Positions 1 through 64,000 of a stretch of DNA of 64,000 bases are shown piece after piece. The stretch comes from Paraescarpia echinospica (Eukaryota > Annelida > Polychaeta > Sabellida > Siboglinidae): contig CM034543.1 in the NCBI GenBank assembly GCA_020002185.1, positions 6,402,656-6,466,655 of the forward strand, written 5' to 3'. The position numbers and the translations under genes are program-made. The notes beneath the pieces were generated by a model. It searched no databases. It had not been told where the DNA came from and saw only the letters and a list, made by a program, of their open reading frames with translations. Numbering within the stretch: the first letter of the stretch is position 1; each line of letters opens with the position of its first letter.

Positions 1-65
1 TGGTGTGTGTGTTGGTGTATGTGTGTGTGTGTGTGCATGTGTGCATTGTATGTGCGTGCATGTGT
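1..65. repeat. TG-rich microsatellite
   Basis: An imperfect TG/TGTA tract opens the window. It lies in the TBC1D4 intron downstream of exon 2. The following stretch to about 360 is AT-rich intron in which I see no gene or repeat. Confidence 0.85.
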
Positions 66-360
66 TTACTCATTTTAGATTAAATTAGCTGGGCTTTTAA
101 TTACTTCAACAGTCTTTTTAAATTTATTGAACATACTTTTTGGTATGTAGTTTAATATTTAAATTCTAATGGATTTTAATATTTTAGTTAAACTATACCG
201 AAATGCTCAATACATCACGAAAGTTATAATGGGAAAGTTAATCCAATGTCTGTTAATCCAATGTATGTTAATCTACCATTCCCACATCAAGCTGTGCAGG
301 AAACAGCTAAATAGAACACTTAACACGGAACATTCACAGAGAAAGAATAAGTTCTTTGCG

Positions 361-479
361 AACTCACCTGTGGACAGAACTCACCTGTGAACAGAACTCA
401 CCCATTAACAGAACTCACCTGTGAACAGAACTCACCCGTGAACAGAACTCACCCGTGAACAGAACTCACCTGTGAACAG
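361..479 (-). repeat. 17 bp minisatellite made of the TBC1D4 exon 2 donor site
   Basis: Seven tandem 17 bp units lie at 361, 378, 395, 412, 429, 446 and 463. On the minus strand each reads like CTGTTCACAGGTGAGTT. The unit at 463-479 is the true exon border: its CTGTTCACAG half is the last coding sequence of exon 2 and GTGAGT is the intron start. At least four of the seven units keep CAG|GTGAGT; the others carry GGG or a changed exonic half. Reading through the true donor meets a TGA after six codons, and use of the next donor would add 17 nt and shift the frame. Confidence 0.9.
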
Positions 480-1108
480 AACGAGATGTCCTTGAACTTC
501 CGCTGTAGTATGACACTCTTACGATCTGGACTGATCAGACAAAGTTCCGTATCTCCAACCTGGATCAGTCGTATCCGATTCTCCGGATCATACGTTGGCT
601 GTAAATTCTCGCAGCTGTCATTAGACATGACTCCTTGAGACTCGCCATGTCCCGTCATATCCAAACACCCGGAACTGTCCCCCAACCCAGGGGCATCACC
701 CCCTGACCCATCCGTGCCCACCGTGTCGTTACTATCAACACTTCCATTATGCAAACACGTCTTGCAATTCAACAACTCATTCTCGCACACTCCCACGGTC
801 ACCTCAAGGTCAGTCGGGAGGCTGCGCACGCTCGTGCCGCTGACGTTTCTCCTCCGCTCAAACTCTGCTACTTTCTGTCGTTCATGGAATTTGTCAATGA
901 CCTCATCAATGAAGGTGGGCGGGGTTTTCTTGCTGGAGATGAGGACACGCCCGACAAAGAGGACCTCGTACAGGTGTGTCATCATGACCTGCATGCTGAG
1001 GCCAAGTGCATCAAGAGCGCCCCCTGGGGGGACGAGGTCATGCAAACATGGATCATCCCTCGCTGTCTCCTTCGTCGCATCACGGATCACAGCAAACACA
1101 TCATGCAC
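470..1108 (-). CDS. TBC1D4: TBC1D1/TBC1D4-type Rab GTPase-activating protein, coding exon 2
   Basis: This is an internal exon of 639 nt (213 codons), phase 0 at both ends. The acceptor is TTCTTGTGTTCAG|GTGCATGATG at 1109/1108 and the donor CACAG|GTGAGT at 470/469. It continues the first PTB domain (VHDVFAVIRDATKE), then carries a stretch like the start of the second PTB domain (YEVLFVGRVLISSKKTPP, IDEVIDKF). A Ser/Gly/Asp-rich linker follows, and the exon ends with LISPDRKSVILQRKFKDIS, which closely matches the human protein just before its own GIKHVDHFGF segment. The family inactivates Rab GTPases, mainly on vesicles moving glucose transporters in vertebrates. The catalytic TBC domain would be encoded beyond the left edge of the window. 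Both borders of this exon run into arrays of their own splice site. Confidence 0.92.
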
Positions 1109-1327
1109 CTGAACACAAGAATCACGTGAACACATCAACGAGATGAACACATTAAAATTATGCACTTGAAGTTTTGAACACAGCAAACACGTGAACACAT
1201 CAGGTGAACATGTCATGTAGCTGTACATAGCAACCATGTGAACATGTCATGCACCAGAACACATCAACCAAGTGAACACGTCATGTACATGAACACATCA
1301 ACCAAGTGAACACATTATTTAACAAGA
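1109..1327 (-). repeat. Minisatellite made of the TBC1D4 exon 2 acceptor, part 1
   Basis: These are degenerate units of roughly 32-34 bp. On the plus strand they read like CACCTGAACACATCAACCAAGTGAACAC; on the minus strand TTGATGTGTTCAG|GTGCATGATGTG. That matches the real acceptor and the first 14 or so exonic bases of exon 2. The array is cut here by the CR1 LINE at 1328-4284 and resumes on its other side. Confidence 0.8.
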
Positions 1328-4284
1328 GATTTAACAAGATTGCCATCCAGAGAATTAACTCTAGATGGCAGGTGGACAAGGAAGCCCTTTGGCTTATCGA
1401 GAGTCCAACCCTTTTATCTACATATATCCAGCCCTTCTGAGGTATGTGTCGATTTTATTTTTAAACATATTCACACTACTAGCACCCACACAATCATCAG
1501 ATAATCTGTTCCATTCATTCACAGTCCTTTGTGAAAATGAGAACTTTCTCACGTCTAATCTACACTGCTCCTTTACTAATGTAACTTCATGTCCTCTAGT
1601 CTTTCTATCTTTCTTAACTGAAAAAAACATATTTCTATCAATATTTTCATAACCATTCAATATTTTAAACACTTCTATCTGATCTCCTCTCAATCTCCTG
1701 GTCTCTAGTGTTGTTAAACCACATTCTTTTAGGCGTTTTTCATAACTAAGATCCCTCAGTTTTGGTATCATTTTAGTCGCTCTCCTCTGTACTCTTTCTA
1801 GCATATCTATGTCCTTCTTGCAGTATGGCCTCCACGCTTGTATACAATATTCTAAATGAGGCCTAACTATTGTTTTGTACAGCAGTATTATTAGTTCTTT
1901 TTCTTTATATGCTATATTTCGCCTAATCAATCCAAGGATTTGATTTCCCTTTGAAGCTGCAATTCCACACTGCTCTGAAACCTTCATGTCAGCACTAATT
2001 GTCATCCCTAAGTCTTTTTCTTTTACAGTAGTATTTAGTACAGTTCCCCCCATTGTATATTCTATATATTCGTTCCCATGTCCTGTGTGAAGACATTTAC
2101 ATTTCCCAAAATTGAACAACATTTGCCACTTTTCAGACCATTTGATCAACCTGTCAAGATCATCTTGTAAATGCTGTCTATCACCATCACTTTCAATCCT
2201 TCTAAACACTTTTGTATCATCTGCAAATTTCAACACCTTGCTAGCTATATCATCGTCCAAATCGTTTATATATATTAAGAATAATATAGGTCCCAGTACT
2301 GATCCCTGTGGAACCCCACTCAAAACTGATTTCCAGTTTGAAGCCTCCCCATCAACAACTACCCGCTGTCTTCTGTCAATCAGCCATTTTCTATCCAGTT
2401 AATTATACCATTTCCTATGCCATGGGCCTTTAGTTTAAGCAGTAATCTCTGATGTGGCACTTTGTCGAAAGCTTTTTGAAAATCTAAGTAGATGATATCT
2501 ACTGGTGATCCATCATCTACCCACTTAGTGATATCTTCCAAAAACATAACATATTTGTTAAGCATGACCTCGCTTTTAGAAACCCATGTTGAGATGGGTT
2601 TATCAAGTTATGTTTAACAAGAAAACCCACCATGTGATCTTTAATTAGTCTTTCTAATAATTTACAAATCACCGATGTTAAACTAACTGGTCTATAATTA
2701 TTTGACTTGTTTCTCGAACCTTTTTTAAATAACGGTATAATGTTTGCTTCTTTCCATTCTAAAGGAACCACTCCCTCTTCTAATGACAAGTTGAAAACTG
2801 CTGCAAGCGGTATGCTAATTTGTTCTACAATTTCCACTAGTAGTTTGGTTGGAATACCATCCACTCCAGGTGATTTATTTTCCTTCATAGCCCTAATTTT
2901 CTTAGCTACCATTTCTGGGGTTACAATTAACTGTCTTAAATAGTCTGATTCTGCCCCCTTGAACTTAGCCTCTGGTACTGGCAGTGGACTAGTGTCTTCT
3001 CTGGTAAACAATGAACTAAAATACTCATTTAGGTCTTCAGCCATTAAGAATCCTTCTGATATTATATTTCCAGCACTATCTTCTAGAGGACCGACCTTAT
3101 CCTGAACTTTCTGTTTGCTTCGAACATACGCATAAAAACTCTTGCTGTCATGTTTTATATTACAAGCTAATTTATGTTCATAGCTTCTCTTTGAATTTCT
3201 AATTTCAGCTGTAGCTTGGTTTAGTGCTTCTTTATAAATGTTGTAGTCTTCGTCATTGCCAGTACGTCTATATGACTTCCACATCATTTGTTTATACTTA
3301 ATTTTTCTAATGGCTTCTTTCGATAAGTATTTCTTTCTGGTCCGTTTCCCTTGTTTTTTGAAGGAACAAATTTATCTACGATGCACTCTATTTCATTCTT
3401 TAAGATATTCCAGCATTCTGTTGCTGTCTTATTCTTCAGTGTATTATTCCAGTCTATCTTTGCTAAATATTTCCTCATTTCCTTATATCTTCCTTTGTGG
3501 AAATTTCTCCTGAACTGCTTTTTATTATTTCTTTCTGATTTTACTTTGATGGTAAAATGTATCTGGTTGTGATCACTACTTCCCAGAGGCTCACATAATT
3601 TAACATTGTCAACTAATTCATTCTGTGAGGACAAAACTAAGTCTAACACATTCTCTCCCCTGGTTGGTTCTAGCACATGTTGAGAAAGGAAACTATCTTG
3701 TACTAAAACTAAAAACTTGTGGTCCTCACTACCCATACTCTGTAGAGATTTCCATTTTATATGCCCATGGTTAAAATCCCCCATAATAACACAGTCCCGT
3801 TTGCTCACTTCCCTTATAGCGTTTTGTATTTTTTCATTCTCTTCTATGCTTATGTTTGGACTTCGATAAACTAATCCAACCGTTAACGTTGAGTTTCTTG
3901 TAACTATGTTACACCAAACAGCTTCTTCGCAATCTGCTTCTCTGTCTAATTTTATTTCATAAGCCTGGATAGATTCTTTAATATATAAAATAACTCCACC
4001 TCCCCTTCTTCCTGTTCTATCTTTCCTAAACATTACATATCCTGTCAGTCCCAATTCGGCATCTGATATATCGGTGGTTGCCCATGATTCGGTTATACCT
4101 ATTATGTGAGGGTCAATATCTTCTACCATAATGTTTAGTTCATTTCTTTTGTTTACTATACTCCTTGCATTTAAACAAACACATTTATACCCAGCTTCAG
4201 AAGAGTTTTCCAGACTGTTCTTTGCTGAATTATTTTTGCTGCCTTTATCTATGCCTCCAGTTTCAGGCTTCTCTGCTATATTAT
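1328..4284 (-). mobile_element. CR1-type non-LTR retrotransposon (LINE), 5'-truncated ORF2
   Basis: The endonuclease-reverse transcriptase ORF is read on the minus strand in pieces at about 4284-3284, 3287-2517, 2565-2380 and 2323-1418, so at least three frameshifts or gaps break it. The APE endonuclease comes first (LNARSI, ITESW, RRGGGVILYIKE, VIMGDFNH, SSDHNQIHF). The reverse transcriptase follows (SPGVDGIP, NYRPVSLTS, YLDFQKAFDKVPHQRLL, SGVPQGSVLGPILFLIYIND, catalytic FADDT). Last is the typical CR1 C-terminal region (RVQRRATKMIPKLRDLSYE). The 3' end carries short TCTTGTTAAAT repeats. ORF1 is missing. The element sits inside the exon 2 acceptor array, so it landed after the array formed. 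It cannot be autonomous in this state. Confidence 0.93.
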
Positions 4285-4761
4285 ATAGCTGTATACAGCA
4301 ACCAAGTGAACATGTCATGCACCTGAACATATCAACCAAGTAAACCGTTGTACACTTGAACCATCAATCACATGAATACATCATATAGCTGAACACATCA
4401 ACCAAGTGTATGCATTGTGCATTTGAACACATCAACCAAGTGAAAACAGCACACACCTGAACACATCAACCAAGTGAACATGTCATGCATCTGAACATAT
4501 CAACCATGTGAACATCTTGTGCACCTGAACACATCACGAACCTGAATACACCAACCAAGTGAATACCTCATGTACATCCGAACAACCTACTTCAATACTG
4601 TGCACCTGAACACATCAACCAAATGAACACATCAAACAAGTGAATGCATCATGCACCTGAACACACCAATGAAGTGAACACCTCAATCACCTGAACACAT
4701 CAAGCAAGTGAACACCTCATGCCCCTGAACATATCAACCGAATGAATACATTGTACATCTG
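4285..4761 (-). repeat. TBC1D4 exon 2 acceptor minisatellite, part 2
   Basis: This continues the same degenerate unit seen at 1109-1327. It has more than ten copies of the ACCTGAACACATCAACCAAG type, many with TTCAG|GTGCA-like junctions on the minus strand. It ends at the left edge of a 5.1 kb insertion and resumes at 9882. Confidence 0.8.
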
Positions 4762-7700
4762 AGCGGTTCCGCGTTCAGGTAAACCAACCAGTCGTTTTTT
4801 TGAAACTTGTTCAAATTGGACAAGAGAGGTATCATTTGAAAGGTAATATTCCATAGTTTTAGACATCGCATTAATCCTTGTTCAATATATATTATATAGT
4901 CACATATAATGCAACTAATGACGTGTCAATGATAATATTTTATGAAAATTCAACCAAAACATTTATCATTATATCTACTATAAATATAAAAATAGGATTA
5001 TCCATTTTTATATATGGTATAATCCTATACATATAGTTAACTAATTTGTAAACTATAAAAACTGTAACTGTAATTTGAACTGAGTTTTAATTAAAATAGT
5101 AACGGGTATGTACCCACGTATGTCCGACACCAAAAAAGTTACATTTTTTAACCTCTACTGCTATTGGATGGTTGCAAGATTATACAACTGAGATACAATG
5201 TTAATTTTATGTGCTTGAGTAAACAAAATGAAAATGTTGTTTGATTATGTAATCATTAACCAGCAATAGCAGTATCGGACGTACATAAAAACTGTCCGAC
5301 GCCTCCTACGCCCAACACCATATACCATGCTTGATTGGGTCCAATTTTTAAACAGTAGTATACTATTTATGCAATTTCTATGTGATGTTAACACACACTG
5401 TCCTGATGATAACCATTATTAATCCATATAATGGGATTTGCACAACATTATAAACATACAACTAATTACACTGACTTTGCCCACTTTCAACAGGGACACA
5501 ACGAATGAACATTGAACTGAACATTACAAAGCCTAGTACAATCTAGGTAAATTAGTTTAAAGAAGCAAATAATATGTATAGCTTTTTAATATAATTAGCC
5601 TTTTGCCACTGACATAATATCCTGTCATCTGGTGCACAGCGGTCATCTTTGTTTTGTCATATATACAGATTGTCAAATTGTGTTAAAGCCACATTCTATT
5701 CTTTAGTGCCAGAAGTATGCACGGATAAATATCGGAAGCATCGAGAACTATGCCATTGTCTTGGATGAATTACAGGACACCAAGTGTAGCATGTGCATTC
5801 ATGGATATCTGGATATGCTTTTCCAGGATTGGAAGACATATTGTAGATGTGTCAGTAGATCATGAATCAAGATCATCTTGGTAGTCTCAGGTAGGGCTAA
5901 TTTTTGATACAAACCAAGATTCTTATTACCAAACCACCACCCATGGGAAGAAGAGCATAGCATGACATTGGGCAGGTATTTGTTAACAACATGAAATGGC
6001 AAGGGCATTGCAGACAGAATTGGTGAAATGGTCAAGTGAGCAGGCTGACACCATGGTCAAAGTGGAGCATGCCACATACAGTAGCTACATTGGTGGCCTT
6101 GTTGATGTGACTGTATTATGAGAGTATACAGGAATAAGTTATGTCAAATGTTTCCCCAATATACTATCCAAGAGAAAGAATTTTGGAACACACTATGACA
6201 AAGCATTACTGGTAGCCACTACTTGCCAGTTACACTAAATGTTCAGACTAAAATCAAGGGGAACAAGCAACTGACTTAGTTGCCGAAACCTTAGATTCAC
6301 AGTCCTGGGTTAAAGAAAATGTGAATTTGGTTTTTCGTGTGCTACTTCCGCTCGGTACCCCCTCACCCCCAGTGTATATACGATGACGTTGTTACAGAAT
6401 TGTTCATGCAGCCCTTTCTCTGTTTGTATAAAGTTACACCAACTATTGCGTAGGTTGGTAATGGACAATCCAAATGTATTAATTCACAGGGATTGCCACT
6501 GTGCACAGACAATCTATACAGTGTATTTAAATCCTGTGCACAGACAGGCACATCAAGATTACTGATCTATGTACCGCATATGCTATGTACTACAATTTGT
6601 ATATATATATAATAATTTTCCATTCTAGCTAGAGATAGTGACTGAAAAAACCCTTGAATGCTGTAATACACATTTACAGCACACGAACTGTCACAGATTT
6701 ACAAGGAAAATGTGAATTTGGCTTATCTCTTTGGCTACCATTACTTCCAAAATTCAGGACACACTAACAGAAGTGCATCGAGATATCAACGTCAGTGTAG
6801 CTGACTGGGTGGTCTTGAAGTATGGAAGGGCAGATTACTGTGGTGAGGTCTAACATTTTGAAAACACAAGATTTTTGAAAACAAAGTGTTTTGCAGAGGT
6901 TGTGATACTACTAGAAATAGCCTCAGAAGATCACACCTACAACAAGAGTGATGTCATTGAAGATTGATTCACCAACAATTACAGTTAAGTGGAGAGTTTG
7001 TTTTGATACATTTTAAAAGGTCTGCTTGATCTTACACAGTGTCTGGACAGTGAAACATACTTTTTTTGTATTTTGAGTGTCAGAATCCATGTGAATCAAC
7101 AAGCTTAGCTCCAGTAGTGTTTGTTACTGTTACTATCTAACTTAGAAAATATAATGATAACTGTATCTAGATCTAAGTACTTGTTTTGTTGTATTTCACA
7201 TGCATATGTCCGATACCAAAAACAAATGCACGTCCAACAGTTACACCAATTAAATTTGAGGTCCATGTTAATACGTCAAACATCATGCATGTTTTCATTG
7301 TATGACCGGAATACCTACAGGAGGGAACAAAGTCTGTAGGTGTGACAATATTGTCATAGTTGGTTCTTAAATAACATATGACAGAAACAAGTTGTGGCTC
7401 TTTCTATCCCAGGATACAGTGCATGACTAAAGTGTCCGAAATGTAAGTCCGACATCAAGGAACTGCCCTCTGGCAGTGTCTGGACAGTGAAACATCAATG
7501 TTTTGTCTTGTATGTGCCAGAATTTGTGTGAATGAACAAATCTTAGCTCCAAATACTATTTTTGTCATTGTTAGAACCTTATTTGGTAAATACAATTATA
7601 ATTTTATATATTTTGTTATGTTGTATTTTACACACATATATATATACGTCCGACACGAAACATATGGGCATTTCCACGAAAACAGGGAAAAAGGTCTTAA

Positions 7701-9881
7701 AATATTCTTATTGAATTTCCAAAGAATAGTATTTTTTATGGTGGGACATAACTTAAAGTTGTTGGAGAAAAACAATGTTCAATGTTTGCACACTGCATTA
7801 TGTGAAAAAGTACCATTCAAACATTATGTACAGAATTTGCAAAATTCACTCATCCAACACATCAATAATTAGGTGCCCTTTGCAGCCCTATTGTCTAATT
7901 CAATCTGGGTTTGACTAATTTATACTATTTTTCTAGGCCTTAGTCTCAGGCATTTTGAAAATAAAAATTGCAAGTCTATTCTGGGTTTTTTGGGAAAGGC
8001 TTCTAGACATGAGTTGTGAAATTGATGTAACGCGAGTCACAAAATTGGGGATTTTTCATTTTACACAGAAACCCCTGGTAGCTTGAGATTGTCAACTATA
8101 AATCTCTTCTTATAGGATGCAGCTAACTAAATAATATTAACAACATCCATATCTAGTCTACACGGATTATGATATTGGGCACTGAATATGTGTAACGTGA
8201 ATCATGCAAAATTGGGTAGCGTAACGCGAGTCACAAAGCTTTTATGGCAATGATTTGTCATTTCTTTTTTCTATTAAACTTGTGTATAAGTTCGTTGCAA
8301 AGAATTCAAATAGAAACATTATTACCCCCGGGGTAGTTTTATTATATCCCATAACCATTGTTATTTCCTGTTGGTTAATGAAAAAACATGCTCCCTGAAA
8401 AACATTTTTGATCCGACATCATCCATCATCAATTCATGTATATATATATATATACAACCAAACCTCTTGGAAAATAGTACTGTAATACATAACAAGAAAT
8501 TATAGTACCTAACACAACACATATATTCAATAAAACAGAATATTTATTGAAAAAGGATGCAACAGTTATGTATTAATTAATAATAATGTACTTAGTGGAA
8601 TGTCAGGCCGGTGCGTACAGGTTTTTCTTGCTATTCACATAATGTGTTTACATTTAAATAAATTATTTTACAGAATAAAATACTGAATTATACTATAGGT
8701 TGCCAGGTAATAATTACAGGGATAGATTAATGTGATGAACCATATATCTGTACCCAGATATTAATCATCATTACAACGAACATGCTTTAGTGGTGAAAAG
8801 GGGAACTCCTTAAAAAAATTACTGGTACTTTTTGTGTAACAATTAATATGTTATTTTTAAGAATATCAATAGTAAATTGTTAATAAACTGAGTGAAGCCA
8901 CCCATCACTGTAAATTACACTAAGTACTGTTTTTAAATTCTTGTTAATTACACATTTCTTGTTTTAAACCACTATGTTCAAGTTTGCATTACTTTGTATG
9001 GGTAACATGAAAAGGTTAATGTATATTTTAAACTAATATCGTCTCCTTTCTCCATTACATTGTCTTCACAACATAATACAAACAGAAAAATTAATTTCCT
9101 TCAAGCTAAAGTGTGCCTGATCAGTTAATAAATGATAGCTGACTTCACGTAACACGAGTCACGGTAACGCGAGTCACACTGATTATTTAATATTTGTGTG
9201 TTGTTGGTAAAACTTCAATTTACTAATTATGTTTTTTTAAACCCTATTTATTTGTGATTTATTCACAGGTATTCGTTGGTTTCTGTCATTTATACTTTGA
9301 GGAGAAATTTGACATGAACCAAGGTAGGTTTTTGTGTTTTCCTTTTTCCGTAACGCGAGTCATGCTATAATTAGATGCAATTAAAAACATATTATGTAAT
9401 CAAATTATTATTTGCCGATATCATTTAATACACTATGCCAATAGGTTCCTATTCACAGAAGATGGAATTTTGAAATGCATTATTATTGCACATATGCCAA
9501 AATATAGTTTCTAAAATGGGCAAACTTGTAACGCAAGTCACGATGGAAATGACCATATTCTTGTCTATTTTTTTTTTTATATCATGAATACAACATTTTA
9601 TTGGGTTTAGTCAACAGATTAACATCTGCCCCACACATACATTTGAATATAACCTTACGTGGGGTACAAACTTAGGTCCATGTGAATACGTCCGACACCA
9701 TGCATGTTTTACACTGGATGCCCAAAATTACTACAGGAGAGAACAAAGTCTATATATGTGATAATAATGTCATAGTTGGTTCTTACAATATATGACAGTA
9801 AAAAGTTGTGGCTCTTTTTATTCCAAGATGCAATGCATGACTGAAGTGTCCGGAATGTACGTCCGACACCGTGAAACTGCC
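4762..9881. mobile_element. Unclassified 5.1 kb insertion with dispersed short motifs
   Basis: This block interrupts the exon 2 acceptor array. The 6 bp CATCTG flanks it on both sides (4756-4761 and 9882-9887), and joining the flanks restores a normal array unit, so this is probably a transposon insertion with a 6 bp target duplication. The ends show only weak inverted similarity (AGCGGTTCCGCG against GGCAGTTTCACG). Two motifs recur through it: GTCCGACACC or variants (near 5127, 5296, 7208, 7448, 7647, 9690 and 9869) and GTAACGCGAGTCAC or variants (near 8029, 8221, 9150, 9164, 9350 and 9529). A roughly 200 bp direct repeat joins 7275-7478 and 9695-9893. No intact ORF longer than 124 codons is present and I do not recognise the family. 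Confidence 0.6.
6763..6966 (+). pseudogene. Possible decayed coding remnant inside the 5.1 kb element
   Basis: In plus-strand frames broken by stops one can read VADWVVLKYGRADYCGEV followed further on by EDHTYNKSDVIED. This resembles a module seen at the C-terminus of some transposon-encoded proteins, where a DWVLVKY-like strand is followed by GEV. The match is short and based on pattern memory alone, so treat it as a hint that the element once had a gene. Confidence 0.25.
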
Positions 9882-9950
9882 CATCTGGGAACACATCAAC
9901 CAAATTAACGCATCACGTACCTGAACATATCAACCAAGTGAACACATCTG
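9882..9950 (-). repeat. TBC1D4 exon 2 acceptor minisatellite, part 3
   Basis: About two units (GAACACATCAACCAA and ACCTGAACATATCAACCAAG) lie immediately right of the 5.1 kb insertion. They show that the array was continuous before the insertion. The rest of the intron up to exon 1 (9951-11218) holds a palindrome, TA repeats and otherwise nothing I recognise. Confidence 0.75.
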
Positions 9951-10329
9951 GCAAATGTACGATCTAAATAAATACATACGGCTATGAATAACATAACACT
10001 CAGACAACTCATTTTCTAGTCTGGTCCAGATGCAGATATCAATAAAACTCATTACCATAACAAACCTTATTTCAAGTTTGACTTTCCTTCAGTACACCAT
10101 TCTGTTTCTAGTAACTCCAGTTATATCAGGTACATTTTTATAAAATGTTATAATCATCTAGAATTATCAATAATGCAAAGTTAAAGTCAGCATGAGTTGC
10201 AAGCAGGCTTACTGTCTAACGTCTGATGCATCCAGATTGACAGCAGTTACATAAAGGCCTCATCGACATCCACTCATGTTAGCAAACACTCGACTGTGCA
10301 CATCCACCAGGCTTATCGGATAAGTAAAA

Positions 10330-10398
10330 TTGGAGGCACTGGGTGAGGGGGGAAATGGGGATGATATCCCCATTTCCCCCCTCACCCACTGCCTCCAA
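10330..10398. repeat. Near-perfect 33 bp palindrome with 3 bp loop
   Basis: The left arm 10330-10362 and right arm 10366-10398 are reverse complements with a single mismatch, separated by GAT. The arms are G-rich and C-rich respectively (GGGTGAGGGGGGAAATGGGG). It would form a very stable hairpin in single-stranded DNA or RNA. It lies in the first TBC1D4 intron. Confidence 0.95.
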
Positions 10399-10978
10399 AT
10401 TCTGCCAACAAACATCACTACAGACTCCAACAACTCAACTTTCTGAACGACACATGCACAAGCTGCCCACAGGTGATACTTGGAAATATATCTCCTGCAC
10501 AAATGTAATAACTGATGTTTCGATTACCAACTGGTGTCACGTTGAGACCGGCTGACCGAGAGTCAAGTGCCACTCGGTCAACCACAAACACAACACTTGT
10601 GGATTGGTCAAGAACGATGACGTTGTAGCCAGCGTACACCTACTTCATTGTAACATTTGGTTACTGAGACGACACACAATTAGCAGATGATTCAAGTTGG
10701 GTAATTAAAAAAATTAGTAGAGAAAACTTATTGCTCAGAAGGGGAGTTTTCATCTGAGTGGTAATGAAGTCCGTATTTACATCTACTTAATATAAGTGAT
10801 GTAATAAACTACATGTCATGTACCGTCAATATTTAACACACACCCCATATATATATATGTACCAACATGAATATTGCATAGAGCTGGATGCGAAAGAACA
10901 GTGTACTATTAGGCCAAGCACAGCACAGACTACCTGCTGAAAAATTAAGTGTTATAAGCTGGACAGAGTCCAACTGAC

Positions 10979-11004
10979 TATATATATATATATATATATA
11001 TATA
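10979..11004. repeat. (TA)n microsatellite
   Basis: This is an uninterrupted TA tract of about 13 units in the first TBC1D4 intron. Confidence 0.9.
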
Positions 11005-11218
11005 AACAAAGTCAAATAGGGGGTCATTTGTCAGTATAGTCACCAGTTAATATTTAGCATCATTGACCGTTAAAATAATTTGTGTCTTTTTTTAAGGAAG
11101 TTTTGAACAATTCATAGTGTACTGTCTAATGTGTGGCCATGTGACCTGATTACAATTAGGAAATGTAAAGGATCATATTATTAATGACTGCAAACATCTA
11201 TGTTTACAAATATCTTAC

Positions 11219-11890
11219 CATGGGTTCGTCAGATGCCTGAAATACGTGACAGGTGTAAACTGACCCAGTGCGAGTTCGGGTCAGATACGCAAAACATTTA
11301 GGGTCTTGGTGGCTTCGGGCGAAACGAGAGAGAGATTGCAGTTTGTGCTCAAACATGAGGCGACTGGAGACAGTCGAGTCACACGTGATTGCTCGGAGAG
11401 TCCGAGACAACACTTGTAAGAGGATCAACTGGGTCTGTTGTCGTCTGCGCACTTCCGCCATCACCCACGGCAACATCTGGTGTGTGTGGCGCTGGTCCAG
11501 CACCAGCTCGCCGAAGTACGTCACAAAGAAGTTGTCGCCCGATTCTAGCACGTTTTGATGGTGGGCACCCCCAACAGCGTCGTCGTCGGCGGGGCAATCG
11601 TCTCGCGCTTCTCCCGACCTAGCCGTAGGAACAGCGTCGACAGTGCTGGGGCGTTCAGCAGAGCCATGGTCTGCCTTGTGTGTACTTTCATTGGTACAAG
11701 TGTAGCTAGCCAAAGTGTCGGGTGTGTCTGTTTGTGTAGGATAAATACAGTCTATGTTCGTTTGGTTCTCAATCCCCGGCTGAGGCAGGTCGCCAGTTTC
11801 GAATACATTATCAATATCATGATTATCAGATTCAATGGCAAATTTGCTATTTTGATTAGGACGCTGGGTGTCACTGCTAGCCGACGTCAT
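11219..11890 (-). CDS. TBC1D4: TBC1D1/TBC1D4-type Rab GTPase-activating protein, first coding exon
   Basis: This exon of 672 nt (224 codons) starts at the ATG at 11890-11888 and ends in a phase 0 donor ATG|GTAAGA at 11219/11218. Residues 1 to about 110 are polar, acidic and low in complexity. From about 112 the first PTB domain begins with NFFVTYFGELVLDQR. It continues with MLPWVMAEVRRR, FEHKLQSLSRFARS, FAYLTRTRTG and CHVFQASDEPM, which align in order with human TBC1D4 (LPWLMAEIRRR, FEHKAQHISRF, FAYLIKA, CHVFRATDPSQ). The domain runs straight on into the exon at 1108 (EPM|VHDV). The protein is cytosolic and membrane-associated in vertebrates. Upstream, UCHL3 starts 445 bp away on the other strand. 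I chose the first ATG of the open frame; an upstream non-coding exon cannot be excluded. Confidence 0.9.
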
Positions 11891-12335
11891 GTTGGAATAA
11901 CACTTTACGCGTGAAGCTTCTAATAAAACCGGATAGCTTACAAGTCATTCAAACGTTCGTTTTAAGCGAATTAATGAAGGCGTTTATATCAACAACGCCC
12001 CTCCCCTTCCTTCCAGCGCCATTTTTTTCGGAAAATATTACGTCACTTCAGTGAGCCTATACGGGCAATGCGAACTGCACATTTCGACTAATGCACACCC
12101 CTTCAGGCTCATCAAAAACATTCAACTTCACACACACCCTGAGGTTTACAAAATCATCAAGATGCAGCTCCATTTGACGCCAAACCGGGAGGTATACCCC
12201 CATACACACTGCAAAATATTTATTTTATATTTAAAAAATTACCACGAAAAACCAGTCACCTCTTATAAGAGCTAATACGGTACCACACCGGAAATGATTT
12301 ATGAAAGTTCATTCCATCCAAACACGACGAACAAC
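11891..12335. promoter_or_regulatory. Putative bidirectional promoter of TBC1D4 and UCHL3
   Basis: These 445 bp separate two divergent start codons, so both 5' untranslated regions and core promoters should lie here. Candidate sites seen by eye are a CRE-like TTACGTCA at 12038-12045, a YY1-like GCCATTTTT near 12018 and an ETS-like ACCGGAAAT at 12287-12295. No clear TATA box at a fixed distance is obvious. These sites are inferred only from matches to consensus. Confidence 0.6.
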
Positions 12336-12377
12336 ATGGCTGGACTGAGATGGTTGCCGCTCGAATCGAACCCCGAA
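12336..12377 (+). CDS. UCHL3: UCHL3-type ubiquitin C-terminal hydrolase, coding exon 1
   Basis: This is the first of nine coding exons (12336-12377, 12492-12503, 14093-14221, 17271-17406, 19696-19778, 24168-24215, 31094-31169, 40130-40188, 45169-45252) that together give 222 codons; the human protein has 230. It encodes MAGLRWLPLESNPE, matching the human start MEGQRWLPLEANPE, and ends in a phase 0 donor GAA|GTAAGT. The enzyme is a small cytosolic cysteine protease of family C12 that removes short adducts from the C-terminus of ubiquitin and NEDD8. Across the exons the four active-site residues are kept: Gln in FIKQ, Cys in NACGT, His in DLHF and Asp in EMDGR. The gene diverges from TBC1D4 across a 445 bp spacer. 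Confidence 0.95.
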
Positions 12378-12491
12378 GTAAGTAATGTGTGTTTAAATAC
12401 CACATCATAGCAGTACTGTAACCTAGGATTTTGTTTGCAACACAATATATATGAGGTATTCTCAACATACATATTTTATTTTATGTTGTAG

Positions 12492-12503
12492 GTGATGAAC
12501 AAG
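12492..12503 (+). CDS. UCHL3: UCHL3 coding exon 2, a 12 nt microexon
   Basis: TTATGTTGTAG|GTGATGAACAAG|GTGAGTTAG encodes only VMNK, phase 0 on both sides. It is needed for length: human reads PEVTNQFLKQLG and this gene reads PE + VMNK + YVHTLG with no gap. I found it by hand from splice signals and homology, so transcript support would be useful. Confidence 0.85.
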
Positions 12504-12971
12504 GTGAGTTAGAGACCGAAGCCGGCATTCTGACAGCATGATCATGATGCCATGAACTCGTCCAGACTATCACCTGACTCGCTAATACAACAGCGTCTGC
12601 ATTTCTGATGTACTCGGAGGATTCAGTGATCGGGCTCGCTTCCTTCGTAGCGACTTATCTTTGTCGGTATTTTGCAAGTAGACTTAATAAATGGAATTGA
12701 CAGATTGTCAAATAAAAATCGTTTTGCTCTTAGTCTTACATGTTCACTGACAGTCAGTGTCGGTGACAGTTTGTGCTACTCGTGTCGTGAGGGCCTCGAC
12801 TTGAGCCATGTCATAGCCTGGGGCTGGGCATGAGCCATGACTATGGCTTCATGTCAGTTATATACAAGTTGAATATTGAAGCAGCATAGAACTCAATGCA
12901 AGTGACTAGTGTACGTAGTTGGTGGGCTTACTGTCCGCAGAATAATTCTGTCAAAAATTGTATTTGACATA

Positions 12972-13052
12972 ATTTGTAGTGATATAATTCTATATCTTAT
13001 TTGTAGTGATATAATTCTATATCTTATTTGTAGTGATGTAATTCTATACCTT
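12972..13052. repeat. 27 bp tandem repeat, three copies
   Basis: Three units starting at 12972, 12999 and 13026 (ATTTGTAGTGATATAATTC type) lie in UCHL3 intron 2. The third copy has diverged. Confidence 0.9.
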
Positions 13053-13297
13053 GTTTGTGCTTTTACTTTGTGTTTGTTAGGCATATTTGTATGTAGTTGT
13101 TGAACATTCTAGTTCTACAATCTTAAATAATGCTTATTATTATGGCATCTGTTATTTGTACTGAATATTATCAATCAATAATCAACATTTCTCGACTTTG
13201 GTGATTTAGGGAAAAGTTCTCTACATCACAATTTAATAATTCAGATGGATTAAATGAAGATGCTATTCTTGTATACAAATTAATATTGATATTAATA

Positions 13298-13973
13298 CAC
13301 TAGCCACAAAAAGAAACTGTGCATGATACAAATTTAATTATATTGTTACAAAAATGGTTTAAATTGTCCACACAAAGTGTTATATAAGTGTAACATGTAG
13401 GCCATTATTTTCACTTGACAATAACACGATGGCTTTAATGTTTATGCCTAGTCTTTAGGGTCAAAGTTTCATTCAGCGGTAGACTTGAACGTCACAAGAT
13501 TAATAACAGGTGTGTCATCCATCTGCGTTGATCACTGCAGTGCATCGGCGCCTCATTGATGAAATTTGAGGAGAGTGGATATGGTGTTCCGATAACAATG
13601 GAACCTTGCTGCAATGTTTTGCTGGCTCATGCCAGCCTCCAACTTTCTGATAGCCTGATGGCGTTCGCCAAGACTCAATCTTGTCATGGTATCCGGTGTG
13701 CACTGTCAGCTTTACTTTGTGCTTCGTGTGTTTTCCATTTGGGTGTACCAGCAGCTCTCCATGCTTGTTACGTAAGACCCTTCAGGAGTATTTTCTTTGT
13801 TTTCACACAATGGCATTGCCTGACCTTGCAATATGTAACTTTCCAATGAAAGTCATGTTATGGTATAGTCTACATGTCCCTGTTTCATGTTAATCGACAT
13901 TGAGCAAAATCAATCCATTGCATTACATTTCGGTGTCTTTCTTCCTATGCACAGTTTCTTTTTGTGGCTAGTA
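13298..13973 (-). mobile_element. Tc1/mariner-type deletion derivative with terminal inverted repeats
   Basis: Inverted ends of about 25 bp (CTAGCCACAAAAAGAAACTG and its complement) bound a 676 bp element with TA on each side, the target duplication of this superfamily. On the minus strand around 13700-13560 a transposase N-terminus can be read (RLSLGERHQAIRKLEAGMSQ, then NIAARF and NTISTLLK), a helix-turn-helix of Tc1 type. The catalytic part is absent, so it is non-autonomous. It sits in UCHL3 intron 2. Confidence 0.85.
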
Positions 13974-14092
13974 TAGAAATATGCCTAATAAAAATGCTAT
14001 TTTAATGAAGCCCTACATATCCATATTTATTCAACTACATCCAAATGCAATATGTAGCCTTCATCTTGAACGTATTGTTATTTCTTTCCCAG

Positions 14093-14221
14093 TATGTTCA
14101 CACTTTGGGCGTTCCTAGCAACTTCCAGTTTGTTGACGTTTGGGGTCTCGACCCTGAGCTACTCGTGATGGTGCCAAAGCCAGTCCTGGCAGTGCTGCTT
14201 CTCTACCCCATTACCCCGCAG
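14093..14221 (+). CDS. UCHL3: UCHL3 coding exon 3
   Basis: This exon has 129 nt, 43 codons, phase 0 at both ends, with acceptor TTTCTTTCCCAG|TATG and donor CCCCGCAG|GTAAGA. It encodes [14 protein letters not shown] and [12 protein letters not shown], matching human WQFVDVYGMDPELL and PVCAVLLLFPIT, the first strands and helix of the UCH fold. Its last 18 bases plus the donor are the founding unit of the 37 bp array that follows. Confidence 0.95.
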
Positions 14222-14390
14222 GTAAGACACCCTACCTGTCTACCCCATTACCCTGCAGGTAAGACATTCTACTTATCTATCCCATTACCCCGCAGGTAAG
14301 ACACCCTACCTGTGTACCCCATTACCCTGCAGGTAAGACATTCTACTTATCTACCCCATTACAACACAGGTAGGATACCTTACTTGTCCC
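14204..14390 (+). repeat. 37 bp minisatellite made of the UCHL3 exon 3 donor, part 1
   Basis: Units start at 14204, 14241, 14278, 14315 and 14352, each of the form TACCCCATTACCCCGCAG|GTAAGACACCC. The first unit is the genuine exon end and donor. Each later unit keeps CAG|GTAAGA or CAG|GTAGGA. The array is then interrupted by a CR1 LINE and continues at 16395. Confidence 0.95.
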
Positions 14391-16394
14391 ATTGAAAAAA
14401 CAAGGGAAACGGTCCAGAAAGAAACACTTATCGAAAGAAGCCATTAGAAAAATTAAGTACAAACAAATAATGTGGAAGTCATATAGACGTACTGGAAATG
14501 ATGAAGACTACAACGTTTATAAAGAAGCACTTAACCAAGATACAATTGAAATTAGAAATTCAAAGAGAAGCTATGAAAAAAAATTAGCTTGTAATATAAA
14601 ACATGACAACAAGAGTTTTTATGCATATGTTCGGAGCAAGCAGAAAGTTCAAGATAAGGTCAGTCCTCTGGAAGATAGTGCTGGAAATATAATATCGGAG
14701 GGATTGTTAATGGCAGAAGACCTGAATGAGTACTTCAGTTCGGTGTTTACCACAGAAAATGTTAGTTCACTGTCAGTACCAGAGGCTAAGTTCAAGGGGG
14801 CGGAATCAGACTATTTAGGACAGTTAATTGCAACCCCGGAAATAAAATAAAAAATAAGGACAATGAAGGTTAATAAATTCCACCCAAACTACTATTGGAA
14901 ATTGTAGAACAAATCAGCATACCGCATGCAACAGTTTTCAACTTGTCATTAAAACGAGGGAGTGGTTCCTTTAGAATGGAAAGAAGCAAACATTATACCG
15001 ATATTTAAAAAGAGTTCGAGAAACAAGTAAGAGAACTACAGATATCGGTGATTTACAAATTATTAGAAAGACTAATTAAAGATCACATGGTGGATTTTCT
15101 TGTTAAACATAACTTGATAACCCATCTCAACATGGGTTTCTAAAAGCGAGGTCATGCTTAACAAATATGTTATGTTTTTTGGAAGACATCACTAAGTAGA
15201 TAGACGAGGGATCACCAGTAAATATCATCTTCTTAGATTTTCAGAAAGCTTTCGACCAAGTGCCACATCAAAGATTACTGCCTAAACTAAAGGCTCATGG
15301 CATAGGAAATTGTATAATTAACTGGATAGAAACATGGCTGATTGACAGAAGACAACGGGCAGTAGTTGATGAGGAGGCTTCAATTTGGAAATCGGTTTTG
15401 AGTGGGGTACCACAGGGATCAGTCCTGGGACCTATATTATTCTTCATAATTATATATATAAACGATTTGGATGATGATAACAAGCAAGGTGTTGAAATTT
15501 ACGGATGGTACAAAAGTGCTTAGAAGGATTAAACGTGATGGAGATAGACGCATTTACAAGATGATCTTGACAGGTTGATCAAATGGTCTGAAAAATGGCA
15601 GATGTTCAATTTTGGGAAATGTAAATGCCTCCACACAGGACATGGGAACGAAGATGTAGAATATACAATGTGGGTTATTGTACTAAATACTACTAAAAGA
15701 AAAAGACTTAGGGTTAACAATTAGTGCTGGTATGATGGTTTCAGAGCAGTGCGGACTTGCAGCTTCAAAGGGAAATCAAATCCTTGGATTAATTAGGTGA
15801 AATATAGTGTGTAAGGAAAAAGAACTAATAATACCGCTGTACAAAACAATAGTTGGGCCTCATTTAGAATATTGTATACAAGTGTGGAGGCCATACCGCA
15901 AGAAGGACAGATATGCTAGAAAGAGTACAGAGGAGAGCGACTAAAATGATACCAAAACTGAGAGACATTAGTTACAAAATACGCCTAAGAGAATGTGGTT
16001 TAACAACACTAGAGACCAGGAGATTGAGAGGAGATCAGATAGAAGTGTTTAAAATATTGAATGGTTATGAAAATATTGATAGGAATATTTTGTTCTCAGT
16101 TAAGAAAGATAGAAGGACTAGAGGACATGAAGTTACATTAGCAAAGGAGCAGTGTAGATTAGATATAAGAAAGTTATCATTTTCAAAAGGACAGTAAATG
16201 ATTGGAACAGATTATCTTCTGATTGTGAGGGTGCTAGTACTAGTAGTGTGAATATGTTTAAAAATAAAATTGACACATCTCAGAAGGGTGGGATACACGC
16301 AGATAAAAAGGGTTGGACTCTCGATAAGCCAAAAGGCTTCCTTGTCCACCTGCCATCTAGAGTTAATTCTCTGAGTGGCCATGTTATTAAATCT
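14391..16394 (+). mobile_element. CR1-type LINE, 5'-truncated and inactive
   Basis: This belongs to the same family as the copy at 1328-4284. It starts in the linker after the endonuclease (KHLSKEAIRKIKYKQ) and runs through the reverse transcriptase to the 3' end. Open pieces lie at 14392-14850, 15260-15523 and 15913-16197. The catalytic FADD motif is altered (it reads FTDG around 15498) and several frameshifts are visible, so it is dead. It landed inside the exon 3 donor array, which must be older. Confidence 0.92.
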
Positions 16395-16457
16395 TGTCTA
16401 CCCCATTACACCACAGGTAGGACACCCTACTTATCTACCCCACTACCTTACAGGTAA
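16395..16457 (+). repeat. UCHL3 exon 3 donor minisatellite, part 2
   Basis: Two more 37 bp-type units (CTACCCCATTACACCACAG|GTAGGA and CTACCCCACTACCTTACAG|GTAATA) follow directly after the LINE. Both still carry a CAG|GT junction. From 16458 to 17270 the intron is AT-rich with nothing else I recognise. Confidence 0.9.
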
Positions 16458-17270
16458 TACCAGGGACATGACAAGTTTCCTAGCTTAACAGCCGTAACAG
16501 GACACAATTCAACAGTTCACAGGTCCTGCCGATTTTTTACAAAACCTTAATTTCTCTCAACGTATTAAATGTAATTTCATCGAAATACCTTCATGTTGTA
16601 TTGCTTTATCCTACCTACATGCACTTCAGTCCACTGTATTCACAAGTCACAACTACTCTCTATTTTCCAATGTCTTAAGACAGTATTTTCAAAGGCAGTG
16701 ACCAAAAAGGAACATTGTAATGTAACTTGTCTATAATAATAATAGGAAACAGAATAATTAATTCTGCTACCTCAAATTTATTTATAAATTTATTCATTGT
16801 CCAAACGTTGATAAGCTCGTCATTGAAAATATGTTGTATGGTTCAGTGTTGGCATCTCGTGTAATAATCGGTGGCGTCTCACCGCTGAACCTGGACATTA
16901 ATCCAGAAAAATGTTTTGTATTTTGCTTGCATTATTTCTCGTGAATATTTCAGAATAATGCCTTTGTGGGTTTTTGCTAAATATTAGGCAAACTATCAGC
17001 TTGCATAACATAAAATTGGCATCTGTTATCAGCTCCACTGCCAGTCCAAGATAGTTACTGCACCGAACAAACATGTCTTGCAAATATGTCACACATTCAT
17101 GATTTATGGCTAAAATAAATGCAATAGAGCCACAAGGTAACTTTCTGTTCGTTAACCATCACCTTAACTGTAGCTTCTCAATTTTTGTACGAAACATACA
17201 TGTAAAAGGAAATGTGCAATTTGATGTCTTGATAAATAGCTTGATGACGACATGTTTGTGGTTTATACAG

Positions 17271-17406
17271 TCAGAGAAGGAGATCTTTGGTGAGGAGGAG
17301 AACAGAGGAGACATGTACTTCATTAAACAGACCATCGGCAATGCGTGCGGCACAATGGGACTCATTCATGCCATCCTCAGCAACTCAGACAGGATCAAAC
17401 TTGACG
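17271..17406 (+). CDS. UCHL3: UCHL3 coding exon 4 with catalytic cysteine
   Basis: This exon has 136 nt, beginning in phase 0 after GTTTATACAG and ending in phase 1 at GACG|GTGAGA. It encodes YFIKQTIGNACGTMGLIHAI, which carries the oxyanion-hole Gln (KQ) and the nucleophile Cys (NACGT). The segment before it, SEKEIFGEEENRGDM, is eight residues shorter than the human equivalent and accounts for the whole length difference. A missed microexon in intron 3 is the alternative, but I saw none. The following intron up to 18121 shows no other feature. Confidence 0.95.
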
Positions 17407-18121
17407 GTGAGAGTCGGTCTGATGGCAGTGCTCCCTGCGTGAGTTTAGTGGAGTCATGCAACGGTAATCAACCTAGCGTATGTATATATATATGTCTGTG
17501 GAAATGTTAACATTTCCTTCTAGGCGGTTTGCATTTCGGGCACATTGGCCTGTGGGTGCCACACTTTTAGGGATTAATTTATGACATGAGGGAAGTAATC
17601 TCTGTAAAGGGTTTGTAAAGGTTTTAGGGTTCACACTGGATGTTAGTTGGATGTAAATGTATTGTAAATGACCTTACGCATGGTTCTGAGTCATTCCATT
17701 GGTATGCTGATCAGTTGAGCATCAGAGCATGTTACACATGTTATACATAACTTGCATCTCAAATTACGTCATAACATGTATCATTTATTAATACTCTGGG
17801 AAACCATCTCCTGTCTGTTAACGTAACACCATCCTGATGGTGGGCTTTTTTCTGATTAGTGCAAACATGGAAGTTTTCACCAGCGTTTTTTTTATTATAT
17901 TGTACAAGAGTACGGTAACAATCTTGTTCATTTTGTAGTTAGTATGTTAGACATGTCCCAGAGATGTCGGTCATCACAAATTATGCAGGAAGCGCCCGCT
18001 GTCATTATGGTGTCTTGGTTTTCGTACAAGATGTTCACACTTTTCAAGTTTATTCTACATTGTCAACAATGACAATATTATATAGCCTGTTCACTGTGTA
18101 CTTTATTTGATGCCACTTATA

Positions 18122-19717
18122 TTAGTTTATTGCCTAACATTGTTACAGCATCAAAACACCTCAGTGTATTGGTTTATTGCCTAACATTGTTACAGCATCA
18201 AAACACTTCAGTCTATTGGTTTATTGCCTAAATTGTTACAGCATCAAAACACCTCAGTGTATTGGTTTATTGCCTAACATTGTTACAGCATCAAAACACT
18301 TCAGTCTATTGGTTTATTGCCTAACATTGTTACAGCATCAAAACACCTCAGTGTATTGGTTTATTGCCTAACATTGTTACAGCATCAAAACACCTCAGTG
18401 CATTGGTTTATTGCCTAACATTGTTACAGCATCAAAACACCTCAGTGCATTGGTTTATTGCCTAACATTGTTACAGCATCAAAACACCTCAGTGCATTGG
18501 TTTATTGCCTAACATTGTTACAGCATCAAAACACCTCAGTGTATTGGTTTATTGCCTAAATTGTTACAGCATCAAAACACCTCAGTGTATTGGTTTATTG
18601 CCTAACATTGTTACAGCATTAAAACACCTCAGTGCATTGGTTTATTGCCTAACATTGTTACAGCATCAAAACACCTCAGTGTATTGGTTTATTGCCTAAC
18701 ATTGTTACAGCATCAAAACACCTCAGTGTATTGGTTTATTGCCTAACATTGTTACAGCATCAAAACACCTCAGCGTATTGGTTTATTGCCTAACATTGTT
18801 ACAGCATCAAAACACCTCAGTGTATTGGTTTATTGCCTAACATTGTTACAGCATCAAAACACCTCAGTGTATTGGTTTATTGCCTAACATTGTTACAGCA
18901 TCAAAACACCTCAGTGTATTGGTTTATTGCCTAACATTGTTACAGCATCAAAACACTTCAGTGTATTGGTTTATTGCCTAACATTGTTACAGCATCAAAA
19001 CACCTCAGTGCATTGGTTTATTGCCTAACATTGTTACAGCATCAAAACACCTCAGTGCATTGGTTTATTGCCTAACATTGTTACAGCATCAAAACACCTC
19101 AGTGCATTGGTTTATTGCCTAACGTTGTTACAGCATCAAAACACCTCAGTGCATTGGTTTATTGCCTAACGTTGTTACAGCATCAAAACACCTCAGTGTA
19201 TTGGTTTATTGCCTAACGTTGTTACAGCATCAAAACACCAGTGTATTGGTTTATTGCCTAACATTGTTACAGCATCAAAACACCTCAGTGCATTGGTTTA
19301 TTGCCTAACATTGTTACAGCATCAAAACACCTCAGTGTATTGGTTTATTGCCTAACATTGTTACAGCATCAAAACACCTCAGTGTATTGGTTTATTGCCT
19401 AACATTGTTACAGCATTAAAACACCTCAGTGTATTGGTTTATTGCCTAACGTTGTTACAGCATCAAAACACCTCAGTGTATTGGTTTATTGCCTAACGTT
19501 GTTACAGCATCAAAACACCTCAGTGTATTGGTTTATTACCTAACATTGTTACAGCATCAAAACACCTCAGTGTATTGGTTTATTGCCTAACATTGTTACA
19601 GCATCAAAACACCTCAGTGTATTGGTTTATTGCCTAACATTGTTACAGCATCAAAACACTTCAGTGCATTAGTTTATTGCCTAACATTGTTACAGCATCA
19701 AAACACCTCAGTGCATT
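18122..19717 (+). repeat. 47 bp minisatellite made of the UCHL3 exon 5 acceptor, about 34 copies
   Basis: Each unit is TTGGTTTATTGCCTAACATT then GTTACAG|CATCAAAAC then ACCTCAGTGYA. It includes a branch-point-like CCTAAC, the 3' splice site TTACAG and about 20 bases of exon. The last unit is the true junction of exon 5 (19695/19696). Copies are almost identical, with variants such as CATTG/CGTTG, CTTCAG/CCTCAG and a few short deletions, which suggests recent or homogenised expansion. Because 47 is not a multiple of 3, an upstream acceptor changes the frame; I find early stops when any of them is used. Confidence 0.97.
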
Positions 19718-19778
19718 CCTTGCAAAGACAAAGAGCATGACACCAGAAGAACGTGGGAAGTATCTGGAGACTGACACG
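19696..19778 (+). CDS. UCHL3: UCHL3 coding exon 5, flanked on both sides by copies of its own splice sites
   Basis: This exon has 83 nt, phase 1 in and phase 0 out. With the G from exon 4 it reads ASKHLSAFLAKTKSMTPEER, then GKYLETDT, matching the human segment that ends KKFLEESVSMSPEERARYLE. The acceptor TTGTTACAG|CATCAAAAC is the last unit of the 47 bp array and the donor GACACG|GTAAGT is the first unit of the 39 bp array. Only this pair of sites keeps the protein in frame with exons 4 and 6. Confidence 0.93.
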
Positions 19779-22768
19779 GTAAGTCTCCTATTATCTACAG
19801 ACTAGCACGGTATGTCTCTTTATTCTTTTGTTATCTAGAGATTGACCCGGTATGTCTCTCATCCTTGTGTTATCTAGAGACTGGCACGGTATGTCTCTCA
19901 TCCTTGTGTTATCTAGAGACTGACACGGTATGTCTCTCATACGTGTATTATCTAGAGACTGACTCGGTATGTCTCTCATACTTGTATTATCTAGAGACTG
20001 ACGCGGTATGTCTCTCATCCTTGTGTTATCTAGAGACTGACACGGTGTATCTCTCAAACTTGTATTATCTAGAGACTGACATGGTACGTCTCTCAAACTT
20101 GTATTATCTAGAGACTGACACGGTATGTCTCTCATCCTTGTGTTATCTAGAGACTGGTACGGTATGTCTCTCATCCTTGTATTATCTAGAGACTGACACG
20201 GTATGTCTCTCATACGTGTATTATCTAGAGACTGACTCGGTATGTCTCTCATACTTGTATTATCTAGAGACTGACACGGTATGTCTCTCATCCTTGTGTT
20301 ATCTAGAGACTGGTACGGTATGTCTCTCATCCTTGTGTTATCTAGAGACTGACACGGTATGTCTCTCATACGTGTATTATCTAGAGACTGACTCGGTATG
20401 TCTCTCATCCTTGTGTTATCTAGAGACTGACGCGGTATGTCTCTCATACTTGTTTTATCTAGAGACTGACGCGGTATGTCTCTCATCCTTGTGTTATCTA
20501 GAGACTGGTACGGTACGTCGCTCATCCTTGTGTTATCTAGAGACTGACATGGTACTTCTCTCAAACTTGTATTATCTAGAGACTGACACGGTATGTCTCT
20601 CATACGTGTATTATCTAGAGACTGACACGGTATGTCTCTCATACTTGTGTTATCTAGAGACTGACACGGTACGTCGCTCATCCTTGTGTTATCTAGAGAC
20701 TGACATGGTACTTCTCTCAAACTTGTATTATCTAGAGACTGACTCGGTATGTCTCTCATCCTTGTGTTATCTAGAGACTGATGCGGTATGTCTCTCATAC
20801 TTGTGTTATCTAGAGACTGACATGGTACTTCTCTCAAACTTGTATTATCTAGAGACTGACTCGGTATGTCTCTCATACTTGTGTTATCTAGAGACTGACA
20901 CGGTATGTCTCTCATCCTTGTGTTATCTAGAGACTGACATGGTACTTCTCTCAAACTTGTATTATCTAGAGACTGACTCGGTATGTCTCTCATCTTTGTG
21001 TTATCTAGAGACTGACGCGGCACGTCTCTCATTCTTGTATTATCTAAAGACTGACACGGTACGTCTCTCATACTTGTGTTATCTAGAGACTGACACGGTA
21101 TGTCTCTCATACTTGTATTATCTAAAGACTGACATGGTACGTCGCTCATCCTTGTGTTATCTAGAGACTGACACAGTACGTCTCTCATACTTGTATTATC
21201 TAAAGACTGACACGGTATGTCTCTCATACTTGTATTATCTAAAGACTGACACGGTATGTCTCTCATACTTGTGTTATCTAGAGACTGACACAGCATGTCT
21301 CTCATCCTTGTGTTATCTAGAGACTGACACAGTATGTCTCTCATCCTTATGTTAGCTAGAGACTGACACAGCATGTCTCTCATCCTTGTGTTATCTAGAG
21401 ACTGACACGGTACGTCTCTCATCCTTGTGTTATCTAGATACTGACACGGTATGTCTCTCATCCTTGTGTTATCTAGAGACTGACACGGTATGTCTCTCAT
21501 ACGTGTATTATCTAGAGACTGACTCGGTATGTCTCTCATACTTGTATTTTCTAGAGACTGACGCGGTATGTCTCATCCTTGTGTTATCTAGAGACTGACA
21601 CAGTATGTCTCTCATCCTTATGTTAGCTAGAGACTGACACAGCATGTCTCATTCTTGTGTTATCTCGAGACTGACACGGTATATCTCTCATCCTTGTGTT
21701 ATCTAGAGACTGACACAGTATGTCTCTCATCCTTATGTTAGCTAGAGACTGACACGGTATGTCTCTCATCCTTGTGTTATCTAGAGACTGACACAGTATG
21801 TCTCTCATCCTTATGTTAGCTAGAGACTGACACAGCATGTCTCTCATCCTTGTGTTATCTAGAGACTGACACGGTATATCTCTCATCCTTGTGTTATCTA
21901 GAGACTTACACGGTATGTCTCTCATCCTTATGTTAGCTAGAGACTGACACAGTATGTCTCTCATCCTTGTGTTATCTAGAGACTGACACAGTATATCTCT
22001 CATCCTTGTGTTATCTAGAGACTGACACAGTATATCTCTCATCCTTTTGTTATCTAGAGACTGACACAGTGTCTCTCATACTTGTATTATCTAGAGACTG
22101 ACACAGCATGTCTCTCATCCTTGTGTTATCTAGAGACTGACACAGTATGTCTCTCATCCTTATGTTAGCTAGAGACTGACACAGCATGTCTCTCATTCTT
22201 GTGTTATCTCGAGACTGACACAGTATATCTCTCATCCTTGTGTTATCTAGAGACTGACACGGTACATCTCTCATCCTTGTGTTATCTAGAGACTGACACG
22301 GTATGTCTCTCATCCTTGTGTTATCTAGAGACTGACACAGTATGTCTCTCATCCTTATGTTAGCTAGAGACTGTCACAGCATGTCTCTCATCCTTGTGTT
22401 ATCTAGAGACTGACACGGTATGTCTCTCATTCTTGTGTTATCTAGAGACTGACACAGTATATCTCTCATCCTTGTGTTATCTAGAGACTGACACAGTATG
22501 TCTCTCATCCTTATGTTAGCTAGAGACTGACACGGTATGTCTCTCATCCTTGTGTTATCTAGAGACTGACACAGTATGTCTCTCATCCTTATGTTAGCTA
22601 GAGACTGTCACAGCATGTCTCTCATCCTTGTGTTATCTAGAGACTGACTCGGTATGTCTCTCATCCTTGTGTTATCTAGAGACTGACATGGTATGTCTCT
22701 CATCCTTGTGTTATCTAAAGACTGACATGGTATGTCTCTCATCCTTATGTTAACTAGAGACTGCCATG
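19761..22768 (+). repeat. 39 bp minisatellite made of the UCHL3 exon 5 donor, about 76 copies
   Basis: The consensus is TTATCTAGAGACTGACACG|GTATGTCTCTCATCCTTGTG. The founding unit is the exon end TATCTGGAGACTGACACG with donor GTAAGTCTC. Nearly every copy keeps ACACGGTATGT or a close variant, so dozens of potential 5' splice sites follow the real one. Since 39 is a multiple of 3, both strands stay open for hundreds of codons (for example 19865-21355 plus and 21539-19791 minus). The plus-strand phase even re-encodes the exon residues YLETDT in each unit. Those ORFs are repeat by-products, not genes. The first downstream units are irregular (31 and 40 bp), and read-through from the exon hits TAG within nine codons. 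Confidence 0.97.
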
Positions 22769-24167
22769 GTATTTCATAGTTTGTCTGTGTTTATTTACCA
22801 AGTATCCAAGTGAGGGTTTGTGCTGGGAAGAGCAGACTCGGGAATTCGGCAGTCGGGTGGGAAAAGCTGACGTAGTAGCTAAAGTGTTAAGAATGATGCC
22901 AACACGCCTGTCCTGAGGTGAATGGGGTAGCAGTTCTGGGCTTAGTTTCAAGTAGTTTCAGTTAAATTATAATAAATTGTTCCTTACTTCAACTTTTGTT
23001 GTTGCTTAAAGAGAGAGACCAAAGTCAACAGTGCGGGCCTGTACTCCTAAAAGAGCTAACACAAACTAACAGTTTGCAACTACAGTCGACAATACCACGC
23101 CTGTGTTTAACGCAGAATTTTTTATCAAAGTCCGAGATTCTGGTGAAATCTCACAGTTCCCGATCGCTGACATATTGATGCATGCCCCCGATGCTTAAAC
23201 AATAAGCACCTAGAGTTTCTCTGACCATGACGCTGCGGTGACGCGTCAAATGCCCATGTTTCCTTAACATGTATATGAATAAGCCAGCCAATGTTGGTTT
23301 CTCGTGTTCCCTTTGATTCAGAGTTACATCTATAACAATTGTTATAATGCCATAGAATGCACCGTGCGCACACGTAACATTGTTAGTAATTACAGCGCCA
23401 AAACAAATTCAGCGACACAAACTGGAGTAATATTCTAAGAGTAGGCATTAATGTCATCGTGCTTTCTGTCACAATGGCGCTGTCTCCGCAATTTAACCCT
23501 GCTTGTTGTAAACGTCTCGATGCACAAATCTCGGACAACAACCAGGACAGGATTCAAGTCCTGCTAGTTCATAGATCAACAAGCACTGTTTCTATTCAAT
23601 TTAAAGGACAACAAAAGGCAACTATTTGGTATTATGCACCTAAAAGAATTAATAAAAACTAACCGTCAGCAACTACAATCAAGAACATTATGTTGGCAGT
23701 TTACTAGAATAACCTTGTTGAAGTCACATCATTTCGAAATCTTTGAATAGCATTGAATTCCATTAGTTAAAAATCAAGACCTTGATAGCCTGGAATTTTC
23801 TAAATGGCATGGAAAAGCCTGGAAGTTTTCAGAAATAAATTGGGAACCGGTAATGTAATTCTCCCCCTATGGAAACTGTGAATGGCAAACCACTCACCAG
23901 AGGGTGCCACTGTAGGAATAATTTATCAAAATACTGGAATGGTAGTTTATAACTGCATCCTTTGGTTTGTTCCATGTGTGTATTAGTATGTCAGAACTGA
24001 ACTAAAAATGTATGTCTTGTGTAATTGTCTTGCTCAGTAGTCGGTTTTAGCATGGATTTTTGTAATGGAAGCATGGAAATGGAATGAAATTTTATAGGTG
24101 CTCAAATATACCGTGAACAAGCAGACATGAAAAGATGTTAATCTGCAGTTGTGTCTTGTGTTGCCAG
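22769..24167 (+). other. Remainder of UCHL3 intron 5
   Basis: This is non-coding intron with mixed composition and short ORFs of under 85 codons. I see no recognisable gene, RNA or transposon in it. Confidence 0.6.
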
Positions 24168-24215
24168 GCCTTCAGTGAAGCCCATGAGTCCAGTGCACAG
24201 GAGGGGCAGACTGAG
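24168..24215 (+). CDS. UCHL3: UCHL3 coding exon 6
   Basis: This 48 nt exon (16 codons) is phase 0 at both ends. The acceptor is GTGTTGCCAG|GCC and the donor ACTGAG|GTTAGT. It encodes AFSEAHESSAQEGQTE, matching human AIRVTHETSAHEGQTE. It forms part of the flexible crossover loop that covers the active site in this family. There is no splice-site array at either border. Confidence 0.95.
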
Positions 24216-25084
24216 GTTAGTACATACCCATTCGCCAGGTGGCACCACTGTACTTCTCTTTGTTGTAGCAGTGCTTGCTGTAATTGCTGCTGGAGCTGCT
24301 AGGTGGCGTAACTGCATTGTCATTCCATGGCAAATTATCATCAAGGTAGTTCAGTGTAAATGGCGTAAGACCACATTAAGTGCCCTTGAACATAGCGTTT
24401 TGGTGTGATGCGTGAATTTGTTCGAGCACTTACACGAGACGTGTTGGTCCCATAAATACTAAATGTACTACTGCATTAGATCTTTCAGGAGGTAGCAATA
24501 AATATACGCTAGTCGCTCACATATTTGCAGTTGCTATTTTGCAGAACACATCATTATTTAAAAATCCATCACCAGAGTGGGACAAAATTGAGGGGTATTA
24601 GGTTTGGATGGATTTTTCTGAAAAACGAGGCATGATAATTTCACAAATTTTCCACAGCACTTGTATCAATGGAGGTTAAATATGGTGTGAAATTTTCTAG
24701 AAGATTGTTAAAGAAACTTTGCAGGAAATGAAGAATGCGTTATAATGGCCGCCTGTGTAAAATCTAATGTCATCTTACACCAAATTGGAAAATAAACGTG
24801 TGTTGTGTAGTCTGGTTAAACCACACACATAATAGATGAAATGGTGTTTTTTTGACAAAAATTATTTCTAAATGGTTTTCATACGTTCACTTTTATAACA
24901 ACACTTTTATAACCTCTAAAACACTTTTAATCATGGATCAAGCATATCGATATCAAGTAATCAAATCCATTATGCAATCTTTGATGGCCATTTTCTCAAC
25001 AACAAAAATTTCTAAATTGTCTGCGTTTTGAAAAATGGTATCTGGGAGTAATTATGCTATCCAAATAGGTTTTGAATGTTGCAT

Positions 25085-25295
25085 TCAGCTGACTCTGCCC
25101 TGCTTTCTTGTCATGTCACTTTGCATGAAAACTAGACACAAAGCCCACCTCTGATACTGATTCATACAGCTGAGTGAACTTGAGCAATGTGAATTAAACA
25201 AAGGTTCCAATAAGCAGCTGGAGAATTACAACCCACAATCTCTTGATTGAGAGAGCGATGTTGTGAGACTCTACCCACTGTGCCACCGAGCAACA
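25085..25295 (-). mobile_element. tRNA-derived SINE-like element
   Basis: On the minus strand a tRNA-like head spans about 25292-25219, with an A-box-like TGGCACAGTGGGTAGAGT and a B-box-like GTGGGTTGTAATTC. It is followed by a body (TTTAATTCACATTGCTCAAG, then CAGCTG) of the kind seen in tRNA-headed SINEs. No RNA polymerase III terminator or exact target duplication was pinned down. It lies in UCHL3 intron 6. Confidence 0.55.
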
Positions 25296-26097
25296 CAAAT
25301 AGCAGACAGTAGATTTGTTTAATGTGTTATTCTATAGATATCAAATGCAGACTTAACAAGATGAGTTTTAAAAGGAGGCAAATCTGTTCCTAGTTTTTCG
25401 TTTGTTAAGTAATGTGTTCTTCCTGAGAAATTGTGTTTAGTAAGCCCTTAACAACTTTTGCTGTTTGGAAAATACGAGACCCCCGGACCATGTTCAAACG
25501 GTAAACAAAACATCCGGTTTCAAAACAAGCTTCATTGGCAATACGGCCAAGTCAGGCTGAGTCAGCTGCTATACCCTTTGATGTTCAACAATTTCCCACA
25601 TACATCACAACAGACTCCCTCTTATAAATTACTATGCTGGCTAATTCCAGATAGATGAATAGAAAGCTTGTGTTTAACATGGGAGACTGTCAGGTAGATC
25701 ATTCAATGGGCTCATTCCAATCACAGAAACAGAACCAATCACTCTACTCCAAACCTGTAGCTGTGACGGTCACTGATCACGATAGATCATTAATTTATGG
25801 AGAATGCGATGCTGGCAGCCTGCACGGTGAAACACATTGCCGGTAAACACAGACACGACATTGCATTGCCTGGAAGTGAGATGTTTGTCCGATCCAAGTT
25901 TCGGTAACTTTGTGAGCTCCTTCCAAGAAATGGTGCCGTGTTTACCTTCCACAGCAAAGGCAGAAAGTCGGAAGCTGAACATTGCATATTGGTGCCGTGC
26001 ATTATGACTGATTGATTTGGCCGAAACCATTTTGAATTGGCAGCCACCGATTCAAAGTTTTTAGTTTTTAATAATAATTACCCACAATTCTGTCGGT

Positions 26098-26206
26098 AAT
26101 TTAACAAGATTGCCATCCAGAAAATTAACTCAATGGCAGGTGGACATGGAAGCCTTTTGACTTATCAAGAGTCCAACACTTTTTATCTATGTGTATCCCA
26201 CTTTTT
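26098..26206 (-). mobile_element. CR1 LINE 3' end fragment
   Basis: About 110 bp match the 3' end of the CR1 copies elsewhere in the window (ATTTAACAAGATTGCCATCC on the plus strand), with scattered substitutions. No coding sequence remains. Confidence 0.85.
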
Positions 26207-28490
26207 AGTCCTATGGCCGAAGGTCCAAGGGACTATTGCCATCACTCTGCGTCCACCGTCCGCCGTTAGCTGCCGTATCTCAGAAACTGTTCAGCAACTT
26301 TTTCTCTAATTTTGTATAGACATCTTAGGGCACTGCCACTATGCACAAGAAATCTGTATTTGATTGAATCATTTTAAGGGCTCCCTAGGGCCTTCAAGGA
26401 CCCCAAAACTGGTAAAAATGTAACATTTTACCTATTTTTTCAAAAAACTGTTCAGCAACTTTTTTCTAATTTTGCATAGATGTATCTTAGGGTGCTGCCA
26501 CTATATACAAGACATCTGTAGTTGATTGAATCATTCTAAGGGCACCTAAGCGGTCCCCAAAGTGCAAAAGTTTTACATTATCTAATGATGTGGTTTTGAG
26601 AAGGGCCCTTGAGACCACCCCAACAGTAGATTTTGTTTATTGTGTCAGAAAGCCAGCAGCATGACTAAACTCTGCAGCCTAGTGCTATTGTTCCATTGAG
26701 ACCATGACTAATCTTTAATTGGTCACAGGGCCCAGGCAGAGTAGACACACTTGACCCCTGTTAGACTGAACAGTTGCCTAAAACTGTTAAACTGTATCTT
26801 CAAAACTATTTATTTTCTATAATTGCAAGTTGTGTTTATTTTGATGTTCATTTAATTATTATAAAATGGTGTGGCTATGGTGTCTATTTGTTAAAGATGT
26901 ATTGTCTGTAGAAACCTGTAGGTGACAAACATAGAAAATTAATATTCAGTCACCTGTAGGTGACAAACATAGAAAATTAATATTCTGGACAACTATAGAG
27001 TGAAATATCCTACACTTTATTGATATCAAATGCATTCTACTATTCTGTTTACGCTTGCCATGCCTTGTGTAGACATGATACTATATAAATCAATCGTATC
27101 AATATAGACTAATAATTACAGATTCACAATATAGTTGACACCTGAAACAACCAAATGTCAACCATTAGAAGAGTTGACATAGTTCCGCTATACACAAGCA
27201 AGAAATCTGTATTTGATTGAATCATTCTAGTGTCATCAGCATATAGTAGAACATACATTTTCTACATCATCATCACTAAGGTTGTTGTAAATTTCACCAG
27301 CTGCCATGTCAAGTCTGTTATAATTGTGACTAACAGTGTTCAAAATGATTCAGGTAAATAGCAAATAACAAAGGACACAAGTTTTCTCCTTGCCATACCT
27401 ATACATCACATGAGAAGAAGGCTGACACAGCCTGGCCCTGATTTATACATGATTTAGCATTTTTGTACATGTTGTATACAACTTTCAACACAATACCATT
27501 AATACCGCATGAAATTATCTTAGACCACAGTGAGGACCGGTCTACTAAATCAAATGTTTTCGATGAAGGCGCAGTAAAGCCTTTTGCGTCGAGACAAATA
27601 CAATTCAATCAATACCCCTATCTGAACACTGCCTGTTCTTCACCTATTACATTCGCTTTGTTTAGGTATGTGGTCAGTCTGGTGTTCTTAACAATCACTC
27701 GGGATTAATGAACATTTGTGCAGAATGTCACCCACTTGGCAGGTTTAATTGATCTATTCAGCAATGAGGACACTGCTTAGGCCTCACTCTGGACACTGTC
27801 ACTCACAGTGTTGTGTATTGTCTTAGTTGGTGCATTGAGCTAATCTACTTGACCATGAATCAGTGGTGGCTCTGGTTGTGTATTACATCCAGCTGTGGAG
27901 CTAAGATTCTCTGCCTGCTATTGTTTGATGGAAACTGTGACTAATCTGTAATTGGTCACTGGCAGTAGCTTGTGTCAACAGACAGCATTAAGCCACTAGA
28001 CCCCTGTTAAACTGGACAGTTGCCTGTAGGTTTTAAACTGTGTCAGACAGTGAGTCTACCTTTTGCTCTCAAATAATCTGTCCTCTTAGTTTTACACATA
28101 AAGACATAATCGGGCATACCTTGATAAGTCTTTGTAGCAGCACATTTGTACTTCCAGTGTATCATTGCAACATAACATACATATTACATACTGTGTGCCA
28201 CATTTGAATGTTGTGCATGTAATATTTCCATGCAATCCATTTGCATATATAATGTAAAACTTCAACAGCCGTTTTCTTAATTTTCACTTTTTGAACCCTA
28301 CCATGTTCAATGCTCCATAACTTTGCCAATTTTTGAAGCCGTCATCATTTTTGAAACCGTGTAAAGCACCCTACCAAACCTTTACAAGGATGTAAGAAAA
28401 CAATGTTAACATTTTTCCGACTTATCACTCATTTGGTCAGCTGTGGTCACATATAGACGTATTAGTCCAAAGGACTTCAGGGCCACTTGG
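26207..28490. repeat. Composite ancient repeat block
   Basis: The block begins TAGTCCTATGGCCGAAGG and ends near TAGTCCAAAGGACTTCAGGG; both ends have small AGTCC/GGACT palindromes. It holds internal direct duplications: about 100 bp at 26285-26385 and 26450-26545, a 33 bp tandem pair at 26914-26984, and about 80 bp at 26717-26795 and 27945-28045. It also encloses a reverse transcriptase remnant. I cannot name the family. Confidence 0.5.
27200..27608 (-). pseudogene. Reverse transcriptase fragment of a second LINE type
   Basis: On the minus strand a readable run includes KTFDLVDRSSLWSKIISCGI and VVYNMYKNAKSCI, then after frame changes RQGENL, PLLFAIYLN and YADDT-like sequence near 27230. That is the order of palm motifs of a non-LTR reverse transcriptase different from the CR1 copies here. 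It is short and frameshifted, so it is a relic. Confidence 0.7.
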
Positions 28491-28492
28491 CC

Positions 28493-28847
28493 CATTTTTC
28501 AGACCATTTTATAAACCTGTCAAGATCATCTTGTAAATGCTGTCTATCTCCATCAAGTTTAATCCTTCTAAAAAAATTTGTATCATCTGCAAATTTCAAC
28601 ACCTTGCTTGTTATATCATCCCACTACCCCACTCAAAACTGATTTCCAGTTAGAAGCCTCCCCATTAACAACTACCCGTTGTCTTCTGTCAATCAGCCAT
28701 TTTTCTATCCAGTTAATTATACCATTTCCTATGCCATGGGCCTTTAGTTTAAGCAGTAATCTTTGATGTGGCACTTTGTTGAAAGCTTTCTGAAAATCTA
28801 AGTAGACAATATCTACTGGTGATCCCTCGTCTACCCATTCAGTGGGT
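28493..28847 (-). mobile_element. CR1 LINE internal fragment with deletion
   Basis: This matches the reverse transcriptase core of the CR1 copy at 1328-4284 (plus-strand TTCAGACCATTTTATAAACC through CTACTGGTGATCCCTCG). About 60 bp covering the region after the PQGS motif are missing near 28620. Both ends are truncated. Confidence 0.88.
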
Positions 28848-28992
28848 AATGTTTCCTGTTTGGCTGCTGATCCGCAGTTGTAAATACAGTTAATATTTGG
28901 TCTGTTTTAAGTTTTTGTTTGCTGGATATGTCCACAACCTACCAGTATTGTGAAATGATTAATGTGACCTCCCTAGTCATGAGCCCTCCATC

Positions 28993-29017
28993 GGGGTGGG
29001 GGGGGTGGGGGGGGTGC
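28993..29017 (+). repeat. G-rich tract with quadruplex potential
   Basis: GGGGTGGGGGGGGTGGGGGG-type sequence has at least four runs of three or more G separated by single T. It could form a G-quadruplex on this strand. It lies in UCHL3 intron 6. Confidence 0.7.
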
Positions 29018-29595
29018 AAAGTCTGGCCTTGTGTTAATGTTGACACGTGAGGTCGCAATGACATTTCTGTTATGTTGATGCCAGTTGAAGCGTGACTAAG
29101 TGTGTCACAGTATTTATGTATCAACAAATTGTTGATATATGACTGAGGATTAAGTGCAGATGTCATATGTACATAATTATTGTTGCGTGAACACAGAATG
29201 TTTTCCATGGGATACAAGCAGTACATTTATTGCTAATTCCATGATTGATAAACTAAAAAGAATGAACCTATTAAGTTCTTGTCATTAGTAGAGTAGACGG
29301 ACATTAATGCAGTATCAGCAGTATCAGCAGTGTGTTGACATATCAACTGAGATGTTGATGTATTTATTGACCATTAATAAATATAATGTACTCAAAGCAG
29401 AAAGCATGGAAAAACCCAGTGATGTTGATGACTGAGTCCACTGGAGTCATTCTTTTGTGAATCACAGCAGTAGGGTGACATTTACCGACATGTACATGCA
29501 TATGACAGCACGCAAAGACACATGGCACTGAAAGGGTGCAGCATTTACAGATCAGTGGGGTGAACAGAAGCGTAAATATAATGGGATTGGATGTA

Positions 29596-30037
29596 ACCCC
29601 TCATGGACTTCACCCCTCATGGACAAAACCCCTCACTGACAAAACCCTTCACGAACATTTAGCCCCTCACGGACATTTAGCCCCTCATGGACATTTAGCC
29701 CCTCACGGACATTTAGTCCTTCACTGACATTTAGCCCCTCACGGACATTTAGCCCCTCACGGACATTTAGCCCCTCACGGACAGTTAGCACCTCACGGAC
29801 ATAACCCCTCATGGACATAATTCCTCATGGACATAATTCCTCATGGACAAAACTCCCCATGAACAAAACTCCTCATGGACAAACCCCTCATGGACAAAAC
29901 CCCTAGTGGACAAAACCTCTCATGGATATAACCCCCTCATGGCCAAAACTCCTCACTGACAAAACCCCTCACGGACATAATTCCTCATGGACATAACCCC
30001 TCATGGACAAAACCTCTCACTAACAAAACCCCACATG
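29596..30037. repeat. 16-18 bp minisatellite, part 1
   Basis: The units are CCCCTCATGGACATAA (16 bp) and a longer variant CGGACATTTAGCCCCTCA (18 bp). The array is interrupted at 30038 by a DNA transposon and resumes at 30711. I could not link the unit to any exon border. Confidence 0.9.
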
Positions 30038-30710
30038 AGCTGCATTCACACTTACACTTTAAAACGGTTTAGTTAAAACGTTTTAACTAATCCAGTCAGA
30101 AAACACACGTCTGAACGCGATTTAGCGCTAAAACATTTTAACTAAAACGGTTTGCTAATCCACTTCAGTAGGTAGTTTAGTTAAACCGTTTTAGCTAAAA
30201 CGGTTCAAGTTGCAAGTGTGAACGCAAGCGGATTAGCTAAAACGTTTTAAGCATGTCACAGTCATGCGCATTCGATCTCTCGCCTCGTCGCTTCCTGTCT
30301 ATAACGTAAACATAAACAACATTTTGGCGCAATCATGTCTTCGACTTCGATCGACGCAAAATCTAACGAAACGCAAATGTGACGCGACAATTGGGACGAT
30401 GGGGAAGTTCGGCTGTTACTGGAGTTGTGGGGAGACGATCGGGTGCAGTCCGATTTAGAAGGAAATATAATTATATATCGGTGCATTGCCAATCGTCTGA
30501 ACCGCGACCTTGTTAACAATGACAACTGCATGGCGGTAACGGTATCGCCGGCCATTTTGTTATGCTAGCTTGCGCATGTGCGCATACCAACTTCCTCTTT
30601 AAAATGGTTTAGCTATTGCATGTGTGAACGCTCACAGTTTTTAAACATGAACCGGTTTAACTAAAACGGTTTAGCTAAACCATTTTAATGCTGTAGGTGT
30701 GAATGCAGCT
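30038..30710 (+). mobile_element. PIF/Harbinger-like non-autonomous element with SANT/Myb-like remnant
   Basis: The inverted ends AGCTGCATTCACACTTACA and AGCTGCATTCACACCTACA (the second on the minus strand) bound 673 bp. ATG is repeated on both sides (30035-30037 and 30711-30713), a 3 bp target duplication as in PIF/Harbinger. Removing the element restores a normal minisatellite unit. Inside, plus strand around 30387-30480, one reads NWDDGEVRLLLELWGDD, a trihelix/SANT-like DNA-binding start of the kind encoded by the second gene of Harbinger elements. Subterminal blocks rich in AAACGGTTTAGCTAAACC-type inverted motifs flank it. Confidence 0.75.
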
Positions 30711-31020
30711 ATGGACATAACCCCTCATGAACATAACCCCTTATGGACATAACCCATCACGGACATAACCCATCACGGACATAACCCCTCATGGACATAA
30801 CCCATCACGGACATAACCCCTCATGGACATAACCCATCACGGACATAACCCCTCATGGACATAACCCATCATGGACATAACCCCTCACTGACTTATATCT
30901 GTGACGTTATGTCCATGATAAGTTATGTCCATGAGGGGTTACATCCGTGAAGGGTTTTGCAGGTTTTTTTGTCTGTGAGGTGTCACGTCAATGAGAGGTT
31001 ATATCCATAGAGGTCATGTT
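30711..31020. repeat. 16-18 bp minisatellite, part 2
   Basis: This continues the CCCCTCATGGACATAA array up to about 30895. The last 120 bp carry the same unit in the opposite orientation (TTATGTCCATGAGGGGT), so the array ends in an inverted segment. Confidence 0.88.
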
Positions 31021-31093
31021 TTGGGGGTTCTATCCTACACTCAGATATAATATGTTATAAACAAATGTTTGCAGAATGTGTTGTATGTTTCAG

Positions 31094-31169
31094 GCCCCAG
31101 CCAGAGACAAGAAGGTTGACCTGCACTTTGTGGCCTTCATCCAACATGGGGGCAAACTCTACGAGATGG
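31094..31169 (+). CDS. UCHL3: UCHL3 coding exon 7 with catalytic histidine
   Basis: This 76 nt exon is phase 0 in and phase 1 out. The acceptor is TATGTTTCAG|GCC and the donor GAGATGG|GTAAGA. It encodes KKVDLHFVAFIQHGGKLYEM; the His of DLHF is the general base. The codon for the catalytic Asp is split across this intron (G here, AC in exon 8). Confidence 0.96.
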
Positions 31170-33184
31170 GTAAGATAGTTACATAGATGTGTAACATGGC
31201 GACTGTGAACAGGTGTATAGTTGCATGGGCCTATTCTGCCCACGAGCCAAAAATACCTGTCCAGGTCATGTCCCATCAAATTTGTGATTTTAGCAGAAGG
31301 GCACACTTTATCATATCACCATTTAATGTCCAGTTTATCTGCCTCGACTGGTAATCCAAAACTAATATAATCAAAGATCCCACATATTAAAAACCGACAG
31401 ACAATATGAATGAAAATTACCTCAAAACATACCTTTTTAACGGTTGCTTTAATTTTACCAATAAGTAAAAACTACTGAAAATATTTCAATAAATCAGGCA
31501 TCATTTTAAAGCTTATGATCTGTAGAATACAAAAGATACAAAGCTCCATTTCATAATTTTGTGACGTGATACCCATGTCACTGCGGCAGGTCACACATGC
31601 AGATGTAAAATATACAGATGCTGACATTGTGAAGACTGGTAGTATGAAAATGTACGTCGATGTTGGCGTGTAGCAATGACGTTCACAGTGTTCACAAAGC
31701 CACATCTGCACATTTTAGACAGTCATTCTACTTTATAAAAGCTGACTTTACATCATTTGTACTACTGGTTGCCCATAGCTGCCACATTTTAATTCTTTAG
31801 TTTTGTATTGCAATCGTATCTGACTGAATGTTATATCAAGTCTGAATGAGTTTCTAAATACAGTGCATGGAAGGTTATTTAAAAATCTCTCCTTCTTTGG
31901 TTGTATTATTGTATTGAACGGTGCTGTTCAGAATTGGACAGGTGTTTGTACCACTGATACTTAAGTAGCTTTGTTGAACATGAAGTTTCATAAACCTATA
32001 CATTTAGGAGTGTTACATCCTCACCAGCCGGGATGTGGCTGCCTACACTGTCCCTGGCTGATCTCCTACGCATTGTATGGAAATTAGCTGAATTAAAATT
32101 GTAACTGATTTCTCTGGTCGCAGCTGAGCTATACCACCCTTGAGAACAGCGCAGGCACCTGTCCGACGCGCACTCCAGTTCCAAGACTAAGCCCTCTGCT
32201 TCCATGAGCCCCAACATAAACCCATTCGACCATTCTCGTGAGCCGCTGAGTGGTATTGTGTATTCAAATAACTACATGCACTTCCCAAACATTCCATAAG
32301 CAGCGTGTGGCTGAATTGAAGACCCCCGGAACCTGCCGGAAAGCAATATTATTGACTGAGCTTACCAAGCAGTATGCCAGAGGGCACTGGGACTGATGTA
32401 ATCAGCAGCGACCCCTTGTGGCGTGCGAGGATGGTGAGTTGTCATGATGCAGCTACTGGGTACTTGTTAATGATGAATGTCCAGCGTGTTTATGATGTAT
32501 GTCCACTTGATTGGTCCACCATGGACTAACCTTGGTCACTTCTGTTTATCATACCTGGGTATTTCACGTAAATATCCAATGTTCCAGGTATCTGCACTGA
32601 TTGCAATCCATTCCATCCTCAACTAATTATAATACTTAATGATATAATCAGGTCGTATTCGAGGACTCTGTTTATTCCCTCTGCCCAGGTGATGTTTCGA
32701 TTAATTGCAAAGCAGGGGGCATTTCCAAGGAAATACCAGAGAAGAACTTGTTTCTGTGGGAGATAATTAATTGGTTAATTCATTACTGGACATTAAACTC
32801 TTGGCCTTGCAGGATTGTTGACGATTCACTAACGGAGAAAGTGAGGTTGTTTATTACACTTTCGAAACATTAAATAGTTCCTGGCTGATAAATATAACCA
32901 CAACAAGGAAGATGTAACTTTATTCACCAATCACCTAATCAAGAAACAAACTAAGTGCAGTAATTATCAACAATAGTTTTTTTTTTAAACCCCACTGGGC
33001 AATTCCATATAACTTTGGACATGACTGAAAAATAAATCTTCCCATATTGATGATGTATTACTTGTGATGTATCGTACACATGTTGAGTGGAATAAATATG
33101 AAAGTTACACACAAATTACGGATAGGAGCATTTGGAATGGTCAGACTTTTATTTTTAAATTTTATTTCTTAAACTTACCACAAA
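31170..33184 (+). other. UCHL3 intron 7, first part
   Basis: This is about 2 kb of non-coding intron. Short ORFs of under 85 codons have no recognisable similarity. No repeat or RNA gene was identified. Confidence 0.6.
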
Positions 33185-33248
33185 TACTCGTACACTGTCT
33201 CTAGATGTGTGGTGTCGTACCGTGTCTAAACGTATGGTGGCATACACT
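33185..33248. repeat. 27 bp minisatellite, left remnant
   Basis: Two or three diverged units (CGTACACTGTCTCTAGATGTG and GTATGGTGGCATACACT) belong to the same array as 33897-36500 and are separated from it by the insertion at 33249-33896. Confidence 0.85.
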
Positions 33249-33896
33249 AGAGAGTGTCACCGATGTATCGTACATTTATGCCCTTTTCAGCTGGATATGT
33301 GGTCCTAATCATAAGCTCAAATGGACAGACCATAATGCATCTAAATAATTTTGGAATTATGTACAAAAGCACATCACAGCAAAGATAGGATGCACAGATT
33401 TGGATTTGCCTGTCTATATTCGTAAGTACTTCGCCCAAGACAACTTTTCTAACAGTTTATTTGCACAAAATTAACGAAATATACATTAGAGATTTTTCAC
33501 ATAGATATCTTATGGAAGAATTTGATCATTTTTTGGTGAAAACAACAAAAACGATTGCGCGCACGATTTGTGCCCCACCGTTATGTATTACATGCTGAGA
33601 CAGGTCTTAAAAATAATTTTGTTCTCATACATTAAACACAACAGCAGTTAAAATGAGGCGGCTAATCAGTAAAAAACAGTTGTATGTACGATGCTGTCAT
33701 ATTGTTTACTTTGATTTATTCCTAATTTGAACGTAAAATGGAAAGTGATTACGCTTACCAATCACCCCTGCCGGTTACGTATTTACCTATCCGATCAACA
33801 CATAACTGATCGCATAAACACAACAAGCGATGACGTAGTACGCACAGCACAGGATAGGGAAGGGAATCGAGATCGCTATGCTTGCAGACACTCTCT
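33249..33896. mobile_element. Small DNA transposon (MITE) inside the 27 bp array
   Basis: The inverted ends AGAGAGTGTC and GACACTCTCT bound 648 bp, flanked by ACT on both sides (33246-33248 and 33897-33899). Joining the flanks restores the array word CATACACTG. The right end (ATCGAGATC, CTTGCAGACACTCTC) resembles the ends of the 137 bp element at 45000, so both may belong to one family. No coding capacity is seen. Confidence 0.75.
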
Positions 33897-36500
33897 ACTG
33901 CCTCTAAACGTAGTATCATACACTGTCTCTAAACGTGTGGTGCCATACACTATCTCTAAATGTGTGGTGCCGTACACTGTGTAAACGTGTGGTGCCATAC
34001 ACTATCTCTAAACGTGTGGTGCCATACACTGTCTCTGAACGTGTGATGTCGTACACTATCTCTAAACGTGCGGTGCCGTACACTGTCTCTAAACATGTGG
34101 TACCGTACACTGTCTTTAAATGTGTGGTACCGTACACTGTCTTTAAATGTGTGGTACCATACACTGTCTCTAAACGTGTGGTACCATACACTGTCTCTAA
34201 ACGTGTGGTGCCATACGGTATCTCTAAATGTGTGGTGCCGTACACTGTCTCTAAATGTGTGGTACCGTACACTGTCTCTAAACATGTGGTGCCATACACA
34301 CTCTAAACGTGTAGTGCCGTACACCGTCTCTAAACGTGTGGTACCATACACTGTCTCTAAACATGTGGTGCCGTACGCTGTCTTTAAATGTGTGGTGCTG
34401 TACACTGTCTCTAAACGTGTGGTGCCATATGCTATGTCTAAACGTGTGGTTCCATACACTGTCTCTAAACTTGTGGTGCCATACACTGTCTCTAAACGTG
34501 TGGTGTCATACAACGTATGGTGTTGTACACTCTCTAAATGTGTTGTGCCGTACACTGTCTCTAAACGTGTGGTACCATACGCTATCTCTAAACGTATGGT
34601 GTCATACACTGTCTTCAAACGTGTGGACCCTTCACTGTCTTTAAACGTGTGGTACCGTACACTGTCTCTAAACGTGTGGTGCCATACACTGTCTCTAAAT
34701 GTGTAGTGCCGTACACTGTCTCTAAACGTGTGGTACCATACACTGTCTCTAAACATGTGGTGCCGTACGCTGTCTTTAAATGTGTGGTGCTGTACACTGT
34801 CTCTAAACGTGTGGTACCATATGCTATGTCTAAACGTGTGGTTCCGTACACTGTCTCTAAACGTGTGGTGTCATACAACGTATGGTGTTGTACACTATCT
34901 CTAAATGTGTTGTGCCGTACACTGTCTCTAAACGTGTGGTACCATACGCTATCTCTAAACCTATGGTGTCATACACTGTCTTCAAATGTGTGGACCCTTC
35001 ACTGTCTTTAAACGTGTGGTACCGTACATTGTCTCTAAACGTGTGGTGCCGTACACTGTCTCTAAACATGTGGTGCCGTACACTGTCTGTAAACATGTGT
35101 GCCATACATTGTCTCTAAACGTGTGGTGCCGTACACTGTCTGTAAACATGTGTGCCATACATTGTCTCTAAACGTGTGGTGACGTACACTGTCTGTAAAC
35201 ATGTGTGCCATACATTGTCTCTAAATGTGTGGTGCCGTACACTGTCTGTAAACATGTGTGCCATACATTGTCTCTAAAAGTGTGGTGCCATACACTGTCT
35301 GTAAACATGTGTGCCGTACACTGTCTCTAAACGTGTGGTGCCGTACACTGTCTGTAAACATGTGTGCCATACATTGTCTCTAAACGTGTGGTGCCGTACA
35401 CTGTCTGTAAACATGTGTACCGTACATTGTCTCTAAAAGTGTGGTGCCGTACACTGTCTGTAAACATGTGTGCCATACATTGTCTCTAAACGTGTGGTGC
35501 CGTACACTGTCTGTAAACATGTGTGCCGTACATTGTCTCTAAAAGTGTGGTGCCATACACTGTCTGTAAACATGTGTGCCGTACATTGTCTCTAAACGTG
35601 TGGTGCCATACACTGTCTGTAAACATGTGTGCCATACATTGTCTCTAAACGTGTGGTGCCGTACACTGTCTGTAAACATGTGTGCCGTACATTGTCTCTA
35701 AAAGTGTGGTGCCATACACTGTCTGTAAACATGTGTGCCATACATTGTCTCTAAACGTGTGGTGCCGTACACTGTCTGTAAACATGTGTGCCATACATTG
35801 TCTCTAAACGTGTGGTGCCATACACTGTCTGTAAACATGTGTGCCGTACATTGTCTCTAAACGTGTGGTGCCATACACTGTCTGTAAACATGTGTGCCTT
35901 ACATTGTCTCTAAACGTGTGGTGCCGTACACTGTCTGTAAACATGTGTGCCGTACATTGTCTCTAAACGTGTGGTGCCGTACACTGTCTGTAAACATGTG
36001 TGCCTTACATTGTCTCTAAACGTGTGGTGCCGTACACTGTCTATAAACATGTGTGCCATACATTGTCTCTAAACGTGTGGTGCCGTACACTGTCTGTAAA
36101 CATGTGTGCCATACATTGTCTCTAAACGTGTGGTGCCGTACACTGTCTGTAAACATGTGTGCCATACATTGTCTCTAAACGTGTGGTGCCGTACACTGTC
36201 TGTAAACATGTGTGCCTTACATTGTCTCTAAACGTGTGGTGCCATACACTGTCTGTAAACATGTGTGCCGTACATTGTCTCTAAACGTGTGGTGCCGTAC
36301 ACTGTCTGTAAACATGTGTGCCTTACATTGTCTCTAAACGTGTGGTGCCATACACTGTCTGTAAACTTGTGTGCCGTACATTGTCTCTAAACGTGTGGTG
36401 CCGTACACTGTCTATAAACATGTGTGCCGTACATTGTCTCTTAACGTGTGGTGCCATATACTGTCTCTAAACATGTTGTATCAAACACTGTCTCTAAACT
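33897..36500. repeat. 27 bp and 53 bp minisatellite with higher-order structure
   Basis: The basic unit is GTGTGGTGCCGTACACTGTC then TCTAAAC (27 bp). From about 35040 the array becomes a 53 bp dimer in which the second half reads ATGTGTGCCATACATTGTC. Within the first part, a block at about 34336-34530 recurs at about 34727-34900, a higher-order period near 390 bp. The ORFs found in it on both strands are repeat by-products. The array is in UCHL3 intron 7 and has no match to an exon border that I can see. Confidence 0.95.
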
Positions 36501-37230
36501 TGTAGTCTGGTGGTCCAATTAGAACTACATAAATTTATTTACTGATAGTTGTCTGATTGCCGGTGAGCTGTACAGCACGGTTATAAATATGATGTTGCAT
36601 ATAATTCAAAATCAACTATCTACATTTATAAGTGATTGAAAGGTGGCAGAGTCTGTTCCATTTTGAGAAACAGGGTCATTTTGATTCATATTGTATATTG
36701 TTTTCTAATATATGGTTTCGTAAGTGCATGTATTTTATTAGTTTTGGATTGCTTGTTGAGGAAAATAAATTGGACATTCACAGATGAGATTGTAAGGTGA
36801 ACATTTCTGCCAAAATAAAACATTGATGGAACATGGCCTGGACAGCCATTTTTGCCTCGGCTGTTGCGAATCACATATGGCAAATAGAGTTGTTTTTAAT
36901 CTGAATGTGTTTTTTTGCATTTCACGGGCTACAGTTTCAAGTAATGAACAATGTATCTGGCTTATTCAACACAAATTGGCAAGCACTATACCTTAAAATT
37001 ATATTTTCTCATACTAGCTTTTGCTTCCTCATTGATCAGTTCTTGCTGACTTCCAAAACCTATTTAGAAACGTGTTTCTGCCATGCATTGTTATAACCAT
37101 TTCTCCTTCTCAGTCGGTCAATAAGAGTCATGGGAGGTCAGTAAGACTAATGAATGTTAATTAATTAAATACCAATGTAATTAATTAGCATGCACAAAAC
37201 AAGTGTCTAGTTGGTCTTTGTGGAGGAATC

Positions 37231-37676
37231 TCCGTGGCGGTATACCGCCCATTGTCCACTACCTGTCCATGGCGGTATACCGCCCATTGTCCACTACCTG
37301 TCCATGGCGGTATACCGCCCAATGTCCACTACCTGTCCATGGCGGTATACCGCCCATTGTCCACTACCTGTCCATGGCGGTATACCGCCCATTGTCCACT
37401 ACCTGTCCATGGCGGTATACTGCCCATTGTCCACTACCTGTCCATGGCGGTATACCGCCCAATGTCCACTACCTGTCCATGGCGGTATACCGCCCATTGT
37501 CCACTACCTGTCCATGGCGGTATACCGCCCATTGTCCACTACCTGTCCATGGCGGTATACCGCCCATTGTCCACTACCTGTCCATGGCGGTATACCGCCC
37601 ATTGTCCACTACCTGTCCATGGCGGTATACCGCCCATTGTCCACTACCTGTCCATGGCGGTATACCGCCCATTGTG
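37231..37676. repeat. 35 bp minisatellite with a palindromic core
   Basis: About 13 nearly identical units read CCATGGCGGTATACCGCCCA then TTGTCCACTACCTGT. The core GGCGGTATACCGCC is a perfect 14 bp palindrome. Because 35 is not divisible by 3, all three plus frames are open with the same shifted peptide. The stretch before it (36501-37230) is AT-rich intron without features. Confidence 0.97.
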
Positions 37677-37995
37677 GACATAATGTCCAGTCTACAGTTT
37701 TCTTCTGGCATTGGGAGTTTGCAGAATGAGATCCAAGCTCAGTGAGTCAACGACAGGTTTTTTCCATTTCCCTGCGTGAGATCTTTTATTTTCCCTAGAC
37801 ACCAGGTAGAAGGGACCAGTGGCTCATAGCGTCTCTTCCAAAAGACACGGGTAACGTAGAGTGAACAAAATTGCCCAAGTTTTGACATGGTAGCCGATAC
37901 CAGTACTGAACCACCGCCCTATGACACCAGGGGGTTTCTCCGATCGACAGACCGACACTGACCATTCGACCACTGTGCTCCGTATGGCGATGTCT

Positions 37996-39140
37996 ACTAT
38001 GGATAGGTTTTGCTCATGAACATGATATTATGACGTAGAATGGACGACAACATGAACATGATATGATGATGCAAAATGGACGACAACATGAACATGATAT
38101 GATGAAGTAGAATGGATGACAACATGAACATGATGTGATGAAGTAGAATGGACGACAACATGAACATGATATGATGAAGTAAAATGGAGGACAACATGAA
38201 CATGATATGATGAAGTAGAATGGACGACCGCATGAACATGATATGATGAAGTAGAATGGACGACAACATGAACATGATATGATGAAGTAGAATGGACGAC
38301 AACATGAACATGATATGATGAAGCAGAATGGACAACAACATGAACATGATATGATGAAGCAGAATGGACAACAACATGAACATGATATGATGAAGTAGAA
38401 TGGACGACAACATGAAAATGATATGATGAAGTAGAATGGACGGCAACATGAACATGATATGATGAAGCAGAATGGACGGCAACATGAACATGGTATGATG
38501 AAGTAGAATGGACGACAACATGAAAATGATATGATGAAGCAGAATGGACAACAACATGAACATGATATGATGAAGTAGAATGGACAACAACATGAACATG
38601 ATATGATGAAGTAGAATGGACGACAACATGAACATGATATGATGAAGTAGGATGGACGACAACATGAACATGATATGATGAAGTGGAATGGACGACAACG
38701 TGAACATTACATGATGAAGCAGAATGGACAACAACATGAATATGATATGATGAAGCGGAATGGACGACAACTTGAATATGATATGATGAAGCGGAATGGA
38801 TGACAACATGAACATGATATGATGAAGTAGAATGGACAACAACATGAACATGGTATGATGAAGTAGAATGGACGACAACATGAACATGATATGATGAAGC
38901 AGAATGGACAACAACATGAACATGATATGATGAAGCAGAATGGACAACAACATGAACATGATATGATGAAGTAGAATGGACGACAACATGAACATGATAT
39001 GATGACGTAGAATGGACGACAACATGATATGATGAAGCAGAATGGTCTACAACATGAACATGATGAAACAGAATGGACAGCATGAACATGATGAAACAGA
39101 ATGGACGACAGCTTGAACATTGTATGATGAAGTAATAACA
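37996..39140. repeat. 36 bp minisatellite
   Basis: About 31 units of CATGATATGATGAAGTAGAA then TGGACGACAACATGAA are present, with point variants and shorter units at the right end. Long minus-strand ORFs (up to 372 codons) result from the period being a multiple of 3 and show only Ser/His/Val or Ile/Leu/Met repeats. Confidence 0.96.
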
Positions 39141-39898
39141 ACTCACTCTAAGTAATCAGTAATGTTCACAATGGTTGTAGTGATGTTGACTATTTTGCTA
39201 AGCAACTTAACCAAGTGAATAGATGTTATATTTAAATCCCACATAGATCCACCCTTTCTCTTGTCACAACTCCTTTGTTCATCAATCAACAGTCAACATT
39301 CTCTTGGTAAATTCACCCCAAACATGTTTTGTGCATAACTGAATTACCCATTAAGTAGTATTAATTACCGGACATTAGTCTTAACGACTTCGCAGGATTA
39401 TTGTTGATGACCAACTGAGAGATGATTATAATATTGTACACTGGGAACACGGTTTCTTGAAGGTAGAAATGATTAATGAGAAAGGTATAACTTTAATCAT
39501 CCATCACTTTATGACAGTCCCAAATTGTTTCCATATCAGTAAAGTATAGACAATTAGTTTCACTGGTATGGTTACCTCAATATTAACCCTTTAGATCTTG
39601 AATGGCCGAAAGCTGCCAGACGCCCCTTTTCCTTGAGTGGCCACTAACTTTTCCTAACTTTGACAATGCGTGGAGGTGGCGTCATCTTATGGATATTTAC
39701 GTAACGTGTCACTGAATTCTTTGGTGTATCTGCTGAGCACTAGGGTTTTTTATATGGCTTTGTATTGGAAGTTTTTGTATGAGTGCCACAGACAAAATCA
39801 GCTGACAAAGAGTTCCCAGATATACAATGCATTCTATGTAAATACACCGAGACACAGTGAATCGCGTTTCGCACATTTAATTTAAAAGTTGATTAGTA

Positions 39899-40012
39899 TA
39901 GTTTGCACCGTCTTGTGCAGAATTCAGTTATCTTTACGATACATGTACACAACTTGCAGTGTTAGATAAAAAAAGGTAAATGCAAAAAACTAGGGGCACC
40001 CATGTCACGGTG
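39899..40012 (+). repeat. Direct repeat left of UCHL3 exon 8
   Basis: This is a roughly 115 bp segment (GCACCGTCTTGTGCAGAATT through CTAGGGGCACCCATGTCACG). It recurs in the same orientation at about 40446-40560, on the other side of exon 8. Confidence 0.85.
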
Positions 40013-40129
40013 ATTTTGTCTGCACGCTGCGAGGAGTGCATTTCATAAAATGACGTAAGGTCTAAAGGATCAATAGTGACATTCCACTGTAGTTTTACAC
40101 TGAAGCCTGGTGTGTCATGTCTGTTACAG

Positions 40130-40188
40130 ACGGAAGACGAAACAACCCAATCTGCCACGGCACTAGCTCCGAGAGTAGTCTTCTCGAG
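40130..40188 (+). CDS. UCHL3: UCHL3 coding exon 8 with catalytic aspartate
   Basis: This 59 nt exon enters in phase 1 and leaves in phase 0. The acceptor is TGTCTGTTACAG|ACGGAAG and the donor CTTCTCGAG|GTATGT. With the G from exon 7 it reads DGRRNNPICHGTSSESSLLE, matching human [20 protein letters not shown]. The first Asp completes the catalytic triad. It was found by homology and phase rather than as an ORF, and lies between two copies of a 115 bp direct repeat. Confidence 0.93.
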
Positions 40189-40445
40189 GTATGTGTGACG
40201 CATCGCATGAAACATACTAAAATCAGATAAACCTGGAGGGAAACCTAATTTTTTTCTTTGCATACGACTCATGTTTTGCTGATAATAATCAGAGAAGTTG
40301 AAGAATGGTTTGAAAATAATGCTTTACATGTTCATGTGAAATTTTACTTGAAGGTAGACAATCGAACTGGGCTTATGACCAAAATAGCTATGCTATAGGA
40401 TAGTTTTTATGCTTTATGTATTCCTCAACCAGTTGTCAGTATAGT

Positions 40446-40560
40446 GAGCACCGTCTTGCGTGAAATTTATTTATCTTTAAGATATATGTACGCAACTTCA
40501 AATGTTAGGTAACGAGTTCAAAAAGGTAAATGCAAAAAACTAGGTGCACCCATGTCATGT
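40446..40560 (+). repeat. Direct repeat right of UCHL3 exon 8
   Basis: This is the second copy of the segment at 39899-40012, with about 10-15% differences and a short insertion. The exon lies between the two copies, so unequal exchange between them would delete it. Confidence 0.85.
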
Positions 40561-42284
40561 GTCCACTAGTTTAGACTCTCCACTAGTTTAGACTTGTTCT
40601 GACTGTTCTGTTAACACAGACTGTGCAAGCAATTTGGATAATACAATTATTGCTTTTATTTCTTTATTATTTAATGATATTTTGGCTTAAGCAATAAATA
40701 ATTAAATTTTTTCTTGTTAATTATTACCCATGGCTAAACATTTGTATTTATGTATTGTGTCTACATGTTGTTACTCTATTAATTTCTACTGAATACGATG
40801 ACAGTCTGACATAATTATGTCACCGTTATTCTTATTGAGTGTTTTCTGCTTGTCTTGCTCTGTTGCTGTAAGGGATAATGATTTTGTTTTATGCAAACCA
40901 TTGAAATCTAATTATTTTAATGTGCTTTTTCGTAATCACGTTAGAATACATCATTCTATTTCAATTTTGCATAGCTCGTTCGATCTGTTCAAGATAAGAC
41001 AGCCCCACTTTGTGATTTATTAATTTCAAAGAAAGTATACATCCTTGCTGTAACTGAGACCTGGCTAAGACCACATGGTACACCTGCATGCATTGCTGAC
41101 GTTTCTCCTTCTGGTTACACCTTTCACCATCGACCACGTTTAGTCGGACGAGGTGGTGGTGTTGGCTTTCTAGTTTCACAGCAGTTCAAAGTTAAATTAC
41201 ATTCCAACCCTGAATATTCCAGTTTTGAGTTCATCTGTGCTGAAATTTCTTCTTTCTCTGCATACTTTGTTTGTATCTATCACCCTTCAGGACACCCAGC
41301 AAATTTCTTTGAAGACTTTCAGAATCTGTTGGAAAATCTGACAACCATTCATTCAGAATTTTACTTGGTGATTTTAATCTTCATTTGGATATACCTTCTA
41401 CAACTACAACCACATTTGATGATATTCTGGCATCCTTTGATTTGAAACAACATGTTACATTTTTGACACATATACATGACCATTGGCTTGATCTCTTGAT
41501 AACCCGTTCATATTGTAATAATATCCAAAGACCTACTGTTTTAGATGGGTTATCAGACCACCATACTGTCATTGCTAATGTTAACGTTTCTATAACTCCA
41601 TTAGAGTCGAAACACAATGTGTCTTACAGAGCTATTCACAGGATTGACATTACACCTTTAATGGCTGATATCCTTAAATCTGATCTTATCGCAGATCCAA
41701 AAGAACATTTATTTGACTCATATAAACAGTACTGTCAGGTAGTCAATGCATTACTTGACAAACATGCATCTATGAAATTCAAATGTGTGTCAGAAAGGCC
41801 ACCGGCTCCATGGATGACTTCCGAAATGATACTATCTAAAAGGTGTAATCGTTATCTAGAGTGTGTATGGTGCAAATCACGCTCGCCTTTAGACAGGTTG
41901 CATTATTCTAAGCAATGTCACCTCTGTAACAGACAAATGGCCAAAGCTAAATCAGATCACTATACAAATGTGGTTATAAATAAGTCTGATAATCCGCGTC
42001 AGTTATGGAACTGCGTCAATAACATTCTACATAGACGGCCTGCTCCATCATGTATCAATTAAGTCTCTATGTGTCTCCTTCTCTAGTCACTTTAAGAATA
42101 AAATCGGTATTATTCGTTCTGCTTTCCCAGGTCATACTTTAAGTAATGTCAACATAACTTTGTGGACTTTCCACAAGTAAATTCTCTACTTGTTTCATTT
42201 GAACCTGCAACAGTTGATGAAGTAGACAAAATAATTATGTCCTCCCCAAATAAGTCTAGTGAACTTGATCCATTTCCAACAAAA

Positions 42285-42453
42285 TACAATTTATCGTAAC
42301 AACTTTAGAATAAATCAGTCAGTGAATATCCGTCGATCTCGCCTGAACCGGCGTCACCCGATTGTAAAATAAATGATACGAAACCAATTGAGCTACCGAG
42401 ATTGATGGATATTCACTGACTGATTTATTCTAAATTTGTTATGATAAATTGTA
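42285..42453 (-). mobile_element. Foldback element with a tRNA-like loop
   Basis: Arms of 46 bp (42285-42330 and 42408-42453) are reverse complements with two mismatches. The 77 bp loop, read on the minus strand, looks like a degenerate tRNA gene. It has an A-box-like TAGCTCAATTGG, a B-box-like GGTTCAGGC and ends ATCTCG/CGAGAT that pair as an acceptor stem, at 67 nt, somewhat short of a normal tRNA. It sits within the L2-like LINE. Confidence 0.8.
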
Positions 42454-43015
42454 CAACTCCTTTATATATCGATATTCTAGTGATATGAAATTATACATTA
42501 CTTTCTGTAGCTGGATACAATATCTGTTTGCTATGTATGTTTATTGGTGTAGATTATCTCCGGTGGGTTGCAATCGATATAATTATTCTAAAAACGAGCC
42601 GAAGCTCAGTGAAACCTGGTCAGCTTGTAGTTGTAGGCCCATTCGCATTCATTGTTTTGAATAAAATTGGATTCATGTGGAACCATAAGATAACTGCTTG
42701 TTCCTCTATGATGACTAGTGTTTGTATTACGTCGGAATATTGCACAATAACTGATGCTCGTTTCGACCCAAAAGCTATCCTTGTAAACATGCTCTGAATG
42801 CATGGAAAAGGTTGGCCTGATGCGAGTATATGTCATATGTGATGTCACATCTCAGCATCCCGAAAAGCCTGCCAAAAATATGCATATTCGAAAATGTCCA
42901 GATGCACAGCATAAAATATGGAATTTCTAATTCATTGAATTTTTTGGCTTGGTTGACATGGAAATATATAGCACGATGTAATATGATATGAATTCAAACA
43001 ATAGGTGTTTTTATT
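42454..43015. other. Unexplained 560 bp insert in the LINE
   Basis: This sequence separates the foldback element from the resumed reverse transcriptase reading frame. I see no inverted ends, coding motif or repeat match to the rest of the window. Confidence 0.5.
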
Positions 43016-44514
43016 CTCTTTATCTTGAACATTAATAATGGTAAAGTGACTGTTCTTACCTTACTAGATCTCTCTGCCGTTTTTGACACAATTGATCACA
43101 ACATTCTCATTGAACGCCTATTAAAGTTGTACAGCATACCTGGCACAGCTCTAAGCTGGTTTTCATCATACCTAACTGATAGATACCAAACCATAAAGAT
43201 TGGGAACTGCTTTTTGGCTGCACTGCCAACTTTATTTCGTGTTCCCCAGGGTTCTGTTCTTGGGCCTTTGCTTTTTACTCTTTACACCACGCCACTAAGC
43301 TCTGTTATACAAAGACATAACTTGGATCATCATCTTTATGCTGATGATACTCGGATCTACATTCCGTTGGCTACCCCGGATACTTAGTGATTGCCTCCAA
43401 GATACCTTCCACTGGATGACTGACAGCAAATTGAAATTAAATGCAAATAAAACTGAATTGATCATTATTGGTACTCCAATGCAGCATAGTAAACTTGATG
43501 GTTTTCCCTAGGCTTATTTTGAATCAGCATACCACACCAGCAACCTCGGTGCGGAATCTAGGAGTGGTGTTTGATAGTAACTTCAATTTCTGACAACACA
43601 TCTCAAATGTGTCGCTGCTGTTTATATCATATTCAGCGCTTGTTAGCAGCAGACTTGACAAATGCAATTCCTTCCTTTATAATATAGCTAGCAAGGATAT
43701 TACAAAATTCCAACGTGTCCAAAATTGTCTAGCAAGAGTAGTTAGAAGATCTCCTCGTTTTTCTCGCTCTGTACCACTTTTGAAGTCTGCATTGGCCGCC
43801 TGTAAGATATCATATAATATTTAAGATCTGTACCATTACATACCAGGCATTGTCCAGTTAGCAACCATCATATTTGCAATCACTGCGTACTCCTGTAAAA
43901 AGGCTGTAAGAAAACCTATCCAGCTTCGAACATCTAGTTCTGTCCTACTCTTTGTTCCTAAAGTCAACACTAACATTGGAACTAGGTTTTTTTTGTTGCT
44001 GCACCAACTCTTTGGAATATGCTCCCTTGTAGTGTTAGATCAATATGACAAAATTCCGTCGTCATTTAAAAACGTATCTTTACAACCTTGCTTATCCACT
44101 GTAGCTCCCTAGCGCCTTGACCCATCTGTTGACAACTGGAATATTGCTTATGGATTTTGAGAATGACCAATCCTTTTGTCTTGATGTGCCTCTGAGCATG
44201 GTTTCCAAGGATTTAGGCACATAGAAGTTATATTATTATTAGTAGTAGTAATGTTTTATCTTCTCAAAAGGCATTAACAGGGTAGTTTAAAATGTTAAAA
44301 TACTGGTGATAGCCAAATACAGTTTCATGTGATGCGAAATCAAAATAATGGAGGAGAAAAGTAAATATAAAAACATTGGAAATTCAAAAGGATGTATTAA
44401 AGGGATAAATAAATAAATTATGTTCCTACAAAACAGAAATAATTGTGGGAGAACGATGTCATAAAAAGCTGTTCTAAAATTGCAAGTAAGCAAATGTGGA
44501 TATTCTTAATTGGG

Positions 44515-44965
44515 GAGGGTCCATAAATGTGGGTGTTCATAAATTTGGTGGGTTCATAAATGTGGAGGGTTTATAAATGTGGAGGGTTCATAGATGTGGA
44601 GGGTTTATATATGTGGAGTGTTCATAATTGTGGAGGGTTTATATATGTGGAGTGTCATTAAATGTGGATGGTTTATATATGTGGAGAGTTCATAAATGTG
44701 GAGGGTTTATATATGTGGAGGGTACATAAATGTGGTGGGTTCGTAAATGTCGAGGGTTCATGAATGAGGTTCATAAATGTGGAGGGTCCATAAATGTGGA
44801 GGGTTCATAGATGTGATGGGTTCATATATATGGTGGGTTCATACATGTGGTGGGTTGAAGGGTTCACAGATGTGGAGGGTACATAAATGTGGAATGTTCA
44901 TAAAAGCGGAATATTCATAAATGTAGAGGATTAATAAATGTGGAGGGTTGATAAATATGGATGAC
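44515..44965. repeat. 17 bp degenerate minisatellite
   Basis: Units of the type AAATGTGGAGGGTTCAT recur about 25 times with many substitutions. It lies in UCHL3 intron 8, just before a MITE and exon 9. Confidence 0.9.
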
Positions 44966-44999
44966 ATGACAGACATGCCAAGAGTTAATGTGAGACATT

Positions 45000-45136
45000 A
45001 GAGAGTGTCTGCAAGCGCCCTGATCTCTACTCTATATCGTGCCACGCTCAGTTCGATGGTCCAACAGTCAAACAGAGCACGTGACGCGATCGGTATAGGG
45101 ATAGGGAGTCGAGATCAGGGCGCTTACAGACACTGT
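45000..45136. mobile_element. 137 bp MITE with 24 bp inverted ends
   Basis: The left end AGTGTCTGCAAGCGCCCTGA and the right end (minus strand) AGTGTCTGTAAGCGCCCTGA are inverted repeats. The inside is too short to code. It ends 32 bp before UCHL3 exon 9, so its right edge is next to that exon's polypyrimidine tract. It resembles the ends of the element at 33249-33896. Confidence 0.8.
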
Positions 45137-45168
45137 AATGTCGCCTCCCTTCTGTTTGTCTGGAGCAG

Positions 45169-45252
45169 GACGCTGCAGCAGTGGTCAAGAAGTTCATGGC
45201 TCGTGACCCCAGCAACCTCAACTTCACCCTAGTCGCCCTCGTCCAAGACTGA
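45169..45252 (+). CDS. UCHL3: UCHL3 final coding exon 9
   Basis: The acceptor is GTTTGTCTGGAGCAG|GAC. The exon encodes DAAAVVKKFMARDPSNLNFT then LVALVQD and a TGA at 45250-45252, matching human [20 protein letters not shown] and the C-terminal ALSAA region. It completes the UCH domain; there is no C-terminal extension. No canonical AATAAA was found in the next 150 bp, so the poly(A) site is not placed. Confidence 0.95.
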   Translation, partial: DAAAVVKKFMARDPSNLNFTLVALVQD

Positions 45253-45394
45253 CTGCCACGTCCAAGACTGACCACAAGCCAACGGCAAGACTCGGTTTAA
45301 CGAGAAGTAAAGGCGCTGCGTGTTGTTGCTTGCTGCAAGTACACAGCTATCGGTGGTGATGAGCAACGCAGCTTTCAGTATCTCAATGGCAGCT

Positions 45395-45955
45395 TGTCTA
45401 GGCATGGTTTTCATTGTCTAGGCATTGTCCTCATTGTCTAGGCATGGTCCTCATTGTCTAGGCATTGTCCTCTTTGTCTAGGCATGGTCTTCATTGTAGG
45501 CATGGTCCTCATTGTCTAGGCATTGTCTACGCATGGCCCTCTTTGTGTAGACATGGTCCTCATTCTCTAGGCATGGTCTTCATTGTCTAGGCATGGCCCT
45601 GTTTGTCTAGACATGATTCCCATTGTCTATGCATGGTCTTCATTGTCTAGGCATGATCCTCATAGCATAGCCCTGGTCCACATTGTCCAGGCATGATCCT
45701 TATTGTTTAGGCATGGTCCTCTGTCTAAGCACGGTCAACATTGTATAGGCATGGTCCTTGTTGTCCACACATGGTCTTTATTGTCCAGGTATGGCCCTCA
45801 CTGTTTAGCCATGGTCCTTATTGTCTAGCCATGGTCCTCATTGTCTAGCTATGATCCTCATTGTCTAGACGTGGTCCTAATTGTCTAGGCATGGTCCCCA
45901 TAGTCTATACATGGTTCTTATTATCTATCCATGGTCCTCCTTGCTTACCGGGGAT
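45395..45955. repeat. 20 bp minisatellite downstream of UCHL3
   Basis: About 27 units of TCTAGGCATGGTCCTCATTG with variants occur. The array begins in what is probably the UCHL3 3' untranslated region or just after it. Confidence 0.92.
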
Positions 45956-46439
45956 ACTTTCATGACCTCGACAGACAATGGCTTGTGGGGACCACTACAT
46001 ACCAGCGTTTGGAAGGACCATTACAGACCAGGGCTTGTGGAGACCACTCTAGTATGAACACATAAATTCGTAACGGTCCAACTGATCTCAACAGATTAAC
46101 TTCATTTGAAGGAAACGTGTTCCCCCTTGCACACCACACTCTGTGTCTTGGTGTGCCTTGTGCTGCTGGGTACATTAGTTCCGTTTATTTCCCTTTTAAT
46201 AACAACGCTGTGCTAGTGTTCCGTGGGATATCACACAATCAAACTGCTTGCCTCTTACAGACTTTATTAATATTATTAATTGCTGCCTGTGAACAGTACG
46301 CACTGGCGCGGGAACAAAATGAATGTTGGGGAAACTGGGAGCCGGAGTTTCGGCACCACTCATGACATTGGAAGATGGGATGGGGGGTGAATATTTTTCG
46401 CAGCGACGTCTCTTGCAAAAAATATATTGAGGCTCTCAG

Positions 46440-46600
46440 AAAACTTTGATTTGCACCCCCTTGAGGCTCGCCAAAGAAACACATCCAGGCTCATATTTAC
46501 TGGGGAGCAGAACCGTATGTCTGCCCTCCTAGCGAAATTCCTGTGGGTTGCAGCTTCACCTTTGCCTCCCGCCCCGTTCCCGCGCCTATGACGATACATG
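46440..46600. repeat. Dispersed repeat, copy 1
   Basis: The words GGGGAGCAGAACCGTATGTC, GAAATTCC and CCGCGCCTATG recur in the same order at 51018-51095. The element is unclassified and its limits are uncertain. Around it (45956-48580) I see only short tandem duplications near 46927-46978 and 47641-47690 and no recognisable gene. Confidence 0.6.
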
Positions 46601-48582
46601 TCACCCTGTGAGTATATTTGTTCATAAGATAAACTGTCGGGGTGTAAGCAGTGATCATTGACAGTGTTGGTGACTTTAGGAACCATGTTATACAAATGTG
46701 ACATTGTTGATCGACGACTGTTTGCAAGGTTCATGTTAGCTCGCTGTATTGTGGACAAGACGAAACTACTGCTGCACGTCTCAAACGGGTCAAACTGTAT
46801 TACTGTAGTATCATATGTTAGTGATATGATTGAAACTACGTTTTTATAATACTTATTTTTAAATTGTTCTTTGTGCGTTATGCCAATGCGACGTAAGATA
46901 AGGTGTTCTGTTACATTTAGCATTGTTAATCCGTCACGTTCATGATTTAATTGTTATCCGTCACGTTCATAGTTTAATCGTTATCAGTCGTTCGTAATTG
47001 GCTTCTCCAGTGATATCTATGAGCCGTTGTGGTAATTTGTATGGACGTTCAAAGCATTGTTGCCACGAGCTGTCGTATGCACGCTTTACCTTCAGTGGTA
47101 TGCGTTGTCGTCGCATGTAGAACCTCCCAGTCTGTACACTGTGCCGTATCATAACCCACGTCTGCCACTACTTCTGTTTGTATCCGCAGTAGTAACATCA
47201 ACTAATAGGCCACTTTACCGATACAGATGTCTGTAATACTAACTCAGTTGTCATATTGATCTACCATTACAGAAAGCGGCGATGTTTGCTATTCGCTTCC
47301 TGTTAGCCTGGACGTGAGACAACACATAAAACGTGTGTTAGACATTCAACTGATCTCGCTGTTTTGTGAACGTAATATTTGTTCATGCGTTGTGGTGTCG
47401 CGATGCAGATAACCAGACGTCTACGTCATTCGTCGTCTCTCTGTGTCAAGTGTTGAACTGTTAACGTTTTGCTCGTGGCGTAATCCGGTGAATATTATAT
47501 TGGCTACTGTAAAGAACCATACTTCTGGTTCCCTACTGTAACTAAGGTTAATGTCGTACGCATTTCGCAGTATTGTGACTGTTCGAATAAAGCTTTTTCA
47601 TGTCGCTTCGTGTTTGTCTGTGTGGAGCAGCGGTTTGTCTTGTTAACGTTAGCATAACTACATGCTGTCGTTAGCATAACTACATGCTGTCGTGCACGAC
47701 ATCAGCGGGTCAGTGTCGCCAGACTGGTCGGACACTCAAAGGTACTTCTCAGAATTTGTTATCGACCAGTATGCATGGTCTTATGTTATTATGCCCGGTT
47801 TTACCGACTACTAATAGTATTATAGGCCTGCCTGCCAAAGTGTGAGTTTCGAAATCAAGGAGGTTCGAGACTTTTCGTGAGTCAACAGTTCGGTCCTGTT
47901 GGAGTAGACTTCGGAAGACGGGTTTGAGGTGCTGTTGGTCTGAAGCGAAAATCCGGGAGATTTGCTTCTTTTCCGGGAGATTGACAACGAATCCGGGAGG
48001 GGTGAGAGATACAATATGACGTTATGGTTGTAATAGTATCCCTGACTTCACTAACGTCAATCTGTATGATGTAATCCTAGCGTGCCCGACATTACTGGCA
48101 TCGACCAGTTGAAGGTTATTAGACGCGACACAAAGATTTATTGATTACAATTAAGAAAACCGACTCGATCGCTTCCCGCGACATCATTAACTAATAACCC
48201 AAAACTTTTCCTTCATTTTCCCCCTATTATTAAATAGACAACTGAGACAATCGCAATGAAAAACGTGCTGCAACTGTTATGTCAAAACAAACCCGTCCGA
48301 ATTGTCACCGTATGTAACGTTTAGACGTTTATGCCTCATTATGGGACTTGTGTAGTGTAAAGCGTTCTGAGCTATCTTATGAACCCTACAAATTGTCTGC
48401 CATTCGTATATTACGTAAAATAGTTTGTTTTTGAATATTTCAAATTTGATGTAAATGCTTAACAATTGAATTGTTTTTTTATCCAGCGTATCTATCAATC
48501 AAACTATGATGAATGACGAAATGTCCGGTTTCTCGGTTTCTAAGACCTTGCAGGTAAATCCGCGCGCACACTCGCACTCGTA

Positions 48583-49475
48583 CAGTAAACTTTGGATTAA
48601 GGTAGCAGAATCCCATTAAAAATTTGATTTTTCTGAATTTGTACATATTTTTTTAAATGCACTATAGTTGTAGCATAATTATTGCTAAACAAGTATAAAA
48701 TGACAAAAACCCACCCACTGCCTCTAATTAGAAGAAAAAACCCTAATTAGTGAAGCTGGAATTTGTTTATGTTCCATAGCCACGTATTGCAGTGCAAAAC
48801 TTTAAACGCATTTTACTCAACTATCATTTTTTCGTGAATGTGTTCTACCTTCAAACATGTTATCTCCAACACCATTAAATATATTGTTCTGATTTTTTCA
48901 GCATTGTTTCTTTATATAATTGGCTAAGGAATGATGAAACGATTTTGTGTTTAAATGGTGGAATGTGATTTTTTATTAAGCACGAATATTTAATTAGGCG
49001 CTAGAATATAAGAAAAAATGTATAAATGTTATAAAAATATTTAAATTTCTTTTTTGTAATATCTATTTCCCTCAGAATATGCCTTTATGTGTTATCTTTG
49101 GCTGTTGTTAATTTCATATCCCTGCTGTGTATAGTTAAAGTTTTATCATGTTTGAAAATTGAGCCCCTTTCGACTGTCGCGGCAGCCATATTGTCAGATA
49201 ATTAGCATAATTTATGAAGAAAAAAAAATGTCCTACCAAATTTAAACCATGTGCTATTTTATGGTACATCAAGTTAATGACAATATTATATGGTGTTAAA
49301 AGTAGTTCAAAAGGGATCCTGCTACCTTAATGCCCAATTTATTCGTTATATCCGTTATATAAATATATTATATTTACTGTATTATAGTAATTAAATAATA
49401 GCAAATCGGGACCAATTCATTTCAGTATAAGCGATAATTTGTTATAAGCGAGTTCGTTATATCCAGGGTTTACTG
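48583..49475. mobile_element. Pogo/Tigger-like MITE, host of a nested insertion
   Basis: The left end CAGTAAACTTTGGA and the right end (minus strand) CAGTAAACCCTGGATATAAC are inverted. The right end continues into TATAACGAACTCGCTTATAA, which is typical of pogo-type ends. TA precedes the left end; the right flank reads TG, so the target duplication is imperfect. A piggyBac-like element occupies 48601-49326, only 18 bp inside the left end. Confidence 0.65.
48601..49326. mobile_element. piggyBac-like MITE with TTAA target sites
   Basis: GGTAGCAGAATCCC on the left and GGTAGCAGGATCCC (minus strand) on the right match in 13 of 14 positions. Both ends are bordered by TTAA (48597-48600 and 49327-49330), the hallmark of this superfamily. 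The 726 bp interior is AT-rich and non-coding. Confidence 0.85.
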
Positions 49476-50091
49476 TGTGCGTGCGTGAGTGGGGTGTGTG
49501 TGTAATATACGGTATATATAATTATCTAATATAAGTATCTGATCGTATTGCTCGCGCTAATTAACCACCAAGGAGGCCATTTATCGCTCACGCGCCACGA
49601 AGTAGGCAAAGCATGCATTATGACAATATTACGGACGAGTGTCAAACTGCCGATCTTTTCTAAATATAGACAGAACAACACAAGAAACGTGAACTGTTCT
49701 TGTCATGCCACAAAGAACTCGCCGGGGTATGTAAATGCAGGTTGATTAAGCGGAGGATCTCGTGCCGGAAAACGTTCCATAAATATCAGTTTGTTTCGCC
49801 ACTATAGTTGAGCATGGAGAACCAGTGAGTGCCTGAACTAGACTCCCTCCTTTGTGGCATTCTAGAAACGCTACTACTTGCGGATGGTGTGCGTGTATCC
49901 CTGCAGGTGAAATGTTGAGGGTGAATATAGTTCATTAGGTATAGCAGAAACCCCTTTAGGTATAGCAGGGGTGCAGTGTAACTACGTGCATGCATGTTTG
50001 AACACTTGCATGCGTATTCGTACGTAAGCACCCTTGGAAGCATACTTGTGTGTGTGCGTGCGTGTGGTATGGTTGAGTGAGTGGATATTTA

Positions 50092-50345
50092 TTTAGGGTG
50101 TTTTGAGGGAGGATTTACCTGGGGTGCGATAGGATGTTTTGAGAGGGTATTTAGTTAGTTGTCGATAGGGTGTCGTGAGTGGGTATTTAGTTAGTGTGCG
50201 ATAGGGTATTTTGATGAGGTATTTAGTTAGGGTACGATATGGTGTTGTGACGGTGTCTTTAGTTAGGATACGATATGGTGTTGTGACGGCGTCTTTAGTT
50301 AGGGTACGATATGGTGTTGTGAGGCGTCGTTCGTTAGAGTGCGAG
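50092..50345. repeat. 36-38 bp degenerate minisatellite
   Basis: Units like GTATTTAGTTAGGGTACGAT then ATGGTGTTGTGACG occur about seven times. The minus-strand ORF over it is a repeat by-product (LTKY/TTPYRTLTK). The preceding 49476-50091 shows nothing recognisable. Confidence 0.85.
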
Positions 50346-50984
50346 GTATCGACAAAGCGAGAGAACAAGAGAACGGAAAGAGCGCGTTAGGAGTCGGCCG
50401 AAAATATATAATTGCTCCTCACATTGCTCTAGTTTATCTCCACGAAACTCGGCTAAACACAGGATAATTGTAGCATGTCATTACATATGAAATATTAATA
50501 TCTTCTGTATGTAATTATTTGACAGTATTGTTAATACGACTATTGAGTTGCCTACTGTCGTCATGTGGGCAGTATGACTCCTCCTGTACGTGAATTCGCC
50601 TCAGTCCATTTCGTGCATGTTTGCCGACACGTGCACGCAAACTCACGCTGGCACGAACCAGGCAAGCTCAAGGCGCCAGTTCACCGTCTTTATCCGCGCG
50701 TGGAGTCTACCACATAATTACGTCGTGGGAAATGTATCAGTGGTTTGTGAATAGACAACTAACTCTTAGTTCACAGAAACCTGATTCATCTCGCGCACAA
50801 CCATTCATATTGCTGCAATGCGGAAGTCAGTGAACTGCGTGTGAGAGATGACAAGTTCGATCATGAACGCACGTATGCACACATATGCTCATTATATGTC
50901 TACCCTCCAATTGCACACCTTTCACAGTGGACAAAAATACACATAAATCGTCTTATAAAATTTACATTTCCACCTGCAATTGAC

Positions 50985-51105
50985 GCTCGCCACAAAAACA
51001 AACATTCACGTACACATTTAATGGGGGGCAGAACCATATGTCTTCCCCCAGAGAAATTCCAGGGGGCACCTGCCCCCCTGTTTCCGCGCCTATGTAGGCA
51101 ACTCA
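50985..51105. repeat. Dispersed repeat, copy 2
   Basis: This contains GGGGGGCAGAACCATATGTC, GAGAAATTCCAGGGGGCAC and CCGCGCCTATG, the same ordered words as at 46497-46590. It is probably a short interspersed element of unknown class. Confidence 0.6.
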
Positions 51106-51169
51106 AGTATTTCATAAGTTGATCCCAGAAAGCTAAGCAACATGTTCACGTTTCCCTCTATCTGTGTTT

Positions 51170-51280
<111 letters not shown>

Positions 51281-51678
51281 CGTGAATGCTTGACGTATAT
51301 ATATATGTACATACATGTTTGTTTGTGTGTGTATATGTAAATGTTTGGCGTATATATATATATGTATGTATATATGTACACACATACACATACGTTATCA
51401 TCAACAGCCGTATGGTAGCGAACGGAGATATATCGTAATATAATATTGAATGTCACCTGTCAACATGCGTACAATGCTTTCTATAATTTGTGTCTTGAGA
51501 GATACTTTTTACCCCGTGTCAAGCGCCTCCCCCTGGTTCACACACGGCGCCGACAACTGAAGTAGAACCGACTCGCGTGTAAGTAATCGGACAGGACGAG
51601 TACCGTCAACACAAACAGCAACGACAGAACACACGGCTCTCGAATCTACTGTCAAAACACAGCGGCCCATTCACTGAC

Positions 51679-52015
51679 ATGGTCACAACCATGGACACAT
51701 TCATGGTCTCAATCATGGTCACAGTCATGGTCACGACCATGGTTACAGTCATGGTCACAGTCATGGTCTCAACCAATGTCTTGATCACAACCATAATCAC
51801 ACCCATATTCCAGTCACGGTCCAGTCATGGTCCCAGTCACGGTCCAGTCATGGTCCCAGTCACGGTCCAGTCATGGTCCAGTCACGGTCCAGTCATGGTC
51901 CCAGTCACGGTCCAGTCATGGTCCAGTCACGGTCCCAGTCACGGTCCAGTCATGGTCCCAGTCACGGTCCAGTCATGGTCCAGTCACGGTCCAGTCATGG
52001 TCCCAGTCGCGCTCA
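51679..52015. repeat. ATGGTC/CAGTCATGGTCC minisatellite
   Basis: Short units (CATGGTCACAACCATGG, then CCAGTCATGGTC / CCAGTCACGGTC) alternate with 12 and 23 bp spacing. The many CCATGG-like palindromes and the ORFs in all plus frames come from the repetition. It has no recognised function. Confidence 0.92.
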
Positions 52016-52790
52016 CAGGCATCGTCACAACCAGGGTCGCTGTCATAGTCTCAACCATGTCGTGATCACAGTGGACAGGAACGTTTGGCCGTGAAGCCAT
52101 TTTGAGTGGGTCGCTGTGAGACTCCGATGTCTCCGAACTTTCCTTCATTGCCCCTACGTCCTGCCATATCCTTCACAAAATGTCGAAATGGTCCATTATT
52201 CTGACTTCGTCCGCCATTTTTGTTTTCTAATTGACCGGTATTCTTCCTACATTGATAAGCTAATGAGCGGCGCTAAATGTTCTCATTTATTTTGTTATGC
52301 CTATTTATGTCATCGATATTTATTTTATCATTTATCTCAAGTTAACTACTTGTTGGCATGGATCGCGACAAGAATATTTTGAATCGCGACCAAAAACGTT
52401 TGGACTATATAGCCATCTTCTGAACTATGTTTCCATTAGCGAGGCCTGCTACTACACCGCAAATGTGCATTTCGGAAAGTCAACAATAAAATAAATAAAT
52501 ATAGTGGAATAAAATGACACACTAACAAGGAATGCATTATATGTTCTATGGTTCAAGTGGCAATAATTTACGGTAATGGGGCAACGCTTGTAGTCTACCC
52601 GTGCTGTGTAATTTGTTAGGGGGAAATCCCTTCACGGAGCAGCCAATGAAAACGTACTACAAGTAATAAGAACGCCTATGAATAGGTAGCGTAAGAGCGA
52701 TTCAAAACCACCCATCCATGAACGTGGTAACAGTGACAAGCGGGTCACGGACACCTGTTCAGTCTACTCGTCTTCGTGGTTCCATTGCAC

Positions 52791-52918
52791 GGGGGGGGGG
52801 TTTAGTTCCTTAGTATTGCTCCTGCTGCTGTTGCCCTCTATTGCTCCCTATCTCCAGCCTCCTCTCTCCCTCCCTCCCTCCCTCCCTCCCTCAGCCCCCT
52901 CCTCCCCCTCTCTCTCTT

Positions 52919-52999
<81 letters not shown>
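52791..52999. repeat. G10 run, CCCT, TC and CA simple repeats
   Basis: In order there are a G10 run ending at 52800, CTCC/CCCT repeats at 52861-52915, (TC)n at 52926-52973 and (CA)n at 52974-52999. The polypyrimidine stretch on one strand has triplex potential. Confidence 0.95.
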
Positions 53000-53918
53000 T
53001 CTAAAATCCATGTTCACACATTTCTCCCGTACAGTTTATAATTAACCAAAATCTATCATTTATAAAATAATTGTTTATCAAACCGTCGCCATACTGGGAA
53101 CCTGCTGTGGTCACTAACTCGAATCTACTCGTCTATGTTACCCGGAAGTATGCGCGACTTCGTCGCTTAATTATTTTATTCCCAAGCGAGTTTCGTCTTT
53201 CTTGGACGTGCCGCACGTGTAGTGACACATGCAGAGCTGGCGTAGTAAACACTTCACTCGGCGATGATCGTACATAATAAAAACACTGATAAAGAGACGC
53301 CTAGATGGTTGTTTGATGAAACGCCGCAAGATCATTAACTACACACGCGGAACTATTTAGTTGTAGTCGAGTTTTGTCGCCGTCCCGATCAAACACTGCA
53401 CTCAAAAGTGCTTCAAACTCGGTGACCGAGAACCAGGTAAATGGACTCAGTTAACTCCCGTATATTGCGTAGGATATCTGCCAGGGGTAGTATAGTCAAC
53501 TAGCACGCGTAGCTTGCGAGGATGCCGGGAACTCTCGGTTGTCAAAGTACTCGTCTATCGGGAAACTAGGAGGTATATAGCAGTCCGTATTAGTAGTTAG
53601 TTGAGGGACCTGGGTGTTGAAGTGTTTAAGATGCGTAATAAAATTCGCGTAACCACCTCGTGTTGTTAAACGCAAAATGCACAATTGCCGCAAAGAAACA
53701 CGAATCGGTCCAACAACTATTGTAAGCATACCTCATAAACTTGATTCTCGGCCGTGGTTCAAAGCATGGCACATTTAACACATGTAAATGGTCCTAATTT
53801 GTTGATGACGTCCAGGACAAATTCACACGAATGCTTCATAGAATGGCACACAGTGCTCATTTTCTCCGCTAATTTGTCGGATCACCTAAAAACTGATTTG
53901 TGTTGACCCAGCGTCAAT

Positions 53919-54223
53919 AACACGGTTTCAAGCTATGTTATATTTAAATAATCGTGTTATAAAGGCGATTTGCCCTCGATAACGGACCTGGTTGCCTTGC
54001 CCGACATGTGCCAGCACATATAGGTAGAGTTATCGAGGCATCGCAATAGACTCTTTCTAGTTGAAAGACTATGTATACACGAGATGTCGCCAAGAGAATA
54101 ATTGACATAAATTTATGGTACGACTCTTTCGTTTTCTTTGTCAATTGCCTACAAGATAAGTCTAGGCGGTCGTTTCGATTTACAGATAATGACCGACGCG
54201 ACGTGCACGATTGTCCTGCGTAG
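53919..54223. repeat. Source segment of the duplication found at 63077
   Basis: These 305 bp reappear at 63077-63363 in the same orientation with a few substitutions and one internal deletion of about 20 bp near 54130. Here the segment is embedded in unique sequence, so this is the likelier source. The flank 53000-53918 has no recognised feature. Confidence 0.93.
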
Positions 54224-54261
54224 ACAAGTAGACAAAGGACAGGAACAAAGCGAAACCACAA
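53944..54261 (-). CDS. Hypothetical small secreted protein or first exon
   Basis: This 105-codon ORF starts MWFRFVPVLCLLVYAGQSC, a good signal-peptide pattern (positive residue, hydrophobic core, small residues before a likely cleavage after AGQS). Towards the end comes CDASITLPICAGTC, a Cys-spacing reminiscent of a cystine-knot motif. A possible donor CAACCAG|GTCCGT follows it, so this could be the first exon of a longer secreted protein. It could equally be chance. Most of it is duplicated at 63.1 kb, where a 20 bp deletion breaks the frame and the signal region is lost. I do not recognise a family. Confidence 0.3.
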   Translation of the reverse strand: MWFRFVPVLCLLVYAGQSCTSRRSLSVNRNDRLDLSCRQLTKKTKESYHKFMSIILLATSRVYIVFQLERVYCDASITLPICAGTCRARQPGPLSRANRLYNTII

Positions 54262-54587
54262 ACATTGACCTTAAAATTACCTTGTAAATTTCTAATTTAT
54301 GAAAAAAAAATTAATGAACACTAAAATAATGTTGAATGCAAATTGCTTTGAATTAGCCCGTAGCATTGTCCACAATTTAAAGGTTGCGCCCACAAAATGT
54401 TTAAAATGTTCTATACCTCACATTTTAATGTTTAACATCAGCCAAAGCGGAGGCAGGTGGTAGGCCTACTTGCAAAACAAAATTACAACAGTTTATTTTT
54501 GCACAGAGCGAAGAATGCGAAAGTAGGTCGTGACACGTTTGACCACCAGGACGACTCTGTCACGCCACAGTTGGTGATGGCGGAGAC

Positions 54588-54785
54588 TTGATAACGGAGA
54601 CCCGGTAACGGAGATCCGGTAACGGAGATCTGGTAGCAGAGAGAGACCCGGCACGGAGACTCGTCAACGGATACCCGATGACGCAGACATTGTAACGGAG
54701 ACCAGGTAACAGAGACTCGGTAACGGGGACACGGTAATGGAGACCAGGTAACGGAGACACGGTAACGGAGACACGGTAACGGAGA
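54588..54785. repeat. 14 bp minisatellite
   Basis: Units of GGTAACGGAGACAC with variants occur about 14 times. The minus-strand ORF crossing it gains a YRVSVT-type repeat only from the array. From 54786 to 55690 no further feature was recognised. Confidence 0.92.
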
Positions 54786-55689
54786 GGGGAACGCCGTTTT
54801 TGCACATTATTATATTTTAGCATAGACAACTGAAGGATGCCTGTGACTGCCTGTGGCGCCCTTTGTCCTATATATATCCCAGATACGCCACCCGAGGCAC
54901 CCCGCGGCACCCAGCGGCACTCTTGGACAGCGGCAATAACTGTGTTCATATGCAGATGGCTGCAGTGCATAGATGACTAAGCTCGCCTCCCCCAGTGTGA
55001 CGTCCCCCTTTGGGGTCCCCCTTGGGTCCCGAATATCCGAACTACGCCACTGCGGGGTGCGTCATAAGGAATTGTCCTCTTTTTTTTTTAATTCCACTAC
55101 TCAGAATCAAACTACATTTGTCATAATTGTCAACTTATATTTAAACTATGACCTTGTAGTTCTCGCTCAACACTTTACAACAACATGTAACGATCCACGG
55201 CTTCGTAAACAAATGACGTCATATAATCAAAATAATGCAGGTCTGCTTTCATGCTATGACTAACAAAGTTCGTCGAATTCGTAGAAATGTTGCTCTGTTG
55301 AAGAGGAGCAGACTGCAAGAGAGAGTGACGCCGTAGCAGAGTACAATTACTCAAATTTCGTATCCTGTTGAATCGTTTTAAGTTTCTTTGTTAACATCAA
55401 CTCACGCATAGTTGCTTTCGTCGGTCATCAAATGCATACCGAGGGGCAGACTCCATTAAACGAGCATTCTCCAAACAATAACGTTTGGCTTAGCGCGCCA
55501 TAATACCTAACATATGACAGCAAACGATTTATTTCGGAAAGTGTATATATGAAAATGGCGTTTTGTATTAAGAAAGTCCATCAATATTGTGCACATGAAT
55601 ATAGCCTATTGATTCTGTTTAAAACCTGTATTCAAGTATAATTCACATCAACGTTCCAGCAACCTTCCATTACATTCTATAAAAACATA

Positions 55690-56420
55690 ATATTATTATT
55701 GTCAGACGTAATTATTCTGCTGCTGGTTTCAACATATTTATTTTGCTCCCTAAGCATTGTTCTAACCATTTCACCAATGTAGGTGTGGTTACAGCTCTTG
55801 TCTGTCATCTGGTATGTATCTTCTGCCTTTCTACTATCTTAATCTGTGGCCTTCTTGTGTGGTAGTGCTTTCTTTCCAGAGATTATATATGTCGTCTGAC
55901 ATCTGATGCACTATCGTGCTATTTTAATATACGTTGCCTATGTTCCATTGCGTTACTACTTTGACACATGGGATGGTGACTGTTTAAGATGCTTTTGGCT
56001 ATTTTTCTGTGTTCATATCTTTACTTTCCATGGTAAATCCCTTCCGATTTTGATCTTCATTCATCACATTGTGGTCTAATTAGGCTACCCGTGGTGTTGC
56101 AATGCCGTCTTGATGTGTTCCACCTCGTCCTCTTTGTCATCTGCCCTCAAACAATATTGTCGCGCCAGTCCAGTGATGTTTGACAACAAAGTTCAGCCAC
56201 CGGTTCAGTATGTGTCTTTACTTCGTTCAATGCACTACTGGCGTTTCACCGTTCCATCTTCATTCCGTATCATCATTGCACCCATGAATAGCAAGGACGT
56301 ATCGCTTCCGTCGATCTCCGTATGGGGACTTAGCCTGTTTTGTCTACGTTGTCAATATGTGTTCTGTGAGTTCTTATTCACGCCCGTCCTCGCTACGTCC
56401 GTCATACAATGATACAATCC
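55690..56420 (-). pseudogene. Penelope-like retroelement remnant
   Basis: On the minus strand, in frames broken by stops, one reads IRNEDGTVKRQ and LRADDKEDEVEHIKTALQHH. Several hundred bases further comes SCNHTYIGEMVRTMLREQNK. The first two resemble the region after the reverse transcriptase of Penelope-like elements. The last resembles the start of their GIY-YIG endonuclease (CNxTYIGET). Stops and frameshifts make it a relic. Its outer limits are uncertain. Confidence 0.6.
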
Positions 56421-56960
56421 ACGTATCTTTTCCATAGTTTCGGTTTACATGTTGCTGCATCTGTGGCAAAGGCTTGTTGCTCCAATCAATCGAGATATGC
56501 TATAAAATGTGCGAAATGTGCTTGCCACAGTACATCGTTGCTGGTTAATCGTACCAAACCGCTGAAGCTAAAATGCGCGATTACGACAATATATGTCAAC
56601 AGCTTCTATGGCGCAATAGGTTCTACGGTAAAGTTAGCCAAGGAAGGCCATAAGAAATAACCCCCCCCCAAAAAAAAAATGCGCCACCGCGAATTATCAG
56701 CGTTGTCAGAATTTTATAGGATTATATTGTTTCACACGCAAGTCGAATTGGTATACGTGTTGGAATGCAAGACACAGTGACCAGCTTCGAATGGTTTCAC
56801 TTTCACTGGTAATGGCTGACTAGAGTAGGTATGACGAGTTACCAAGATTAACATACTAATATTACAGTTGATCACACGAACTATTGGAAGCTACTAACAC
56901 TGCTTACAACGGAGACCGACGTGATGTCTTGATACCATGCAACGTGTTCCATTGTATGTA

Positions 56961-57065
<105 letters not shown>

Positions 57066-57066
57066 A

Positions 57067-57291
57067 TCATATATTTAACAAGATTTAACAAGATTGCCAT
57101 CCAGAGAATTAACTCTAGATGGCAGGTGGACAAGGAAGCCCTTTGGCTTATCGAGAGTCCAACCCTTTTATCTACATATATCCAGCCCTTCTGAGGTATG
57201 TGTCGATTTTATTTTTAAACATATTCACACTACTAGCACCCACACAATCATCAGATAATCTGTTCAATTCATTCACAGTCCTTTGTGAAAA
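57067..57291 (-). mobile_element. CR1 LINE 3' end, severely 5'-truncated and young
   Basis: About 220 bp match the 3' end of the CR1 copy at 1328-1545 with only one or two differences. It still reads RTVNELNRLSDD and VNMFKNKIDTYLRRAGYM on the minus strand. The 3' tail has two TCTTGTTAAAT units. It lies between two GT-rich microsatellites. Confidence 0.93.
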
Positions 57292-57340
57292 ATGTATATA
57301 TGTATGTATGTGTGTGTGTGTTTGTGTATGTGTGTATGTA

Positions 57341-57405
<65 letters not shown>

Positions 57406-57640
57406 ATGCATGCATGCATGTATGTATGTATGTATTTATGTATGTGTGTGTATGTATTTATGTATGTGTGTGTATGTAAGTATGCACGCAATCACTTGTG
57501 GATGCATGCATATGTGCACACACACATACAGGCGTACACGCGTATATATGTAAACGTGCGAGAACGCACGCACGCTCACACACGCACGCACAAACACACA
57601 CAAACACACATACACAAACACATAAACACACACACACCGG
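57292..57640. repeat. GT, TATG and CA simple repeats
   Basis: TATG/GTGT-rich sequence, a pure (GT)n at about 57345-57400, (ATGC/ATGT)n to about 57480 and a CA-rich tract at about 57560-57640. Overlapping ORFs of Val-Cys or Thr-His type are artefacts. Confidence 0.93.
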
Positions 57641-57689
57641 CAGATATACAATATTGTAGTGTGGTTGATTTTGGGGTTCACCAAACACC

Positions 57690-59830
57690 TCCAACTGCAC
57701 CCACACCCACCTCCAATACCTCTAACTGCACCCCACCCACCCCCAATACCTCCAACTGCACCCCCACCCACTCCCAATACCTCCAAGTGCACCCCACCCA
57801 CCCCCAATACCTCCAACTGCACCCCCACCCACCCCCAATACCTCCAACTGTACCCCCATCTGCACCCCACCCACCCCCAATACCTCCTGAATTTGTAACT
57901 CAACTCCACCCAATACCTCCAACTGTGTACTCCCCCACCCCATCTCAACACTTCCAACCGCACCCCACCCACCCCAGTCACTTCCAATTGCACCCCACCT
58001 AATTCCCCACATCTCCCAATTGCACCCCCACCCACTCCCAATACCTCCAATTGCACCCCCACCCACCCCCAATACCTCCAATTGCACCCCACCCACCCCC
58101 AATACCTCCAACTGCACCCCCACCCACCCCAATACCTCCAATTGCACCCTGTTCCACTCCCAATACCCAATTGCACCCCACCCACTCCTAATAATCGTTC
58201 CAACTGCACCTCAAGACCCACTCCCTAATACCTCCAATTGCACCCCACCCACCCCCAATACCTCCAACTGCACCCCCACCCACTCCCAATACCTCCAACT
58301 GCACCCCACCCACTCCAAAATACCTCCAACTGCACCCCCACCCACCCCCAATACCTCCAACTGCACCCCACTCCACCTTAAAATACCTCCAACTGCACTC
58401 CCACCCATTCCTAATACCTCCCAACTGCACCCCCTTACCCACCCCAATACCTAAATTGTATCCTACCCACCCCTAATACTCTCCAACTGCACCTCCCTCA
58501 CCTAATTCTAATACTCAACTGCACCCCTACCTACCCCAATAATTTCAATCTGCACCCTGTTCTTACCCCTAATACTCTAACTGCACTCTAATTCACTCCT
58601 AATACATTCCAACTGTACCCCCACTCCAATTTCTAATACTCTCCACTCTGTTCCCTAATTTACCCTAATACTTCCAACTGCACCCTTCTACCTACTCCCA
58701 ATACCTCCAACTGCACCCTGTTTACCCATCTAAAATATCACTCTCCCAACTGTACCCTGCCCCATTCCTAATACCTCCAACCCCAGCCCCACCTACCTAA
58801 AATACTCCTAACCAAACTCCTTACCCCACCCCACAGTCTCCTGGGGAATCTCGCACCCCACCCACTCCTAATACTTCCTCCAACTGCACTCCCCCCACCC
58901 ACTCCCCAATACTCTCCAACTGCACTCTCCCACCCCTTAATGGCTCTCCTGAATGTAACCCACCCACCCCCAATACTCTAACTGCACCCCACCTACCCCC
59001 AATACTTCCTAACTGCACCCCACCTTAAACTCTCAGTTTCATTTCTTTAAACTGCACTCCCCACCCACCCCTAATACTTCCAACTGCACCCCACCCACCC
59101 CAATAGAAGCCTTAACTGCACTCCCACCCACTCCCCTAATACTCTCCAACTGCACCCAACCCACTCCCCTAATACCTCCAACTTTGCATCCCACCCACCC
59201 CTAATACCTTAACTGCACCCCACCTAATTCTAATAATTTGAACTGCACCTCCCCACCCACCCCCAATACTTCCAACTTGCACTCCCCCACCCACCCCTCT
59301 ACTACCTCCAACCTGCACCCCACCCACCCCCAATACCTCCAACTGCACCCCACTCCACCCCTCACACTAACTGCACCCCACTCCACCCCCACACTTAAAC
59401 TGCACCCCCACCCACCCCTAATAATTTCCAACTGCACCCCACCCACCCCCAATACTCCAACTTCTGCACCCCACCCACCCCCACACTTCCAACTGCACTC
59501 CCACCTACCCCACATTCCACCTCTGCACTCTCACCCAAATTCTATAAATACTTCCCAACTGCACCCCCACCCACCCCCAATACCTCCCAAGCAGAACTGC
59601 ACCCCACTCTGGAATACCTCCAACTGCACCCCACCCACCCTCAATACCTAACTGCACCCCCACTCCACCCCCACACGAATTTGCACCTGACCCATGCCCA
59701 TTACTCCAACTGTACTCCCCCACCCACCCCCAATACCTCCAACTGCACCCCACCCACTCCAAAATACCTTCAACTGCACCCCACCCACCTCCAATACCTC
59801 CAACAGCACCCCCATTCACCCCCCAATACA
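57690..59830. repeat. C-rich 30 bp minisatellite, 2.1 kb
   Basis: The unit is CCAACTGCACCCCACCCACC then CCCAATACCT, roughly 70 copies, well kept in 57690-58440 and more diverged afterwards. One strand is extremely C-rich and the other G-rich (GGGTGGGTGGGGTGC), so the G-rich strand has quadruplex potential and transcripts could form R-loops. ORFs on both strands are repeat by-products. Confidence 0.95.
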
Positions 59831-60639
59831 CAGACCAGAGAGCGACTGGTTGACTGATGCGGACACTCGTGACACACGTACCTCCGCTGTGTGGCGCCAC
59901 CTCTTTCTCAGAACACAACTCAACAATGAACGTTGTCGCGCTTACATTTATCCGGGCGTTACATTTTATTCGGGTCATAAAACTTTTTTATTGTTTCAAT
60001 ATAAATTCTTCTAGTGTAATTCTTCTGTATTCGACGTATTGTATCCGCGGTTGATCACGAAATCCAAGGTAACTTGACAAATGTATTGTCATTTATATTT
60101 AAAAAGGCGGATATATACGTACGTGTATCCTGATTAATAAAAAGATCCAGGATACTTTTCATGATGTTCGAAAACAGAAACTACGAAGTTTCCACAAACA
60201 TGTGACGAATTCAAACTGTGCGTAAGAGAATGTCCAATAGTTACAACAGAGTTTCATATTCTAAGTGTGCAGAAATGGGCGATTATTTTGAATATGTGCA
60301 ACTGCGCACATAGTCCATACGTAAGAGGTTTCCGTAGTTTGGAGATGCTGTCTACGGGTGAGTGATCTATTTGACAAAGGGTAAGGAAACCGAAACCTAC
60401 CAGTGTGGTTGTAAGGTTATAATAAATGGCATACCATCTACGCATGTCTTCTCGGTGATGTCTGTTCGGCTTGCAACAGCTAAACAATCGGAAGTGTCAC
60501 TCTCAGCGTTTTTATGAGCCGCAGAAACCACTGGAATTCGGCCTTCGAATTCGTCCCAGTTGGGAGACAAACGTTGCCAAGATGACGCTGCTCTCTAAAT
60601 AAACCGAGTTTTGTTTGACGCAGCAATATTGTTGTAAAT
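59831..60639. other. Intergenic stretch without recognised feature
   Basis: Mixed-composition sequence with ORFs under 110 codons and no recognised similarity, between the C-rich array and the CR1 element. Confidence 0.5.
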
Positions 60640-63079
60640 TACCCCGAGACAAGAGTTGAACAGATTATTCTCTCAGGAAGTTTGCCAGTAATGGGAGGAA
60701 GGTGGGAAATATACAGCAACTACAAGAGGGTGGCGATCAACGCACTCGTTGATCAGATGTGTGAAGAAGAGGGGGTATGATTCACATATTGAAGGGGATA
60801 CTTTGTTGGGAGAGAAGATATGTACATGAGAGATGGCCTCCATATAAATGGAAAGGGGGCAGCAGTATTCTCAGAGAACCTGGTGCGATCTATTTAAACC
60901 ATATTCGCAGGGGGATTCACATAGAAGCCTGAAACTTGAGGCATATACAAAGACAGCACAAATAAATCAGCAAAGAATACTCTGGAAAACAGTTCTGAAG
61001 CTGGATATAAATGTGTTTGTTTAAATGTAAGGAGTATAGTAACATAATAAATGAACTAAACATTATGGTAAAAGATATTGACCCTCACATAATAGGTATA
61101 ACCGAATCCTGGTCCACCACCGATATATCAGATGCCGAATTGGGACTGACATGATATAGATAATGTTTAGGAAAGATATAATAGGAAGAAGAGGATGTAG
61201 AGTTATTTTATATATTAAAGAATATATCCAGGCTTATGAAATAACATTAGAAAGAGAAGCAGATTGCGAAGAAGCTGTTTGGTGTAACATAGTTACAGGA
61301 AACTCAACGTTAACGGTTGGGTTAGTTTATCAAAGTCCAAACATAAGCATAGAAGATAATGAAAAAGTACAAAACGCTATAAGGAAAGTGAGCAAACGGG
61401 ACTATGTTGTTATGGGGGATTTTAACCATAGTCATATACAATGGAAATCTCTACAGAGTATGGGTAGTGAGGACCATAAGTTTTTAGTTTTAGTACAAGA
61501 TAGTTTCCTTTCTCAACATGTGCTAGAATCAACCAGGGGTGAGAATGTGTTAGACATTGTTTTGTCCTCGCAGAATGAATTAGTTAATAATGTCAATATA
61601 TGTGAGCCACTGGGGAGTAATGATCACAACCAGATACATTTTACCATCAAAGGAAAATCAGAAAGGAATGAATAATAAAAAGCAGTACAGGAGAAATTCC
61701 ACAAAGGAAGATATAAGGACATGAGGAAATGTTTAGCAAAGATAGACTGGAATAACACATTGAAGTATAAGACAGCAACAGAATACTGGAATATCTTAGA
61801 GTGAAATTGAGTGCATCGTCGATGAATTTGTTCCCTTGAAAAAACAAGGGAAATTGTCCAAAAAGAAACATTTATTGAAAGAAGCCATTAGAAAAATTAT
61901 GTACAAACAAATGATGTGGAAGACATATAGACGTACTGGAAATTAGGAAGACTACAACATTTATAAAGAAGCACTAAACCAAGCAACAGCTGAAATTAGA
62001 AATTCAAAGAGAAGCCATGAACCAAAAATTTGCTTGTAATATAAAAACATGACAGCAAGAATTGTTATGCATATGTTCGGAGCAAACAGAACGTCCAAGA
62101 TAAGGTCGGTCCTCTAGAAGATAGTGCTGGAAAGATAATATCAGAGGGAATCTTAATGGCAGAAGACCTGAATGAGTTTCGTAGTTCGGTGTTTACCAGA
62201 GAAGATATTAGTTCACTGCCAGTACCAGAGGCTTACTTCAAGGGGATCAGACTATTTAGGACAGTTAATTGTAACCCCGAAAATGGTAGCTAAGGAAATT
62301 AGGGCTTTGAATGATAATAAATCACCTGGAGTGGATGGGATTCCGTCCAAACTACTATTGGAAATTGTAGAACAAATTAGCATACCGCTTGCAACAGTCA
62401 TTAGAAGAGGGAGTGGTTCCTTTAGAATAGAAGGAAGCAAACATTATACGTTATTTTAAAAAGGTTCGAAAATCTAGTCAGAGAACTATAGACCAGTGAG
62501 TTTAATATCGGTGATTTGCAAATTATTAGAAAGACTAATTAAAAATTACATGTTGGATTTTCTTGTTAAATATAACATGATAAACCCATCAAAACATGGG
62601 TTTCTAACAGCGAGGTCATGCTTAACAAATATGTTGTTTTTTTGGCAGATATCACAAAGTGGGTAGACGAGGGAGCACCAGTATATATAATCTACTTAGA
62701 TTTTCAAAAAGCTTTCGACAAAGTGCCACATCAAAGATATCTGCTTAAACTAAAGGATCATGGCATAGGAAATGGTTTAATTAACCGGATAGAAAAATGG
62801 CTGATTGACAGAAGACAACGGGTAGTTGTTAACGGGGAGGCTTCAAACTGGAAATCAGTTTTGAGTGGGGTACCACAGGGATCAGTACTAGGACCTATAT
62901 TATTATTAATATATACAAATAATTTGGACGATGATATAACAAGCAAGATGTTGACATTTGCGGATGATACAAAAGTGTTTAGAATGATTAAAAGTGATGG
63001 AGATACACAGCATTTACAAAATAATCTTGACATGTTTATCAAATGGTCTGAAAAGTGGCAAGTGTTTTGGGAAATGTAA
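60640..63079 (+). mobile_element. CR1-type LINE with end of ORF1 and most of ORF2, decayed
   Basis: This is the only copy here that keeps part of ORF1. In broken frames one reads VAINALVDQMCEEEGV then FVGREDMYMRDGLHINGKGA and AVFSENLVRSI, which fits the C-terminal part of the esterase-like domain of CR1 ORF1. ORF2 follows, with the endonuclease at about 61000-61670 (VVMGDFNHSHIQW, NDHNQIHFTI) and the reverse transcriptase to 63079 (YLDFQKAFDKVPHQRY, SGVPQGSVLGPILLL, intact FADDTKVF). Frameshifts, deletions and the change RRGGG to RRGCR make it inactive. It stops abruptly just after FADD at a junction with copied non-LINE sequence. Confidence 0.92.
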
Positions 63080-63363
63080 TAACACGGTTTCAAGCTATGT
63101 TATATTTAAATAATCGTGTTATAAAGGCGAGGTGCCCTCGATAACGGCCCTGGTTGCCTTGCCCGACATGTGCCAGCACATATAGGTAGAGTTATCGCGG
63201 CATCGCAATAGACTCTTTCTAGTTGAAAGACTATGTATACACGAGATGTCGCCAAGAGAATAATTGACATAAATTTATGGTACGACTCTTTCGTTTTCTA
63301 AGTCTAGGCGGTCTTTTCGATTTACAGATAATGACCGACGCGACGTGCACGATTGTCCTGCGT
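63077..63363. repeat. Duplicated 290 bp segment from 54 kb spliced into LINE sequence
   Basis: This matches 53919-54223 in the same orientation with few substitutions and one 20 bp deletion. The left junction (GGGAAATGTAA|TAACACGG) shares only a few bases with the source; the right junction falls at CCTGCGT|GTGATGATG. CR1 sequence lies on both sides. Confidence 0.93.
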
Positions 63364-64000
63364 GTGATGATGTGGAAGACATATTGACGTACTGGAAATT
63401 AGGAAGACTACAACATTTATAAAGAAGCACTAAACCAAGCAACAGCTGAAATTAGAAATTCAAAGAGAAGCCATGAACCAAAAATATGCTTGTAATATAA
63501 AAACATGACAGCAAGAATTGTTATGCATATGTTCGGAGCAAACAGAACGTTCAATATAAGGTCGGTCCTCTAGAAGATAGTGCTGGAAAGATAATATCAG
63601 AGGGAATCTTAATGGCAGAAGACCTGAATGAGTTTCGTAGTTCGGTGTTTACCAGAGAAGATATTAGTTCACTGCCAGTACCAGAGGCTTACTTCAAGGG
63701 GATCAGACTATTTAGGACAGTTAATTGTAACCCCGAAAATGGTAGCTAAGGAAATTAGGGCTTTGAATGATAATAAATCACCTGGAGTGGATTGTATTCC
63801 GCCCAAACTACTATTGGAAATTGTAGAACAAATTAGCATACCGCTTGCAACAGTTTTCAATTTGTCATTAGAAGAGGGAGTGATTCCTTTAGAATGGAAG
63901 GAAGCAAACATTATACGTTATTTAAAAAAAGGTTCCAGAAACAAGTCAGACAACTATAGACCAGTGAGTTTAACATCGGTGATTTGCAAATTATTAGAAA
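63364..64000 (+). mobile_element. Second copy of the CR1 segment 61912-62550, running off the window
   Basis: The linker and reverse transcriptase start of CR1 repeat here and share the private errors of the upstream copy (GAAATTAGGAAGAC, GAACCAAAAAT, GAGTTTCGTAGTTCGG). The two are therefore duplicates of one damaged element rather than independent insertions. This copy still has about 13 bp (TTTCAATTTGTC) missing from the other at about 62397, so it is closer to the ancestor there. It continues past 64000. Confidence 0.92.

Follow-up and report, generated by a model that had tools for sequence, protein, structure and literature searches.

Tandem arrays built on exon-intron junctions in a tubeworm genome, a counterpart of the amphioxus mirages

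In a 64,000-nucleotide stretch of the Paraescarpia echinospica genome (hereafter the window), 19 exon-intron junctions are visible, and five of them lie in the end copy of a tandem array built from units that include the splice site. Three of the five are donors and two are acceptors. Counts from the window and from genes elsewhere support the conclusion that splice junctions are preferred as array starting points. The arrays are of a known kind, the mirages of amphioxus, found here in another phylum and at high frequency; the extension to another phylum follows from the best named protein match, which is to the annelid Lamellibrachia satsuma (87% over 79%).

Results

Gene models in the window

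The window contains UCHL3, with nine exons on the plus strand, and, on the minus strand, the 5' portion of a TBC1D4-like gene. The UCHL3 exons join into an open coding sequence of 222 amino acids with GT..AG at all 16 junctions; the product matches Pfam Peptidase_C12 (E 9.4e-69), and its alignment with human UCHL3 spans residues 1-219. TBC1D4-like exons 1 and 2 provide three visible junctions, which are backed by the reading frames of relatives P0121-P0127. Exon 1 has a PTB/PID match in Pfam, and the Pfam search of exon 2 gave no match. The sequence-only reading of this DNA had taken the two genes to be unrelated; UCHL3 and TBC1D4 are in fact neighbors. The exons are as follows.

470..1108, minus strand: TBC1D4-like exon 2, from the relatives' reading frames
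11219..11890, minus strand: TBC1D4-like exon 1 (coding part), with the PTB/PID match; donor without array
12336..12377, plus strand: UCHL3 exon 1 (this and the following from the joined coding sequence)
12492..12503, plus strand: UCHL3 exon 2 (12 nt)
14093..14221, plus strand: UCHL3 exon 3
17271..17406, plus strand: UCHL3 exon 4
19696..19778, plus strand: UCHL3 exon 5, enlarged at both ends; DASKHLS and YLETDT also occur in P0001/P0021
24168..24215, plus strand: UCHL3 exon 6
31094..31169, plus strand: UCHL3 exon 7
40130..40188, plus strand: UCHL3 exon 8
45169..45252, plus strand: UCHL3 exon 9, including the stop codon

Five junctions sit in arrays of their own sequence

The arrays and the two LINEs found within them are given below, with a slash marking the junction within a unit.

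360..482, minus strand: 7.2 copies of a 17-bp unit TGTTCACAG/GTGAGTTC at the TBC1D4-like exon 2 donor; the true junction lies at the end of the exon (470)
1095..1315, minus strand: TBC1D4-like exon 2 acceptor array, degenerate 17/34-bp tandem units with TGTGTTCAG/GTGCATGA
1320..4262 (ends approximate), minus strand: LINE inserted within the exon 2 acceptor array of the TBC1D4-like gene; its pieces match reverse transcriptase and endonuclease
4295..4762, minus strand: continuation of the TBC1D4-like exon 2 acceptor array past the LINE
14198..14388, plus strand: UCHL3 exon 3 donor array, 37-bp unit (74-bp dimer), resuming at ~16394-16455
14391..16394, plus strand: LINE copy interrupting the UCHL3 exon 3 donor array
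18120..19717, plus strand: UCHL3 exon 5 acceptor array, tandem 47-bp units ending in TTGTTACAG/CATCAAAACACCTCAGTG, 34 copies
19762..22772, plus strand: UCHL3 exon 5 donor array, tandem 39-bp units TTATCTAGAGACTGACACG/GTATGTCTCTCATCCTTGTG, ~77 copies

The other 14 window junctions have no adjoining copy, with local scores of 12-18 compared with 31-60 for the five. The sequence-only reading had likewise counted own-junction arrays at five of 19 visible borders, and the same five and the same total were found here. Its unit sizes hold for the donors (17, 37, and 39 bp) and for one acceptor (47 bp), while the other acceptor has 17/34-bp units rather than the 33 bp proposed. This latter array, at TBC1D4-like exon 2, is split by a LINE and is the weakest of the five.

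The unit of the UCHL3 exon 3 donor array consists of 24 exonic nucleotides (encoding LLYPITPQ) followed by GTAAGACACCCTA, and the array is a clear dimer, with an autocorrelation of 0.897 at two units versus 0.799 at one. Autocorrelation of the two large window arrays revealed no clear higher-order repeat, the signal being blurred by small indels. At the TBC1D4-like exon 2 donor, a GTTC direct repeat bounds the 17-bp unit. The two LINEs are 89% identical over 2052 columns, and their location within junction arrays implies that the arrays are aged genomic features. Assemblies are error-prone in long arrays, and the pattern could in principle have been created during assembly; this is extremely improbable, given that the copies differ among themselves, that LINEs lie within two of the arrays, and that the pattern is repeated on three contigs.

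Junctions carry more arrays than chance predicts

With 23.5% of the window covered by arrays, mere location in repeated sequence is unremarkable: of 600 random points, 23% scored at least 38 and 26% at least 31. These figures lend some weight to the possibility that, given the abundance of minisatellites in this genome, some simply adjoin exons by chance. A stricter statistic asks that the junction be the terminal copy of an array running into the intron. Five such junctions were observed, compared with means of 0.41-0.54 under circular shifts with a tolerance of 25 nt (P = 1e-4 to 2e-4, the range covering three TRF thresholds). With a tolerance of 2 nt, four were observed versus a null of 0.21-0.26, and 0 of 20000 shifts reached four.

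The comparison was extended to four genes at three loci, UCHL3 and TBC1D4 being adjacent and VCP and CLTC lying on other contigs. At a match threshold of score 28, 16 of 122 junctions (11 of 60 acceptors and 5 of 62 donors) had a further copy of the junction segment in the adjoining intron, and none of the 122 had one on the exon side. Control points drawn from the same introns, distal ends of junction arrays included, matched in 48 of 3000 and 62 of 3000 cases (Fisher P = 2.6e-9 for all 122 junctions). Of the 103 junctions outside the window, which belong to the remainder of TBC1D4, VCP, and CLTC, 11 matched compared with 110 of 6000 random intronic points (P = 5e-6), and for VCP and CLTC alone the figures were 7 of 83 versus 48 of 3000 (P = 5.7e-4). 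The terminal position of the true junction, noted in the sequence-only reading, is to be expected: when a duplication spans the junction and spares the protein, its copies fall on the intronic side.

The junctions of all seven VCP and CLTC matches were program-called. Manual placement from the sequence was used for five CLTC junction pairs, for the final CLTC donor, and for two VCP pairs around exon L035, and none of them is a match. In TBC1D4, manual placement covered all 23 junctions, with a one-base shift needed in eight, and for the TBC exon at 90906 only the donor was counted. Left uncounted were the parts of CLTC that precede residue 171 or follow the exon that ends near 1610, both ends of VCP, and the acceptor of CLTC L042, whose array has an exonic stretch in common with it and stops 23 nt short. 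TBC donor -576 (score 26) and TBC acceptor -27138 (score 27; a 24-copy array lies next to it) did not reach the threshold and are outside the 16. Two matches are doubtful: TBC acceptor -31715 has a displaced array ~360 nt from the exon, and TBC acceptor -13062 was hand-placed at the array edge, without a conserved exon start. Leaving both out gave 14 of 120 (P = 1.0e-7) overall and 9 of 101 (P = 1.4e-4) outside the window.

The positions at which arrays end point the same way. Fourteen exon-proximal array ends lie 8-29 nt inside an exon and seven in the first 30 nt of an intron, compared with 21 ends, or 0.48 per kb, in the other 43.7 kb of examined flank. Neutral tolerance alone, at 0.48 per kb, predicts ~1.8 array ends within 30 nt inside the 122 exon borders, versus the 14 observed; an additional seeding bias must therefore be assumed.

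UCHL3 and TBC1D4 introns hold 25 large array groups. The units of 12 groups (10 independent arrays) match a junction bounding the intron in which they lie, with scores of 27-60, at a cut of 26 that was chosen after the scores had been seen. The other 13 groups score 14-21 against all 39 junctions of the two genes. Eleven of the 12 exceed 28, the top of 54 null values, and one, at 27, does not. The matching groups hold 9857 of 19926 array bases.

Chance overlap was rejected on the terminal-copy statistic, the excess at sampled junctions, and the concentration of array ends between -29 and +30 of a junction; together with the unit matches within introns, these make it very improbable. The sequence-only reading had argued that chance adjacency would not suffice, had proposed that junctions seed arrays, and had suggested a genome-wide comparison with shuffled positions; in the present sample, comparison with shifted or random points returns an excess in the window, among the 103 junctions outside it, and in VCP and CLTC by themselves.

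The junction probably precedes the array

The exonic part of all five window units is coding, and it is conserved at four junctions and partly at the fifth. At the four, the exonic residues are common to relatives or position-matched in human; at the TBC1D4-like exon 2 acceptor, the stretch is partly conserved (VHDVF versus VQQLF in P0123/P0124). Coding and conservation of the exonic part imply that the junction seeded the array. The comparison with relatives suggested by the earlier reading gave the same order for one array: in P0121 and P0122 (85-86% protein identity), the TBC1D4-like exon 2 donor has the same exon end and lacks the 17-bp array. Their sequences read into the intron as CSQ/VSSRRT and CSQ/VSSSRT, respectively, and resemble the VSSQRT that follows the last array copy in the window. 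For UCHL3 exon 3, two proteins without the array, P0137 and P0138, are too distant for dating.

The reverse order, in which a splice site moved into an earlier repeat and the exon end was captured from it, would fit arrays whose exonic part is unconserved, such as that of TBC acceptor -13062, where the exon start lies outside the human match. It is also possible at the TBC1D4-like exon 2 acceptor of the window, with its partly conserved exonic stretch. For the other four window junctions, capture was rejected because their exonic unit parts encode conserved, position-matched residues, and P0121 and P0122 have the exon end but not the donor array. As a general account of the arrays, we regard capture as improbable.

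Splice signals in the extra copies

Selection might instead maintain the many splice-site copies as decoys, back-ups, or splicing enhancers. Junctions are over-represented among arrays, and GT/AG is intact in all extra copies of seven of 11 arrays, most with few copies, including 33 of 33 at the UCHL3 exon 5 acceptor; an eighth array varies less at GT/AG than elsewhere. Although eight of 11 arrays lean this way, the 11 together have no overall excess of conservation at GT/AG over other unit bases. Mean variation is 0.091 at the signal versus 0.095 elsewhere (Wilcoxon P = 0.46), and pooled changes, at 34 of 268 signal bases versus 286 of 2948 others (P = 0.13), lean toward greater change at the signal. 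When CLTC L051 was left out, because its short sub-period makes the register uncertain, the counts were 14 of 232 versus 177 of 2552 (P = 0.69). The signal is intact in 21 of 27 copies at TBC -18655, 7 of 11 at TBC -13062, and 7 of 18 at CLTC L051. The 11-array test excludes the UCHL3 exon 5 donor and CLTC L048 arrays; in the former, counted separately over 78 units, 13% of units have another base at the T of GT. In four of the five window arrays the period is not divisible by three, so that inner sites would shift the frame. Taken together, these data make maintenance by selection unlikely, while the lean of the eight arrays allows for some constraint on the extra signals. A U1 match at least as good as that of the real donor was found in five of six extra donors at CLTC L044, three of four at UCHL3 exon 3, three of six at TBC exon 2, and eight of 27 at TBC -18655.

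Discussion

We consider it likely that the arrays are mirage-type minisatellites, in which junction-straddling duplications have been enlarged into the intron and tolerated, their extra copies drifting, most likely neutrally. A short tandem duplication (periods here are 11-85 bp), arising perhaps by slippage or short-homology repair, would straddle an exon-intron junction, and later rounds of unequal exchange or slippage would extend it into the intron. Duplications entirely within an exon would alter the protein and be lost. Those that straddle the junction would be tolerated because the spliceosome can keep using the outermost, exon-side copy, leaving the mRNA unchanged; the exonic copy would retain its sequence under protein-coding selection. 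The proteins of relatives P0001 and P0021 are consistent with use of the outermost copy as the splice site, and the extra sites are probably unused. Junctions or exon ends presumably also have a raised duplication rate. With modest conviction, we extend this to junctions as genome-wide hotspots of minisatellite birth in the tubeworm lineage, with exon ends duplicated several times more than intron interior and neighboring junctions as the source of much of the tandem-repeat sequence in introns, roughly half of the array bases in the case of two genes.

Related ideas are older. Rogers (1989) and Venkatesh (1999) are said to have proposed that introns can be gained when AG/GT proto-splice sites are duplicated in tandem; the raw material is the same as in the tubeworm, where an existing junction is enlarged instead. 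Turri et al. (1995) reportedly described a human minisatellite, said to be that of the 6-16/IFI6 gene, which gives multiple splice donor sites. There the minisatellite supplies donors in one region of one gene, whereas in the tubeworm donors and acceptors are affected at many junctions.

The sequence-only reading knew of no described system of this kind. Such a system had already been published: the accounts used here describe, under the name "mirages," amphioxus minisatellites that are built on exon/intron boundaries of the Adh, globin, TnC, and PGBD5 genes, with units of 10-160 bp and splicing reportedly undisturbed (PMC3087553, PMC3902484). As in those accounts, the tubeworm unit straddles the boundary, 5' and 3' boundaries are affected alike, and many extra copies retain AG/GT; the junction lies at the array edge with the exon intact. 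The tubeworm differs in being an annelid, in having arrays at about one-tenth of sampled junctions, in being known from DNA sequence, in the enlargement of UCHL3 exon 5 at both ends, and in its LINE-invaded arrays. No report of mirages in worms was found in the literature searched. Human internal tandem repeats, ~30-bp minisatellites at exon-intron boundaries in segmental duplications, reportedly give rise to new introns and alternative splicing in recent paralogues (PMC2812944), whereas the tubeworm genes are widely conserved with intact frames. Earthworm metallothionein loci are described as having intronic minisatellites and fourth-exon duplications missing from the transcript; the monomers are mostly ~180 bp and in the first intron, and the portion of the report used here leaves unstated whether they span a splice site (PMC12783039).

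In the literature consulted, mirages are an amphioxus curiosity. Their presence at about one-tenth of the sampled annelid junctions makes their origin testable: the presence or absence of arrays could be dated between tubeworm genera, and seeding rates could be compared among donors, acceptors, and interior points. UCHL3 exon 5, with ~77 similar donors after the real one, offers a study case for splicing fidelity. If the pattern is general, exon borders would be a main engine of intron growth, and AG/GT duplications from which introns could be gained would arise naturally in a protostome, providing living material for the old idea that introns arise from tandem AG/GT duplication.

Junction arrays in the window

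The window contains two genes arranged head to head (11890-12336), with start codons about 450 bp apart; they are neighbours on human chromosome 13 too. The UCHL3 gene is complete, and its joined model has GT..AG at all 16 borders. Its product contains a Peptidase_C12 domain, and the alignment with human UCHL3 covers residues 1-219. The best named protein match, at 87% over 79% of the query, comes from a tubeworm, Lamellibrachia satsuma. The TBC1D4-like gene has more exons leftward of the window (C13:6402656-6466655; assembly of 1,083,790,144 bases in 3111 contigs).

Genes and junction arrays in the window.
12336-45252, forward strand: UCHL3, nine exons joining into an open 222-aa frame
11890-11219, reverse strand: TBC1D4-like exon 1, border backed by relatives' frames
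1108-470, reverse strand: TBC1D4-like exon 2, border backed by relatives' frames
TBC exon 2 donor array: 17-bp unit, 7 copies
TBC exon 2 acceptor array: 17/34-bp units, degenerate, split by a LINE
UCHL3 exon 3 donor array: 37-bp unit, split by a LINE
UCHL3 exon 5 acceptor array: 47-bp unit, 34 copies
UCHL3 exon 5 donor array: 39-bp unit, about 77 copies

Five of the 19 visible junctions in the window lie in the terminal copy of a tandem array whose unit runs across the splice site; nothing comparable was found beside the remaining 14. Tandem arrays occupy 23.5% of the window, so a junction lying merely within an array is unremarkable. A circular-shift test, repeated over three TRF thresholds, was therefore read for junctions in a terminal copy with the array running intronward, and counted 5 where 0.41-0.54 were expected (P = 1e-4 to 2e-4). 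The sequence-only reading, which described five of 19 borders as minisatellites of their own splice sites, was correct.

Two LINE copies, at 1320-4262 (reverse strand) and 14391-16394 (forward strand), each lie within and split a junction array and are 89% identical to one another over 2052 columns. Pieces of the former match reverse transcriptase and endonuclease families, and there is a short ATTTAACAAG-type tandem at its 3' end. A 16-bp array that is not junction-derived (29594-30037 and 30711-30887) is divided, as by a MITE, by a palindrome-rich element with repeated AAAACGGTTTAGTTAAAACG-like motifs (30040-30710, by eye). Also present are a degenerate, strongly C-rich 2.1-kb array (57687-59829; GC skew -0.78 for 58001-60000) and, by eye, an inverted repeat at 10320-10400 (TGGAGGCACTGGGTGAGGGGGGAAATGGGGAT...ATCCCCATTTCCCCCCTCACCCACTGCCTCCA) and an unassigned segment (CACGGTTTCAAGCTATGTTATATTTAAATAATCGTG...) occurring twice about 9 kb apart, at 53920-54240 and 63080-63360, the latter with LINE-like flanking sequence.

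Replication outside the window

Because a striking window might be the best of thousands, genes elsewhere were sampled. The rest of TBC1D4 was fetched without regard to repeats, and all exon matches at the CLTC gene (contig C9, 27 matches) and the VCP gene (C2, 16 matches) were taken with about 450 bp of flank. For CLTC and VCP, junctions came from spliced alignments against the human proteins, with manual placement of some, and all seven positives in these genes were called by script. The sample comprised 122 junctions (CLTC 53, VCP 30, TBC1D4 23, and UCHL3 16).

The junction's own segment was repeated on the intron side at 16 of the 122, and on the exon side at none in the four genes. Acceptors (11/60) and donors (5/62) did not differ significantly (P = 0.11). 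Random intronic points fell in terminal copies in 48/3000 cases for CLTC and VCP flanks and 62/3000 for UCHL3 and TBC1D4 introns. Compared with such points, the excess was significant for all junctions (Fisher P = 2.6e-9), for those outside the window (11/103, P = 5e-6), and for VCP and CLTC alone (7/83, P = 5.7e-4). The pattern holds in all four genes sampled and, together with the circular shift, bears out the claim that these arrays exceed chance adjacency.

In the rest of TBC1D4, junction arrays were found at acceptors (40- and 36-bp units) and at a donor (33-bp unit, 28 copies) whose exonic end, QHAILIDLG, recurs in translation; another acceptor adjoins an array with a 58-bp unit and about 24 copies. 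Two TBC1D4 acceptors, numbered by continuing window coordinates leftward, are doubtful: the array matching -31715 begins about 360 nt away from its exon, and -13062 was placed by hand at an array edge where the exon start is not conserved. Dropping both leaves 14/120 (P = 1.0e-7) and, outside the window, 9/101 (P = 1.4e-4). The 37-bp array matching -31715 (L012:8642-9865, a fetched stretch; window -31358 to -30135) is a displaced junction array, so the phenomenon may be commoner than a count of adjacent arrays shows.

Array ends and intron content

Exon-proximal array ends were counted in an interval that starts 60 nt within the exon and reaches 400 nt into the flank. Of the 42 found, 14 fall within the exon at 8-29 nt from its border, seven fall in the intron's first 30 nt, and the other 21 are spread over the remaining 43.7 kb of flank. 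The density past 30 nt, 0.48 per kb, predicts about 1.8 ends within 30 nt inside the 122 borders.

When 25 large array groups from UCHL3 and TBC1D4 introns were scored against all 39 junctions of both genes, 12 matched a junction bounding their own intron (scores 27-60), and the other 13 scored only 14-21. Null scores over 54 arrays had a median of 16 and never rose above 28, a value that 11 of the 12 exceed. Once pieces parted by insertions or distance are joined, the 12 represent 10 independent arrays. Junction copies account for 9857 of 19926 array bases in these introns.

Direction of the duplication

Four of the five window arrays have old coding sequence as the exonic part of their unit. 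Unit-encoded UCHL3 residues, including YLETDT, recur in relatives' proteins (P0001 or P0021) and are ungapped in the human alignment; TBC1D4 KDISFCSQ recurs in relatives' frames P0121-P0124. VHDVF at the TBC exon 2 acceptor, the fifth junction, is only partly shared, with VQQLF in P0123 and P0124. Given this conservation, most of the window arrays were seeded by the exon end.

Two relatives, 85-86% identical, read straight from CSQ into the intron at the TBC exon 2 donor, as VSSRRT or VSSSRT. In the window the 17-bp array intervenes, and VSSQRT appears only after the last copy. Since the first three intronic residues are common to any donor copy, the comparison offers good evidence that the array is absent from both relatives and modest evidence for its exact insertion point. 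In this one case, a GTTC direct repeat bounds the unit, which slippage or short-homology repair would be expected to leave.

Properties of the extra splice sites

Selection for decoy or back-up sites predicts that GT/AG is less variable than the unit's other bases. In 11 arrays, mean variation was 0.091 at the signal and 0.095 elsewhere (Wilcoxon P = 0.46). Pooled differences from consensus were 34/268 and 286/2948, respectively (P = 0.13, with the higher rate at the signal), or 14/232 and 177/2552 (P = 0.69) excluding CLTC stretch L051, whose register is uncertain owing to a short sub-period. The signal was less variable in eight of the 11 arrays, seven of these with zero change there, mostly few-copy arrays. 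In the UCHL3 exon 5 donor array, taken by itself over 78 units, the signal was not special (0.064 versus 0.077). Such selection has no support overall, though eight of 11 arrays lean that way.

Extra donors often equal or exceed the real site in U1 match (CLTC stretch L044, 5/6; UCHL3 exon 3, 3/4; TBC exon 2, 3/6; TBC -18655, 8/27), and therefore position rather than strength probably decides splice-site choice, as judged from sequence.

Relation to known systems

The sequence-only reading knew of no described system; the kind is, however, already known in another phylum, as the "mirages" of amphioxus (PMC3087553), to which a further paper adds PGBD5, citing troponin C (PMC3902484). Tandem repeats at exon-intron boundaries are also described in recent human paralogues (PMC2812944). 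The nearest annelid case is earthworm metallothionein, with first-intron minisatellites and fourth-exon duplications absent from the transcript (PMC12783039), for which the portion consulted does not state that splice sites are spanned. Among open-licence PubMed Central papers, no report of annelid arrays spanning splice sites was found. As far as that literature goes, what is new here is the taxon and the frequency, with a measurable seeding bias. We propose that a duplication bias towards exons, visible only at their edges since selection would purge purely exonic duplications, would fit the several-fold seeding at junctions over intron interiors.
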